A DNA stretch of 64,000 bases, taken from NCBI GenBank assembly GCA_947184155.2, contig CAMXCT020001757.1, forward strand, positions 244,970-308,969, written 5' to 3'. This DNA comes from Cladocopium goreaui. Its lineage: Eukaryota > Sar > Dinophyceae > Suessiales > Symbiodiniaceae. Positions 1-64,000 of this stretch are shown one piece after another (position 1 is the stretch's first letter; every line of letters begins with the position of its first letter). The notes beneath the pieces are model-generated. The model saw nothing but the letters and a program-made list of their open reading frames with translations. It did not search any database and was not told where the DNA came from. A program made the translations under genes and the position numbers.

Positions 1-318
1 TAAATTTGGTGTTTTTTTTCCTCACGTAAATTTTGTTGTTGTAAGGTTGGCGTTTTTTCCCGACGTAATTTTTTATGCTGTAAATTTGGCATTTTTGATT
101 CATTATGATTATGAAGTTTGATTCAGTATTCTGATAAGTGATAAGGTAGGTTAAAGTATGTGTTTTTGTCAGCCCACCAGTTGAAAGGTTATTAAGTTAT
201 CAATAAGTTATCCAGCCATCCATGTCAATGATGATAAAATTACATGTTTAAAAACTAAGTTCAAGTTAAGTTCAAAAATGTAGAAAAATATTTTAAAATA
301 AAACATTGTAAATTTCTG
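1..318. repeat. AT-rich non-coding DNA with inverted copies of a 40-bp repeat
   Basis: Bases 1-95 hold degenerate copies of a unit containing ACGTAAATTTT and TGTAA..GGCG. They are reverse-complement relatives of the tandem units at 1897-2155, so the two may be the arms of one larger inverted-repeat element cut by the window edge. The rest is AT-rich and I see no gene in it. Confidence 0.5.
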
Positions 319-970
319 GTACATCCGAACGGTTCAGAACGGTTCAGGCGTCTCCGAACTATCCCGAACTATCCCGAACTATTCCGAACTAATCCGAACT
401 CAGGCCTCCGATACATCCGAACGGTTCAGAACGGTTCAGGCGTATCAGGTTTGTGCCTTAGATTCTAAGCTTAAAAGTGGGCAATTTTTACAACATAACA
501 AGTTGAAGATGCATGACTTGTAAACAAGTAAAGGTTTTAAGCTATGAGGTTTTAAGTTAATTAGTTAATTACAAATTATAAGAGGAAGAAAAGTTGTAAG
601 ACAAGTGATGTCAGTTGCAAGTTGTGAGTTGTAAATTGCCATAAGTCAAGGTACTTCAAGTAAAACTTCGGTGAAGAAAAGCATGTCTGAAAGTAACTTA
701 GGCTGTGACACAAGTCGTGGCAGAATGTTTTCCCAAAGAACGGGGCTGGAAGAAACTTAGGCTAAATTTCACAATCTTCTGAAAAGTATATGTCACACCC
801 AAACCCGTCTAAGGCAGGCAATCTTGTCACGTGAGCGGTCAGTGGTCCTCTGGGATCCATCCTGGGGGCAAGGATGAGGAAAACGAAGTGACACCTGAAC
901 CGTTCTGAACCGTTCGGATGTATTTCATATAGTTCGGGATAGTTCGGGATAGTTCGGGATAGTTCGGGAC
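319..970. repeat. Inverted-repeat (foldback-like) element
   Basis: The left side (about 319-445) is built of CCGAACGGTTCAGAACGGTTCAGG blocks and CCCGAACTAT repeats, quoted here as ACGGTTCAGAACGGTTCAGG plus CCCGAACTAT. The right side (about 893-970) has the same blocks reversed, as CCTGAACCGTTCTGAACCGT and ATAGTTCGGG. The middle, about 450 bp, has no convincing coding sequence. It looks like a small non-autonomous foldback element. Target duplications were not resolved. Confidence 0.55.
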
Positions 971-1472
971 TGTGCCCATGTTAGGCGTTGGCCTCTATAA
1001 TTTGCCTGTGTGTCACCACACATTTGCCCATAAGTTTACAGTACTAGTCTTACAGTACTTCAGTGAGATCGAATTTTACCTGGTTTCAAAACGCATACAA
1101 CCCACATACATACATACAGACATAGACATGCATGCATGCATGCATACATCCTGTTATATCTTTGCTTTATTGATCGGACCTGCCTTTCTCGCAGGTGAGT
1201 CTTGTCTTGTTACCTGCCGTTATCTACCAATTTTACTTGCCACAGCCTACCAGGATCTACCAGGTTTAAGGAAACAAATTAGTTCATCATTTATTCAGCA
1301 TTATGTACTATGCAACACTTACACGCAGGAAGTGACGATGTGACAACGCAACCATGTACCAATGTGTGACAGTGACCCTCACACAATGGAAGAACCACAG
1401 CCACAAGCACGGTTATCACCAAGAACGGAGCAACGAGAACAAGAACAGGAAAACAAAGGAAAAGAAGAAGAG
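971..1472. other. No recognised gene
   Basis: Open frames here are short and their translations resemble no protein I know. There is a short CATG/CATACATA run near 1105-1150. Confidence 0.5.
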
Positions 1473-1572
1473 CAACAACAACAACAACAACAACCACGAC
1501 GACCACGACGACGACGACGACGACGACGACTTCGACGACGACGACGACGACGACGACGACAACGACAACGGC
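1473..1572. repeat. (CAA)n/(CGA)n microsatellite
   Basis: Trinucleotide runs CAA and then CGA/CGACGA keep several frames open on both strands, giving poly-Gln, poly-Arg, poly-Asp or poly-Val. These translations are products of the repeat and not evidence for a gene. Confidence 0.85.
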
Positions 1573-1896
1573 AAAACCAACCAATGAAGGACAAAAACAA
1601 GTTAAACACACCCACCAGATTCAATGCCAGCTGAGTTTCAAAAAACAAACCAAAACCCAAACTGTGGAATCAGGAGTGTGACAATACAAAAAGAATTGAC
1701 CCATCTCAATATCAAAACAATCATTGCAATAACGACATGAACATAAATGGGCGCGCATAGTCAATCATAAATCATGACTCATGACGCATAAATCACAGGA
1801 AACAAAAAATATACAACTCACAGTGTCAGTCATGACTTGAAGCAAGAAAAGTTTGGGGTTGATAACATCAATCATGACATGAACAAGACTAAAAGT
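1573..1896. other. No recognised gene
   Basis: AT-rich sequence with scattered ATCATGACA words. I see no supported coding or RNA gene. Confidence 0.5.
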
Positions 1897-2155
1897 GGCG
1901 TTTACAAGATCCAAACCTATGTAAGAAAAAAGAATTTGGCTTTTGTACAGCGTCAAAATGTACGTTAAAAAAAATCGGCGTTTACAACGTCAAAATTTAC
2001 GTAAGACAAAAAAAATGGCGTTTACAACGTCAAAATTTACGTAAGACAAAAAAATCGGCGTTTACAACGTCAAAATTTACGTAAGGGAAAAAAAATCGGC
2101 GTTTACAACGTCAAAATTTACGTAAGAAAAACAAAAATTGGGGTTTACAACGTCA
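1897..2155. repeat. Tandem repeat, about 40-bp unit, six copies
   Basis: GGCGTTTACAA begins units near 1897, 1937 (degenerate), 1977, 2017, 2057 and 2098. Each contains CGTCAAAATTTACGTAAG followed by an A-run. The unit is related, inverted, to bases 1-95. Confidence 0.8.
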
Positions 2156-2292
2156 CCGACAACGTCAACCAGAACGGTACACGTCAGCCGAAACACAAAG
2201 GGGCAATTATAGAGGCAGGTGCCTGAACCAATTTATAATTTACAATAAAAATATAACGATGGTGGCAATGTTTCGATACTTATATTTTGGCA

Positions 2293-2318
2293 GTTAAGTT
2301 CAGAATTCTGAACTTGAC
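2293..2318. repeat. 26-bp palindrome, left copy
   Basis: GTTAAGTTCAGAA followed by its near-perfect reverse complement, centred on an EcoRI-type GAATTC. Four more copies lie at 3237-3383, on the other side of the satellite block. Confidence 0.85.
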
Positions 2319-2465
2319 TATTTTTTCCCCACCTGCCAGGTGAGGGTTGTTAGATTTTATGTCAGTTGCCTGCTCCTCCTCTCCTCTCCTCTCCTCCTCA
2401 TCTCCTCTCCTCCTCCTCCTCGTCGTCCTCCTCGTCCTCCTCGTCCAACTGCGACCCGCGATCCA

Positions 2466-2705
2466 CAGTGTTCTCTGTCGGACATCAACCACGACCATCC
2501 ATGCTCAGTGTTCCCTGCCGGACCTCAACCACGACCATCCACGCCCAGTGTTCCCTGCCGGACCTCAACCACGACCATCCCCGCCCAGTGTTCCCTGCCG
2601 GACCTCAACCGCGAGTATCCCCGCCCAGTGTTCCCTGCCGGACCTCAACCACGACCATCCACGCCCAGTGTTCCCTGCCGGACCTCAACCGCGAGTATCC
2701 CCGCC
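2466..2705 (+). repeat. 40-bp tandem repeat, six copies
   Basis: Units start at 2466, 2506, 2546, 2586, 2626 and 2666. Each begins CAGTGTTCCCTGCCGGACCT. Because 40 is not a multiple of three, the same peptide phrase (VFPAGPQPRPS, CSLPDLN, VPCRTST) rotates through all three frames. That argues against coding. Confidence 0.9.
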
Positions 2706-3180
2706 AAAAGATATGCCACATAGAGTGCCAGAAGATATGCCAGATAGAATGTTAGAAGATATGCCAGATAGAATGCCAGAAGGTATGCCAGATAGAATGC
2801 CAGATAGAATGTCAGCTAGAATGCCAGAAGATATGCCAGATAAAGTGCCAGAATGTTTGCCAGATAGAATGCCAGCAGATTTGCCAGATAATATGCCAGA
2901 AGAGATGCTAGATAGAATGCCAGATGGAATGCCAGAAGATTTGCCAGATAATATGCCAGAAGATATGCCAGATAGAATGCCAGATGGAATGCCAGAAGAT
3001 ATGCCAGAACATATGCCAGAAGAAATGCCAGAAGATATGCCAGAACATCTGCCAGAAGATATGCCAGAACATCTGCCAGAAGATATGCCAGGTAGAATGC
3101 CAGAAGATATGCCAGATAGAATGCCAGATCAAATGCCAGAAAATATGTCAGATAGAATGCCAGAAGATTTGCCAGTAACA
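2706..3180 (+). repeat. 12/15-bp minisatellite with a long open frame (MPEDMPDR-type)
   Basis: Repeats of ATGCCAGAAGAT and ATGCCAGATAGA, all multiples of three bases, keep a plus-strand frame open. That frame starts at 2347, runs to 3255 (302 codons) and reads as MPDR, MPED and MPEH words. The minus strand is also open for over 100 codons. The frame crosses the 40-bp satellite with no domain or splice context. I treat it as repeat DNA, though a low-complexity acidic/basic protein cannot be excluded. Confidence 0.75.
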
Positions 3181-3236
3181 AAATGTATAAATGTCATGGT
3201 GGGGATCACACGAAGTAAAGTATTTTTTTTAAAGCA

Positions 3237-3383
3237 GTTAATCTCAGAATTCTGAACTTAACTTTCTTTTCCTGGAGTTAAGTTCAGAATTCTGAACTTA
3301 ACTGCCTTTTTGGTTAGTTAAGTTCAGAATTCTGAGCTTAACTGCTTTTCTTTATGAGTTAAGTTCAGAATTCTGAACTTAAG
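3237..3383. repeat. Four tandem 26-bp palindromes at 40-bp spacing
   Basis: Copies lie at 3237-3262, 3277-3302, 3317-3342 and 3358-3383, each close to GTTAAGTTCAGAA plus its reverse complement. Each can form a 13-bp-stem cruciform or hairpin. With the copy at 2293 they bracket the satellites at 2466-3180. Confidence 0.85.
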
Positions 3384-3480
3384 TGCCATATTGCACATCG
3401 ATGTTTTATGTGGTTTTTATGATTTGGAACTTGGAACTGTATTGTTTGTGTGTTCAGTAGAGAAAAAATGGCAAACAATG

Positions 3481-5451
3481 TTAGCACATGGGAAGCAAGG
3501 CTGACAGACATACAGTCAATGATAACACATGTAATGCCGCACAGCTTTCATTTAATGCCACAGGGCACAAACATAGGCAATGCACTGAATTTCTGAAGGA
3601 AAAAATGAATGGAAATGCATCGCCCCCAGCATAGCGGGTGACAAAGTGGCAAAGGTCTTCCAAGAGCTGTGGATCCACAATGGTGGTGGCTTGGATTGTC
3701 TTCTTGATTTCCTTGAGTGCCATCCCATGCTGGAACAAATCGGCTAGTTGTGCAGCCAACTCCAATTCACTGGGAGCCTTGCTGATGGCATTGGCAGAAT
3801 TCAGGGCCCCTTGGAGCAGGGATGGCAACATGGGCCATTGCTTTTCCACCATCAAGTGGCTAAAAATTAGCCATTGCCAGCCATTCTGGATGAGGTCCCA
3901 TGCTGGATCACCCCTTGGAACCTCAATGGCTTGTCCATTTTCTGGTATGCAACCATGCTGGATGGCTCTCAAAAATGCAGTTGTGTGGGAAGCAGAGAGT
4001 GGCACAAGGAAAGAACAGCAAATTCAAAGGGAAAGGTTGTCTCTTGGTTGGAAAAAAACAAAATTGCTTTGAGGTGTGCCTGGAAACGTTCTTGGCCAGA
4101 CACAGGTGCCATGGAGCCTGCTGCCTCCTGGATGATGGCCTTGTTGGCATTGATTTGCTGCTCCCTCTTGGCTGCGCCAATGCTCAACTCCATGGCCATG
4201 CTTTCCCCAAGCAACTGCCTTTTCATTCCAATGGCCAGCATCTGTTGGCCTTTGGCCAACGTGACCAGCCATGAAATCATCTGCTTGGCTCTGTTGTGGG
4301 GATGGCACAAAACCTGGGATGGTGTCACACCAGTTTGGCAATGAACCAGCCCATGTTTTTGGAGGACAGCCACCAACTGGTCCACAACCTGGTTCACTGG
4401 TTTCTTGGATTCCAGCAAGGCTTTGATGTCAGCAACACAAGTTGGGTCAATCACCATGGCAGCTGCAGCCATGGTTTCCTTGGAAAACCCTATAAGCTCT
4501 GTATGGCTGCCACTTGCAGTCAGTGACAAAGTGACATTCAAAAAAATATTACCTTCTGTGGATGTTTTTGGTTAAATGCCAAATGGCTTCAAAAAGTTTG
4601 GCCTGGGCCCACGCAATGGAAATATTCCACCATGACTGTTCCCAAGGCTGCAATGCCAGCATGGCCATATGAAGCATTTGCAGCTAGCTGTGATGCCAAA
4701 ACAAGAACATAAATGGAAATGTCATGGGCTGCCAAATTCTCAAACTGATGCCGGAAGAAACAGCAGGTTCTTCTTTCCCACAGCCATCATCATGAGCTAG
4801 TTCACTCCTTGGAATCTTCATTTTCAGCTGAAAGCTGGTGTTCCTTGGATTCCTTGGATTTCTTGTAGCGCTGCCCGTGCTTCAAAGATTCCTTGTCCTT
4901 GTCTTCTTGGAGTAGCAAGAAGATGGGCTTCAACTGGTCTTCCTCCAATGGCACCACCAAATCAGACTTGGTGGGCCTTTGGCTTTGCATCAAGCAGTCA
5001 ATGGTTGCATCTCCCAATGGCACTTGCATACCTGTGGGCCTCCCTCCACCCTTTTCCTCTTGGGCTTCCCTGGCTGGCACTCTTCATCAAATGTGCCATC
5101 TTTGTTGGAATGATCTGTTTTAGTCATTTTAGTCCACATGGTGTTCCTTTTGGTGATCAAATCTTGGAAACCTCGATGGTTGGAGAAAGAAGCATTTTTT
5201 CCTGCTTCCTTGCCAAAAATAATTTGGTTCAATGGCTGGGATGTTGGCCTCAATTGCAACCACTTGCGCTCATCATGTTCTTGGATGAGAGCTGGAGGCA
5301 ACGCAATGGCTTTGGCATCATTGCAGCTGATGGCCACTTGAGTTTGGATTTCTAAGTTCATGATTGCATGTGGAGCAGGTGGCTGCAAGTGCAAAGACAC
5401 ATGTTTGCAATGCCGTATGTGGCCAAACATGCATGCCCAACGTTTGTACAT
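3481..5451 (-). pseudogene. Decayed dinoflagellate hypothetical protein gene
   Basis: Several minus-strand open segments follow one another in protein order but in different frames: 5451-4990, 5080-4802, 4541-3969 and 4005-3481. The first contains IMNLEIQTQVAISCND and KRNTMWTKMTK. The second has PLEEDQLKPIF. The third has AKGQQMLAIGMKRQLLGES. The fourth has GDPAWDLIQNGWQWLIFSH and SKAPSELELAAQLADLF. The shift between segments near 5045 and again near 3990 looks like single-base indels, because neither junction has good splice signals. From memory, the GDPAW..QNGWQWL and KRQLLGES phrases resemble a repeated hypothetical family in Symbiodiniaceae genomes. I could not check this, and I assign no function. 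Unrecognised introns are the main alternative to frameshift decay. Confidence 0.5.
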
Positions 5452-5539
5452 GCAATTCCATGTGGCTGCAAAATTGCAGTGGCAATCTCACTTGAAATGC
5501 CATGTGGAAAAAATGTTTGATGCGACACATTACACACAA

Positions 5540-5830
5540 ACCTGGGAAAACAGCTTTTTGTTAACTATTGCTAAGTTGGTTAACTTTTAGCTAAAAGTTA
5601 GCTAACTCTGACTCTCGGTAACTCTAGGCTAAAAATAAACATGACTTATGTTAAGTTAAAGAAGTTGTTTAACTCTTAACAAAAAATGTCAGTTCATCTA
5701 AGATACATTACTAGTTACAACATGCTACAACCTTTTGAACTAGTCTTACAACTTGTTACATCTTGTTAGAACTTGTTACAACTAGTTACAGCTATTTATG
5801 AACATCCCTAACTTACATAACTAGCAACAA
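5540..5830. repeat. Low-complexity TTAGCT/GTTACAACT repeats
   Basis: Runs of GTTAACTTTTAGCTAAAAG, then repeated ACTTGTTAC and ACTAGTTAC words. Similar GTTATAAGTTA-type words recur in the ends of the element at 27839-29922. Confidence 0.6.
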
Positions 5831-6200
5831 AAAAACGGGATTATTTAAGTTTCTGCACGTTGCTAAAAGGTTGGCAGGCGTCGGTCAAATTGAGAGATGT
5901 TTATTAAGGTCAATCTTCGTGGCAGGCACAGTATTTGATGACCTTGGACGACGATTTGAAAGGGTCGAAAGTCTCGTTGTGTGAAGCTGTCGTCGAATTT
6001 GAGTTTGGACATGATGATGATTCCGTGTGGCAAGTGCAGCACTTCGGATGCCTCGGGCTCATTTTTCAAGGCAGCCGCAGTTCTTTGTAGACCTCCAAAA
6101 AATGCCGAAACCTATAGTAAAACTTTGTTTTTGACTTTTGACATTCCCAATCCAATGTTCATTTTTCGTTGTGCGCGTAATGTTTTGTGAACATCTAACA
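5831..6200. other. No recognised gene
   Basis: Mixed sequence. The open frames at 5863-6069 (minus) and 5981-6190 (plus) overlap each other antisense, and neither shows a recognisable domain. Confidence 0.45.
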
Positions 6201-6425
6201 TGTGCTCGCGCAACCCTCTCACTTTGGGCCTCTCAGATCGCTCTCGTCGTGGCGTGGCGCGGTGCTCATTTTGAGATTGCTCGTGCAACCCTGTCGGCAT
6301 TTTGAGGGACCTCTTGGCAAGATTTGCTTGTCAAGATCTCTGCGCAAACTCTCTATAAAAGACATCCTTGTCAAGATCTCTGCGCAATTATCTTTGTTCC
6401 AAAGCAATGAAATCAAGGATCATGG
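6201..6425. repeat. Dispersed repeat shared, inverted, with 22850-23160
   Basis: Contains CACTTTGGGCCTCTCAGATC, GCGGTGCTCATTTTGAGATT and repeated GTCAAGATCTCTGCGCAA. The same words occur as reverse complements near 22858-22945. The continuing AGATCTTGCCAAGAG words expand further at 22960-23520. Confidence 0.65.
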
Positions 6426-6454
6426 AAGGATGGAAGGCTTGTTGCGGTAGGGGC

Positions 6455-6720
6455 GGTGCAAGACACAGACAGGTACAGTACGAAGGGGTGTAGGTACGGT
6501 ACGATAGAAACATGGGTTCGGTGCGGTTGGTACATGGGTACGGTACGGTAGGTACATGGGTACGGTACGGTTGGTACATGGTACGGTACGGTTGGTACAT
6601 GGGTACGGTACGGTACGGTAGGTACATGGGTACAGTACGGTACGGACATGGGTACGGTACGGTAGGTACAAGGGTATGGTACAGTAAGTACATGGGTATG
6701 GTACTGGGGTGCAGGTGTAT
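6455..6720. repeat. GGTAC/ACGGT tandem repeat
   Basis: Degenerate repeats of GGTACGGTACGGTTGGTACATG. Related arrays lie at 8478-8560 and 32810-33220. Minus-strand frames reading CTYRTVP and HVPTVPY are repeat artefacts. Confidence 0.85.
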
Positions 6721-8477
6721 GGGCACTTCATGGTGCGACCAAAATGTTGGGTCGGGACAAGGTATCGTACGGCAGGACCCTCTATGATACGCCGATACGC
6801 CGCATCTATGCAGGAAACGCGGTATGACAATGCCAGTGCATGCGGGAAACTCACAGGTTGTGTAGAGTAGGCATGAGTAGGTCTTAATCTCATTTAATCT
6901 CTAGAAATATTTTTAGGTAACTCTTTTCCACAAGTAGATGTGTAACAAGCACAAGGTGACTTGCGTCACTAAAGCAAACCAAAGAACATTGACGAAGGAA
7001 CTCATCAGACTTTACATATCTTAAAAGAGCCTAAGATTGCCCTGGCTTTGCAAGACCCTTGATCTTTGCCGGAACTATGGGAGCTGGACTGACCGCAACC
7101 ATCTTTCCCCAGGAAACGGAAACAATCTTTTCATCAACCTTCTGTTTTCGGTGTTTAAATAATTTTAAATACGTCCTTGTCTGTTACAGCTCGGCGTCCC
7201 TTGAATGTCTAACGTGGCTAGTTTGGGAAACAGTCCTCCAATCGTGCTGGTGTGGTATAGTTGTGCGGACGCAAGAAGCTGCCACTGTGGCAGAAAGGGC
7301 AGGTGCAGAGAGCGTAGACTAGACATGCTTCAAAGGCCAAGAAATTAATAGATATTTTTTTATATGTGCTGAAACACATCTGCCCTGATCACGCTAAGCA
7401 TTGATGCAGGCTCAGGAAAGGCAACCCAATTATTATCAAGAGAACACGCCGCCCTTTTGCTTTTCCCCTTTGCTAACGCACACGCGCAAGCACACAAAAA
7501 CCTACAAATCTTGTCAATTTCGCGAAAGTTAAGGCTAGACGCGACGAGGGGAGATTCCAAACAAAAGTATCATGTCGGGATTGCTCACCTTGAACTACTC
7601 TTCAATTGCGGCAACCGTGCTCTCTGACATCATGAGACATTCCTCAGGACCGTGAAACTGAAACACAAGCAAGCCCTTTGCCAATACATGGGGGAATAAA
7701 ATTAGGAGACTGAAAGATAGCCATCTTCATCTCATGATTCATTATATACTCATTTCCCACAATGTGGGCTGAACCTGCTTGTCAAAGCATGGACGGCAAC
7801 TCAACTGTGTGGATGGTGTGGCAAACCAACACTTCAGAGAAAATTATCCACATTTTTAAAACAACGTATCGGTGATGAGACCTTGTATTAACCTGTAGAT
7901 TTTGATGCAAAACAAGCCGGCGACAGTTCTTAATTTTCCGCGCGAACTTTTCCTTCTGCGACATGTACTGTGGACTATTGAAATGACACAAGACATTGCA
8001 ACAAGGAACTGTCAGGCGCAGGTCGCCGAAGGATACAATAGCCTATGGTCCCAGGGATCAGGGTATTTGGGCAATTGAACTGCAAGTGGGTTGCCCAATA
8101 ATGATGCATTGTGCAGACATCGGGTGTTCTGTCTGGTTACATATGTCCGGCCACTATTTGTCTCGAAAATATATCTCTTGCAAAACTGATGGCGCTACGC
8201 CACATTTCATCATCAAACAGCAAAATCCTCGCTGCATAGGTCCAAGGCAAAACCGTGGTTAACCCTTATTGAATGCCATATTGTCCCCTCCACCATCCCT
8301 GATATTGCACCCGCTCCAGCGACATGATTGCACCGCACCCATTGCTAGCAAAACGATGCTTTGTTAGCACAAATTGCAAACAAAACGCCTGTTTGTTAGC
8401 AATGTACCAGGTACAGGGTCAACAAAAAGGCCTTTTGCTAGCAATTTTTGCTAACAAAACGGGCGTTTGTCGGAAAC
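6721..8477. other. Long stretch with no recognised gene
   Basis: Open frames up to 88 codons occur (7059-7322, 7360-7560, 7782-7991, 7996-8262). None has a domain, a compositional signature or a neighbouring exon that would support it. It may be intron or intergenic DNA. Confidence 0.5.
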
Positions 8478-8560
8478 AGGTACGGGTACGGGTACAGGTA
8501 CGGATACAGGTACGGTACAGATACGGGTACAGGTACGGGTACAGGTATGGGTGCAGGTAT
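8478..8560. repeat. GGTACGGGTACAGGTACGG repeat
   Basis: A short array related to the one at 6455-6720. It follows several TTTGTTAGCAA words (8340-8470). Confidence 0.8.
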
Positions 8561-9516
8561 TCGACAAGGGCCGCTGGTGTAGTCATTAGTCGGCCGCGCA
8601 ATATTTGTGCACCTTGCCGTGCGATATCTGCGCACCTAGCACCAGTCAACAGACAAATAGAACTTTTGAAACATCCTGGTTGGGAATGCTGATAAATAAC
8701 TTAGGGTCACAACGTAGTGATACATGTCAAAGCTATGCAAATACCGTTGGGTTTCTGGCTCCTCCTTCCTAGATGGTGTCAAACCTTGGATGGCGGCCGA
8801 TTTATCCACAAGGCGGCAAACCTCAGGTGATGCTTACTTATATATGTTTTTAGTGTCACACACAGTGATGGCCCGGCCACCGAAATTAAAGAAATGCCCA
8901 AGGAATAAACTCAACAGGCCCTACATTCTAGTTTCAACAAAGTACAGTACAGTTGTAATCATCCATCAATGTTTGGTTTTTGATAGTGCAGGGTTCAGTC
9001 TCTGTGAGCTGGGTACATGCTGTGTCGATAACCCACAGGCTGCCCTATTTTCAGTACCCTTGGAAAAGCAAGCCCGCAATTTGCAGGCAATGCCGTCCAC
9101 AGCCTTGAATAGAGGGCAATGCCGACATGCTCTACGTTCAAAAAATGAATGAGATAGCTAGCTAAGCCCAAATAAAGTTTAGGGGCAGCACCAATGACTG
9201 TCGAGTTTCAAATCGCAGATATACGCGCTTCAACTCAAGAAATGCTTCGAAGAAATTGGTGCATACCAGAATCTTGAGCACATATTTTGCATTGACAACG
9301 TGATGTGCTCTTTTGTTCGGTCCCCTCGATGGACGCAAGCCTACCTAGAAATTTGGAATGTCACTGCAGCATTGAAAAAACATGGTGCTAATCCCTCAAA
9401 CCTCCTGATGCACTTAAAATATACACACGTCAAACATCTTTGGTCTTTGGCCATGTGAGTCTTGCAGCAAGTGTCTTGCCTATGTCGACTTTTCCTGCAA
9501 AGGTAAGCGAGAAGGA
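8561..9516. other. No supported gene; one weak plus-strand open frame
   Basis: The frame 8724-9152 (142 codons) begins MSKLCKYRWVSG and is the best open frame here. It has no recognisable domain and I do not call it a gene. Confidence 0.4.
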
Positions 9517-9518
9517 TT

Positions 9519-9633
9519 CCCAGAACTTCCATTCCTCCTTATTTAAGGAATTCCTCCTTAAAATTCCTCCTTAAATTAAGGTGGAATTTTTGAAAAATTC
9601 CTCCTTAAAATTCCTCCTTAAATTTTCAATTGC
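9519..9633. repeat. Copy A left terminal and subterminal repeats
   Basis: The terminus CCCAGAACTTCCATTCC is followed by repeated TTCCTCCTTA and AAGGAATTCC words in both orientations. This is the arrangement expected of multiple transposase-binding sites near a DNA transposon end. Confidence 0.85.
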
Positions 9634-9704
9634 AAGGAGATCTTGCACCTCCTTCAGCAGGACACTTGAAACCTCCTTATCCCAGATCCTGGCAGCAAAA
9701 CTTT

Positions 9705-11366
9705 TCACTTCAGCTCTGGAATCACTTGTGCTCGAAAACTTTGCAGAACACGCATGCCTATGGAATAAGGGTTGTGGCTTCCACCTTTCACAGCTCCTAA
9801 GTGAGCTAGGAAGCCACCAAAGTCTTCGTCTCGATATGTCCAACTGTCTGACGGGCAAGAGTTCTGGAGCAATAAATCTAAGAAGCTGTGGTGCTTTGGT
9901 TTGATCTTCCAAGTATGGTCAGTCTCGTTTTCCAAGCTCTTGCACTACAGCAAAAACTGTCTGCCATGCAGCAGCATTGACTGGTGATTCCATAGATTCT
10001 TGGACAAGAAAGAATAACATTGCCACAGTTCTGTGGCAGCCATCTTGATTGTATATTCAAGCACATTGTCATCAGCCAAAAATTCATCGCAGATTTGTTT
10101 TGCAAAAGTAATCAACCCTCGAGCTTCTGCAGCTTTGGCTCGAAGTTTTGGACTTGAACTGGCTTTCTTTCTGATCATGAGGACTGTCAAAGTAGGAAGC
10201 TTGTTTTCCAAGCTTTTCACCCTTTCTCTGACATTGTTGCCAGGCAAGTGATTTCCAGAGGCAATTAAATGGTGAAAAACATTGCCCATAAAATCTGCTG
10301 CCACGCCCAAGTCCACAATGTGAAGCCAGTCCACAAGAAATTGTTTGCTTGTCAGTCCTGGTGTTTGAAACAATTCATTGATGTCAATGCCAGAATTGGA
10401 AATGGATTGCAACAAAGTGAAATGGTCCAAAGGATCAAATGCCTTGCAGCTTTCAAAGTGTCGAATTTCAATTGGTTTGCGCAAGCACAAATGGCAGCAT
10501 CCTTGTTTGTCTCGCCATCCAGGAAATTGGAAAACTTCTTTTCTCATAGCCCAATCACCTCTCACTTCAAGTAAAAAAGCAGTGAAAGGCAATGCCTTGC
10601 CATTGAATGTGCTTCGTTTTTTGTCGCCTGGGTGCCAAAATCTGCCATCATGCCTTGCTGAAGGCCAAGTGCAATTGGCTAAGTGAATAAAAGACCAAGA
10701 CAAAATTCCTAACATCTTCGACAAAGTTACTCCCTTGATGCACCAGTGCTTTGGAGTACAGCACAAAGGGATTCGCAAAGTGCCATTAGGTGGAAGTAAG
10801 CCAGGAAAATTCAATGAGATGCATTCCAAAGTTTGACTTCTGTCATAATTGTAAGGTGTGCCATCGATCCAAAGGCCGAGTCCTATGGCTTCTCGAACTT
10901 GGAATTGCATTTGCATGTTCGCCAAATGTTTCTTGCTGAGTTCACACATGCCACCAGTCTGCAGCAAGTCTTTCTTCTCAGAGCGCTTCGAGAAGACAAA
11001 AAGAATCTCATGTGGCAAAAGAAAAGGTATCTTCTTCATCTCTTCTGCTTGTGTTCCAGGATTGTAGCAAGGGATCAATGCAATGTATTCATTGAACCAC
11101 AGGCAATTCTTCAACATTTTTCTTTTCATATCCCTTGCCAAATTCTTTTCCCAATTGGCTTGCTTCTCACCACTGCCAGATTTCTCTGCACCTTTGACCA
11201 AATCTTTCACACCAGTGGCTCCAGCTATTTGTGCATCTTTCATGAGCTCATTGGCTCTTCTAGCAGAGACAGTCTTGGCCAAAAGCAAATTGGAAACATT
11301 GTGTCGAAACCTCTTCTGGTCAGGTTCCCTAAGGGTAGACAAATCTACCTTTCTCTTGTGAAACAT
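9705..11366 (-). pseudogene. DDE-type transposase, copy A (nonsense mutation and internal deletion)
   Basis: The frame from 11366 runs 473 codons to a TAG at about 9945, then continues in the same frame to 9705 (ending RAQVIPELK). Copy B reads Cys codons across that site, so the stop is a mutation. Visible motifs are LWIDGTPYNYDR with D168 as candidate first catalytic Asp, VRGDWAMRKEVF with D271 as candidate second Asp, GCCHLC (C291, C294), and VDWLHIVDLG with a D346-x2-H349 motif. A candidate third acidic residue is E446 in AATELWQCY. The order D, D, C-x2-C, D-x2-H fits the C/D(2)H pattern reported for CMC, hAT and MULE-type transposases. Thirteen residues present in B after RVKSL are missing here. 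The role would be cutting and joining DNA at the element ends. The product is probably inactive. Confidence 0.7.
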
Positions 11367-11668
11367 GGCTTGTGCTGGAAAAACATGTCAACATAAAAGT
11401 TCATAAGATCCCAGAAGACAAGAAGTTACACATTGTATTTAGTTAATGCTAATTTTGGCCAATGCTTTGAAACAGGGAAACAGTAAAGGAGATCTTACAC
11501 CTCCTTGAGTCTTGTACACCAGCTTAGAAGCAGGCTCTTTTTCTAGCGACAGTTACCAGCTGCGCATCTTCCAAGCAGATCCCTGCGATATTTTAATCTG
11601 CATTTCCACATTCCAAAACTGACAACTGCACCAAATGCGCTTTCCAAAATCTAAGGGCCAAACAGCTC

Positions 11669-11827
11669 CTACAGCAATGCCTGGTGAGTTTTCACCTTGG
11701 CTTTTGCTTCTTGCAGCTTCTCTTGGCTGGAAGCAAGCCATGCTTTGGCAGCAGGCAATGATTTTGAAAGGCTTTCAGGAGAAGTGTCCTCAGGAGCAAG
11801 ATCTTCACTGGCTGCGACATAGGATCG
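11669..11827 (-). pseudogene. 3' remnant of the lysine-rich element gene
   Basis: Collinear with the last roughly 53 codons of the 311-codon frame in copy B (51110-52045). The sequence breaks at 11827, where about 1.34 kb present in B is missing. The open frame at 11553-11741 is a different, antisense-frame reading and is not the gene. Confidence 0.65.
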
Positions 11828-12373
11828 TCACCTCTCTTGAACAAGCACTGCCTGAGGTAAAGTGCCAAATACTTTGTAGTTGCGCATTCCTGGGTTGGGC
11901 CACAGGTTCAGGGATCTATGTAATTCTTTTCTCGTCAAGCCAGCTTTATCAACAGAAACTATGAATTTCATCCATGAATAATGTGCTTACAAGTCTCAGA
12001 TGTTCTCAGGTACTCATAGTGCTTCAAAGGCTTCTTTGTTGGCATACATTTGATCATTGCGATCTGCTTGTCCATTGGGTCCACAGGGTTCTTCTCAATG
12101 GTGGCCAGTGGCTGCTTCCTCCATGGAGGCAGTTCCTTTGGAGGTTCCATTGAACCTTTCATTGAAAACTGATGAAGTAAGTTGGGATGTCTATGAATCT
12201 CCAGTTCCAAATCCAATGGTTTCTATTTTGGATCCAAAGTGATTTTTATTGGAGGTTAAAATTGGTTAAAATTAAAATTGCCAATTTTAATTTTAACCTA
12301 TCCTGCCTTTAAAAGTAATACATAAACTGGTTAAAATTAAAATTGACAATTTTAATTTTAACCAATTTTAACC
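11828..12373. other. Non-coding part of copy A
   Basis: Collinear with 52611-53150 of copy B. It includes an AT-rich inverted block, GGTTAAAATTAAAATTG followed by CAATTTTAATTTTAACC, that can form a hairpin. The nested element inserted at the edge of this block. Confidence 0.6.
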
Positions 12374-15300
12374 TACTAATGTCAACCAGCCCTTTCGGGG
12401 GAGGGGCCCCTTGGTACCGCGTCAAAGGGACCTTGGAAATAAAGCGTTCCAGATTTTTCTAGCAAAAAACAATGATTTTCAGCGGAGAGGTCAAAATACA
12501 ACAGATTCTAGGGCATTACTTTCGCACTGTGCGCGAACTGTTTCTTAGAAGGTGGTTCGTTGCTGAAAAAACCAGGGGCCAGACCCATTCACGGGAATAT
12601 CTTGATTTACTATGATATATAATGTTTCTTCCCGACACCGATCAGATGTTAGATAAACAGACGTCAACTAATCAGGTGCATCAAAACCAACCAAAGAATT
12701 TATTTCATAGATAAGACCTTCTGCCTGCTGCATATAGTATTATCTGATGAGCAGAAACATGTTGGATGAAATGACGATGAATTGACAAAAAGGCCATCCT
12801 TCAACCGTTTTCCTGTTTGGTTTTGGTGTTGTTTTGTTCCCCTACTTTTTCCTGCTTTTACACTTCCGTTTTTGGTGGGTGGATGGTGGCCAGCACATTC
12901 TGCAGATTTGTAGAGTTTGCCAATTCAAATAGGCAAAGGGTTACAGCATGCGAATCCGATTCACGTTTGATTGTTTTCATTTTTTGTTTCGATTGTAGTT
13001 GTTTGCGTGTGTGAGTGCAGTACCCTCTCCACTTTTCACAGCTGCGCCTGTGTGTGATGATGAAAACAAAAGACGAGGTAATGATGTGATGTATGTTTCC
13101 GCAATGTTTGAATACTTTACAATAATTTGAGTTTTGTCAAGTGTGAATCTCGGTGAAGGTGTAAGAAGTGTTGTGCGTGTGCGCCATGCAGAACAGGTTC
13201 TTGTTTGCGTTTTTTCCGCACCTCCGTGTGTTAAATACATCTTAAATATCATTTATGTACCTTGTGATTGTGGACGTTTGAAAAAATAGTTCCTGTTTTC
13301 CATTGGCCTCTTTTTTTGTTCATGCGGTCCCTCTTCTCCAGAGTTCTTCACATCAACCGCCTATCACCAATCACTGGGTGCCGTCTCTTTCCACATCAGT
13401 CGATGAGTTTTACATAGATACATTTAGATATTCAGATTTGACACGGGAGTGCCGTGTGTAGTCAAACTGCATGAGCATGAGCCTCACACAATTTCAACAC
13501 CGTTTAGTTTCTAGCAGGAACAGTCAGTTTGTTTCATGATTGAATGTTTTGGGTCTGCGAAGATCCTCCTCCATACATCTATGGTACTATAGATCAGAGA
13601 TTTTTTTTTCAAACTTGAATGCGACGTGATCAAAAAATCATGGTGCGCAAAAAAAATGCAAAAACATCTCTGCCTGGAACCCTGAGGCTGCAGTCAAGAA
13701 TTCCAGCAGTCCTGTTTGCTTCATCGATCAATCGCCCAAAGTGGTCAGCAGAGTTTGTCACTTTATTTCTCAATCGTTGACGAACTGGTAAGCGCCCAAG
13801 TTTGACAGTTCACCAATGGTTCCTCAAAATATGCGGCTGACCACAGAAGTTCGTCAATGAAACAGGCAGTTCGTCAATATTGACGATCTGGTTCATAAAC
13901 GCAACCAAGTTCGTCAATGGTTCGTCAATAGCTGCTGACGACCGCAAAACTGCGTCAATGACCCAGAAAGTTCGTCAATGGCCAAAAAGTTCGTCAATAT
14001 TGACGAACACGTCTTGCACATTGACGAACTATTGACGAACCAGTTCGTCAATATTGACGAACTTTCTGGGTTGTTGACGAACTGTTGTCGTCACCACTTA
14101 TTGACGAACCATTGAAGAACCATTGGCGAACCATTGACGAACCATTGACGAAGTTGGCCGCGTTGACGAACCAGATCGTCAATATTGACGAACTGCCTGT
14201 TTCATTGACGAAACTTCTGTGGTCACCTGCATGTTTTGAGGAACCATGGGCGAACTTGGGCGCTTTGATGATCAGTTCGTCAATGAGGCCTCAGTGACAA
14301 ACCCTGCTCTCTCACGACGACCTTGCATGATCTATAGCCTCATGAAATGAATTGTCCTTCAATTGCCATGGTTGATCATTTGTAGATTTTTTTCTTTACC
14401 TTAGACACAGCTGACATTTGCAAGTTGGTATGTTTAAGCATTTTCTATTGCTGTACACAATAGACTGACAGAGAAAGTAGATATGTAGTTATACTTCAGG
14501 AGTAAAACCTTAAAATACGAGAGGACACCACCGGAAACAAAATTGTGTGCACACGGGAGATGGTCCAATGAAAGTGTGATGATGTGGTAAACGCTGCTAG
14601 GAAACAAATTCCAGGGGGCCTAGACGATCAATATGATCAATGTAATTTGGCACATGATGATGGTGAGGCATGCCCCAATGCGATATAATTTGAAAATATA
14701 CCAAAGTGTTGGCGTGTCATATTTTTTGTGTTTACTCTCGGGGCCCATTGGCTAGCTTGGGAATTTCCGTCAAAATGTCTAACTTTGCCAAACAAATGCA
14801 TGGTTGCTTTCTTTGATACTTGTAATGTTTGCAGTACTGCAAAGCCACCCCTTCCAAGATTCCCACACAACCCCCTAGCTGCCAAAAACAAACAACTTTA
14901 GATGGACTTATATATTTCATCTGGTATCTGCAAAATTTCAAGGCAGTGTGAAATTATCGGCCTGGAACGCACGATCCCAAAAAGCGAGCGAGGCGAGCAG
15001 CATTGTTTTACACTATGGGGTATCACTTCTTTACTTGAAAACACGTATTTTCACGCTGAGCAAAATTTCATCCGAGCTAGAAACTAGTGGCACATTGATG
15101 CAAGTCTGAGCAGATGCCAACATAGATTTCCTTTTCAAATTTGGATAAATTTGTGGTGGTTTGGTGGTTCTTTTGCTCTATGGTATGTTTTCTTGTTTTA
15201 CATCTGTTGGTAGGAACAACATTGAACAACGACGTAGGCTGGCTGAGGCTTGTCGACCTGCTTCAGAAATTATAGCTGGAGTCGCCCAGGATGCAAATCT

Positions 15301-15617
15301 GTCTGCAAATGCAAAGATCATAGCGGATCTGGTTTGGCCGGTTCAAATTCCACATTCCATGCTTGTGCTGTGCAAGCATCCCAGTCCCCGGGAAAAAAAT
15401 TAGCAACCAGGAAATTAGTTTTGCGTTTTGGTCTAGATTTGGGTGGGAGAAATAGATCGCGCCAGAAATGTTGAAAATCTTCCTGCGCGGCGACAGTGCT
15501 TAAAAAACGTCATGTTTTTTCGCATACTGCCTGGAACATGCTATTTTATTGCTTCTTGTTCGCGGCACAGCCACCCGTAAGGGACCCTTGCCCCGAAAGG
15601 GCTCGTTGACATTAGTA
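12374..15617. mobile_element. Nested non-autonomous element, 3.2 kb, 8-bp target duplication
   Basis: The terminal inverted repeats are about 27 bp, beginning TACTAATGTCAAC at 12374 and ending GTTGACATTAGTA at 15617, each joined to AGCCCTTTCGGGG. The target duplication TTTTAACC lies at 12366-12373 and 15618-15625. Copy B has one TTTTAACC at the matching place (near 53153-53160) and no insertion, so it serves as the empty site. An 8-bp duplication is typical of hAT and P superfamilies, but no transposase is visible, so the class is inferred. Plus- and minus-strand frames inside (12817-13014, 12977-13252, 14637-14891) are short and unrecognised. Confidence 0.85.
13775..14283. repeat. 510-bp imperfect palindrome built of TTCGTCAAT repeats
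   Basis: The arms pair about a centre near 14031. For example GACCACAGAAG at 13839 pairs with CTTCTGTGGTC ending 14224, and GCGCCCAAGTT on the left pairs with AACTTGGGCGC on the right. Within each arm the word TTCGTCAAT and its complement ATTGACGAA recur, and GTTCGTCAATATTGACGAAC, itself a 20-bp palindrome, occurs at 13989-14008 and 14043-14062. Confidence 0.85.
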
Positions 15618-15628
15618 TTTTAACCTCC

Positions 15629-16062
15629 TTATTTTTCCAATTTGAAACCTTTACAGTCATCATGCATGACCTGAATGAATTGTATCCAGAGTTGCCAAGA
15701 GCCACTCAAACAAAGGAAATGGATGGGCATCAGCTTCGGCCAAGGAGATCTTGCACCTCCTTTTTGATTCCAGTATTGGACACTAGTGCAATGATTGTGA
15801 TACCTCAGGTTCAGATCATCAGCTCCCATCATCATTCCAAAGCTGGTCATGTGCATCCATCAAGGCTTCAAAAATGATTCTACAGGTCCATCACCACTAC
15901 ATTGATCAATATGACTTGACAGCTTCAGCCATGCAGAAATGCTCATATCACAGATATCATGTTTTACTTCAATTTGAATGTAGTTTATCAAGGAGATCTT
16001 GCACCTCCTTAAAGAGTCGCTTGCGCCCATACTCTCCAATCATTTCTCCAGGGAAGCTCAAT
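15629..16062 (-). pseudogene. Exon remnants of the copy A multi-exon gene
   Basis: The minus-strand frame 15856-15629 matches 53396-53154 of copy B, including FGMMM.ADDLNLRYHNHC. A second short segment just before the 21-mer at 15990-16010 reads GRKRLFKEVQDLLDKL on the minus strand and matches B near 53524. No function is recognised. Confidence 0.4.
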
Positions 16063-16239
16063 CTAGCCTGATCCAAGTTAATCCTTAATGATTACCCGGT
16101 TTACGGATTAGCGGTTTACGGATTAGCCCGCGGACCGGGGCACAGGTTCCACATTAAGTATTTAAAATTAAAGGTTTTGGGGCCTTCTTTCTTCCAAACA
16201 GCATTTACCTTTCGGCCTCAGCAAATCCAAACCCCCGGG

Positions 16240-17110
16240 AAGCAGAAATCAGGCCGAAAGTGCTTAAAAGGGGTTTGCTCTGGCAGGAATCAGGCCGAAA
16301 GTGCTTAAAAGGGGTTTGGCGGTGGACTTGCCAGAGCAAACCCCTTTTAAGCAGAAATCAGGCCGAAAGTGCTTAAAAGGGGTTTGGCGGTGGACTTGCC
16401 AGAGCAAACCCCTTTTAAGCAGAAATCATGCCGAAAGTGCTTAAAAGGGGTTTGGCGGTGGACTTGCCAGAGCAAACCCCTTTTAAGCAGAAATCAGGCC
16501 GAAAGTGCTTAAAAGAGCTTTGGCGGTGAACTTGCCAGAGCAAACCCCTTTTAAGCAGAAATCAGGCCGAAAGTGCTTAAAAGGGCTTTTGGCGGTGGAC
16601 TTGCCAGAGCAAACCCCTTTTAAGCAGAAATCAGGCCGAAAGTGCTTAAAAGGGCTTTGGCGGTGGACTTGCCAGAGCAAAGCCCTTTTTAGCAGACATC
16701 CGCCCGAAAGTGCTTAAAAGGGCTTTGGCGGTGGACTTGCCAGAGCAAAGCACTTTTTAGCAGAAATCAGGCCGAAAGTGCTTAAAAGGGCTTTGGCGGT
16801 GGACTTGCCAGAGCAAAGCCCTTTTAAGCAGAAATCAGGCCGAAAGTGCTTAAAAGGGGTTTTGGCGGTGGACTTGCCAGAGCAAACCCTTTTAAGCAGA
16901 AATCAGGCCGAAAGTGCTTAAAAGTGGTTTGGCGGTGGACTTGCCAGAGCAAACCCCTTTTAAGCAGAAATCAGGCCGAAAGTGCTTAAAAGAGGTTTGG
17001 CGGTGGACTTGCCAGAGCAAACCCCTTTTAAGCAGAAATCAGGCCGAAAGTGCTTAAAAGGGGTATGGCGGTGGACTTGCCAGAGCAAACCCCTTTTAAG
17101 CAGAAATCAA
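16240..17110 (+). repeat. 68-bp tandem array, left foldback arm (about 13 units)
   Basis: The unit begins AAGCAGAAATCAGGCCGAAA. It also contains an internal inverted repeat, AAAAGGGGTTTG and CAAACCCCTTTT, around GCGGTGGACTTGCCAGAG, so each unit can form its own hairpin. Confidence 0.95.
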
Positions 17111-18368
17111 GCCTTGGTTGCTTGCAGCCGGGCCGCGGCGCCAGGAAAACGCAAAAACGCGCGTAGATCGACGATCTACGCGCGATTTTGCGTTATACCA
17201 GGGTTTTGGCCACGCTGGGCTCCGTCGTGGCCGGGATCCTACGTATCGCTGTTCCGGCTACGCTGGTTTTTGGCCTTGGTTGCTTGCCGCGGGGCCGCGG
17301 CGCCACGAAAACGCAAAAACGCGCGTAGATCGACGATCTACGCGCGATTTGGCGTTATACCAGGGTTTGGTCGCGCTGGGCTCTGTCGTGGCCGGGATCC
17401 TACGTATCGCTGTTCCGGCTACGCTGGTTTTTGGCCTTGGTTGCTTGCCGCGGGGCCGCGGCGCCAGGAAAACGCAAAAACGCGCGTAGATCGATCTACG
17501 CGCGATTTTGCGTTATACCGGTGTTTTGGCCGCGCTGGGCTCTGTCGTGGCCGGAATCCTGCATATAGTTGTTCCGGCTACGCTGGTTTTTGGCCTTGGT
17601 TGCTTGCCGCGGGGCCGCAGCGCCAGGAAAACGCAAAAACGCACGTAGATCGACGATCTACGCGCGATTTTGCGTTATACCGGCGTTTTGGCCGCGCTGG
17701 GCTCGCCGTGGCCGGGATCCTGCATAGTTGTTCCGGCTACGGTGGTTTTTGGCCTTGGTTGCTTGCCGCGGGGCCGCCGGGCAGACGCAAGATGACACCC
17801 GTCACGCCGGGGAAAACGCAAAAACGCGCGTAGATCGACGATCTACGCGCGTTTTTGCTTTTTGAGCCCGGTTTCGCTGGGCACAGCAGTCCCAGCGCCC
17901 ACTGGAGAGGCCGTAAAGGCTCGGGACCGCCGGGTCTCGGCGATTTATCCAGCGGACTGAAGTTCAGCCCCCGGGCGCCGCACCCGCACCAAGGCTCGAT
18001 TCTCCCCCGGCGCGCCCTTCACAGGCTTGGGCTTGGCGTTTTGCTTGAAGGAAGCGAGTCATCGCACGGTCAGTGTAGCAAGTCACTCATGTGGTCGGAT
18101 TTTGCGTAATGCCCGGGTTATTGCCATGCTGGGCTTTGTCGTGGCCGGAATCCTGCATAGTTGTTCCGGCTACGCTGGTTTTTGGCCTTGGTTGCTTGCA
18201 GCGGGGCCGCGGCGCCAGGAAAACCCAAAAGACTTTGCGTTATACCAGGGTTTTGGCCCCGCTGGGCTCTGTCGTGGCCGGAATCCTGCGTAGCTGTTCC
18301 GGCTACGCTAGTTTTTGGCCTTGGTTGCTGGCATCGGGGCCGCGGCGCCAGGAAAACGCAAAAACACG
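17111..18368 (+). repeat. Central about 160-bp repeats of the foldback element
   Basis: Units start CCTTGGTTGCTTGC near 17112, 17273, 17435, 17596 and 17754, with partial copies after 18110. Most contain CGCGCGTAGATCG and its reverse complement separated by one base. GC content is much higher than in the surroundings. A GC-rich non-repeat spacer lies at about 17850-18100. Frames such as 16982-17833 are artefacts. Confidence 0.85.
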
Positions 18369-19460
18369 CGTTTGCTCTGGCAAGTCCACCGCCAAACCCC
18401 TTTTAGGCACTTTCGGCCTGCTTTCTGCTTCCCGGGGGTTTGCTTTGGAAAGTCCACCGCCAAACCCCTTTTAAGCACTTTCGGCTTGATTTCTGCTTAA
18501 AAGGGGTTTGCTCTGGCAAGTCCACCGCCAAACCCCTTTAAGCACTTTCGGCCTGATTTCTGCTTAAAAGGGGTTTGCTCTGGCAAGTCCACCGCCAAAC
18601 CCCTTTTAAGCACTTTCGGCCTGATTTCTGCTTAAAAGGGGTTTGCTCTGGCAAGTCCACCGCCAAACCTCTTTTAAGCACTTTCGGCCTGATTTCTGCT
18701 TAAAAGGGGTTTGCTCTGGCAAGTCCACCGCCAAACCCCTTTTAAGCACTTTCGGCCTGATTTCTGCTTAAAAGGGGTTTGCTCTGGCAAGTCCACCGCC
18801 AAAACCCCCTTTAAGCACTTTCGGCCTGATTTCTGCTTAAAAGGGGTTTGCTCTGGCAAGTCCACCGCCAAAACCCCTTTTAAGCACTTTCGGCCTGCAC
18901 TTTCGGCCTGATTTCTGCTTAAAAGGGGTTTGCTCTGGCAAGTCCACCGCCAAACCTCTTTTAAGCACTTTCGGCCTGATTTCTGCTTAAAAGGGGTTTG
19001 CTCTGGCAAGTCCACCGCCAAAGCCCTTTTAAGCACTTTCGGCCTGATTTCTGCTTAAAAGGGGTTTGGTCTGGCAAGTCCACCGCCAAAGCCCTTTTAA
19101 GCACTTTCGGCCTGATTTCTGCTAAAAAGGGCTTTGCTCTGGCAAGTCCACCGCCAAAGCCCTTTTAAGCACTTTCGGCCTGATTTCTGCTAAAAAGGGC
19201 TTTGCTCTGGCAGTCCACCGCCAAAGCCCTTTTAAGCACTTTCGGCCTGATTTCTGCTAAAAAGGGCTTTGCTCTGGCAAGTCCACCGCCAAAGCCCTTT
19301 TAAGCACTTTCGGCCTGATTTCTGCTTAAAAGGGCTTTGCTCTGGCAAGTCCACCGCCAAACCCCTTTGAAGCACTTTCGGCCTGATTTCTGCTTAAAAG
19401 GGCTTTGCTCTGGCAAGTCCACTGCCAAACCCGGCCGAAGCACTTTCGCCAGGATTTCTG
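18369..19460 (-). repeat. 68-bp tandem array, right foldback arm (about 16 units)
   Basis: The same 68-bp unit as at 16240-17110, in the opposite orientation (TTTGCTCTGGCAAGTCCACC ... TTTCGGCCTGATTTCTGCTT). CCCC versus GCCC variants are grouped along both arms, which suggests local unit-by-unit expansion. Confidence 0.95.
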
Positions 19461-19676
19461 GTTCCCAGATTGGAAATGTCACCGTCCTATCTATGCTTTA
19501 AACCGGATTACGGATTAGGTCTCGGATTACGGATTCGACTCTTTGGGGCTTCTGAGACGGATTCCGGGATTACGGATTAAGGTAAGGCCCGTGAGCATTT
19601 GGTACAGCTTAGTCAATTGACTCAATCTACATTTGAATCCTCATCCTCTTTGGGTTTTTCGGCTTGCTCTCCAGCA

Positions 19677-20135
19677 TCAATAGATATTTTGAGAAAGGAG
19701 ATCTTGCACCTCCTTTGTAAAGATGAGAAACCTAAAACATAAATTGCAATGCATTAAAGTGCAATTTATTGAAAGCCTGGTTGCAGTGCAGGTTGGATTC
19801 ATGCAGCACCCATTTCGCCAATGCGCTTCTTTCCCACAAATTGCGCATGTTCTCAAGTAGCTTGTAGAAGGCGAGGTGGCAGGCGCTGGGGTACTTGGAG
19901 GGGGCATTGGAAGGGGCATTGGAGAAGCACCTGGAGGGTCATGAGAACTTGGAGGGGCACCTGGAATAGGTGCTGGAGGAGGTGTATTTGGAGGTGGTAA
20001 AGGTTGCGATTGGGCATTGACATGAGGTGTCAATGCCTGGATCACCTGGTTTTGTAGCCTGATCAGCTCCAAAACACGGTCAATCTCCTCATCTCCAGGC
20101 CTCCTGCGAGAGGAACTTGATTGTCCAGCTCCCAT
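19677..20135 (-). CDS. Proline-rich zinc-finger protein of copy A
   Basis: 152 codons. The start MGAGQSSSSRRRPGDEE fits the N-myristoylation consensus (MGxxxS). Residues about 20-36 are a likely helix (IDRVLELIRLQNQVIQAL). Residues about 45-95 are rich in Pro, Ala and Ser. Residues about 96-130 carry paired cysteines (CAICG, then CCMNPTC and a later MHCNLC), which could bind zinc. The frame runs through a 21-bp hairpin repeat at its end (KEVQDLL), so the true 3' end may be a splice donor at that repeat. It is nearly identical to 54955-55410 in copy B. Conservation of the frame in both copies supports coding. Function is unknown; an accessory or structural protein of the element is an inference. 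Confidence 0.6.
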   Translation of the reverse strand: MGAGQSSSSRRRPGDEEIDRVLELIRLQNQVIQALTPHVNAQSQPLPPPNTPPPAPIPGAPPSSHDPPGASPMPLPMPPPSTPAPATSPSTSYLRTCAICGKEAHWRNGCCMNPTCTATRLSINCTLMHCNLCFRFLIFTKEVQDLLSQNIY

Positions 20136-20521
20136 AGCAACAGCAAGGAAAAAATTCGAGCACTGAAACAGGAGCTAGAAAGCCAAAGCAGCTTCAGTTG
20201 CAAAATCCATTCTCAACACTGCAATTTCCATGCCAAACAATTTCAACATTCCAAATTCCAGACAAAACTTCTCAAATCCAGAATTCCAATCCAACATTAA
20301 ACATTAAAGCCACATCCTATGAAAGTCTATAAGCCATTTTTGAAATCCACCCAGACACTAAACGCTCAAGTTCCAAATGTCAGGAGATCTTGCACCTCCT
20401 TAAGACAGAAAAGTGGAAAGACTATTTCCTATTTTCCTATAGAGAACTCTCAGGAGATTTTACACCTCCTTGAAACATGCAACAGAAATCAGCAGCCTTT
20501 TTTTTTGCAATTTCATCCAAT

Positions 20522-21690
20522 CTAATCCACATCCTGTCCAACCTTCCACTTTCGAATTTCCTCAGTCAAAAATTCAATCACAGATTGTTCAGTAGCACCA
20601 TTGTGCAAATCAGCAATGCATGCCTGGGCCAAATCCAAGCCAACTTCTCTTGAAATTTTGTTCAAAGTGAAAGATTTGATTTGTTTCTTGTCTCCAAAAT
20701 TTCGTTTGACACCTAAAGCACCATACTTTCGACTGCCTTTGGCAGGATAATCTTCCAAGCGATATTCAGGAGATGCCAAGTCAACAGCAGCAGGTTCAGG
20801 ATCAGCAACTGCAACAGCCGAGCTTCAACATCCTCTTCTTCAGAAGTGCCAAGTACTGCTTCACATGCAGCACGCTTTTTCAAGATTGCAGCAGGCCTTT
20901 TCAAGACTGCAGCAGGCTTTTTCCCACCTGCAGATTGCCTATAGATCTTCAAAGATTCATTGGGAATTTCAGATTCAAATTTGTTTTCACCAAAAGCAGC
21001 AATGGCAAAGCCATTTGGTCCTTCACTCATAGTAGCTTTCTCCACCTTGCTATCCACAAAGCGACATACCACCATGGCAGTAGAATCGATCCAGGTTCCA
21101 GCACTCACAGGCTTCTTAGGACTTGCTTGGCTCTCTTCACTCGACACTTCTATCAATTGATGCTCTTGGCTATCCAATGTTTCTGAGCTGTGGCCTGGAG
21201 GATTTTTTTGCAAAAGTGGTTCATTCACAGGCAACTGTGGGATGGAGCTCGCATTGGAACTTTGTCTCATGAGCCTTCGCTTGGCAATGGCTTTCTGAAC
21301 AAACTTGCCTTTCTGCCGGTTCCCATGGAATTCTGAGCACTCCAGATAGATCTTCACAAGCTCACCCATCCAAGGCTCATATTTTTTACTTGAAATTGAC
21401 CATTTTGCTTTTGTTCTGATGTGTTGCTCACGTTCGACAAGTGCAGAAGACCACTTCTTCGCTTCGTCACTCAAAGTGCGAGGGTTGACTTTCAAGGCAG
21501 CTTCCTTCAAGCAGTCTTTGGATGGTCGAATTGTTTTCTGGAACATCAAGCCCAGAATTTTTCGATAATGCTTGCAAACTTGATCAATTTCAACATCCAA
21601 GTACTCCTTGGGAGCCAAACAAGCCACCTCTGCTTTCAAACATTTGCAAAGGTCTTGAATCATGAACAGAAGCAGTGTTCTTAGCTCTAC
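20522..21690 (-). pseudogene. KRPAA-repeat protein, copy A (frameshifted)
   Basis: The start ATG in copy B (MTRAKNTASVQDLCKC) corresponds to MSRAKNTAS near 21690 here, but a 7-bp insertion (extra ATGATTC near 21665) shifts the frame. The main frame 21663-20713 covers VDIDQVCKHYR-like, GELVKIYLECSEFHGNRQKG and MVVCRFVDSKVEKATMSEG regions and two KRPAA-type units. A 4-bp loss near 20817 shifts it again, and the true C-terminus (YRLEDYPAKGSRKYGAL ... KVGQDVD) continues in the frame 20779-20522. Function is unknown. Basic repeats suggest nucleic-acid binding. Confidence 0.6.
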
Positions 21691-21844
21691 TCATCTTGAG
21701 AAATCAACTGCAGATGCGATGCACAAACATTACATGCAGGAAAACAAAACACCAAAAGGATATCTTGCATCTGCTTGAAGCAACCTCCAAAGGTTGGTCT
21801 TGATGCAATGATGATGTCAAAGATGTATCAAACAACAGTGAAAA

Positions 21845-22020
21845 AAATCCTCCTTAAAAAAAAATAAGGAGGAATTTTCAAAAAAAACGCCTTAATTAAG
21901 GAGAATTCCTCCTTAATTAAGGTGGAATTCCTTAATTAAGGAAAAATTCCTCCTTAATTAGGGTGGAATTCCTTTAAAAAAAACTCCTTAAATTAAATAA
22001 GGAGGAATGGAAGTTCTGGG
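21845..22020. repeat. Copy A right terminal and subterminal repeats
   Basis: Repeated AAGGAGGAATT and CCTTAATTAAGGAGGAATTCC-like words in both orientations, ending GGAATGGAAGTTCTGGG. They share the AAGGAG hexamer with the internal 21-bp hairpins. Confidence 0.85.
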
Positions 22021-22022
22021 TT

Positions 22023-22849
22023 CGCAAGAGAACAACTATTAGACGATAGTTTATAAATCTGTTGTCTTCCTCCTAAGCCATGCTAACTACGTGAAATCTG
22101 ACAAGTGGTCAAGAAGCCAAAAGATTCAAAAGGCACCACGCACACTGCGCATCAGTCATGTTGTTTGGAATAGTGGCGTAGCTCTTGGTTTCTTAGGGGC
22201 CCTGCAAGCGCTGCAATGGATTCATGCAAGAACATTGCTCATCACACGTCCTTCATGTCTCTGAAGTTCCAATTCTTTGACAATAGCCTGCAGATCTGCT
22301 CTTGTCACCTACTAAAAGAAGAAACCCTACAAGAAACAAACACACGGCACAGGCACTCAAGTCACAACATGCACGCAACTTGCCAAAACCCCAGGAACAA
22401 TCAACATGATGCAACATGTAATATTGATGAGTGCCTGGGTGAATCTTTAACTTGTAACGAAACCAATATTCCCTGATATTCCTAGGCTTGCCTATATATG
22501 CAGCTGTGGATTTCCAGCACCCAATCATGGTGTGGAATTTTGCGTTTGTTGTTTAAATTTTGTGGTGAACATGTGCCTGGTACTTTCCAGGGAAAAAACT
22601 TATTCAGCTCAGCCATGCCAAAATTCAGGTGCAGTCACACTAAACGACAAAAAAGAACGACTTCCCCTTTTGTATATGTACCCTAGTACGGTCTCCTGTG
22701 GGCACTTCCGTGCTGCGAATTGAACACGTACCTCCGTATTGCTCAAATTGCGCCACCGTACCGCTATAACATCGCCCGTGCACCGCCCCACCGCCCCACC
22801 GCACCATCGTACCATGTTTGATACACCTCCATAGCATTGCTCTTGAAAA
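22023..22849. other. No recognised gene
   Basis: Short frames only. A GGTACGGTGGCGCAATTTG-type segment (22680-22820) is rich in CCGCACC and CCGTACC words and is probably another dispersed repeat. Confidence 0.5.
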
Positions 22850-23525
22850 TAGCCGAGCCGAGCGACAGCGATCTGACAGGCCCAAAGTGCCGAGAGGGTT
22901 ACGCGAGCAATCTCAAAATGAGCACCGCACCACAACAAAACCAATCTGACAGGCTTGCAGAGATCTTGCCAAGAGACCATGTTACTGGGGATCTGGCCGG
23001 AAGACCTCTTATCAACATCTTGTACGATGAAATTGCGTAGAGATCTGTTGCAGAGATCTTGCCAAGAGGTCTCTTACATAGATCTCGCCAAGAGAGCCCT
23101 TATACAGAGTTTGTACAGAGATCTCTTCAAGAGATTTTGCCAACAGACCTCCTTATAGGGAGCTTCTACACTGATCTCTTCAAGAGATCTTGCCAAGAGA
23201 CATTGTTTTAGAGATCTTGTGCAGAGAACTGGTGCAGGGAACAGATATCTTGCTCAGAGATCTCTATAGAGAGTTTGAACGGAGATCTTACTGTACTTTG
23301 AGATCTCTTACAGAGATGTTCTTTGGAAATCTCTTATAGACACCGTGTACAGATAGCCTTACAAAGGATACAAAGGGATCTTGCACAGCAGCTTCTACAG
23401 AGAACCTGTCAAGGAGATCTTGCACACGATCTTCTACAGAGTTCTCCACAAGGGGAACTTACAAAATCTGACCTGGCATCTCCTCTTCATGTTCCTTGCA
23501 ACACTGTGTGGGGTCTCTTGCCGGG
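22850..23525. repeat. AGATCTTGCCAAGAG-rich dispersed repeat
   Basis: Starts with the inverted copy of 6201-6315, then becomes an irregular series of AGATCTCTT, CTTGCCAAGAGA and CTTACAGAG words. Many are short palindromes around AGATCT. Frames here show no protein features. Confidence 0.7.
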
Positions 23526-24345
23526 ATAATCAGTAGATTTAGTTCAACGATGTTCAACGACATTCAACGATGTTCACCGATGTATGCAATGTGACGAAGT
23601 TAAGCATGTACAAGGGTCGTTTGCCCAGGTTGACACAGAAATCGGATTGGGACGCCAGGAGAAGTGGTACCTCCGCCAAAGAGGCCTAAGGCCATGCCTG
23701 AACGAAGGTCGTGATGGTGTGATCAAAACAGCATTACGACAGGATCATACCAAATAATTTAATTTAAAGATCGCAAAAAAATGTCTTCAGACAAGAATGC
23801 GTGAATTTATGTTTCCTTTCGCAGCAAGGTTTTGCAAGTCTTCCGGGTTAATACCAAATATAGACCAAATAGACAAGGAAATAACGTAGCGCCCATTTGT
23901 ATCTCCAGGCCACTTCAGCATGTCAGGATGAAAGCCAGCCCCTGTCTCAGTTCCACCATTTTCTCCAGCTCAAGCCAGCAGACATCAAGTGAAACCGGGG
24001 AATGGCAATGGGATAGAGAAAAGGTATTTGGCAAGAAGACGGTGCTCACTGCATAGCACCGCAACAAATCTGACTTCCCATTGCCTCTTACCATTTGTTC
24101 CTGGAGTGTTGGAACAAAACACATTACTGTATAGATGTTTTGGGTCATGTTTTCTTCGTTTGGGGTGAGGGATGCTCAGGGTTTTGTGATGCCTGCCAGA
24201 ATTTGACCCTTCACACGCCCTTTTTCAAGACGAAGGGTACATCTGACGGCGAATCATCATGAACCAGCAGCCAGCCTGCGGCATGGCATCCTGCAATTGG
24301 CAAACATGATGCAATGATATAGTCAAACAAACCTGACTTTACAAC
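23526..24345. other. No recognised gene
   Basis: A short TTCAACGATG repeat lies at 23540-23580. The remaining frames are short and unrecognised. Confidence 0.5.
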
Positions 24346-24819
24346 CTACCCACGCAGTGGCCAAGCAAGGACACCCGCGAGTATGCAAAACAGAAACACC
24401 ATCATGTCTGCATATTTCTGCTGTATTTGAACGTCAGCGTCTTGGACATTGAGGCCTTCTATGCCTGCGGACGTGTCAAACACTTGAATCAAGAGTTGCC
24501 TGTGCATATGGTGCAATCTGTAGTGCATAATGTGCGGATGTATGCGGTGTTTTTGAGCATTAGCAACTGGCAATGCAACGTTAGACCGCGAGACTACGGG
24601 TTGTTGGCCGGCACCCGGCCTGGTTGCTGAGGATGATAAGAAGTTTTCTAGGAATCCTAAGAGGGATTGGAGGGGGACCATGTCCAGTAGCAAGCGTAAG
24701 TATTTTTGATTATTTGTGGCAGTGGCACATGCAAAGATGATGTGACGCGAACTGATGCGAACATAGGCAAGCAGTCTCTTTGAACGTTTTGAAGGTATGC
24801 TTGTAGGAAAGCAGTCCAT
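24346..24819 (-). CDS. Possible hypothetical protein exon
   Basis: 157 codons, the longest non-repeat frame in this stretch. It has a Ser/Arg-rich N-terminal part and ends in a hydrophobic segment (MMVFLFCILAGVLAWPL) that could cross a membrane. No family is recognised and no splice or homology support exists, so it may be chance. Confidence 0.25.
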   Translation of the reverse strand: MDCFPTSIPSKRSKRLLAYVRISSRHIIFACATATNNQKYLRLLLDMVPLQSLLGFLENFLSSSATRPGAGQQPVVSRSNVALPVANAQKHRIHPHIMHYRLHHMHRQLLIQVFDTSAGIEGLNVQDADVQIQQKYADMMVFLFCILAGVLAWPLRG

Positions 24820-25504
24820 TCGCTCAAGATTTCTTCAATTTGAAGGATTGGCTAAGCAGAACTTTCAAAATGTGCCCAGGCCCCCAAAAGAACCAGAAGA
24901 TTCTGGACCAGATGAGTTAGCATTGCAAGTGCCTGAGACACGGGGAAAGAAGAATCCCTAGGACAGGAGCCGCGGGTTCATCCCCTAGCTGTGGATGATG
25001 CATTATATTTTGCAGCTGCTTCTTACAGGATATGTTGCACAACCACGCTCTGATTCAGATCGGCTTTGTTTTGCGCCAGTATATTATTGATATTAATTAT
25101 GTAATAGTCGCCTTTATGTGACTAGCACGCGCACACGTGGAAGCTTATCAGGCGGTGATGCGAGGTATTTTCTTATGTGCTGTGAAATATGGTGAGCACT
25201 CGGAAGTAAGCTGATTAGGTGCCTCTACAGGAACTCATCCAATTCTTTTCCTTTGATTGCTGCAAATACTTCGTCATTTCAGTCAAAGCATCATGGTCAT
25301 GGCCTCATAGTCAAAAGTGTCCTCATCCATATCTGAGGCTTATGGCAAGGCCCAAATCCAAACCGCAGCCGAATGGCGTGAACTGGATGCAAGAAGTACA
25401 ATGCGGCCGTGCTTTCATTGTCGGCTCTTTGAGCTTGCACCACGAAGTATTCATTAGCTGCACTGCGTTGCACACGAACCTTTGTTTACCAAAATCTGCG
25501 GTGT
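24820..25504. other. No recognised gene
   Basis: Mixed sequence. The plus frame 25219-25509 (96 codons) has no recognisable feature. Confidence 0.45.
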
Positions 25505-26215
25505 GTTAGTGTTGCTATTTAATCCTTTCCCCCTAATACTAAATGTCCCCCCTAATAATGAACACCTTGAGTAGTTTTCGTTATTGGGTGGTATTTAGTA
25601 TTCGGGTGAGAAGCGCCTCCCTAATAATCCTAATACTAAAAGTCAAATTAAAGTGCTGCTTTTAAAAAAGTTATCATTTCAAAATCGATGTCAAGCTCCT
25701 TCTTGAATTCTGATGGACATATTACCAAAAATTGGATTTCAATTCTCTTCTAATATAAAATGCAAAACCTATACAAACTGTGTATACATAGAAAATCGAC
25801 TAATATTTTCGATTTCAATACCGATCAAATTCTGTATTGAATTCTAATGAAAATAGTGCCATAAATCGGATTTCCAAACTTTTCCCTAATCTTATACAAA
25901 TTCGAGCTTTGCATAAGATAATCTAACATGTTCAAAATCAATTAGGTTCCTTATCAGAATCTAATCAAAATATCGCCAAACATTCAATTTCGAAGCTTTC
26001 CTTCCCTAAGATTAAATTCAAGACCTTAATTTTGGGTTTAAAATATGCGTCCTTTTCGGTTTCAAAATCAGCTAAATTCCTGGTTGAAATCTAACGAACA
26101 TATTGCCAAAATTTTGAATTTCGAATTTTTTCAAACAGTAAAGTCAAAACCCTAATTCTTGAAAAAAGGAAGAACTAAAATGTTCGATCTTTAAAGACGG
26201 ACCTAAACAAAATAA
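25505..26215. repeat. Degenerate about 125-bp AT-rich repeats
   Basis: A small inverted pair near 25530-25610 (CCCTAATACTAAATG versus TATTTAGTATTCGGG) is followed by four diverged units. Each holds TTCAAAATCnA...GAATCTAATnAAnATATnGCCAAA near 25680, 25800, 25935 and 26065. Confidence 0.55.
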
Positions 26216-26284
26216 CGCCCTGGTGTTACGTACCTTTTTTTGCCGAGAGCGTCTGAGCGCAGGGTTCTTCCAATAGTGGGGGTC

Positions 26285-26578
26285 TGTATCTCATCTTCAC
26301 ATCTTCTCATCTTCACATCTTCTCATCTTCACCTCTTCTCATCTTCACATCTTCTCATCGTCACATCTTCTCATCTTCACAGCTGCTCATCTTCACATCT
26401 TCTCATCTTCACAGCACAGCTGCTCATCTTCACATCTTCACATCTGCTCATCTTCATATCTTCTCATCCTCACATCTTCACATCTTCACATCCTCACATC
26501 TTCACATCTTCTCCTCTTGCCCTCTTGCCCTCGTGCCCTCTTGCCCTCTTGCCCTCTCCTTCTATTCTATTTCTCTTC
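26285..26578. repeat. Polypyrimidine CATCTTCTCATCTTCA microsatellite
   Basis: Imperfect tandem CATCTTCTCATCTTCA words, then TTGCCCTC repeats (26515-26560). The SSHLLIFTSSH translation is a repeat artefact. Confidence 0.9.
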
Positions 26579-26609
26579 TGAAGGCGGGGGCAAGGGCAGT
26601 GCCAACGAG

Positions 26610-27833
26610 ACGGGACGAAACGCAACCCTTTCGCACGAAACGAGGTTCGATCGCCAAAAACTGAATAAAATTATGATTTCAACTTCTCCCGCGCAACCCT
26701 TTCGCGCGAAATGAGGTTCGATCGTCAAAAACTGAGGTAAAAGTGCGAGTTCAAGTCGTCCCGCGCAACCTTTGCGCACGAAATGAGGTTCGATCACCAA
26801 AAACTGAGGTAAAATTGCGATTTCAACTTGTCCCGCGCAACTCTTTCGCACGAAATGAGGTTCGATCGTCAAAAACTGAAGTAAAAGTGCGAGTACAAGT
26901 CGTCCCGCGCAACCCTTTCGCACGAAATGAGGTTCGATCGTCAAGAACTGAAGTAAAAGTGCGAGTTCAAGTCGTCCGCTTTCGCACGAACCTGGGGAGC
27001 CATTTGATCACAAAAAACGTGCACATACCGCTCTCGTCCACGAAAAGATATGTTCACGGCCATACGCTGTTTTCACGGCCATTCGCATTGCCGTCTGCAA
27101 TTTCACGTTTTTCACGGTTTTCCACGGCTATTCAACGCTTTTCCACGGCCAAATGCACACTTTTTCACGGCCAAATCTTGTTTTCACGGCCATATCTTGA
27201 TTCCAAGGCCAAACCATTTTTTCGAAGCCATTTGGCCAAACGGCCTTTGGCCTCCTTTTTCGCGATCAAACGGCCCCCCAGGAAATGAGGTTTGATCAGT
27301 TTGATCGTCAAAAACTAATGTAAAATTGTGATTTCACTTGTCCCGCGAACCATTTCGCACGAAATGAGGTTCGATCGTCAAAAATTGAAGTAAAATTGCG
27401 ATTTCAACTTGTCCCGCGCAACCCTTTCGCACAAAATGAAGTTCGATCGTCAAAAACTGAGGTAAAAGTGCGAGTACAAGTCGTCCCGCGCAACCCTTTC
27501 GCACGAAATGAGGTTCGATCGTCGAAAACTGAAGTAAAAGTGCGAGTTCAAGTCGTCCCCTTTCGCACGAAATGAGGTTTGATCGTCAAAAACTGAGGTA
27601 AAATTGCGATTTCACTTGTCCCGCGCAACCTTTGCGCACGAAATGAGGTTCGATCGTCAAAAATTGAAGTAAAATTGCGATTTCAAGTTGCTCCGCGCAA
27701 CCTTTTCGCACGAAACGAGGTTCGATCGTCAAAAACTGAAGTAAAAGTGCGATTTCAAGTTGCTCTGCGCAACCCTTTCGCACGAAACGAGTTTCGATCG
27801 TCAAAAACTGAAGTGAAATTGTAATTCCTCTTG
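26610..27833. repeat. 72-bp satellite
   Basis: The unit contains CGCGCAACCCTTTCGCACGA, ATGAGGTTCGATCGTCAAAA, and ACTGAAGTAAAAnTGCGA. Arrays lie at 26610-26995 and 27290-27833. Because 72 is a multiple of three, long frames stay open on both strands (minus: FLTIEPHFVRKGCAG repeats). The two arrays are separated by TTTTCACGGCCAT repeats at about 27020-27230. The array resumes at 32158-32226, so the element at 27834-32157 was inserted into it. Confidence 0.9.
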
Positions 27834-28384
27834 CCCTACTGGGTGCCCCCCCTATATAGTTACATTAGTTATAAGTCGCGCAACTTAACTTATAACATAG
27901 GTTAAGCAGCTTATAAGTTGGAGTAACTTACTTATCTTCTGTTGGAACTTACATCTTAGATGCTCCAGATAGAATCATTATATGTGAGTTATAAGTTGGA
28001 GCCTTAAAACTTAGTAAAAGGTTACGGAACTTAGCCTTTTTTAGTTTGATTTTTCATTGATTTTTTGATTTCCGTATGTTTTCGTAGCCAGATAGACTCT
28101 TTTTCACTGCATTGCTGTTTTCCTGCCAAAAACAGGTTTTCGATTGATTCATTTGTCTTTTCAAGTTGAATTTGGCGAAACTTTGCGGCTGTCCGCACCA
28201 TGCCTTTTTTAGTATCCGCGGTTGTCCGCTCTGTTGCTTTGCTTGAGCCCTCATCTTGGTCTGTTCAAAAGTATGCCATATAGTTTTATATATATTTGCA
28301 AGAACCTGTACATACATTTGGATATGCACATGTTATTCAACCGATATCATAGTTACAAAAAGTAATATCATATATAGTAGCTGC

Positions 28385-28595
28385 TGCGTTTGTTTCTTTA
28401 ACAACAACAGCGACGAAAGAACGAAAGGAGAAGTAGAACGGATCATCTTGCTGCCGCGCTGTTTCTTGAACAAAAACAGCGACAAAAGAAAGAAAGGAGA
28501 AGTAGAAGAACGGGTCATCTGGCTGCTGTGTTGTTCATTGACAACAACAGCAACAAAAGAACGAAAGGAGAACGAGCAGAACGGGCGAGGGACCT
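28385..28595. repeat. About 66-bp tandem repeat, three units
   Basis: Each unit contains AACAACAGCGACnAAAGAA, CGAAAGGAGAAnnAG and GGGTCATCTGGCTGCTG-like sequence. The units differ at several positions. Confidence 0.8.
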
Positions 28596-28725
28596 AGCAT
28601 GCCCAACATGGGCCTGATTTAAATCCCCAAATGACATGAGCGCAAAAAGCATCATATGACCCAACATGGGCCGGACAGGAAACAAAATGCTCAAATCAAA
28701 ATTTACAAATCATGTTACCCACATC

Positions 28726-29092
28726 AAACCACAGATTTCCACAGATTTCCACCGTTGTGGAAATCTGTGGGTGGCTGTGGGTGTAGTCTTGGCTAAAGGC
28801 CACCCACAGATTTCCACAGATTTCCACCGTTGTGGAAATCTTTGGGTGGCTGTGGGTGTAGTCTTGGCTAAAGGCCACCCACAGATTTCCACACATTTCC
28901 ACCGTTGTGGAAATCTGTGGGTGGCTGTGGATGTAGTCTTGGCTAAAGGCCACCCAGAGATTTCCACAGATTTCCACCGTTGTGGAAATGTGTGGGTGGC
29001 TGTGGGTGTAGTCTTGGCTAAAGGCCACCCACAGATTTCCACAGATTTCCACCGCTGTGGAAATATGTGGTTTTATGTGGGTGGATGTGGGT
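28726..29092. repeat. 75-bp tandem repeat with internal hairpin, about five units
   Basis: Each unit pairs CCCACAGATTTCCAC with GTGGAAATCTGTGGG around CCGTT, followed by GGCTGTGGGTGTAGTCTTGG. Because 75 is a multiple of three, frames of 110-148 codons are open on both strands. They are artefacts. Confidence 0.9.
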
Positions 29093-29102
29093 ATAGAATT
29101 TT

Positions 29103-29780
29103 TAAATAATAAGAAACATGATGACAATACCACCTCATCCATATGAACCTCTAAAGATACAATCCATTTAGCATGAAACTATATCCGGAGCCCAAACGGC
29201 TACGCGCTTGTGCTCAAAATCAAGAGGCACTACCAAAAAACGATGGCCTATAAAAAAGGAAGTTTGTATAGGGAAGGTTTGATTTCCAATCGCGAAATCT
29301 CTTGTTGAGGTTTCTTCTGATTTGGAGGCGCCGCTGCTGGAAATCTACTCGCCTTCGTCACGAATATCGACCTTTATTTACTACCATAACATGTGTACAG
29401 TTTGCAATCATTTCGGAAAGTTTAATATTTATAACTGTATGTGTATATACATATATAAAAAAAATATGTATATACAGTTTTCATGTAATGTTTATTCGCA
29501 ATGACTGAAGCGAAGGAAGCAATGGAGCTGGACAAGCTGCATGGATTGCACAACCCAAGCTGGTGGGCAATTGATGGCCTGGATGTTTTGTGCTTGCTGT
29601 AGCGGCAAAAAAAAGACGGTGGTCCGCACGTCCGCTCGTTGCCGGCGGTGGTCCGCACATATAGGCAAAACGGCTGTTTGACTAAAAAAGTACGAAAAAA
29701 GTTAAACAAAATATACTTTTCCAAAATAACCACAAAAAGTAGAAAAACAACGAGAACTATCCAAAAAACAGCTCAAAAAA
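29103..29780. other. Unique part of element C, no recognised gene
   Basis: Short frames at 29302-29508 (plus) and 29422-29733 (minus) overlap antisense. There is an A/T-rich run near 29440-29480. Confidence 0.45.
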
Positions 29781-30369
29781 CAACCTAAATAAGTTACGGA
29801 ACTTATAACTTAGTTGTAAATTCACTAACTAATTTACAAGTTACTTGCTATAAGTTACTTATAACTCCATTCCGACTAAATTATGTCTCGCAACTTAGTT
29901 ACAACTAGAGGGGGGCACCCAGTAAGTCTCGAAAGCTAGTAATTTTACTAATTTAGTAATTTTACTAATCCAGAAGATTTTACGTAAAATTTTTGTTGAT
30001 TTTTGCAAAATTAGTAAAATGTAAACAAAAAAAAAAAGGAAAAGTGCATCAAAAGTGCACCAAAAATGTATCAAGAATGCATCAAAAATGTGCCAGAAGA
30101 TGTGTGATAGGTTTTTGAATTTCCTTGAATTTGATATAAGACGCAGAATGAATATGCAAATATTGTTGAGGAATGTGAAGAAATTGGCATGTGGAACCTG
30201 CATAAGGATATGTCCTTTGCCGCAAAACGAAAACATTCTGAAAGAAAGATAGATGGTCAATTCCTGATAGCTTGCATTGGGGTGTGAAAAAAATAAGTGC
30301 TGCTGCTGTTCGCTGAGGTTGGCTTTACATGAAAACAGATCCAGGAAACTTTTCTGCATAAAGACTTTA

Positions 30370-30645
30370 CTTGAGAATGTTGACACTGCACTTTACTTGA
30401 GCCTGTTGTCAGCGCACTTTACTTGAGACTGCTGTCAGTGAACTTTACTTGAGACTGCATCCAATGAACTTTGCTTGAGGCTGCATCCAATAAACTTTAC
30501 TTGAGGCTGCATCCAATGAACTTTACTCGGGCCTGTTGCCACTGAACTCTACTGGAGACTGTTGTCAGTGAACTTGACTCAGTTTGCTATCATTGCACTT
30601 TGCATCTTACTTGAGACTGCACTGAATCAGTATTACTTCAAACTC
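30370..30645. repeat. About 30-33-bp repeats (ACTTTACTTGAGACTG)
   Basis: Roughly eight irregular units of the type ACTTTACTTGAGRCTGCATCC or ...CTGTTGTCAGTG. They lie inside element D. Confidence 0.75.
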
Positions 30646-30714
30646 AATGCATGCAACCTCTTTTTGAGAGAGAACCTTATCATTTTTTATTTTTTCCAAG
30701 AAAAATGTCATAAA

Positions 30715-31192
30715 TTCTTGACGCACTTTTGACGCACTTTTGACGCACTTTCGACGCACTTTTGACGCACTTTTGATGCACTTTTAAAAGTGCATCAAAA
30801 GTGCGTCAAAAGTGCGTCAAAAGTGCGTCACTTTTGAAAGTGCACCAAAAGTGCATCAAAAGTGCATCAAAAGTGCACCAAAAGTGCATCAAAAGTGCAT
30901 CAAAAGTGCATCAAAAGTGCATCAAAAGTGCATCAAAAGTGTATCAAAAGTGCACCAAAAGTGCATCAAAAGTGCATCAAAAGTGCATCAAAAGTGCACC
31001 AAAAGTGCATCAAAAGTGCATCAAAAGTGCATCAAAAGTGCATCAAAAGTGCATCAAAAGTGTATCAAAAGTGCACCAAAAGTGCATCAAAAGTGCATCA
31101 AAAGTGCATCAAAAGTGCACCAAAAGTGCATCAAAAGTGCACCAAAAGTGCATCAAAAGTGCACCAAAAGTGCATCAGAAGTGCATTACATT
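30715..31192. repeat. 11-bp tandem array with an inverted start
   Basis: GACGCACTTTT units (30715-30785) reverse at CTTTTAAAAG (about 30781-30790) into AAAAGTGCATC units that continue to 31192, about 37 copies. The array can form one large hairpin plus a long direct array. Three frames are open through VHQKCIKSAS-type translations because 11 is not a multiple of 3 and no unit has a stop. Confidence 0.95.
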
Positions 31193-31975
31193 TTTGACCG
31201 TGTTCAAGCATTTTTCTGAAAAAATCTTTAGACACATCTAAGACTTCTCGGATGTATCTTTTCAAGCCAGCCAAAGGTTTACCAGGATTTCATCCAGACC
31301 TTCTCCAAATTGTATGAGAAAAAAAGCACCACAAGAGTCTATGAGCTCCCTTTTAAATTTAGCTTTGAAAAAGACATGTCTTCAGTCCCCATGGACAATT
31401 GTTTTATGCAAGTTGATCAAGTTTTGTAGCAAGCAAACCTGATCCAATAAAGTTTGTTTCACTTTTCTTGCCTGGAAAAAATGATAAGGTGTGGTTATTA
31501 TTGCTTTGATATTTCACCTAGTCTCATTTACCCAAAAAAATATGTAGACTTTCTTTTTCAAATGTAAATGCTTTGCAATGACTTCTTAAAGTCAAGATCC
31601 AATGTTAATTCCTTTTGTGGATTCACCTATACTTATGTACATCCAGTTTTTATGTTTATATAGATATATAGATATATAGATATAGATATACATGATTTCA
31701 CATAACATCTCAAAAGAACTCTCAGGTAAAGTCCCAAGAAAGTATCAAGAACTCCTCATATAAAATCGCAAGTAAAGTCTCCAGTACAAACTCATGTAAA
31801 GTCATTCCTCAACACATAAGTGCAGATTCTTCTACGGAAACGACAACATATCGATTGAAATCCTCCACTGGAAACACCTCACTCAAAACCAAATCATCGC
31901 AAACCACAATCACACACATCACAAAAAATATCACAACTCCTAAGAAAAAACGAAAAAACACAATTTTCACAATTT
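31193..31975. other. Interior of element D, no recognised gene
   Basis: AT-rich, with a TATAGATATATAGATA run near 31660-31690. No supported feature. Confidence 0.5.
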
Positions 31976-32227
31976 TTTGAAAGCATGCAAAATTTTACTA
32001 ACGTTAGTAAAATCATTTACTAACATTAGTAAAATTTTACTCACGTTAGTAAATTTTACTAACGTTAGTAAAATTTTACGTAAAATAACGTTAGTAAAAC
32101 AGTCCATTTTACGTAAAATTCAGGGCGAGTAAAATTACTAACTTTCGAGACTTAGGGTGTCTAATCGCGACCCTTTCGCATGAGATGAGATTCAATCGCC
32201 CAAAACTATAGCAAATTGCGATGTCCT

Positions 32228-33907
32228 GTGTGTAAAAGCGTCTCTTTGTAAACGCGTCTGTGTGTAAAAGCGTCTGTGTGTAAAAGCGTCTGTGTGTAAA
32301 AGTGTTAGTTTGTAAATGCGTCTGTGTGTAAAAGCTTTTGTGTGCAAAAGTGTCTGTGTGTCAAAGTGTTTGTGTGTAAAAGCGTCTGTGTGTAAAAGTG
32401 TCTGTGTGTAAAAGCGTCTGTGTGTAAAAGTGTCTGTGTGTAAAAGCGTCTGTGCGTAAAAGTGTTAGTGTGTAAAAGCGTCTGTGTGTAAAAGCTTTTG
32501 TCTGCAAAAGTGTCTCTGTGTAAAAGCGTCTGTGTGTAAAAGTGTTAGTGTGTAAAAGCGTCTGTGTGTAAAAGCTTTTGTGTGCAAAAGTGTTTGTGTG
32601 TAAAAGTGTTTGTGTGTAAAGGTGTTTGTGTATGAAAGCGTCTGTGTGTGTGCAAGCAACAGTGTGTAAAAGCTTTTGTGTGCAAAAGTGTCTGTGTGTC
32701 AAAGTGTTTGTGTGTAAAAGCGTCTGTGTGTAAAAGCGTCTGTGTGTAAAAGTTAGCTAGGTCCAAGATAGGTGCTAGAGGGCTTAGCGAGATTTCAAGA
32801 ATATATGGTACGGTACGGTTGGGAAATGTGTTTTCCCTGGTACGTACGGTTGGTATGGTTGGTTGGTACGGTTGGTACGGTTGGTTGGTGCGGTTGGTAC
32901 GGTTGGTACCGTTTGTTGGTACGCTTGAACCGTACCAACCGTACCCAGAAACCGTACCAATGAACCGTACCACCGTACCGTACCAGATTAAGGGGGGGGT
33001 CAAGGGGGGGCGTTTTGGATGTACCACTGGTACGGTACGGTGGTACGGTTCATTGGTGCGGTTTCTGGGTACGGTTGGTACGGTCGGTACGGTTGGTAAG
33101 CGTACCAAGCGTACCTTACTAAGCGTACCAACCGTACCGACCGTACCGTACCAAGCGTACAAAGCGTACCAACCGCACCGTACCAAGCGTACCAACCGTA
33201 CCAAGCCTACCGTACCTGGTTTCTAGGCGGATATCAAGCACCTATCTTGGACCTAGATAATGTAAAAGCGTCTGTGTGTAAACGCGTCTGTGTGTAAAAG
33301 CGTCTCTGTGTAAAAGCTTTTGTGTGCAAAAGTGTCTGTGTGTCAAAGTGTTTGTGTGTAAACGCTTCTGTGTGTAAAAGCGTCTCTGTGTAAAAGCGTC
33401 TGTGTGTAAAAGTGTTTGTGTGTAAAAGTGTCTGTGTGTAAAGCGTCTATGTGTAAAAGCTTCTGTGTGTAAAAGCTTCTGGGTCTAAAAGCGTCTGCGT
33501 GTAAACGCTTCTGTGTGTAAAAGCTCCTGTGTGTAAAAGGGTCTGGGTGTAAAAGCTTCTGTGTGTAAAAGCGTCTGTGTGTAAAAGTGTCTGTGTGTAA
33601 AAGCGTCTGTGCAAAAGCATCTGTGTGTAAAAGCTTCTGTTTGTAAAAGCTTCTGTGGGTAAAAGCTTTGTGTGTAAAAGCGTCTGTGTAAAAGCAACAG
33701 TGTGTAAAAGCGTCTGTGTGTAAAACTGTCTGTGTGTAAAAGCGCCTGTGTGTAAAAGCGTCTGTGTGTAAAAGTGCCTTGTGTGTAAAAGCGTTTGTGT
33801 GTAAAGTGTCTGTGTGTAAAAGCTTCTGTGTGTAAAAGCTTCTCTGTGTAAGGGGTTCTCTTTGTAAAAGCTTGCTCTGTGTAAAAGCTTTTGTGTGTAA
33901 AAGTGTT
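32228..33907. repeat. 16-bp satellite, split by an insertion
   Basis: The unit TGTGTGTAAAAGCGTC is repeated about 33 times at 32228-32756 and about 40 times at 33257-33907. Variants CTTTTG, GTGTTTG and CTTCTG alternate. The insertion at 32757-33256 splits the array. Minus-strand translations such as FTHRRFYTQTLLHTDA are artefacts. Confidence 0.95.
32757..33256. mobile_element. 500-bp MITE-like element with GGTAC repeats
   Basis: Perfect 20-bp terminal inverted repeats, CTAGGTCCAAGATAGGTGCT at 32757-32776 and its reverse complement at 33237-33256. The interior alternates blocks of GGTACGGTTGGTACGGTT with reversed blocks AACCGTACCAACCGTACC, so it folds into two nested hairpins. The flanking sequence is the 16-bp satellite. 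The target duplication is not clear. Confidence 0.8.
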
Positions 33908-35260
33908 TGCAATGCAAACTATTGTTTTGTACTTGTGCTATATTGTCTTGATACTCCTCTTCTCGACTGCCTATAATACATCTTTAATATATTGTTTTGT
34001 AATATGGTGTCTCCATACTAACAAGAAAAGACCCTGCTCCTCTACGCTCTCGGGCCATCCGTCGTCTAGTTTATTAGGGGGCGAAACCTTCAAATTTATT
34101 TCAAATTTGATATTGTATTTTAATTCGTCTTTAAAGGGATCAATTACAAATCAATTTGACCAACCTTGAATTTTCCCAAAGTTGGAAATGGGTACGTTTG
34201 GTAGTAGAGAGAGGGCTTTTTTGGTTTTCTTCGTGCACAGACATTCTTTGGATGCTAATTAATGCTCTCGCTGCAACAGTTTTGCCCAATGAATTTAGTT
34301 CTCTGTGTTGCGCATGAGGCGGCGCCAGTAGCTACTGAAACATTCAAGATGAATCCTGTGGCCGGATGCAGTTGTGCAGGCAAGCTTGCCAGCAGATACA
34401 GCAGATGTCACGGGCACCTCCAAGTCGGGACTCCCAGTGCCAAGCTGGTGGAAATTGTGTGAACATCACTTGGGACAAGTGGCAACTTGTGGAAGAATGG
34501 CAACGCATGAGTGGAATATTGGTGTGGCTGCATTGGACGAAGGAGACGCATCGACTTGGGAATGTTATAGTTATACATTTGTTTTCATCCCAGTGGAGGA
34601 AAATTGCTTAATTAAGTCTTAAGTTTGACACTGGTAAAGCTAGTATATTCGTGTAAAAGGGGTTGTTGAATTGACCAAGAGATGGGGGTACTTACGGAAA
34701 TGGAAAGAAAGCCTTACGAGAGGCTTTTGATAGTGCAATCTGAGGCTCAGGCCAATGTGCCCGGGGGGCACCTCTGTGAAAGGGGAGCGAAAGAGTGTAA
34801 TAGAGCGGAGGGAAAGAGAGGAATAGAAACATATGTGAAATTCGGGGGAGAGAGGATTTTGGAGGATATAGCCAAGGATTTTGATTCTGGAGTCGGATAG
34901 ATGATGGAATGCAAGATGGGATGACAGGATAAGAGAGGGAGAAGAGGTAGCGAGCAGGGTAGGGGCTTTTGATTGGGGAATTGCCTGAGGGGTTTGTAAT
35001 GAAGTGAGCCAATTTTAGAGGGTTGTCATGGAGAATAGATTTGTGATTCAGATCCGTGGGGGAGAATGGGTGTTATAGTTATACCAGTAGTACCGCACAA
35101 GGCGGTGGCGGAAGTTTGAAAAATAGGAAACCCTATAGGAGAGGTTGGTTGTTGTGAATCACGGATGGCAGAGCGAATCCACTGATGGACCGAAAGGTGG
35201 TTGGAGTTTAAACAGTTTGGTTTTTTGGAGCGGTTGCAATGATTGCAGTGGTCACCTCAC
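33908..35260. other. No recognised gene
   Basis: Short frames at 34262-34462, 34374-34622 and 34682-34900 have no recognisable domain. AGAGAGGG and GGAGAG words are frequent at 34780-34960. Confidence 0.45.
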
Positions 35261-35261
35261 C

Positions 35262-35500
35262 ACAACTGCTGGATGTAGTGTGGTGTAGCGCAGTTGTAGT
35301 TGCAGCTGTAGTGTGGCGTAGTGGAGTTGTAGGTGTAATGTAGTGTAATTAGTGTAGTGTAGTTGCAGTTGCTGTTGCAGTTGCAGCTGTGGTGTGGTGT
35401 AATTAGTGTAGTGTAGTGTAGTCTACTGTAGTGTTGTGTACTGTAGTGTGGTATCGTGTAGTGTAGTCGACTGCAGTGTAGTGTAAAGTGGCGTAGTTGT
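35262..35500. repeat. GTAGTGTAGT/GTTGCAGTTG microsatellite
   Basis: Irregular repeats of GTAGTGTAGT with GTTGTAGTTGCAG words. They continue, after a 200-bp break, as the array at 35715. Confidence 0.85.
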
Positions 35501-35714
35501 ACGGCAACGACATTCAAATATGTGGAGGGCGGGCCAGCCCCCGAGGCCCAGGAGGTAGTATAAAATACCAGTTCGTAAATTTAATGTAGTTACCGTATGT
35601 TTCAATGAATTGGATTCCGTATATTTAAATTGCCGGGCGGACCAAGGAAAACCTTCTCGGAGGTAGTCTTGAATACTTGCTCATGTATTTGGAAATCCGT
35701 ATGTTTAAATGTAG

Positions 35715-36028
35715 TTACCGTAGTTGTAGTTTAGTGTAGTGTAGTGCAATGCAACGTAGCGCAGTGCAATGTAGTGGTAGTTGCAGTGGCAGTGGCAGTT
35801 TTAGCAGTAGTAGTAGTAGTAGTAGTTGTTGTTGTTGTAGTTGTAGTTGTAGTTGCAGTTGTAGTTGTAGTTGTAGTAGTTGTAGTAGTTGTAGTAGTAG
35901 TAGCAGTAGTAGTAGTAGTGGTAGTGGTAGTGGTAGTAGTAGTAGTATTGGTAGTAATGGTAGTAGTAGTGGTAGTAGTGGTAGTAGTGGTATTGGTAGT
36001 AGTGGTAGGAGTGGTATTGGTGGTAGTG

Positions 36029-36071
<43 letters not shown>

Positions 36072-36190
36072 TGGTAGTAGTGGTAGTAGTAGTACTACTA
36101 CCACTACTACCACTACTACTACTACTACTTCTACTACTACTACTACTACTACTTCTACTACTTCTACTTTTTCTACTACTACTACTACTA
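35715..36190. repeat. (GTA)n array reversing into (TAC)n
   Basis: GTAGTAGTGGTAG repeats reverse at about 36091 to ACTACTACCACTAC repeats, forming a microsatellite hairpin. Poly-Val, poly-Ser and poly-Leu frames are artefacts. Confidence 0.9.
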
Positions 36191-36930
36191 GTACTAAGTA
36201 GTACTAAGTAGTACTAAGTAGTCCTAAGTAGTCCTAAGTAGTACTAAGTAGTCCTAAGCAGTCCTAAGCAGTCCTAAGGAGTCCTGAGTAGTCCTGAGTA
36301 GTCCTAAGTAGTACTAAGTAGTACGAAGTAGCCCTAAGTAGTCCTAAGTAGTACTAAGTAGTACTAAGTAGTACTAAGTAGTACTAGGTAGTAATAAGTA
36401 GTACTAATTAGTACCAAGTAGTAGTAAGTAGAACTGAGTAGTACTAAGTAGTACTAAGTAGTACTAAGTAGCACTAAGTAGTACAAAGTAGTACTAAGTA
36501 GTTTTAAGTAGTACTTAGTAGTACTAAGTAGTACTAAGTAGTACTAAGTAGTCCTAAGTAGTAATAAATAGCCCCAAGTAGTCCTAAGTAGTCCTAAGTA
36601 GTCCTAAGTAGTCCTAAGCAGTACTAAGTAGTACTAAGTAGTACTAAGTAGTACTAAGTAGTACTTAGTAGTACTAAGTAGTACTAAGTAGTCCTAAGTA
36701 GTCCTAAGTAGTCCTAAGTAGTACTAAGTAGTACTAAGTAGTACTAAGTAGTACTAAGTAGTACTAAGTAGTACTAAGTAGTACTAAGTAGTACTAAGTA
36801 GTCCTAAGTAGTCCTAAGTAGTAATAAATAGTACTAAGTAGTCCCAAGTAGTCCTAAGTAGTCCTAAGCAGTCCAAAGTAGTACTAAGTAGTACTAAGTA
36901 GTGCTAAGTAGTACTAAGTAGTACTAGTAG
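36190..36930. repeat. 10-bp array (GTACTAAGTA), about 74 units
   Basis: Very regular GTACTAAGTA and GTCCTAAGTA decamers. The CC variant occurs in blocks of two to four units, a sign of recent block duplication. No frame is open for long because TAA/TAG recur. Confidence 0.95.
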
Positions 36931-36942
36931 TATTAGTGTAAT

Positions 36943-38271
36943 TTAGTATGAGTGTAATTTAGTAGTAGTAGTAGTAGTTGTTGTTGTTGTAGTAGTAGTA
37001 GTCGTAGTAGTGTAGTAGCGGCCTTTTCTTCTTTTTCCTCGACCTTTTCCTTTCCTTGATCTGAAGAGCCTTCGTCCTCCTCTGCCTTTTCCTTTTCCTT
37101 TTCTCTTTCCTTTACCTTTGCCTCGTTTGGTCTGTCTTCCTTGGAACCTTCTCTGATACCATGTGTAGTCAGCGGCATCATAAACCCAGAAAACCTCTTC
37201 TAAAGCATCCAGGAATCCTTCTGCGCCGTCTTCATCATCGTCGGCCCAATAGCCGTCGGTTCCTTCTAATTCTCCTTCTTCCAGAACGAAGAAAGATCTT
37301 CTCTGTCCAATGCCAGAGGGTTGCATCATAGGATTGTCTACTGCTGTTTTTGTCGTGCAAAACATTTCCAAGAAAAGATCTCTGAGTTCTTGCACATTGT
37401 ACTGGTCAAGTGTTCGTCCACGATATGTCATGATACTTGTGAGTGCGTTTCTCTGATCTTGCGTCCAATCTGCTAGACTTACAAAGATCAATGCTAGCAA
37501 GTTGCCATCTAAGGGGAATGCCATTCTCTGTTGTTGTCATCTGTTTTCATTGAGTTGTCTGAATGCTATCAAAGCATGTTCATCTGTCCATGGTACATTG
37601 ACATGTGGTTCTTGTCCTGGTGTTGCTGCTGCAAGGCCTGCAAGTTCAGCTTGATGTGCTTCATGATCTTGACGACATTGTGCAACGAATGCAATTGCAT
37701 CTGGACTCGGAATCAACAAATCTGGTAGAAGATCCATCCAAGACTCAATAAGTCTGTTTCCAGTCAGTTGAAATCTAGTCATCCATTTTTGTAGATCCAT
37801 GGTTTCTCTGTTGTACTTCATGAACTGCATGAAACGGTATAAGAACACGCTCTGGGCACCTTTCATTAAATGGGGTCGCAAGAATCTTTTGAAATAGTTG
37901 ACATCATCGTTGGGATCCCTTACCGGTAGCATTTCTCGATCCAGTAATCTCTTGTACTGTTGCGCTTCACCTTCTAATCTCTTCCTCAACGCAGGTCCAC
38001 GGTTTTCCGGTTCCAGCTCTGTGATGTCACACCAGTCATCGATTGCATCTTCAAATGCAAAGAAACTGGTTCTCCCGTCATATGCAGGGGCTACCTTCGT
38101 GGTCATCTGCTGCGTCATATGGATTGAGAGTTGTTGGAGTGCTCTTCTCATTGCATAAGAGTCACATTGATTCCATCCATCTGCATCGACAATGTCGAAG
38201 TCATCATCATCACAGCCATGGCGTGCCATATCGGGCTCTGCCTGGAGCTCGCCTTCAATGAAAAGGATCAC
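36943..38271 (-). pseudogene. gag: Copia-type retrotransposon Gag fragment
   Basis: The frame from 38271 gives 244 codons, then an in-frame TGA (about 37537-37539). The same frame reopens at once with a further 193-codon segment (37524-36943). The first part contains YDGRTSFFAFEDAIDDWCDI, LEGEAQQYKRLLDRE, FKRFLRPHLMKGA and WMTRFQLTGNRLIESWMDLL. The second part has a Lys/Gly/Arg-rich tract, GKGKRKGKGKGRGGRR. I remember this order from N-terminal regions of Ty1/copia polyproteins in Symbiodinium. Gag would package element RNA. The downstream half runs into the (TAC)n microsatellite at about 36960-37016, so protease, integrase and reverse transcriptase are absent. The TGA may be a mutation or a readthrough site; I favour mutation. 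LTRs were not identified. Confidence 0.75.
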
Positions 38272-38530
38272 AGCCCCGCTACCACTTGAAAAGGGGCACT
38301 AGCGTCTAGGTTAGATCAGCTAGAGCGTCTTCCCAAGACAGCTTCACACCTTCTATACTCGGCCAATAGCCAGTCGGTCCGATGTCCACAGGATTATTCT
38401 ATATTTCTCTTGAGCCTTGACAGCGTATGTAAATGTGCTCATTCATGCTATATCCACATAGGATCCAAGCTTAAACAAAAACATGGGGGGATGTTGTGGG
38501 GAGGGGCGTAATAACGTTCCTTGCGCTTGC
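38272..38530. other. Upstream flank of the gag fragment
   Basis: Would be leader or LTR if the retroelement was once complete. No paired copy is present in the window to prove an LTR. Confidence 0.3.
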
Positions 38531-38765
38531 ACCCATGTTTCATGCTACGCTATGAGATCTTCTCTTGCACTTGCACCCACGTTTCATGTTACGCTATGAG
38601 ATCTTCTCTTGCACTTGCACCCACGTTTCATGCTACGCTATGAGATCGCACTTGTACCCACGTTTCATGCTACGCTATGAGATCTTCTCTTGCACTTGCA
38701 CGCAACGCTATGAGACGTTTCATGCTACGCTATGAGATCTTCTCTTGCACTTGCACTCAGAACAA
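38531..38765. repeat. About 47-bp tandem repeat, five units
   Basis: Units of the type TTGCACTTGCACCCACGTTT followed by CATGCTACGCTATGAGATCT and TCTC. Some units are truncated. Confidence 0.85.
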
Positions 38766-39100
38766 GAGATCCAAAGGATCGACCTGTGGCCAAGCACTTG
38801 TTCGACACTGTCAAAAGTTTCATGTTCAGACACAACTGTGGACGCCAACTCTGGAGTCAGCTTGTCGAGTTGGCGAAAGAAAACGGTTGAAATATATTTT
38901 TTTACAGATGACCTTCAAAATACATGGAAAAACACAATCAAAATAGAAAAAAGGGTGTGCCGTCTCGCGCCTGCCATGCGAATTTCAAATAGAAACTTTG
39001 ACACCAGAGGCAAAAATGCTGTAAATACCACGATTTGTCTTCAGCGCCGCTGAAAAAAAGGTGCGTTTTCCCTGGGGTCGCTAACCACGCCGTAGCCTTG
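38766..39100. other. No recognised gene
   Basis: Short frames only (38745-39053 plus, 38938-39288 minus), overlapping antisense. Confidence 0.5.
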
Positions 39101-39430
39101 TTTTGAGTGCTCCCTTCATGCGCAAAATCGTGCTTTTTGGTGTTTTCCTCGTGCAAAAAAGAATTGTGCTCTAGATCGTGCTTTTTGGTTCTCTCTCTTG
39201 TGCACAAAAGCGTGCTTTTTGGTACACTCCCTCGTGCCCAAAATCGTGCTTTCTGGCGCCTTCCTTTGTGCCAAAAATCGAGTTTCAAAAAACTCGTGCT
39301 TTTTTGCTGCTCTCTCTCCCTCGTGCCAAAGCTCGTGCTTGTTGGTGCTCCCCCTTATGCCAAGACTTGTGCTCTAGACTCTAGATCGTGCTTTTTGTCG
39401 CTCCCTTTCGTGCAAAAAATTGTGGTCTAG
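39101..39430. repeat. About 36-bp degenerate repeat (TCGTGCTTTTTGG)
   Basis: Irregular units combining CTCCCTCGTGCCCAAAA with TCGTGCTTTTTGGTG. Long frames on both strands (39107-39430, 39288-38938) reflect the repeat. Confidence 0.75.
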
Positions 39431-39467
39431 ATCTTGCTCGCTTTCACAAGCATTAGGCTTGACTCAA

Positions 39468-39539
39468 AAGATGATGATGATGATGATGATGATCATGATG
39501 ATGATGCTGATGATGATGATGATGTTGAGAATGATGATG

Positions 39540-39571
<32 letters not shown>

Positions 39572-39745
39572 GATGATGAGGATGAGAATGATGATGATGA
39601 TGCTGATGATGATGATGTTGAGAATGATGATGATGATGATGGTGGTGATGATGATGATGAGAATGATGATGATGGTGATGATGATGATGATGAAGATTAG
39701 GAGGAGGATGAGGCCCAGGAGGAGGAGGATGAGGAGGAGGATTAT
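39468..39745. repeat. (GAT)n microsatellite
   Basis: ATGATGATGATG runs with GAGAATGATG and GGTGATG interruptions, then GGAGGAGGA. Poly-Asp, poly-Met and poly-His frames are artefacts. Confidence 0.95.
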
Positions 39746-39911
39746 GCTGATGATGTGCTGGGGTCGTGTTGAACCCCGGCATTTGTTGTTGTTGTTGCTG
39801 TTGTGGATGTGTTTTTCCCAAAAGCATCTTCGATGCTTGGGTTCTCGTTTAGTTGTTTAACCGGGTGGGGAAGCGAGCTGGTTTGAACGGTGGTGTGCGG
39901 ACGGCGTGGGC

Positions 39912-40155
39912 GCAACGGAAAGGAAGGGAAAGGAAAGGAAAGGAAGGGAAAGGAAGGGAAAGGAAGGGAAAGGAAGGGAAAGGAAGGGAAAGGAAGGGAA
40001 AGGAAGGGAAAGGAAGGGAAAGGATGGGAAAGGATGGGAAAGGAAGGAAAAAGGAAGGGAAAGGAAGGAAAAAGGAAGGGAAAGGAAGGGAAAGAAAGGA
40101 AGGGAAAGGAAGGGAAAGGAAGGGAAAGGAAGGGAAAGGAAGGGAAAGGAATGAG
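39912..40155. repeat. 10-bp array (AGGAAGGGAA)
   Basis: A purine-only strand over about 240 bp, AGGAAGGGAA repeated with occasional AGGATGGGAA and AAAGG variants. Mirror-symmetric purine tracts of this kind can form triplex DNA. Confidence 0.95.
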
Positions 40156-40159
40156 TGGG

Positions 40160-41640
40160 AAAAGAAGCCGCTGGAGATCAGCGAGCTCGGCTGCGCGGAC
40201 GGCTGCGGACGGAAAATGGGTGGAGAATATGCGCGGACGGCTGCGGACGGCATGGGTGCAAGGGAGTGGCTGGAAATGGGTGAAGAGAAGAAGCCGCTGG
40301 AGATGAGCGAGCTTGGCTGCGCGGACGGCTGCAGACAGCAAATGGGTGCGGAGAATTGCGCGGACGGCTGCGGACGGCGTGGGTGCAAGAGAGTCGCTGG
40401 AAATGGGTGGGGAGAAGAAGCCGCTGGGGATGAGCGAGCTTATCTGCGCGGACGGCTGCGGACGGGAAATGGGTGCGGAGAATTGCGCGGACGGCTGCGG
40501 ACGGCGTGGGTGCAAAGAAGTGGCTGGAAATGGGTGGGGAGTAGACGCTGGTGATGAGCGAGCTTGGCTGCGCGGACGGCTGCGGACGGCAAATGGGTGC
40601 GGAGAATTGCGCGGACGGCTGCGGACGGCGTGGGTGCAAGGGAGTGGCTGGAAATGGGTGGAGAAGAAGTCGCTGGTGATGAGCGAGCTTGGCTGCGCGG
40701 ACGGCTGCGGACGGGAAATGGGTTCGGAGAATTGCGCGGACGGCTGCGGACGGCGTGGGTGTCAGGGAGTGACTGGAAATGGGTGGGAAGAAGAAGCGGC
40801 TGCTGATGTGCGAGCTTGGCTGCGCGGACGGCTGCGGACGGCAAATGGCTGCGGAGAATTGCGCGGACGCCTGCGGACGGCTGCGGACGGCGTGGGTGCA
40901 AGGGAGTGGCTGGAAATGGGTGGGGAGAAGAAGCCGCTAGTGATGAGCGAGCTTCGCTGAGCGGACGGCTGCGGACGGGAAATGGGTGCGGTGAAGTGCG
41001 CGGACGGCTGCGGACGGCACGGAGTGGCTGGAAATATTTGGAAATGGGTGGGGAGTAGACGCCGATGGAGATCAGCGAGCTTGGCTGCGCGGACGGCTGC
41101 GGACGGGAAATGGCTGCGGAGAATTGCGCGGACGGGTGCGGACGGCGTGGGTGCCAGGGAGTGGCCGGAAATGGGTGGGGAGAAGAAGCCGCTGGAGATG
41201 AGCGAGCTTGGCTGCGCGGACGGCTGCAGACAGCAAATGGGTTCGGAGAATTGTGCGGACGGCTGCGGACGGCGTGGGTGCAAGGGAGTGGCTCGAAATG
41301 GGTGGGGAGAAGAAGCCGCTTGGGATGAGCGAGCTGACGGCTGCGGAGGGGAAATGGGGTCGTGCAAGGGAGTGGCTGGAAATGGGTGGGGAGAAGAAGC
41401 CGCTGGGGATGAGCGAGCTTGGCTGCGCGGACGGCTGCGGACGGGAAATGGGTGCGGAGAATTGCGCGGACGGCTGCGGACGGCGTGGGACGTCATCGGA
41501 CGGCGTGGGTGCAAGGAGTGGCTGGAATCGGGTAGGGAGAAGAAGCCGCTGGGGATGAGTGAGCTTGGCTGCGCAGAAGGCTCCGGACGGCGTGGTTGCA
41601 AGGGAGCGGCTGGAAATGGGTGGGGAGAACGAGCATGGAA
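40160..41640. repeat. 126-bp GC-rich satellite, about 11 units
   Basis: Units begin GAGCGAGCTTGGCTGCGCGG near 40182, 40306, 40433, 40557, 40683 and onward. Each contains two GCGCGGACGGCTGCGGACGG blocks, GCAAATGGGTGCGGAGAATT and TGGCTGGAAATGGGTGG. The length is a multiple of three, so both strands carry frames up to 322 codons with phrases such as RPQPSAQ and ARTAADG. No start, splice or domain evidence makes any of them a gene. Confidence 0.9.
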
Positions 41641-42120
41641 AATGGTTGCTTGTCGGCTGGCTATGTGCGCATATAGGTTAACCGATATAATAGATGCAAG
41701 GGGGTGGGGCCAGGGAATGGGTGGAGACATGGGGTACTTGGATGACCGGCTTGGTTGCTATCTAGATGGTGCTACTTAAGCTATATTTTAGGTAAACCCA
41801 AAGGGCTTCGTCTATAGGAACCAGATCTGAGGCTAAGAGCCTTACATAAACCAAAGACGTAAAGAACCAACATAAAACAACGTAAACGCAACATAAAAGC
41901 AAACACAAGTGAATCATAAACACATCGGAAACTCATCATAAACAGAACGCAAGTGAATCCACAATAAAACATAAAACGACTCATCAACAAAACACAAATG
42001 AATCCACAAACCATTCTGGCAGTCATGTGTCCCAACTGTCGCGCACGTGTTTCCATCTTCTCTGGAGGTGAGCGGAGTTATGTGACACAATGTTTGCTCT
42101 GTGTTTCACTTGTGTTTGAA
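41641..42120. other. AT-rich spacer with CATAAACA and AAACACAA repeats
   Basis: Words such as ACATAAAACAACG and AACACAAGTGAATC continue into the hairpin that follows. No gene seen. Confidence 0.5.
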
Positions 42121-42656
42121 ATACGTTTTGTTTGCGCAGCACTTGCGTCAGGCAAAAGTCTAAGATCTTATTCTGGGAAAATAAGATCTTAGGATTTTGA
42201 CATACATAAAAAAAATACAAGCGAAACACAAACAAAACATAAACAAAACACAAATGTAGCATAATTTTGTTTATGTTTTTTTGTGTTCTGTTTATGTTTT
42301 GGTTTATGTTTTGTTTGTGTTTTTTGTGTCAATTATTTGCGTAAGGCCTTATTTTTTATGTTTTTTTTGTGTTTTTTTTGCAAACAAGCATAAAGAAACA
42401 CAAAAAAACATAAAAAAAAATAAGGCCATACGCAAATCATCGACAAAAAAACAAATCAAACATAAACAAAAAATAAACCAAAACAGAAACAAAACACAAA
42501 AAAACATAAACACGTTTATGCTACATTTGTGTTTTGTTTATTTTGTTTGTGTTTCGCTTGTGTTTTTTTATGTATGTCAAAATCCTAAGATCTTATTTTC
42601 CCAGAATAAGATCTTAGACTTTTGCCTGACGCAAGTGCTGTGCAAACAAAACGTAT
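42121..42656. repeat. 536-bp near-perfect inverted repeat
   Basis: Positions x and 84777-x pair. For example CTTGCGTCAGGCAAAAG at 42142 pairs with CTTTTGCCTGACGCAAG ending 42635. The outer ATACGTTTTGTTTG at 42121 pairs with CAAACAAAACGTAT ending 42656. The centre lies at about 42388. The right arm is close to a full reverse copy of the left. A transcript would fold into a long double-stranded RNA. Confidence 0.9.
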
Positions 42657-43224
42657 GTCAGACATATGTGAAACATGTGGGAGACATCAGTTTCACATTG
42701 GCTGCAGGTTTGTACCAGGTTTGGATTTCAAATTGGCAACTGCTTGACACAGGGGGGACGGCCAACTCATGTTTCACATATGTTGCAAATTTCACACACA
42801 TGTTTTGCTTTATGTGTCACTTATGTTTCAATTATATTCCATTTATGTTTCGTTTGCGTTCCACATATGTTTCGTTTATGTTTCACATATGTTTTTACTT
42901 ACGCCTAGACATAGTTTATGTTTACGTCATGCCCCGTCCACCCTCTATAGAAACCATCCCTGGAGCCCCTTTGGATCAAGCTAAGCTATATTATAAGTTG
43001 CTCACTAACATGTTCTAACCTAAGTTATATATTGGGTTAACATATGTTAAGTTCACCGGGCTTACTTACTATGTTGACGCTCTTGTGCTATGTAGATAGT
43101 ATGTTGGCTATTTAGTTGCGGCCTACTTAGACAACTTTTTGGTAAGTTCGCCATGTTAACTTAGAGTACTTACTAAACACATAGCCTACATACATATCTT
43201 GACTATTTAAGTTAACAAGTTAAA
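42657..43224. other. No recognised gene; short CATATGTTTC repeats
   Basis: CATATGTTTC, TTATGTTTC and related words recur at about 42780-42900. The rest is AT-rich. Confidence 0.5.
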
Positions 43225-43440
43225 TATTTAACTTACTAAGTACGCGGGGGCCTACTTACTAAGTACGCGGGGGCCTACTTACTAAGTATGCCGGGGGCCT
43301 ACTTACTAAGTACGCCGGGGCCTACTTACTAAGTACGCCGGGGCCTACTTACTAAGTATGCCGGGGCCTACTTACTAAGTACGCAGGGGCCTATTACTAA
43401 GTACGCCAGGACCTACTTACTAAGTACGCAGGGGCCTTGT
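43225..43440. repeat. 23-24-bp tandem repeat, nine units
   Basis: Units of the type GGGGCCTACTTACTAAGTACGC, with one or two extra bases before GGGG. Confidence 0.9.
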
Positions 43441-44269
43441 TGAGATGCGCGTTTGGGTCGGTGCGCAAGTGCATGAGCTCGCTTCGCAACGTGGACGCGT
43501 TCAAGTGACAGAGGTGGTGATATCATTTTTGTCGAATTTGAATATCGTTTAGAGAGGTTTTGCTTTTCACTATGATTTACAATCTTAAGGTTGGACTGTT
43601 ATTTGAGCAGCGTTTTGGTTCGCTTACATGCGTAATCATATGCAAGCGTGTGTGAAATACAAGACGGGTCACATCATCCCTTATATGCGTTAGCTTTGGT
43701 TTTCGGTTTCTACATGTCAAGCGCCTCCCACTTGGACAGGAACATGTGGAAAATTTTGCTCAATCATGTTTGAAGATTGGATAGGAAAAACATTTTTTGC
43801 CTGTTTTGTCAATTTGGTTTTGTGTACTTGGGGTGGTTGATGCGTCAGAAAAGAACAAGCAGTTGGGTTAAACTACTCGCTGCTGCTTTCAAAATGTGCT
43901 GGCATGTGTCTCGCTTCGAAATAGCGTGCAAAACATCAAACTCAATTTTTATGAGTCATATTGGAAAAAATAGCAGCAACTCATCATGCGGGTTCATGTC
44001 CCGAAGTGTTTTTGGAAGGGATTTTTGGTCAACGAAAGAATCTGAGGCCTCATGGAACGCCAGAAGCAAGATACGCAAAAGTGAAATTTGTTTTGAACAA
44101 ACTTTGGAACGCCAAATCTCTCACAATGCCTTTTTGTTTTTGACTTTGTGAATTCAGTGGACGCGTTCACCAAACCGACATGTTTGAGACCATGTTTGAT
44201 TTCATGCTTGCTGAGTTGCGCATGTGAAGTCACCGTCTTGGCCTCTTGAACATGTGAGTTTCAGTTGCC
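43441..44269. other. No supported gene
   Basis: A frame at 43961-44143 (CPEVFLEGIFGQRKNLRPHG) could be an exon of the following gene, but no splice junction could be set. Antisense and alternative frames overlap it. Confidence 0.35.
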
Positions 44270-45212
44270 ATGCTTGTGAATTCAGAAAAACTACTGCAAC
44301 TGTCAATGATTGATGTTGCCAACCAAACTGACAGATTGCGTGAAGAACCTTGCCGTTCCCTGACTGAAGTGGCTCAAAGAGTTTGGGCAGACACAGTGTC
44401 AAAACTTAGACACAAACTGAGTAATCACTGCCGTGATGAGGTCATGGAGCTCCAGTTGACATGTTTGAAAGTCAGCTTGATGAGTCTATGGTGTGTATGG
44501 AATACTGCCTCCTCAAGAAGCCTGACGAACTCCCAAAAGCCAAGAACTTCGTGAATTTGTGGCCGGGGCAGTATGGACGAGTCTTGGCCTGTGACGACAT
44601 CTTCATGGCCAAGTTCTCACAAGGAGGTGGCAGCGCATGCAAGTACCAGTATATGGAGAGGAAGGAATGGAAAGGCAAACCGTTGCTGGTGTATGCTCAT
44701 TGCCAGAATAGATTCCCATACGTTGGTGTCTTGATCCACGAATTTCGACCGAAGATCGTGGTGGAGCAAGGGATATGCACTCGAGATGATGGCTTGGTGC
44801 ATGCAGTTTCATGGCGCTACAGCAGCTCAGGGGAGCACATCTGCACCAAGTTCTTCTACGCCAACGTTTCTTGCAAAAGGTTTGATAATTTTTCACTGTT
44901 GAAGTTCAAAGTTTTTTTTTGTCACATGTCCCATGTCACAGTTGGGAAAGTAACATATAGTGAATGTCTCAGATTTGGTGCGAGGATCGCATTACGCAGG
45001 GGAATGCCTTGAAATACTGTTTGGACCACCTCGTCCAAAACGGGGTCACCACATCGGTGACAGAATGCGTGCTGTCGGTGCCCTTTCAACCGAACCAGCT
45101 GTTATTCAAGCCCGACTATACGCACAGTCAGACGATTTTTGCGGAGAGCGAGTCTGTCCGGCCTTGGGGCATTGTTGATCAAGATTCCATTGGCAGTGGC
45201 TCGGTTTTGTAG
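44270..45212 (+). CDS. Hypothetical gene, two or three exons, frame unresolved
   Basis: Three plus-strand segments look coding. Segment 44270-44470 reads VANQTDRLREEPCRSLTEVA and WADTVSKLRHKLSNHCRDEV. Segment 44461-44879 reads LLKKPDELPKAKNFVNLWPG, VLACDDIFMAKFS and VLIHEFRPKIVVEQGICTRD. Segment 44973-45212 reads WCEDRITQGNALKYCLDHLV and ends DSIGSGSVL and a stop. A donor AAAAG/GTTTGATA at 44879/44880 and an acceptor GTCTCAG ending 44972 suit an intron, but the phases do not join the second and third segments. The first two overlap in different frames. Either one junction is wrong or the gene carries indels. No domain recognised. Confidence 0.45.
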
Positions 45213-46104
45213 ATCGCTGAAGTCGAATCTGTGCAGGTTTTGATCAGGTTAACGCATCCATGAGTTTTCCAATCCTGCCAAAGACAAAGAACATATATTT
45301 GATTATGGGTTTGAAAATAAAAAGCTAAACCGAAGATGGAGATGAAGCCAATGGTTTAGATCCATTGATGAAGGCTGATTAGTTTGCTGTTTGAAGCGGG
45401 CATCATCCAACACGTGATTCGACGCACGTTTCCTTTCAAGAGTTCCTGTTCTCATGAGGTTGGGTTAAGCAAACGGTCAGTTGGTGCTATCCTTGAAAAC
45501 GTGCAGGTCGCTTTTTCAATGCCTATGGATGGTGCGAGTGATGGACTTTCAGATTGACTCTTGCAGCCGTCCACCTCAAAACGCCAGGAGGTCTGCCAGA
45601 GCTAGGTTTTTGATGTGGCAACGCGTTGTTCGCCAGATTTCCATTGCAATCAGCCGTCAAAAAAATGGATAGCATACTGGGTGCAGTTTGCTTTTCTTGA
45701 TGCAGCATGGACAGCATACTCAGTTCAGTTTGGTTTACTTGCTTGATGCAGCATTCGCAAAATTCTACGGTTGTCCATGTGTCTAAAAGTTAGAGGCCAA
45801 GATGAGTTTCAAGCAGATCTGTGCCTGCATGCTGTGCACGCTTGCACGCATGCATGATCTCCCACTTCATCACTGCAGCCATGCTAGCTCACACACTCAA
45901 ACTCTCAGATGCATGCTTTATATCGCATGAAATAGACATGCTTTGTGTGATTTTGTCAGGCATGTTATGTGATGTGGGCAGTGGCAAATCCTGTCATCAA
46001 GGCATTTCCACATTCAACAACGGAACATACACACTATAAGTACGGCTTTGCAAAAATGCGTCATATATAGTCAGGTCTGTGCTGGGAAATCCAGGTTCTG
46101 AGCA
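45213..46104. other. Intergenic, no recognised gene
   Basis: Short frames only. CATGCATGATCTCCC-type words lie near 45840-45870. Confidence 0.5.
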
Positions 46105-46490
46105 ATGAACCAGGCGCAGAAAGACCAGATCCAGAAGTACATTCAGGCCGCCGCGAATGAAGGCATGATGGCGATCTCCAAGAAGGTTTTGGACTACTTG
46201 GAGCAGGAGACTCTGAGCTACGTTCAGAGGATTAAATGCATCCACCTTGGGGTCCACCATGAAAACAGAGGCGGAATAGGAATTGACTTGAACCATATGG
46301 TGGATCTTGTGAAGAACATCTCAGCTGTGGGGTACGTGGATGACATCTCCGCACGCGTTTGCATCGAGTTGGATGGTTCACCAGCCTCGGAGTGCACAAG
46401 GCAGGGCGAAGTTTGTTCATGTAGCTCATCCCTCACCACCCTCACCGTTCTTATTCCGTTTGATGATGAAAAAAGTAGATGGTATGGGAT
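46105..46490 (+). CDS. Exon 1 region of the multi-exon gene
   Basis: The frame opens at ATG 46105 after a short AT-rich leader. It has a helical N-terminus (QIQKYIQAAANEGMMAISKK), then HLGVHHENRGGIGIDLNHMV and ARVCIELDGSPASECTR. A plausible GC donor is ACAAG/GCAGGG near 46401/46402. The open frame continues to 46500 without it. Confidence 0.6.
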
Positions 46491-49400
46491 GCATGACTGA
46501 TCTAGCCTTTCAAATTTGACAATCTTTCAAGGTGGGTCTCTCATGATCTTTCCTCACTTGCACTTCAATTGCCAACATTGTATCTAAAGGGACACATGAC
46601 GTTTTCACACATGATTGTCTGTCATCCCTACAATGGGCGCCAACACCTCCTAAGTTTAAATGTTAACTTGGCAGGGCTTTCAACCGAAAGCTGGCGATGG
46701 AGTCCAATGGAACCCTTCCAAGTTCGGAGGAGATCAGATTTGCGACCATTTGTGGAAGCCATGCCAACATGGCAGCTCGTGCAATCATGCATGGTAGCAT
46801 GGTTCACGACATACCGAATGAATGGAGACGAGCAATCCAAGATGGTGCAGAATGGAAGGTCATCAAAGCAGTGGTATGGCAGCAGTTCCCAGAGTTGGTG
46901 GACATGGTTTGCCAGAGTGGAAACACCAACCAGAGCATCTCCAAGCAGGAGGACGAGATGCAGCTGCTGAACAAGATAAGACAGGCATGCAAGGCTTATG
47001 GTGGCAGTGGAGCGCCGAAGTGGCAGGACGTGGCAGGCGCGGCTCTGCGCTCACGACCAAAGTGTGGACCTTCAGGTCCCGCAATCTTTGGCTTTGTGGT
47101 GAGATTTGGTGGCTCCAGCAAGTTGTTGGCGGACACACAAGCCTACGTGAGAGCGTGTGGCAAGGGGGGCCGAGAACTTGGGCAGGAAACTTGGGCCACA
47201 CTATCCCAAGAGATGAAGAACTTCCCCGACCACCTCCGTTGGAGACACGCATTGCTGAAGTATGGATTTGCTGGTGACACCACCTTGACAGTCACAGACG
47301 CCGCTCGGAAGCAATTTATATCAGTACGTACACACACATGTATTATATATATATATCAATTGTCATTGCTGTCAACCTCCCTGCAGGTTGGGCGTGTTGC
47401 TCGCTTGCTCTTTTTGGTTGAAGACTTGATCGCATATAATAACGTACGCTTCACAACGTCGGCTGAGATATGTTTCAATGAATTTCGCATGGGCAATTCC
47501 AAAGACATATGTGACAGCTACAAACAGTTCAAGATGCACAGCCCTGACATCCGAGGCCAAACGAGCGATGACAAACAGGGAGGTTCTGCAAAAGGCACTC
47601 TCCGCCATGAAACTGCTGGACCAGTGGACCACATTGACCAAAGCCTACGCCAACGATGACAACAAGCAGTTGAAGTTCCTGCGTGCACATGGCAGCTTAG
47701 AGGTGCACTTGGCAGCATGTGTGCTGGACAAGAAAAACAGAACGCACGACAAGATGGAAGATGCAGCCCGGCAGACACTGCAGGATTTTTCAAAAGAAGT
47801 TGGCGTGGCACTGGCGCCGCCAAGCCAATGGAGCCAGACTCAGACTGAGAAGAAGCCTCCTCCCAAGAAGCCATCCAACAACACTGTCGTGAGAGAATAC
47901 AACGACAAAGGTCAGCTGACAAACGCAACCGAAGTCTTGGCTTCGATGGGCTTCGCTGTTGGCTCTCAAGTGCAGCGCGGCCAGACCGTGGCGAAGATCG
48001 ATCGTGTCCAAGGTGACGAGGTGCACTTGATTGTGGAGAGCAACAAAGTCTTCGTGTCCACTGCCTCCTTCATTGGCAATGAGTGGAAGCAGTACAGCGA
48101 GCCTAAGCCACAGCTGGAGGTGACGTGGCTGCAGCATTCCCCACCTTCCAGCGTGGAGTTCCAACATTGTCTGTTGAAGGCCAAGGTCTTCGGTGCTATG
48201 GCAGAGCAGTGCAAGAAGTTGCAAGGCTGGGATGCTCTGCAGATCTTTACGAACCCAAAGGCTATCAAAGTCACAAAGCATTGGCCTGCCAAGAAGCTTC
48301 AATTGCCGTGCGCCAGTACTAGTGTCATGCTGATTGAGGCAAACAAAATCACCTCGGACCAGTTGCCCATTGGAACATTTGAGAACTTCATGGTCGTCAT
48401 CTGCAGCTATTCCAAGACTGGCAACGGCGCAGGCGATGGCTTCCAGAACCCCTTCTGGCTCGTACCCAGGACAAATGAAGCTGATGATGTGAACATGGAG
48501 GCAGGCTTTCGGGTTGTGTGGTGTCTTGGGATCGGCAGAGTTGACATTTCGAATCTTTAGCGTGCTAGCAGCTGGTTGGCTGATCGCTGCTCGTGATTTT
48601 ATACACATCCGAAAGTTGATTTTTCCATTGTACTCGCATAAAAATATGCTTAAGTACATGTCTTGGCTGCGTCCTTCCAATGTGCAATCCCATTCTTCGT
48701 GAATCAAATCAATGCTCATTAGTGTAAAAATAAACATTATGTGTCTTAATGTACATGTATATTTATCTAATATATATACACTGATATTAGAGATGTGTGC
48801 ATACACACAGAGGAAGCAAATTTGTGCGTACAAATTCAGCATAGATAAGCTTAGAGATATTCACAGATGCACCAATTGACTTGAATTACAAGCGCATGTA
48901 TACCCAGAACTTCCATTCCTCCTTATTTAAGGAATTCCTCCTTATTTAAGGAATTCCTCCTTAAAATTCCTCCTTAAATTAAGGTGGAATTTTTCAAAAA
49001 TTCCTCCTTAAAATTCCTCCTTAAATTTTCAATTGCAAGGAGATCTTGCACCTCCTTCAGCAGGAGACTTGAAACCTCCTTATCCCAGATCCTGGCAGCA
49101 AAACTTTTCACTTCAGCTCTGGAATCAATTGTGCTCGAAAACTTTGCAGAACACTCATGCCTATGGAATAAGGGTTGTGGCTTCCGCCTTTCACAGCTCC
49201 TAAGTGAGCTAGGAAGCCACCAAAGTCTTCGTCTCGATATGTCCAACTGTCTGATGGACAAGAGTTCTGGAGCAATAAATCTAAGAAGCTGTGGTGCTTT
49301 GGTTTGATCTTCCAAGTATGGTCAGTCTCGTTTTCCAAGCTCTTACACAACAGCAAAAACTTTCTGCCATGCAGCAGCATTGACCGGTGATTCCATAGAT

Positions 49401-52400
49401 TCTTGGACAAGAAAGAATAACATTGCCACAGTTCTGTGGCAGCCATCTTGATTGTATATTCAAGCACATTGTCATCATCCAAAAAATCATCGCAGATTTG
49501 TTTTGCAAAAGTAATCAACCCTCGAGCTTCTGCAGCTTTGGCTCGAAGTTTTGGACTTGAACTGGCTTTCTTTCTGATCATGAGGACTGTCAAAGTAGGA
49601 AGCTTGTTTTCCACACCTTCAGTCTTGTAGTAGCTTTGAATTTTGTGGAACAAGCTTTTCACCCTTTCTTTGACATTGTTGCCAGGCAAGTGTTTTCCAG
49701 AGGCAATTAAATGGTGAAAAACATTGCCCATAAAATCTGCTGCCACGCCCAAGTCCACAATGTGAAGCCAGTCCAAAAGAAATTGTTTGTTTGTCAGTCC
49801 TGGTGTTTGAAACAATTCATTGATGTCAATGCCAGAATTGGAAATTGATTGCAACAAAGTGAAATGGTCCAAAGGATCAAATGCCTTGCAGCTTTCAAAG
49901 TTTCGAATTTCAATTGGTTTGCACAAGCACAAATGGCAGCATCCTTGTTTGTCTCGCCATCCAGGAAATTGGAAAACTTCTTTTCTCATGGCCCAATCAC
50001 CTCTCACTTCAAGTAAAAAAGCAGTGAAAGGCAATGCCTTGCCATTGAATGTGCTTCGTTTTTTGTCGCCTGGGTGCCAAAAGCTGTCATCATGCCTTGC
50101 TGAAGGCCAAGTGCAATTGGCTAAGTGAATAAAAGACCAAGACAAAATTCCTAACATCTTTGACAAAGTTACTCCCTTGATGCACCAGTGCTTTGGAATA
50201 CAGCACAAAGGGATTCGCAAAGTACCATTAGGTGAAGTAAGCCAGGAAAATTCAATGAGATGCATTCCAAAGTTTGACTTCTGTCATAATTGTAAGGTGT
50301 GCCATCGATCCAAAGGCCAAGTCCTATGGCTTCTCGAACTTGGAACTGCATTTGCATGTTCGCCAAATGTTTCTTGCTGAGTTCACACATGCCACCAGTC
50401 TGCAGCAAGTCTTTCTTCTCAGAGCGCTTCGAGAAGACAAAAAGAATCTCATGTGGCAAAAGAAAAGGTATCTTCTTCATCTCTTCTGCTTGTGTTCCAG
50501 GATTGTAGCAAGGGATCAATGCAATGTATTCATTGAACCACAGGCAATTCTTCAACATTTTTCTTTTCATATCCCTTGCCAAATTCTTTTCCCAATTGGC
50601 TTGCTTCTCACCACTGCCAGATTTCTCTGCACCTTTGACCAAATCTTTCACACCAGTGGCTCCAGCTATTTGTGCATCTTTCATGAGCTCAATGGCTCTT
50701 CTAGCAGAGACAGTCTTGGTCAAAAACAAATTGGAAACATTGTGTCGAAACCTCTTCTGGTCAGGTTCCCTAAGGGTAGACAAATCTACCTTTCTCTTGT
50801 GAAACATGGCTTGAGCTGGAAAAACATGTCAACATAAAAGTTCATAAGACCTCAGAAGACAAGAAATTACACATTGTATTTAGTTAATGCTAAATTTGGC
50901 CAATGCTTTGAAACAGGGCAACAGTAAAGGAGATCTTACACCTCCTTGAGTCTTGTACATCAGCTTAGAAGCAGGCTCTTTTTCCAGCGGCAGTTACCAT
51001 CTGCGCATCTTCCAAGCAGATCCCTGCGATATTTTTATCTGCATTTCCACATTCCAAAACTGACAACTGCACCAAATGCGCTTTCCAAAATCTAAGGGCC
51101 AAACAGCTCCTACAGCAATGCCTGGTGAGTTTTCACCTTGGCTTTTGCTTCTTGCAGCTTCTCTTGGCTGGAAGCAAGCCATGCTTTGGCAGCAGGCAAT
51201 GATTTCGAAAGGCTTTCAGGAGAAGTGTCCTCAGGAGCAAGATCTTCACTGGCTGCGACATAGGATCGAAGGTTGGCAATGGCTTTCAGCTGCTCTTGAC
51301 ACCAAGTCTGAAGACCTTTGCCTTTGGCATGGAAGCTTGGGTCACCTTTGATTTCCAAACGACAGGCCAGGTCCTGGGCCTTGGCAAGCTCCTTCTCCCA
51401 GGCATTCTTGCAGGAATTCAGTCTGTTGCACACATTCTGAAACTCCTTCAAAGGCTTACTGACCCCCTTGTCATCCAAAGCCTTGCCTGAGATCTGCAGC
51501 ACTTCAGAGCCACTGGAAGACATTGTCAAGTTATCCTTGGCTGCTTGGCTTTGGCTCACAGCAGACCATGTGCTCTTCAGCAAGGCCAAATTCCATCGCT
51601 GGAGCTTGGAAGCCTTGTAGCTCGCTTCCACAGGGTTCGTCTCATCCCAATTCAAGTCTACCATGTCTTTTTGCTTGGCCAAGTGCTTTTCAACAGCAAG
51701 AAACTCGTCAGAATCAGCTGTCATTTCGAGCATGGCGGCCACTTGGAATCTGGTTCCAAAACCAGCTCTTTCATTGACAGTTTCTTTCTTTTCAGTCTCC
51801 AAAGACTTGTTCCAAGTGCTGATCCACTTGCAAGTCTTGTCAGCCTTCCAAGCTTGGATCAAATCCTTCTTCTGCTGTGAGAAACGAGGCAAGGACTGGT
51901 AGAGCTGCAAGACTTGTTGGGCTTCCTCTGAGTTCGACTTCTTCAAGGAATTTCCAAAGTTGGCTTGGTCTTTCTGATCCACATTGGCCTTCTCCTTCTT
52001 GACTACAGCCTTGGGAGCAGGCTTAGGCTCAGCATTCCTGCCCATGTTTGCAGAAGCTGGAGCTTGGGAGCTGTCTACTGTGATCCTTGTAGTGGCTGCA
52101 ATGAAGAAATGTCTCAGCTGATCAGTTCCTGCAAGTCTTTAGCTTCTGAAAACGAATCAGCCAAGACAGTAGCATGCCCAGGACCAAGGAAGCCAGAAAA
52201 AGCAAGAGAGAAGGGAAGATGATGATATTGAAAAAAAAATATATATATATATATGTCTATATACATATATGTATATGTATATGTATGTGTGTATATATAT
52301 ATTTATATATATTCAAGTACTTGGCTCAAAAAGACAAGCTCCAAAATTGAGAATGCACCAAGCAGCACAAGCTTGCAATTGATTGCCACACCATAGGATC

Positions 52401-55400
52401 TCATCTATAAGGAGGTTGAAATACCTCCTTGGAAATAAAGGAGGACTCTGTTCTCCTTAAATATCATATGTCTTCACAACCCCCCCTGCCCAGCCACAAG
52501 TCCACAGGCATTTTCCCACACTAATTATCTTGCGGTAATTAATTGGCTTCTATTTACTTTGGCTCTGGTCTTTGCCACTTGTTTCTTTTCTAGGTACCAG
52601 AGGCTCAGTCTTCACACCTCTCTTGAACAAGCACTGCCTGAGGTAAAGTGCCAAATACTTTGTAGTTGCGCATTCCTGGGTTGGGCCACAGGTTCAAGGA
52701 TCTATATATGTAATTCTTTTCTCATCAAGCCAGCTTTATGAACAGAAACTATGAATTTCATCCATGAATAATGTGCTTACAAGTCTCAGATGTTCTCAGG
52801 TACTCATAGTGCTTCAAAAGCTTCTTTGTTGGCATACATTTGATCATTGCGATCTGCTTGTCCATTGGGTCCACAGGGTTCTTCTCAATGGTGGCCAGTG
52901 GCTGCTTCCTCCATGGAGGCAGTTCCTTTGGAGGTTCCATTGAACCTTTCATTGAATACTGAAAAGTGTAATGATGAAGTAAGTTGGGATGTCTATGAAT
53001 CTCCAGTTCCAAATCCAATGGTTTCTATTTTGGATCCAAAGTAATTTTTATTGGAGGTTAAAATTGGTTAAAATTAAAATTGCCAATTTTAATTTTAACC
53101 TGTCCTGCCTTTAAAAGTAATACATAAACGGGTTAAAATTAAAATTGGCAATTTTAACCTCCTTGTTTTTCCAATTTGAAACCTTTAGAGTCATCATGCA
53201 TGACCTGAATGAATTGTCTACAGAGTTGCCAAGAGCCACTCAAACAAAGGAAATGGATGGGCATCAGCTTCGGCCAAGGAGATCTTGCACCTCCTTTTTG
53301 ATTCCAGTACTGGACACTAGCGCAATGATTGTGATACCTCAGGTTGAGATCATCAGCTCTCATCATCATTCCAAAGCTGATCATGTGCATCCATGAAGGC
53401 TTGAAAAATGATTCTACAGGTCCATCACCACTACATTGATCAATATGGCTTGACAGCTTCAGCCATGCAGAAATGCTCATATCACATATATCATGTTTTT
53501 CTTATATTTAAATTTAGTTTATCAAGGAGATCTTGCACCTCCTTAATGAGTCGCTTGCGCCCATAATCTCGAATCATTTTTCCAGGGAAGCTCAATTGAC
53601 TCAATCTACATTTGAATCCTCATCGGCTTGCTCTCCAGCATCAAGAGGTGATGTAGGAGAACATGGGGTTACAGCAGGACCTGATCAGGAGGCATGATGA
53701 TGAACATATTGCACAGTGCATGATTGACATGAGATAATTTCAAACCCACAGTCACAGAAAACTCCAGCCTGTGTAGATCATTCCTTCATCCAGGAGCTCC
53801 AATGGGGTAGCATGCGCAGTAGGTGCAGTAGGTGGTCCTCATGATGCATTGAAACTGAAACAAAGGAGGTGCAAGATCTCCTTATGCCCAAAACAAAAAA
53901 TCATCTGAGGAGGTCTTGCACCTCCTTCATAACATGATATATCAAACCATATATGAAACAAAATCATTATCTAAATGATTCAAGTTTCCATAGATTTGAG
54001 AAGCTCTCACAGCATAGAGGATTCTCATTCGTCTTCTTGCTTCTTCAATTGAGATGACCCCCATGTCAGCCATGTAAGTGAGTTGGGCTGCTGCACCTCT
54101 CACTCCCTCCCCCAGTGGTAGACCTGCATCCAGTGTTGGAAAAAAAATATAAATATTCAAAACACAATCTATGTCCAATATGATACATCATAAAACATGT
54201 TTGCCACCTTGCAAGAGGGCTACCACAGCTGCCATCTGAGAGGAGGAAGGTCCTCCTTCGCCAGCACCAGGCAACACTTCAGGAGGATGGATAAATTCAG
54301 GAGATGCCAAGTCAACAGGAGAACCTGCCAGCACAACTATGCCATGCAGAAGTGAGCAATTGTGATATTAGAAATGGATGCCTCACATACTATGTGTACA
54401 TATACATGAAAAACACACATATATATATTACTGTAATATATATATATATATATCTATATCTATCTAACTATCTATATCTATCTATCGATCTATATCTACA
54501 TGACATGTCAAATATGCAGGGCCTTCACCAGGTGGAGCAGCAGCAACTTGCTCATCAGGGCGGCGGCGCTTAGGAGCAGGTTCTTTTCCTGCCAAAGTCA
54601 AATGGCTAGATTGTCTGAAGGAGATCTTGCACCTCCTTACTCAATGTACGGCATCAAAATTACACAACATAGCTTTGAAAGCATGCAATTTTCATCCATC
54701 AGTCCTGGCTGATTGTATGGTGTAAATCGTCTGGGAAAACGTTGCCTGTCTGCCCACCAATGGTTCAGTTCTCTCTTCTGGCCTCTGTTAGGCTTCCAGC
54801 GCTCCTGGTGCTTTTTTCCAACCTTCCATTTAAGGTTGTCATCATATTTCCCCCCCCAGGACTTGGCAGCATCTGCCAATGGTGCGTCTGCCCTGTACAC
54901 TGATACCTAGGCAGCAGGATGGAGTCCATTCTTTTTTGGCAATATACTATATCTTCAAAACACAGTAGTGCAGATATTTTGAGAAAGGAGATCTTGCACC
55001 TCCTTTGTAAAGATGAGAAACCTAAAACATAAATTGCAATGCATCAAAGTGCGATTTATTGAACGCCTGGTTGCAGTGCAGGCTGGGTTCATGCAGCACC
55101 CATTTCGCCAATACGCTTCTTCCCCACAAATTCTGCATGTTCTCAAGTAGCTTGTAGAAGGCGAGGTGGCAGGCGCTGGGGTACTTGGTAAGGGCACATT
55201 TGGAGGGGGCATTGCAGAAGCACCACCTGGAGGGGCACCTGAAGTAGCTGGAGGAGGTGTATTTGGAGGTGGTAAAGGTTGTGATTGGACATTGACATGA
55301 GGTGTCAATGCCTGGATCACCTGGGTCTGTACCCTGATCAGCTCCAAAACACGGTCAATCTCCTCATCTCCGGGCCTCCTGCGAGAGGAACTTGATTGTC

Positions 55401-57666
55401 CAGCTCCCATAGCAACAGCAAGAACAAAATTCGAGCACTGAAACAGGAGCTAGAAAGCCAAAGCAGCTTCAGTTGTAAAATCCATTCTCAACACTGCAAT
55501 TTCCATGCCAAACCATTTCAACATTCCAAATTCCAGACAAAACTTCTCAAATCCAAAATTCCAATCCAACATTAAACATTAAAGCCGCATCCTATGAAAG
55601 TCTATAAGCCATGTTTGAAATCCACCCAGGCACTAAACGCTCAAGTTCCAAATGTCAGGAGATCTTGCACCTCCTTAAGACAGAAAAGTGGAAAGACTAT
55701 TTCCTATTTTCCTATAGAGAACTCTCAGGAGATTTTACACCTCCTTGAAACATGCAACAGAAATCAGCAGCAATTTTCTTGCATGTTCATCCAATCTAAT
55801 CCACATCCTGTCCAACCTTCCACTTTCGAATTTCCTCATTCAAAAATTCAATCACAGATTGTTCAGTAGCACCATTGTGCAAATCAGCAATGCATTTCTT
55901 GGCCAAATCCAAGCCAACTTCTCTTGAAATTTTGTTCAAAGTGAAAGGTTTGATTTGTTTCTTGTCTCCAAAATTTCGTCTGATACCTAAAGCACCATAC
56001 TTTCGACTGCCTTTGGCAGGATAATCTTCCAAGCGATATTCAGGAGATGCCAAGTCAACAGAAGCAGGTTCAGGATCAGCAACTGCCACAGCCGGCCGAG
56101 CTTCAACATCCTCTTCTTCAGAAGTGCCAAGTGCTGCTTCACATGCAGAAGGCTTTTTCAAGATTGCAGCAGGCCTTTTCAAGACTGCAGCAGGCCTTTT
56201 CAAGACTGCAGCAGGCCTTTTCAAGACTGCAGCAGGCCTTTTCAAGACTGCAGCAGGCCTTTTCCCACCTGCAGATTGCCTATAGATCTTCAAAGATTCA
56301 TTGGGAATTTCAGATTCAAATTTGTTTTCACCAAAAGCAGCAATGGCAAAGCCATTTGGTCCTTCACTCATAGTAGCTTTCTCCACCTTGCTATCCACAA
56401 AGCGACATACCACCATGGCAGTAGAATCGATCCAGGTTCCAGCACTCACAGGCTTCTTAGGACTCGCTTGGCTCTCTTCACTCGACACTTCTATCAATTG
56501 ATGCTCTTGGCTATCCAATGTTTCTGAGCTGTGGCCTGGAGGAAATTTTTGCAAAAGTGGTTCATTCACAGGCAACTGTGGGATGGAGCTCGCATTGGAA
56601 CTTTGTCTCATGAGCCTTCGCTTGGCAATGGCTTTCTGAACAAACTTGCCTTTCTGCCGGTTCCCATGGAATTCTGAGCACTCCAGATAGATCTTCACAA
56701 GCTCACCCATCCAAGACTCATATTTCTTACTTGAAATTGACCATTTTGCTTTTGTTCTGATGTGTTGCACACATTCGACAATTGCAGAAGACCACTTCTT
56801 CGCTTCGTCACTCAAACAGCGAGGGTAGACTTTCAAGGCAGCTTCCTTCAAGCACTCTTTGGATGGTCGAATTGTTTTCTGGAACATCACGCCCAGAAAT
56901 TCGATAATGCTTGCAAACTTGATCAATTTCAACATCCAAGTACTTCTCGGGATCCAAACAAGCCACCTCTGCTTTCAAACATTTGCAAAGGTCTTGAACA
57001 GAAGCAGTGTTCTTAGCTCTAGTCATCTTGAGAAATCAACTGCAGATGCGATGCACAAACATTACATGCAGGAAATCAAAACACCAAAAGGAGATCTTGC
57101 ATCTCCTTGAAGCAACCTCCAAAGGTCGGTCTTGATGCAATGATGCTGTGAAAGATGTATCTAAAAACAGTGAAAAAAAATCTTCCTAAAAAAAAATAAG
57201 GAGGGAATTTCAAAAAAAAACGCCTTAATTAAGGAGAATTCCTCCTTAATTAAGGTGGAATTCCTGAATTAAGGAAAAATTCCTCCTTAATTAAGGGAAT
57301 TCCTCCTTAATTAAGGTGGAATTCCTTTAAAAAAAAACTCCTTAAATTAAATAAGGAGGAATGGAAGTTCTGGGTACATGCATACAAACACAAATACACA
57401 TGTTTGTTCATGTAAATCTGACTGAGTACGCTGTCTCCGTCCTTGAACGAACTTGAATCATGAGCTGCTCTGCGCAGGTCTACCCGTCCATCGATGTCTT
57501 GAAGACGAAGGTCATCAAGCTTGACAAGGAGATTGGTTTGCCAGTCCTTCGCAACTCTGACAAGTTGGAGGCAGGAGATGAGCTATTGCTGTACATGGAG
57601 AAAAAGGACAAGGCGCAGGGTGAGCCGTTGAGGGCTGGACCTTCCAAGAGGCTGCGAAAGACTTGA
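46105..57666 (+). CDS. Multi-exon dinoflagellate gene of unknown function, with copy B in its last intron
   Basis: Exon 1 starts at 46105 (MNQAQKDQIQKYIQAAANEG); its donor is not fixed, probably 46400-46490. Exon 2 is 46675-47323, from acceptor TTGGCAG to donor TCA/GTACGT, and includes EIRFATICGSHANMAARAIM and QEDEMQLLNKIRQACKAYGG. A 63-bp intron follows. Exon 3 begins at 47387 (VGRVARLLFLVEDLIAYNN) and ends near 47446. Exon 4 runs from about 47520 to 48500, ending NPFWLVPRTNEADDVNME. Exon 5 is 57478-57666 (VYPSIDVLKTKVIKLDKE ... SKRLRKT). The exon 4/5 junction is in phase: GAG/GC donor at 48500 and GCAG/GTC acceptor at 57477. The intron is 8,977 bp and encloses transposon copy B. From memory, the exon 2 and exon 5 phrases resemble a large family of uncharacterised Symbiodinium proteins. 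A basic C-terminus suggests nuclear localisation, which is only an inference. Confidence 0.7.
48903..49036. repeat. Copy B left terminal and subterminal repeats
   Basis: CCCAGAACTTCCATTCC is followed by TTATTTAAGGAATTCCTCC words repeated about four times in alternating orientation. This end is slightly longer than in copy A because of one extra AAGGAATTCC unit. Confidence 0.85.
49108..50807 (-). pseudogene. DDE-type transposase, copy B (one frameshift)
   Basis: The N-terminal part (50807-50169 frame, MFHKRKVDLSTLREPDQKRF) and the C-terminal part (50265-49108 frame) are the same protein as in copy A, joined across a one-base loss near 50232 (GGTGAAG here, GGTGGAAG in A). Downstream it is uninterrupted through the site of A's stop, to RAQLIPELK. 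It keeps the segment HKIQSYYKTEG that A lacks. Candidate catalytic motifs (WIDGTPYNYD, RGDWAMRKEVF, CCHLC, DWLH) are all present. A splice acceptor TTTTTCCAG just upstream of the start (about 50816) and a GAG/GTGTAAG donor in the 21-mer at 50927-50947 suggest an upstream exon. Confidence 0.7.
51110..52045 (-). CDS. Lysine-rich protein of copy B
   Basis: An uninterrupted frame of 311 codons. It opens MGRNAEPKPAPKAVVKKEKA and is rich in Lys, Gln, Ser and Ala throughout, with likely helical or coiled-coil stretches (LQLYQSLPRFSQQKKDLIQA; EKELAKAQDLACRLE) and spaced tryptophans. The C-terminus is AKVKTHQALL. No family recognised. Its place next to the transposase, and frame integrity, make it a likely second transposition protein or a 5' part of the transposase transcript. 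In copy A all but the last roughly 53 codons is deleted. Confidence 0.55.
   Translation of the reverse strand: MGRNAEPKPAPKAVVKKEKANVDQKDQANFGNSLKKSNSEEAQQVLQLYQSLPRFSQQKKDLIQAWKADKTCKWISTWNKSLETEKKETVNERAGFGTRFQVAAMLEMTADSDEFLAVEKHLAKQKDMVDLNWDETNPVEASYKASKLQRWNLALLKSTWSAVSQSQAAKDNLTMSSSGSEVLQISGKALDDKGVSKPLKEFQNVCNRLNSCKNAWEKELAKAQDLACRLEIKGDPSFHAKGKGLQTWCQEQLKAIANLRSYVAASEDLAPEDTSPESLSKSLPAAKAWLASSQEKLQEAKAKVKTHQALL
52046..53150. other. Non-coding part of copy B with a (TA)n microsatellite
   Basis: TATATATATA and TATATGTATATG runs at 52228-52312. Two loop variants of the hairpin repeat lie at 52409-52458. The AT-rich inverted block GGTTAAAATTAAAATTG lies at 53055-53150. No supported gene. 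A frame at 52559-52741 is short and unrecognised. Confidence 0.5.
53154..53560 (-). CDS. Exons of the copy B multi-exon gene, distal part
   Basis: The minus frame 53480-53154 reads ISAWLKLSSHIDQCSGDGPV and MMMRADDLNLRYHNHC, and passes through a hairpin repeat. A segment ending at the repeat 53524-53544 reads MIRDYGRKRLIKE. Both are conserved in copy A at matching positions. No domain recognised. If the hairpins act as donors, the first exon would end at QKG or QKGG near 53290. Confidence 0.35.
53942..54900 (-). CDS. Multi-exon gene of copy B, proximal part
   Basis: Four coding blocks on the minus strand. Block 1 (54900 to about 54640) reads MYRADAPLADAAKSWGGKYD and NHWWADRQRFPRRFTPYNQP. Block 2 (54588 to about 54521) starts after TTTGGCAG and reads KEPAPKRRRPDEQVAAAPPG. 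Block 3 (54324 to about 54207) starts after CTGGCAG, reads SPVDLASPEFIHPPEVLPGA, and ends GCAAG/GTGGCA. Block 4 (54123-53942) starts after GATGCAG and reads LPLGEGVRGAAAQLTYMADM and SIEEARRRMRILYAVRASQI. Blocks 3 and 4 join in phase as LLQG/LPLGEG. The region is absent from copy A. Function unknown. A nuclear signal-like PKRRRP is present. Confidence 0.5.
54955..55410 (-). CDS. Proline-rich zinc-finger protein of copy B
   Basis: 151 codons, starting MGAGQSSSSRRRPGDEEIDR, the same protein as 19677-20135. Differences are mostly in the Pro-rich middle, where small in-frame deletions remove a few residues, while the cysteine region (CRICGEEAYWRNGCCMNPAC) keeps every Cys. This pattern suggests the frame was under selection after the copies diverged or in their ancestor. 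It ends through the hairpin repeat (TKEVQDLL), as in copy A. Confidence 0.6.
   Translation of the reverse strand: MGAGQSSSSRRRPGDEEIDRVLELIRVQTQVIQALTPHVNVQSQPLPPPNTPPPATSGAPPGGASAMPPPNVPLPSTPAPATSPSTSYLRTCRICGEEAYWRNGCCMNPACTATRRSINRTLMHCNLCFRFLIFTKEVQDLLSQNICTTVF
55796..57026 (-). pseudogene. KRPAAVL-repeat protein, copy B (one frameshift)
   Basis: The start MTRAKNTASVQDLCKCLKAE at 57026 reads to about 56900, where a 2-bp loss relative to copy A shifts the frame. The remainder (MFQKTIRPSKECLKEAALK to KWKVGQDVD) is open to 55796. It contains five tandem KRPAAVL/KRPAAIL heptads encoded by a 21-bp repeat (56155-56265), an acidic stretch EEEDVEARP, and a conserved C-terminal block YRLEDYPAKGSRKYGALG. 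Restored length would be about 410 residues. Basic Lys-Arg-Pro-Ala-Ala repeats occur in many dinoflagellate proteins and may bind DNA; the role here is unknown. Confidence 0.6.
57178..57374. repeat. Copy B right terminal and subterminal repeats
   Basis: AATTAAGGAGGAATTCC-type words in both orientations, ending GGAATGGAAGTTCTGGG. Mirrors the left end and copy A 21845-22020. Confidence 0.85.
57478..57666 (+). CDS. Last exon of the multi-exon gene
   Basis: Begins in phase after CTGCGCAG. Reads VYPSIDVLKTKVIKLDKEIG, LPVLRNSDKLEAGDELLLYM and a basic tail ending RLRKT, then TGA. The upstream ATG at 57460 is inside the intron and is not needed. Confidence 0.65.
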   Translation, partial: VYPSIDVLKTKVIKLDKEIGLPVLRNSDKLEAGDELLLYMEKKDKAQGEPLRAGPSKRLRKT

Positions 57667-58238
57667 GAAATTGTAAGTAAGGAACCTAATTGGCATTTTT
57701 CAGCCTTGGCCAGCAATTTGTCATTGTTATGAGTCCATGGCGTGGCCTGAACAGCTGTATTCGGTGACCGCGCGAGCATGTGCCCCAGCGCGTGAGTGAA
57801 AAGAAATGAATCCTAACATGATGCACAGCATTGAGTTTTCCAACCAAAGACTTGCTCTGTACTAGAATTCATGTTGTCCACATCATGAGTGAAAAAAAAC
57901 GAATCCTGACAAGATACACTGCATTGAGCTTTCCAATCACTGACCTGCTCTGTCCTATAACTCTGTGACTACTGCCGGCTGCTGGGCTTTTTCCAAAAGC
58001 TCGCATGCTACTTTCATGACTGCAGGATGTCTGTGTGATCTCAGTGCAGCTGCATGCGTACAAACACATGCAGAAGGCTGCAGAAGGAAAGGGTTAAGAT
58101 TTGAAACTGGCTACACATGCACTCGTACCTGGAGAGGTCAACAGGACATATAGTGCTCCCAGGTCATATGGGCTAACTGATCATGCTTTGCATGGCTATG
58201 TGGAAGAGGTTGCAACACATAGCTATAGGACCTGGGCC
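57667..58238. other. Intergenic spacer
   Basis: Contains two diverged copies of a block with GAGTGAAAARAAACGAATCCT and CATTGAG.TTTCCAA (about 57795-57860 and 57885-57960). No gene seen. Confidence 0.5.
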
Positions 58239-58922
58239 ATGGCGGATGGCGCGCACGCAGAGATGGAGCCCGAAGAGCTTGAAGAAGCGAACGAAGAGCA
58301 AGAAGATGTTGGCAGATTGCCGCTGGTGATTGAGAAGGTCACCAGGGTGCAGTTGGGTGATCGGCGGCCTTGGTTCCCTCAGTGTCAGGAAGTGGATGGC
58401 CGAACCTTCGTGACCCTCTCGAAGAATGACCCAGGCCTGTGCTTCCTCGTGACAGGAAAGGGTCAAAACCGACACCAGAAAAGAGACCCTCACAGCCTCA
58501 ACGTCCAGTGGTGGGACGAGGCAAGACGCATGCGGCACCAAGCATGTAGTGCTTTGGTGAAGAAGAACATGCTCAGTGGGGTGCAGGAAGGGGAAGCTCC
58601 CCAAAAAATTCGCCCACCGCGCGAAGATGATAAGTGGTTCGTATCGCGCGTGGTGCACGTGGAGTTCCCGGAGGTGGAGGCCTTTGGCATGCCAGCCCGA
58701 GAGATGACCATGTTATGGTCCATCAGAAGCCGTGAGCTGGAGGTGGAGCTGGAGGAAGGCAATCTGCGGTACATCATCGCAGCGTTGTCAGCTTCGGATG
58801 CTGTGGTGAAAGCGGAGGCGCCTGCAGAACCAGTGGAGAAGCCATCTCCGAAACGAAAACGGCGAAGACTGAAGAAGCGCCCGAGCGCAGAAGAGGGTGG
58901 CGAGAAAACCGAGGATGGCTGA
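58239..58922 (+). CDS. Hypothetical nuclear-type protein
   Basis: 227 codons from ATG 58239, with higher GC and a stronger coding look than neighbouring DNA. An upstream in-frame extension to 58101 exists, but MADGAHAEMEPEELEEANEE is the more natural start. The acidic N-terminus is followed by a central region (VTRVQLGDRRPWFPQCQEVD; SLNVQWWDEARRMRHQACSA; KWFVSRVVHVEFPEVEAFGM; REMTMLWSIRSRELEVELEE). The tail PKRKRRRLKKRP is a strong nuclear localisation-like cluster. No known domain recognised. It lies between the multi-exon gene and other plus-strand genes, in the same orientation, with 572 bp of upstream spacer. Confidence 0.75.
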   Translation: MADGAHAEMEPEELEEANEEQEDVGRLPLVIEKVTRVQLGDRRPWFPQCQEVDGRTFVTLSKNDPGLCFLVTGKGQNRHQKRDPHSLNVQWWDEARRMRHQACSALVKKNMLSGVQEGEAPQKIRPPREDDKWFVSRVVHVEFPEVEAFGMPAREMTMLWSIRSRELEVELEEGNLRYIIAALSASDAVVKAEAPAEPVEKPSPKRKRRRLKKRPSAEEGGEKTEDG

Positions 58923-59310
58923 AGCAAGTGGCCTGCGTGAATTGGCTTGCCAAATCACACACGACTGCTGCGTGAGAAAGGGCATGCCAATAGATCTTCC
59001 TTAGCAAAGACTGGTGAGCTTCTGCTGGACAAGAAAATATAGCTGCTCCTCCCTCCAATTTGCCACTTGCATGTTGAAGCACAAGATGCATTTCACATGA
59101 TGCTGCAAGTTCATTGCATTCACTTTCAATTAAGTTGTCTCCAAAAGATCTATCGCTTGTTGTTCTGATTCGTTTGTGATTGCTGTCGCTTCATTGGCAT
59201 CCAGATGCGGTCAAGTCAACAAGGTCCATGAGATTGCCGATTGTGCTTCTGTAGCCGCATTCAAAACATTACAGTAAGAATCGTAGAAATCGTGCGCTTC
59301 CTGCTACATC

Positions 59311-59671
59311 ATGCCGCGTCTCTTGAAGCGCTCCATCAGCTCTGACGATGCCAGCAGGGTCATTTGGTCCTGCTCTTGGATCATGGACGATGGTCTCAAG
59401 TGGCGTGTTGAACGCCTTGATGGCTCGGTACGTTTGAGACTTGTTTATGAACACAACTTCATTCCAGAAAATCCGGTTCGTATGGGAAAACGTTGTTCCA
59501 TATTTTTGATGTGTACTTGTTCTCCCTTTCTAGTCGACCTTCCAGTGGTGATGTGTTTGTTTGCCCAGGATCCCTTTCGACGATGTCGCAGCAACCTGGG
59601 CCATGACGGATGCTGAGAAGAATCGTATCAAGCAGCTTATTGAGGCCAAAGTCACGCCTGAGACTCCGTGA
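59311..59671 (+). CDS. Small two-exon gene
   Basis: Exon 1 at 59311-59427 reads MPRLLKRSISSDDASRVIWS and MDDGLKWRVERLDGS, ending at a clear GT donor (GGCTCG/GTACGT). Exon 2 follows TTTGCCCAG near 59568 and reads FDDVAATWAMTDAEKNRIKQ and LIEAKVTPETP before TGA at 59669. The canonical GT-AG junction leaves the frame off by one. Shifting the intron by one base (GG start or GG end, ambiguous because both junctions carry G) restores it. Alternatively a base is missing. No family recognised. Confidence 0.5.
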
Positions 59672-60028
59672 GATATGACAGCGTGAGGGCATGAAAGAAA
59701 AAATCTGTTTGTGCTTCTTGTGCCAGCACTTGCAATTTTCAGTCTCATTGCCAGTCATGTCGTGCATCTTCTGCATTTGTATTGTTGTTTTCGAGTTTTG
59801 CAGGAAACTTCACATCCTTAGGTCACATCTGGAACATATTGGGCCTTGAGCCACTATGTGTCGGCAGGTTTCCATTGCTTTGAGTTGTCATCGTTGCTTC
59901 CATTGGCCGCATCATGCTGTGCATACTGATGCACGCGTGAAAATCATGACTTCCTGCTGGTTTATGCACTTCAGTGATTGGCTCACACTTGCAAGTTTCA
60001 ACCAGAAAGTTCAACCTTTTGCTGCCTG
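59672..60028. other. Intergenic or intron
   Basis: No supported feature. It is T-rich toward 59700-59800. Confidence 0.5.
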
Positions 60029-60511
60029 ATGGCTGTGAAGAGAACGCCGGCGGCCAAGAAGGCGTTGACCAAGAAGGCTGCAATGAAGGTGCCAGCCAAG
60101 CAGGCGGCAATGAAGAAGATGCCAGCCGAGAAAGCGGGAATGAAGAACCACGCCATGAAATCTGTGAAGATGCCCAGGAGCCCATGGAATCAGATGACAG
60201 AGAAGAAGATGCGAGCAAGTGAGAAGATTGAGAAGGAACCTGCCCAGAAGCGCAGGTTTGTGTACTCCGTCAGTCGTATGAGTGCGCAGGAGAAGAAGCG
60301 TGTCTGGAACGAAGACATGGATGAATGTGTGGGGGAATGGGTGGAGGTTGTGAACTACAACAAGCGCTTTCGCGAACCACCGCCATGCCCACGCAAAAAG
60401 TGGATCCAGGCCTGTATGGAGGAACGTGGATGGTTGCTGTTGAAGGTGAAGCTGGCACACCGGCCAAGTGGATGGCTGAAGATTGAATCTCATGAGCTGC
60501 CGCATTTGTAG
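60029..60511 (+). CDS. Basic-tailed hypothetical protein
   Basis: 160 codons. Residues 1-75 form a Lys/Ala/Met-rich tail (MAVKRTPAAKKALTKKAAMK; PAKQAAMKKMPAEKAGMK) that resembles histone H1-like or HMG tails in composition. Residues about 80-160 are a Trp-rich region (KKRVWNEDMDECVGEWVEVV; PRKKWIQACMEERGWLLLKV; RPSGWLKIESHELPHL). I recognise no family. Chromatin or nucleic-acid binding is an inference from the tail alone. ATG 60029 is chosen because the tail starts there; an upstream in-frame ATG at 59978 lies in low-coding sequence. Confidence 0.65.
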   Translation: MAVKRTPAAKKALTKKAAMKVPAKQAAMKKMPAEKAGMKNHAMKSVKMPRSPWNQMTEKKMRASEKIEKEPAQKRRFVYSVSRMSAQEKKRVWNEDMDECVGEWVEVVNYNKRFREPPPCPRKKWIQACMEERGWLLLKVKLAHRPSGWLKIESHELPHL

Positions 60512-61877
60512 GGCAAGTTGGATGTGTGATGCTTCTGACAGGAGTTTGAAAAAAAGCATTGCCAGTCTGGTCCAAGCATCGTTGATATTCGTGCGTTCAA
60601 GGTGCATAAGATCGAAATTTGTTTCAGTCGTTGGTTCAAACCAATTCTTGGAGTGTGATTCAAATGTCTCGTGATAGTCATTCTACGCTGTTGGGCCTTG
60701 GCTGTTGCTTTGCTGCGGTTTTTGAATGACTTTTGCTGCAAAACCGGTATACAGGCGTCGTTGGAGATGAAAATGGAATCAGATTGAGAATGTTGTTTTC
60801 AGCAAAGGTTCACTACTCTCAGTGGTTTCAGATTGATTGCGTGTTGCTGTGACTCTCTTCGCTGCCCATTTGTCGAGCGGATTTTGCTTACGCAGTTTCA
60901 ATCACACGCACGTCTACTTCAACACAGGACTGTGCGAATGTCTTGGCTGTTTGGCTTCATTCTGAGAAAGACGTACATGGTAGCTTGCTCATTTCGAACA
61001 TGATGTAAGTCAATTCTTTCAAAGCCTGCCTCGACGTTTTCGAATGTGTATCGGACAAGTTCATGTCTGTGGCGTATGTTTGAATGTATAGACATACTGC
61101 TTAGGACAATCAGGGTCAATGCAAAATGCACGCTCTATACATAAGTATGTTTTCTTGATACAGGAATTTGGACATTGTCAATGTAGCAGGCAACACCCTG
61201 ATCGTATGTGACGGACTGGCTCCTGAATTTTCAGGAGCCAGCGCTGCCAAAGCCAACAGAACACACAGGAGGACTGTTCTGCTTACGTTCGTTGCACTAG
61301 CATTGATGCTATGCGTTCGATGTTGGAATGTTGGAACTTCACAGAGATCCTGATATCATGTGTCCATCTCATTTAACCATTCGATGATGTTTTGACGATG
61401 ACTGAAGCTATCCTTGACGTATTTTTGGCTATACTATCCACATCGTTTATTGGTGCCTGCAGTCCTTAGCTTTTGGATGTCCATTTGTCATGGATGTTTG
61501 ATGAATCGAAGCACTCTATATCTTGATAGTTTCACTTCACGATGGCTTTCTATTTTGCGAGTTCAAGGTGTAAGCTGCATGTATTTTGTAATATGATGAT
61601 GCCTGCAAATTTGTCGAGGACATTGCGGCGTGTCGATGGGTCCACATTCGAGGTGCGTGTGCAGGTTCGTTTTTGGATTTTGAAGATGTTGCTTCTTCAG
61701 CTGAACACTTCAACGTAATTGCTGTTGAGTGCCTTGTGTTTGCATTGATGTGTTTGAAACCATGCGATCAAAATTGCATTCATTGTGTGTTTCTGGCAGC
61801 TGGGCATGGCTTGCTCGCTGCCGGCACTCATGCAATTCATCCCATTCTTTTTTTGTGTTGCCATGTGTATGTTGCAG
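60512..61877. other. Intergenic or intronic DNA, weak frames only
   Basis: A frame at 61168-61353 includes NVAGNTLIVCDGLAPEFSGA and a hydrophobic stretch TVLLTFVALALMLCVRC that could be a membrane segment. It lacks splice or start support. The rest shows nothing. Confidence 0.35.
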
Positions 61878-62096
61878 GTGCGGGCTTTGCAGGCCGTCTT
61901 GGAAACTTCCGGGAGTGCATTTCCCGAGGCGATGATGGGTAGGAGGGAGTCATCTGAGCGCTATCTACCAAAGATTATCATAGAAAAAAGTCAAAAAATA
62001 GATTCAATTGGAAATCGAAAAAAAAACAAAAAACATAGGAACGGTATTGTGTTTTGCAATACTGGCGCCATTGGAAAAATCATCAAATTCAATTGA
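61878..62096 (+). CDS. Possible exon
   Basis: After TGTTGCAG the frame reads VRALQAVLETSGSAFPEAMM and continues through a Lys/Ile-rich stretch to 62096. The first 21 codons look coding, the remainder looks intronic. No partner exon could be assigned. Confidence 0.3.
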   Translation: MRALQAVLETSGSAFPEAMMGRRESSERYLPKIIIEKSQKIDSIGNRKKNKKHRNGIVFCNTGAIGKIIKFN

Positions 62097-62192
62097 AAAT
62101 TTCAACATTTTTTCAAACATCAAAAAAAAAATTGCGAGAGTTCCCCCCTATTTTCTTCTATTTTTTTTGGAAAAACATTGATTTTTAAAATT

Positions 62193-62345
62193 TTGTGGAT
62201 CCACAAAATTTTGATACCGAAAATTGTGGATCCACAAAATTTGAAAAGTAGAATTAGAGATTTTTGTGGATCCACAAGTTGGCAAGTTGAAAAGTTGTGG
62301 ATCCACAAGTCTGATTTTCAAATTTTGTGATTCAGCAAGTTTTGA
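62193..62345. repeat. Five palindromes TTGTGGATCCACAA at about 33-bp spacing
   Basis: AAATTTTGTGGATCC with its reverse complement at about 62193-62220. Further copies are centred near 62230, 62265 and 62298, and a degenerate one lies near 62330. Each can form a hairpin around GGATCC. Confidence 0.8.
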
Positions 62346-63328
62346 GATTCAGCTTTCTTGGATGATTGTCAGTTTCAAGATTGCAAAGGACTGAAAAAAA
62401 AAACAAAATCCATCCAACCATGGCCAGGCGGAGATGAGTTTTTCCTTTAGCCAACGTGGATGGATGAGGCTGGGACCACGGATTGAAATGTTTTCCTGGG
62501 ATGGCGCGAGCTAGCCCAGCACTGTGGAATGAGAGAGTGCGAGCTGTCCCAACGCCTGGTTGACTTGACATGATGCATTGTTTCGATTCGATTTTGCATT
62601 GATTTTTGTATCGTGTTCTTGTGCGTTCGGTGTGACAGGTTGGATTCTCGCCAAGCTTTTCCACAGAAGGCGTGCTTGGGATGGAAGAGAAGGGCCAGTG
62701 CATGTGGCTTCATGATTTGGGCTGGTTTTTGCGATTGGAGACATGCTTTGATGATTGCTTCAGTGCCTCACTTTGTTCGCAAACCGCAGACGGATGGCCC
62801 TTAGGCAACTTTTGAAACATTTGCCATGGGTTCACATGCACACGATGCACCACAGTTCACACACACACATACGAGCAGTTTCATTCGGTTGCCCTTCGGG
62901 GCCTAACAACTTTCATTGTGTTGGTGTCATGTTGTTTTATAAGGATGCAAAACATGTCAGTTCCATCATGTTGAACACAACTTCATGCATCCATGTGAAT
63001 GCACAGCAACCTCAAGCATCAGCAATGAAACTTCAACTTCAATCATGGGGTCACCTGTTGATGATGACATTCCTACAGGCATCCCAGCCACCTTTGATCG
63101 AGAACTAACTGTAACTGACGCACGCTAACCCTACATACATACTTCGCAATGAGTCAATAATTACGCCATTTCCATCATAGGCATATACGCCCACTGCATC
63201 ACACTTCACACAGTGCAAGTTCAACTTAGCATGGCCACGAATTGGTCATCGCATACCTAGACACGTCAGCCATTTGGCCATCCTAGACACTTTGCATGCG
63301 GTGCCTGATCCTGATCCTCTGCTGCGCC
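62346..63328. other. No recognised gene
   Basis: Antisense short frames (62332-62744) overlap one another and share no features. Nothing else is supported. Confidence 0.45.
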
Positions 63329-63939
63329 ATGTCGTGGAGCTGGTGGTGGCCCAATAGGGGCCGTGATGACGATGAGAAGTGGGGCAAGTGGGGCCCGGGC
63401 GGCAAAGATCGTGAGCCGTCGAAGGACAGCTTCACTGTCATTCTTTTGAAGATATGATAACATGCATTTTTTTTGATACAAGTTTACTGCATGTTTTGTG
63501 GTTTGTGACAGTTGCTTGATATCTTAAGCCTGTGCAGGAGCCAGCCGAGGAGCCAGAGCCACCATGGCGCAACAAGGCTTGTGTTCACTTTTTGGTTTGA
63601 TCTTATCCTCATGTTTGGTCATCAGGGACAGCTTGAAACTGTTAGCGTGGAAGCCTAGCTACTGTTCATGTGACCCGTGAAGCCTTACTTGGTATCAGGC
63701 CAAGATGGAAGGGGTGGTGGAAGTGCCGGACGATGCCACTTTGTTGCACTACGGCTGCTTTGTTTACAGTAATTGAGCCGTATGTTTCAACTGGATGTGT
63801 TGCTGGCATTTTGACAATGCTTCTCATGCCCCTTGGCACGCGTCAGGACACTGGGGCAGGGTCTGCAAGTGACAAGCCGAGAGTGGCGTGCAAGGCAATG
63901 CCAAAGAAGCGAGTGGACACCCCAGGATTCCATCTCTGA
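63329..63939 (+). CDS. Small multi-exon gene (tryptophan-rich start)
   Basis: Exon 1 starts at 63329 (MSWSWWWPNRGRDDDEKWGK) and probably ends near 63426 after DREPSK. Exon 2 (63538-63576) follows CTGTGCAG and reads EPAEEPEPPWRNK, ending AAG/GC, a GC donor. Exon 3 starts at 63699 after GGTATCAG and reads AKMEGVVEVPDDAT. Exon 4 (63847-63939) follows GCGTCAG and reads DTGAGSASDKPRVACKAMPK and ends GFHL and a stop. All four are in compatible phase. The exon 3 donor is not fixed. No family recognised. The gene could extend upstream of the window's annotated start. Confidence 0.45.
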
Positions 63940-64000
63940 TCATGCAGTGGTGCTCTTACATGTTGCGCTGCTTCAAAAGTATATGGATGTATTGCATCAA

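Follow-up and report, generated by a model that had tools for sequence, protein, structure and literature searches.

The motif AAGGAG-N9-CTCCTT, which is repeated through a DNA transposon of the dinoflagellate Cladocopium goreaui, is probably a sense-RNA stem-loop of this multi-gene element, and the factor recognising it would process or protect element transcripts. This reading draws on the hairpins themselves, their places, their family-specific sequence and the covariation of their outer stem, all of which were observed directly. The window, a 64,000-nucleotide stretch of genomic DNA, contains two copies of the transposon, A and B (Table 1). The same transposon also has two divergent families, II and III (transposase identity about 34-37%); the A/B type is family I.

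Table 1. Transposon copies, genes and hairpin sites, by position in the window. TIR, terminal inverted repeat; TSD, target-site duplication.
Feature	Position	Strand	Remark
Copy A	9519..22020	-	TIR CCCAGAACTTCCATTCC, TSD TT
Foreign stretches interrupting A	about 12355-15617 and 16062-19682		
Copy B	48903..57374	-	8472 bp; TIR CCCAGAACTTCCATTCC, TSD TA
Gene 1 (B)	55796..57026	-	KRPAA repeats; frameshifted
Gene 2, first coding part	55006..55410	-	MGAGQSSSS..., CxxC motifs
Gene K	51110..52045	-	311 aa (MGRNAEPKPAPK...)
Transposase gene	49108..50807	-	frameshifted in B
Hairpin, A	21756..21776	-	matches 57088; degraded
Hairpin, A	20451..20471	-	matches 55726
Hairpin, A	20381..20401	-	matches 55656
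Hairpin, A	19695..19715	-	matches 54985
Hairpin, A	15990..16010	-	matches 53524
Hairpin, A	15742..15762	-	matches 53276
Hairpin, A	11486..11506	-	matches 50927
Hairpin, A	9658..9678	-	matches 49061
Hairpin, A	9634..9654	-	matches 49037
Hairpin, B	57088..57108	-	5' of gene 1; A-U at pair 7
Hairpin, B	55726..55746	-	3' of gene 1
Hairpin, B	55656..55676	-	second, 3' of gene 1
Hairpin, B	54985..55005	-	ends first gene 2 coding part
Hairpin, B	54618..54638	-	within gene 2 region
Hairpin, B	53907..53927	-	G-C at pair 7; inverted pair with 53863
Hairpin, B	53863..53883	+	inverted copy
Hairpin, B	53524..53544	-	between gene 2 and next exons
Hairpin, B	53276..53296	-	between gene 2 and gene K
Hairpin, B	52438..52458	+	inverted, divergent; 5' of gene K
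Hairpin variant, B	52409..52430	.	22 nt; 5' of gene K; orientation ambiguous
Hairpin, B	50927..50947	-	between gene K and transposase
Hairpin variant, B	49061..49081	-	27 nt past transposase stop
Hairpin, B	49037..49057	-	51 nt past transposase stop

The transposon is a young element. Its terminal inverted repeats start with CCCAG in all three families. A 2-bp duplication was present in 7 of the 10 family I copies for which both ends were located (A, B and copies in 10-kb stretches; the duplications of L006, L007 and L013 failed to match), and also in the single family II and single family III copy examined. Copy A lacks two internal segments found in B. Transposase variation among family I copies was 0.086, 0.069 and 0.083 at the three codon positions; because these are about equal, the copies look largely unconstrained after insertion. 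The transposase forms one open frame in relatives (566 aa in P0001), and its predicted fold is RAG1/Transib-like, RAG1 and Transib being the nearest solved folds. A Pfam search with 30 transposase members at E up to 1 returned seven families, one member each, and no transposase. Gene 1 is an open 403-aa frame in L045; its predicted structure (pLDDT 68) had no Foldseek match below E 0.001. The first coding part of gene 2 is, by our reading, zinc-ribbon-like, and later exons of this gene would lie somewhere between 54900 and 53600. A further transposase relative, L050 (38% to P0007), showed no AGGAG/CTCCT hairpins in its readable part; its upstream region is largely masked.

A pattern search of the whole window placed all 20 AGGAG-N9-CTCCT sites within the element sequence of copies A and B; the nested insertions and the flanks had no site, as the first-pass annotation had stated. 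When up to two mismatches were allowed, 24 sites were found (2.56 expected). Of these, 22 were inside the elements, in agreement with the annotated figure of about 22 copies, and two (5187 and 36276) were outside. A partial match at 23411-23431 (15 shared nt) also lies beyond the elements. Exact AAGGAG-N9-CTCCTT occurred at 14 sites, five in A and nine in B; the same arms were separated by N10 at one site (52409) and by N5 at two (21898 and 57231), both in the subterminal repeats. Nine sites, rather than the eight annotated, correspond between A and B. Genome-wide, the pattern with 6-bp arms occurred 413 times, versus 83 for a reversed-pattern control, and by our own count 45 of the 50 genome places among the matches listed had an inner sequence known from the element.

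On the coding (-) strand, the family I hairpin reads AAGGAGGU-GCAAG-AUCUCCUU. The annotated 9-base loop is more aptly seen as a 5-base loop closing an 8-bp stem. The 22-nt variant reads AAGGAGGT-ATTTCA-ACCTCCTT on the - strand. The corresponding hairpins are CTCCTA-NNN-AGGAG in family II (13 copies) and CTCCT-NNN-AGGAG in family III (9 copies). The pattern occurred 13 times in B, 13 times in II and 9 times in III, versus Markov means of 0.005-0.025. Three hairpin places are common to all families: before the first gene (in family III, the first long ORF), in the gap between gene K and the transposase, and 3' of the transposase. Families I and II, the ones with a recognisable gene 1, also have a hairpin 3' of that gene. 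Of the nine copies in family III, one (10847) falls within coding sequence, and its first outer pair is missing. Most hairpins lie outside coding sequence, either ahead of the first gene, in the gaps between genes, in likely introns or past the last stop codon.

Pairing is kept where the sequence varies. Outer pairs 1-2, which flank the invariant core directly, were paired in 22 of 26 cases in family II (12.8 in shuffled data, P=5e-5) and in 14 of 16 in family III with the in-coding copy excluded (7.25, P=0.0036); with all nine family III copies the count was 15 of 18 (P=0.008). In family II, 14 cells had changed on both sides, versus 5.6, and the covariation score was 0.306, versus 0.091; neither value was reached in 500 shuffles, and slid structures scored far lower. 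By one further measure, the number of family II pairs in which both sides had changed, the hairpins (3) did not exceed the shuffles (2.7). At outer pairs 1-2 of families II and III, the coding strand showed nine G.U and no A.C (eight and none without the in-coding copy); two of the nine G.U are accounted for by a TG/TG repeat at 8000. U.U occurred at outer pair 1 in 2 of 13 family II copies. Pair 7 of the 14 B copies was G.U in nine, A-U in one, G-C in two and A.C in two. The sense strand folded better in 11 of these 14 copies; the other three, two inverted and one unorientable, folded better antisense. Folding energy showed no strand bias in family II (sense lower in six and higher in five of 13) and a weak bias in family III (5 to 1 among eight copies). 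Between B and 14 other sequences, 16 of 295 hairpin columns varied, versus a mean of 27.4 for nearby random placements; 106 of 5000 placements were as low, suggesting modest constraint on the hairpins among family I copies (P about 0.02). The covariation, the strand-biased wobble pairs and the occurrence of hairpins at the same places in two divergent families support the proposal, made in the first-pass annotation, that an RNA hairpin tags element transcripts.

An unlikely alternative, although the best placed of those considered, is that the hairpins serve as internal double-stranded DNA sites, in the manner of enlarged subterminal repeats, to which the transposase or an accessory protein binds. 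The motif is a palindrome that recurs within the element and is specific to each family, and family I termini share AGGAG/CTCCT (7 + 6 occurrences). The annotated link to subterminal AAGGAG is confined to family I; it fails in families II and III, whose termini have 0 + 0 and 0 + 1 AGGAG/CTCCT while the hairpins are kept. CCTTAA/TTAAGG occurs in the termini of all three families. Outer bases that vary yet pair, with G.U and no A.C, would be unexpected for duplex sites. L011-L014, which occur at four places with different flanks, lack four internal hairpins at the same two junctions. The four hairpins therefore seem to be dispensable in cis for mobility.

We consider it improbable that the hairpins are host mRNA-processing signals, such as those of dinoflagellate 3'-end formation or trans-splicing, borrowed by the element. 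Five B copies stand 27-163 nt past stop codons, and Amphidinium genes are reported to have 3' UTRs of 42-143 nt (PMC2488372). However, the window has no copy of the motif outside the elements, the genome places among the matches listed are mostly element-type, and the hairpin type varies by transposon family within one genome.

That a tiny introner-like unit spreads selfishly, and without function, by inserting at AAGGAG is very improbable. Such spread would fit the large number of near-identical copies within introns and spacers, the two family II copies in a probable gene 2 intron, itself missing from B, and the two-base direct repeats at 7 of 22 family II and III copies (1.4 expected; 4 of 13 versus 0.8 in II, 3 of 9 versus 0.6 in III). 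Five of these seven repeats are self-complementary AT or GC, however, so stem pairing would yield them too. Target duplications of at least 3 bp are mostly absent: direct repeats of 3-6 bp flank 1 of 14 (I), 0 of 13 (II) and 1 of 9 (III) hairpins. Repeats of at least 3 bp occur at 1 of 22 copies in II and III; in family I none of 14 has repeats of 2 to 4 bp and one has a 5-bp repeat. No clean empty site was found among copies with an alignment spanning a hairpin; in L011 the hairpin at B 6424 is partly lost. Insertion alone does not explain the outer covariation. An introner unit is itself a spliced intron. The Amoebophrya introner elements share a dinoflagellate host and short inverted repeats near introns (PMC7789003). 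Their repeats pair both ends of one intron and come with 3-5 nt direct repeats (PMC7789003). Here a whole short hairpin lies on one side, occurs also at UTR positions and is found in one transposon group.

The least credible reading, that the hairpins are splice donors (GAG/GTGCAAG), agrees with GAG/GT in 11 of 14 B copies and with the copy at B 2366, which by our reading fits an in-frame exon end, but fails as a general account because two copies lie close to the end of the element, 27 and 51 nt past the last stop codon, GAG is followed by AT in the 5'-most copy of B and of 13 other sequences spanning that site, and GT follows AGGAG in 2 of 13 (II) and 1 of 9 (III) copies. Some gene 2 hairpins could overlap donors. 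Eight protein records matching the joined predicted gene 2 exons resemble mechanical genomic read-through and are uninformative on splicing.

CACTA (En/Spm) transposons have TIRs starting CACTA or CACTG, target duplications of 2-3 bp and subterminal motifs bound by TnpA. The present element is likewise a multi-gene DNA transposon with short TIRs, a 2-bp duplication, subterminal repeats and a DDE-type transposase; it differs in its CCCAG ends, the lack of a Pfam transposase match, the RAG1/Transib folds nearest to its own, and hairpins that are internal and, in two of the three families, distinct from the subterminal repeats. RAG1/Transib-like DDE transposases make 5-bp duplications; the predicted fold agrees with them, but the duplication here is 2 bp. 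The histone mRNA 3' stem-loop, which has its own binding protein, is also a short conserved stem-loop of one type past the stop codons of several genes, whereas our hairpins occur also upstream and in likely introns, number 9-14 per element and exchange type between families. RNA phages carry dispersed coat-protein or packaging hairpins, again many short stem-loops over one transcript with one cognate protein (here proposed); here the carrier is a DNA transposon, and packaging is not known. An Rfam 15 scan of B (E up to 1) gave 26 matches, none of which reached its gathering score. No relatives of the element were found in viral contigs or GTDB genomes; one viral contig had one motif copy, near a rough chance expectation. 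None of the titles and abstract openings listed, from literature with few subscription papers and no preprints, described such hairpins.

Returning to the sense-RNA stem-loop, we infer that the element is transcribed and that a trans-acting factor recognises the hairpin. Since each transposon family has its own hairpin type, this factor would most likely be element-encoded. Candidate roles are 3'-end formation, trans-splicing between genes, splice control and stability. More tentatively, this group of DNA transposons with a RAG1-like transposase may mark its transcripts with a family-private stem-loop, found at gene boundaries as well as in likely introns, that an element-encoded protein would read. 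Stem-loop and protein would co-evolve, each family recognising its own RNA only, a private RNA-processing code in a DNA transposon; judged from sequence, this is possible but somewhat doubtful. DNA transposons are usually characterised through their termini and their transposase; in this case the internal feature with the most repeats appears to be an RNA structure, whose place is kept although each family has a different sequence. If this is true, it would supply a set of orthogonal hairpin-protein pairs and a handle on the expression of multi-gene elements in dinoflagellates, organisms with unusual and poorly understood mRNA processing.

The first-pass annotation described a hairpin, AAGGAG-N9-CTCCTT, seeded in about 22 copies through the transposon (family I; copies A and B) and confined to it, and the counts agreed. 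With up to two mismatches, the motif occurred at 24 sites in the window against 2.56 expected; 22 of the 24 lay within the two copies, and all 20 AGGAG-N9-CTCCT sites of the window were in element sequence. The pattern was counted 413 times in the 1.17-Gb genome versus 83 for the reversed control, and 45 of 50 among the genome matches listed were element-type (by-hand count). A degenerate, AGAGATCTTGC-rich array adjoins copy A at 22900-23480; its site at 23411-23431 has 15 nt (AAGGAGATCTTGCAC) in common with the hairpin.

Read on the coding strand, a typical copy is AAGGAGGU-GCAAG-AUCUCCUU, an 8-bp stem including one G.U pair, which becomes A.C on the opposite strand. Among the 14 B hairpins, pair 7 was G.U nine times, A-U once, G-C twice and A.C twice, the last both in inverted copies; the orientation of one hairpin (52409) is undecidable. 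Whole-hairpin folding energy in B was biased towards the sense strand, 11 to 3 (n=14). None of the 14 lay within delimited coding blocks, gene 2 exons being delimited only in part. When B was compared with A and 13 fetched stretches, hairpin columns were less variable than random nearby placements (16/295 vs a mean of 27.4; 106/5000 as low). Two inversely oriented hairpins at 53863-53927, spaced by 23 nt, could by their sequence form a single long stem.

Placement of hairpins in transposon copy B
Feature	Location	Distance past stop (nt)
B hairpin	5' of gene 1	
B hairpins	3' of gene 1 stop	50 and 120
B hairpins	across gene 2 region	
B hairpins	5' of gene K	
B hairpin	gene K-transposase spacer	163 (gene K stop)
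B hairpins	3' of transposase stop	27 and 51

A genome search with the transposase-related protein P0007 (78 of 749 candidates scored) gave at least 85 matches. Protein relatives numbered 112; Symbiodinium (two entries) was the sole organism named among them, in keeping with a dinoflagellate. No relative was found in viral or GTDB collections. The transposase model (m04ea8709799e) is predicted to fold like the RAG1 core and has no Pfam family. Four members with 37-41% identity to P0007 were fetched. L049 and L051 are two copies of family II, and L052, extended with L053 and L054, is family III; all three families are from a single genome. Their transposases are ~36-37% (II) and ~34-36% (III) identical to that of the window or to the closely related P0001. 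In family II (TIR CCCAGCTCTTCCAAAAG, TSD TA), genes 1, 2 and K and the transposase can all be recognised. In family III (TIR CCCAGAGCTTCCAAAAG, TSD GA), BLAST recognised the gene 2 CxxC block and transposase, gene K was recognised by position and resemblance only, and no gene 1 was identified. The readable part of the fourth member, the largely masked L050 (G000:C3005), had no AGGAG/CTCCT hairpins; a palindromic AGTTAACT array at 5657-5825, upstream of another transposase relative, perhaps represents its subterminal repeats.

No window-type hairpin belonging to family II or III was found. Family II carries 13 copies of CTCCTA-NNN-AGGAG, 12 of them also found in L051, and family III has nine copies of CTCCT-NNN-AGGAG, each within the element; the Markov means were 0.015 and 0.025, respectively. 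All three families have a hairpin ahead of the first gene (or, in III, of the first long ORF), in the gene K-transposase spacer and 3' of the transposase; one of the nine in family III (10847) is within coding sequence. A probable family II intron early in gene 2 (L049 reverse complement, 3290-3425) contains two hairpins; B reads through at the corresponding 1961-2100 without it. An intron and the hairpins within it may thus have been acquired or lost together.

Among the hairpins of families II and III the core does not vary; the flanking bases do, yet they pair. Outer pairs were formed in 22/26 cases in family II (12.8 shuffled, P=5e-5) and, without the in-coding copy, 14/16 in family III (7.25 shuffled, P=0.0036; 15/18, P=0.008 with it); these statistics come from one copy of each family, whose hairpins may share ancestry. 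For family II, a second program gave 14 both-side changes versus 5.6 shuffled (0/500 shuffles). The covariation score was 0.306 versus 0.091 (0/500), and slid structures scored far lower; pairs with both-side change (3 vs 2.7) were no more numerous than in shuffles. Outer pair 4 showed no pairing signal in either family. Outer pairs 1-2 of both included nine G.U, two of them from one copy with TG on each side, and no A.C, as expected under selection on coding-strand RNA. The proposal of an RNA hairpin in transcripts thus gained from outer-pair covariation and G.U bias, but not from folding energy in family II, which had no strand bias (6 to 5, n=13); the bias in family III was weak (5 to 1, n=8).

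Two other explanations offered earlier did not generalize. CCTTAA/TTAAGG is common to the termini of all three families; however, AGGAG/CTCCT, the proposed link between the hairpin, as a candidate internal transposase-binding site, and the subterminal repeats with their AAGGAG core, occurs there 13 times in family I, 0 in II and once in III, so this link holds for family I only. Likewise, GT follows only 2/13 and 1/9 hairpins of families II and III, and splice donors are therefore not a general account. As to spread by insertion, direct repeats of at least 3 bp around hairpins are rare (1/14, 0/13 and 1/9 in I, II and III), and although 2-bp repeats flank 4/13 and 3/9 in II and III (0.8 and 0.6 expected), 5/7 are self-complementary, which pairing alone would yield.

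The related copies L011-L014 lack B hairpins 2366, 2733, 4913 and 4941 and have both junctions in common at four places with different flanks, so these hairpins seem, from sequence, dispensable in cis for mobility. Three derivative lineages (A, L007/L008 and L011-L014) each lack two internal segments of B. Five clean deletions are 1341-1366 bp each, and the first deletion of A is ~1375 bp, its site now filled by foreign DNA; with such near-equal sizes, the lineages would all end near 5.75 kb. Deletions of other sizes occur in L006 (177 bp), L047 (~0.7 kb) and L048 (~5.5 kb). In the long copy L045 (G000:C4955:463240-473200), the reading frames of gene 1, gene K and the transposase are each open.

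Because an excerpt of PMC2488372 gives Amphidinium 3' UTRs as 42-143 nt, the B hairpins 27-120 nt past stops could, by this analogy, lie within 3' UTRs. The motif is most simply read as a stem-loop of the sense RNA, putatively recognised by a family-specific factor, that would affect how transcripts of a compact multi-gene element are processed, how stable they are or which splice sites they use.
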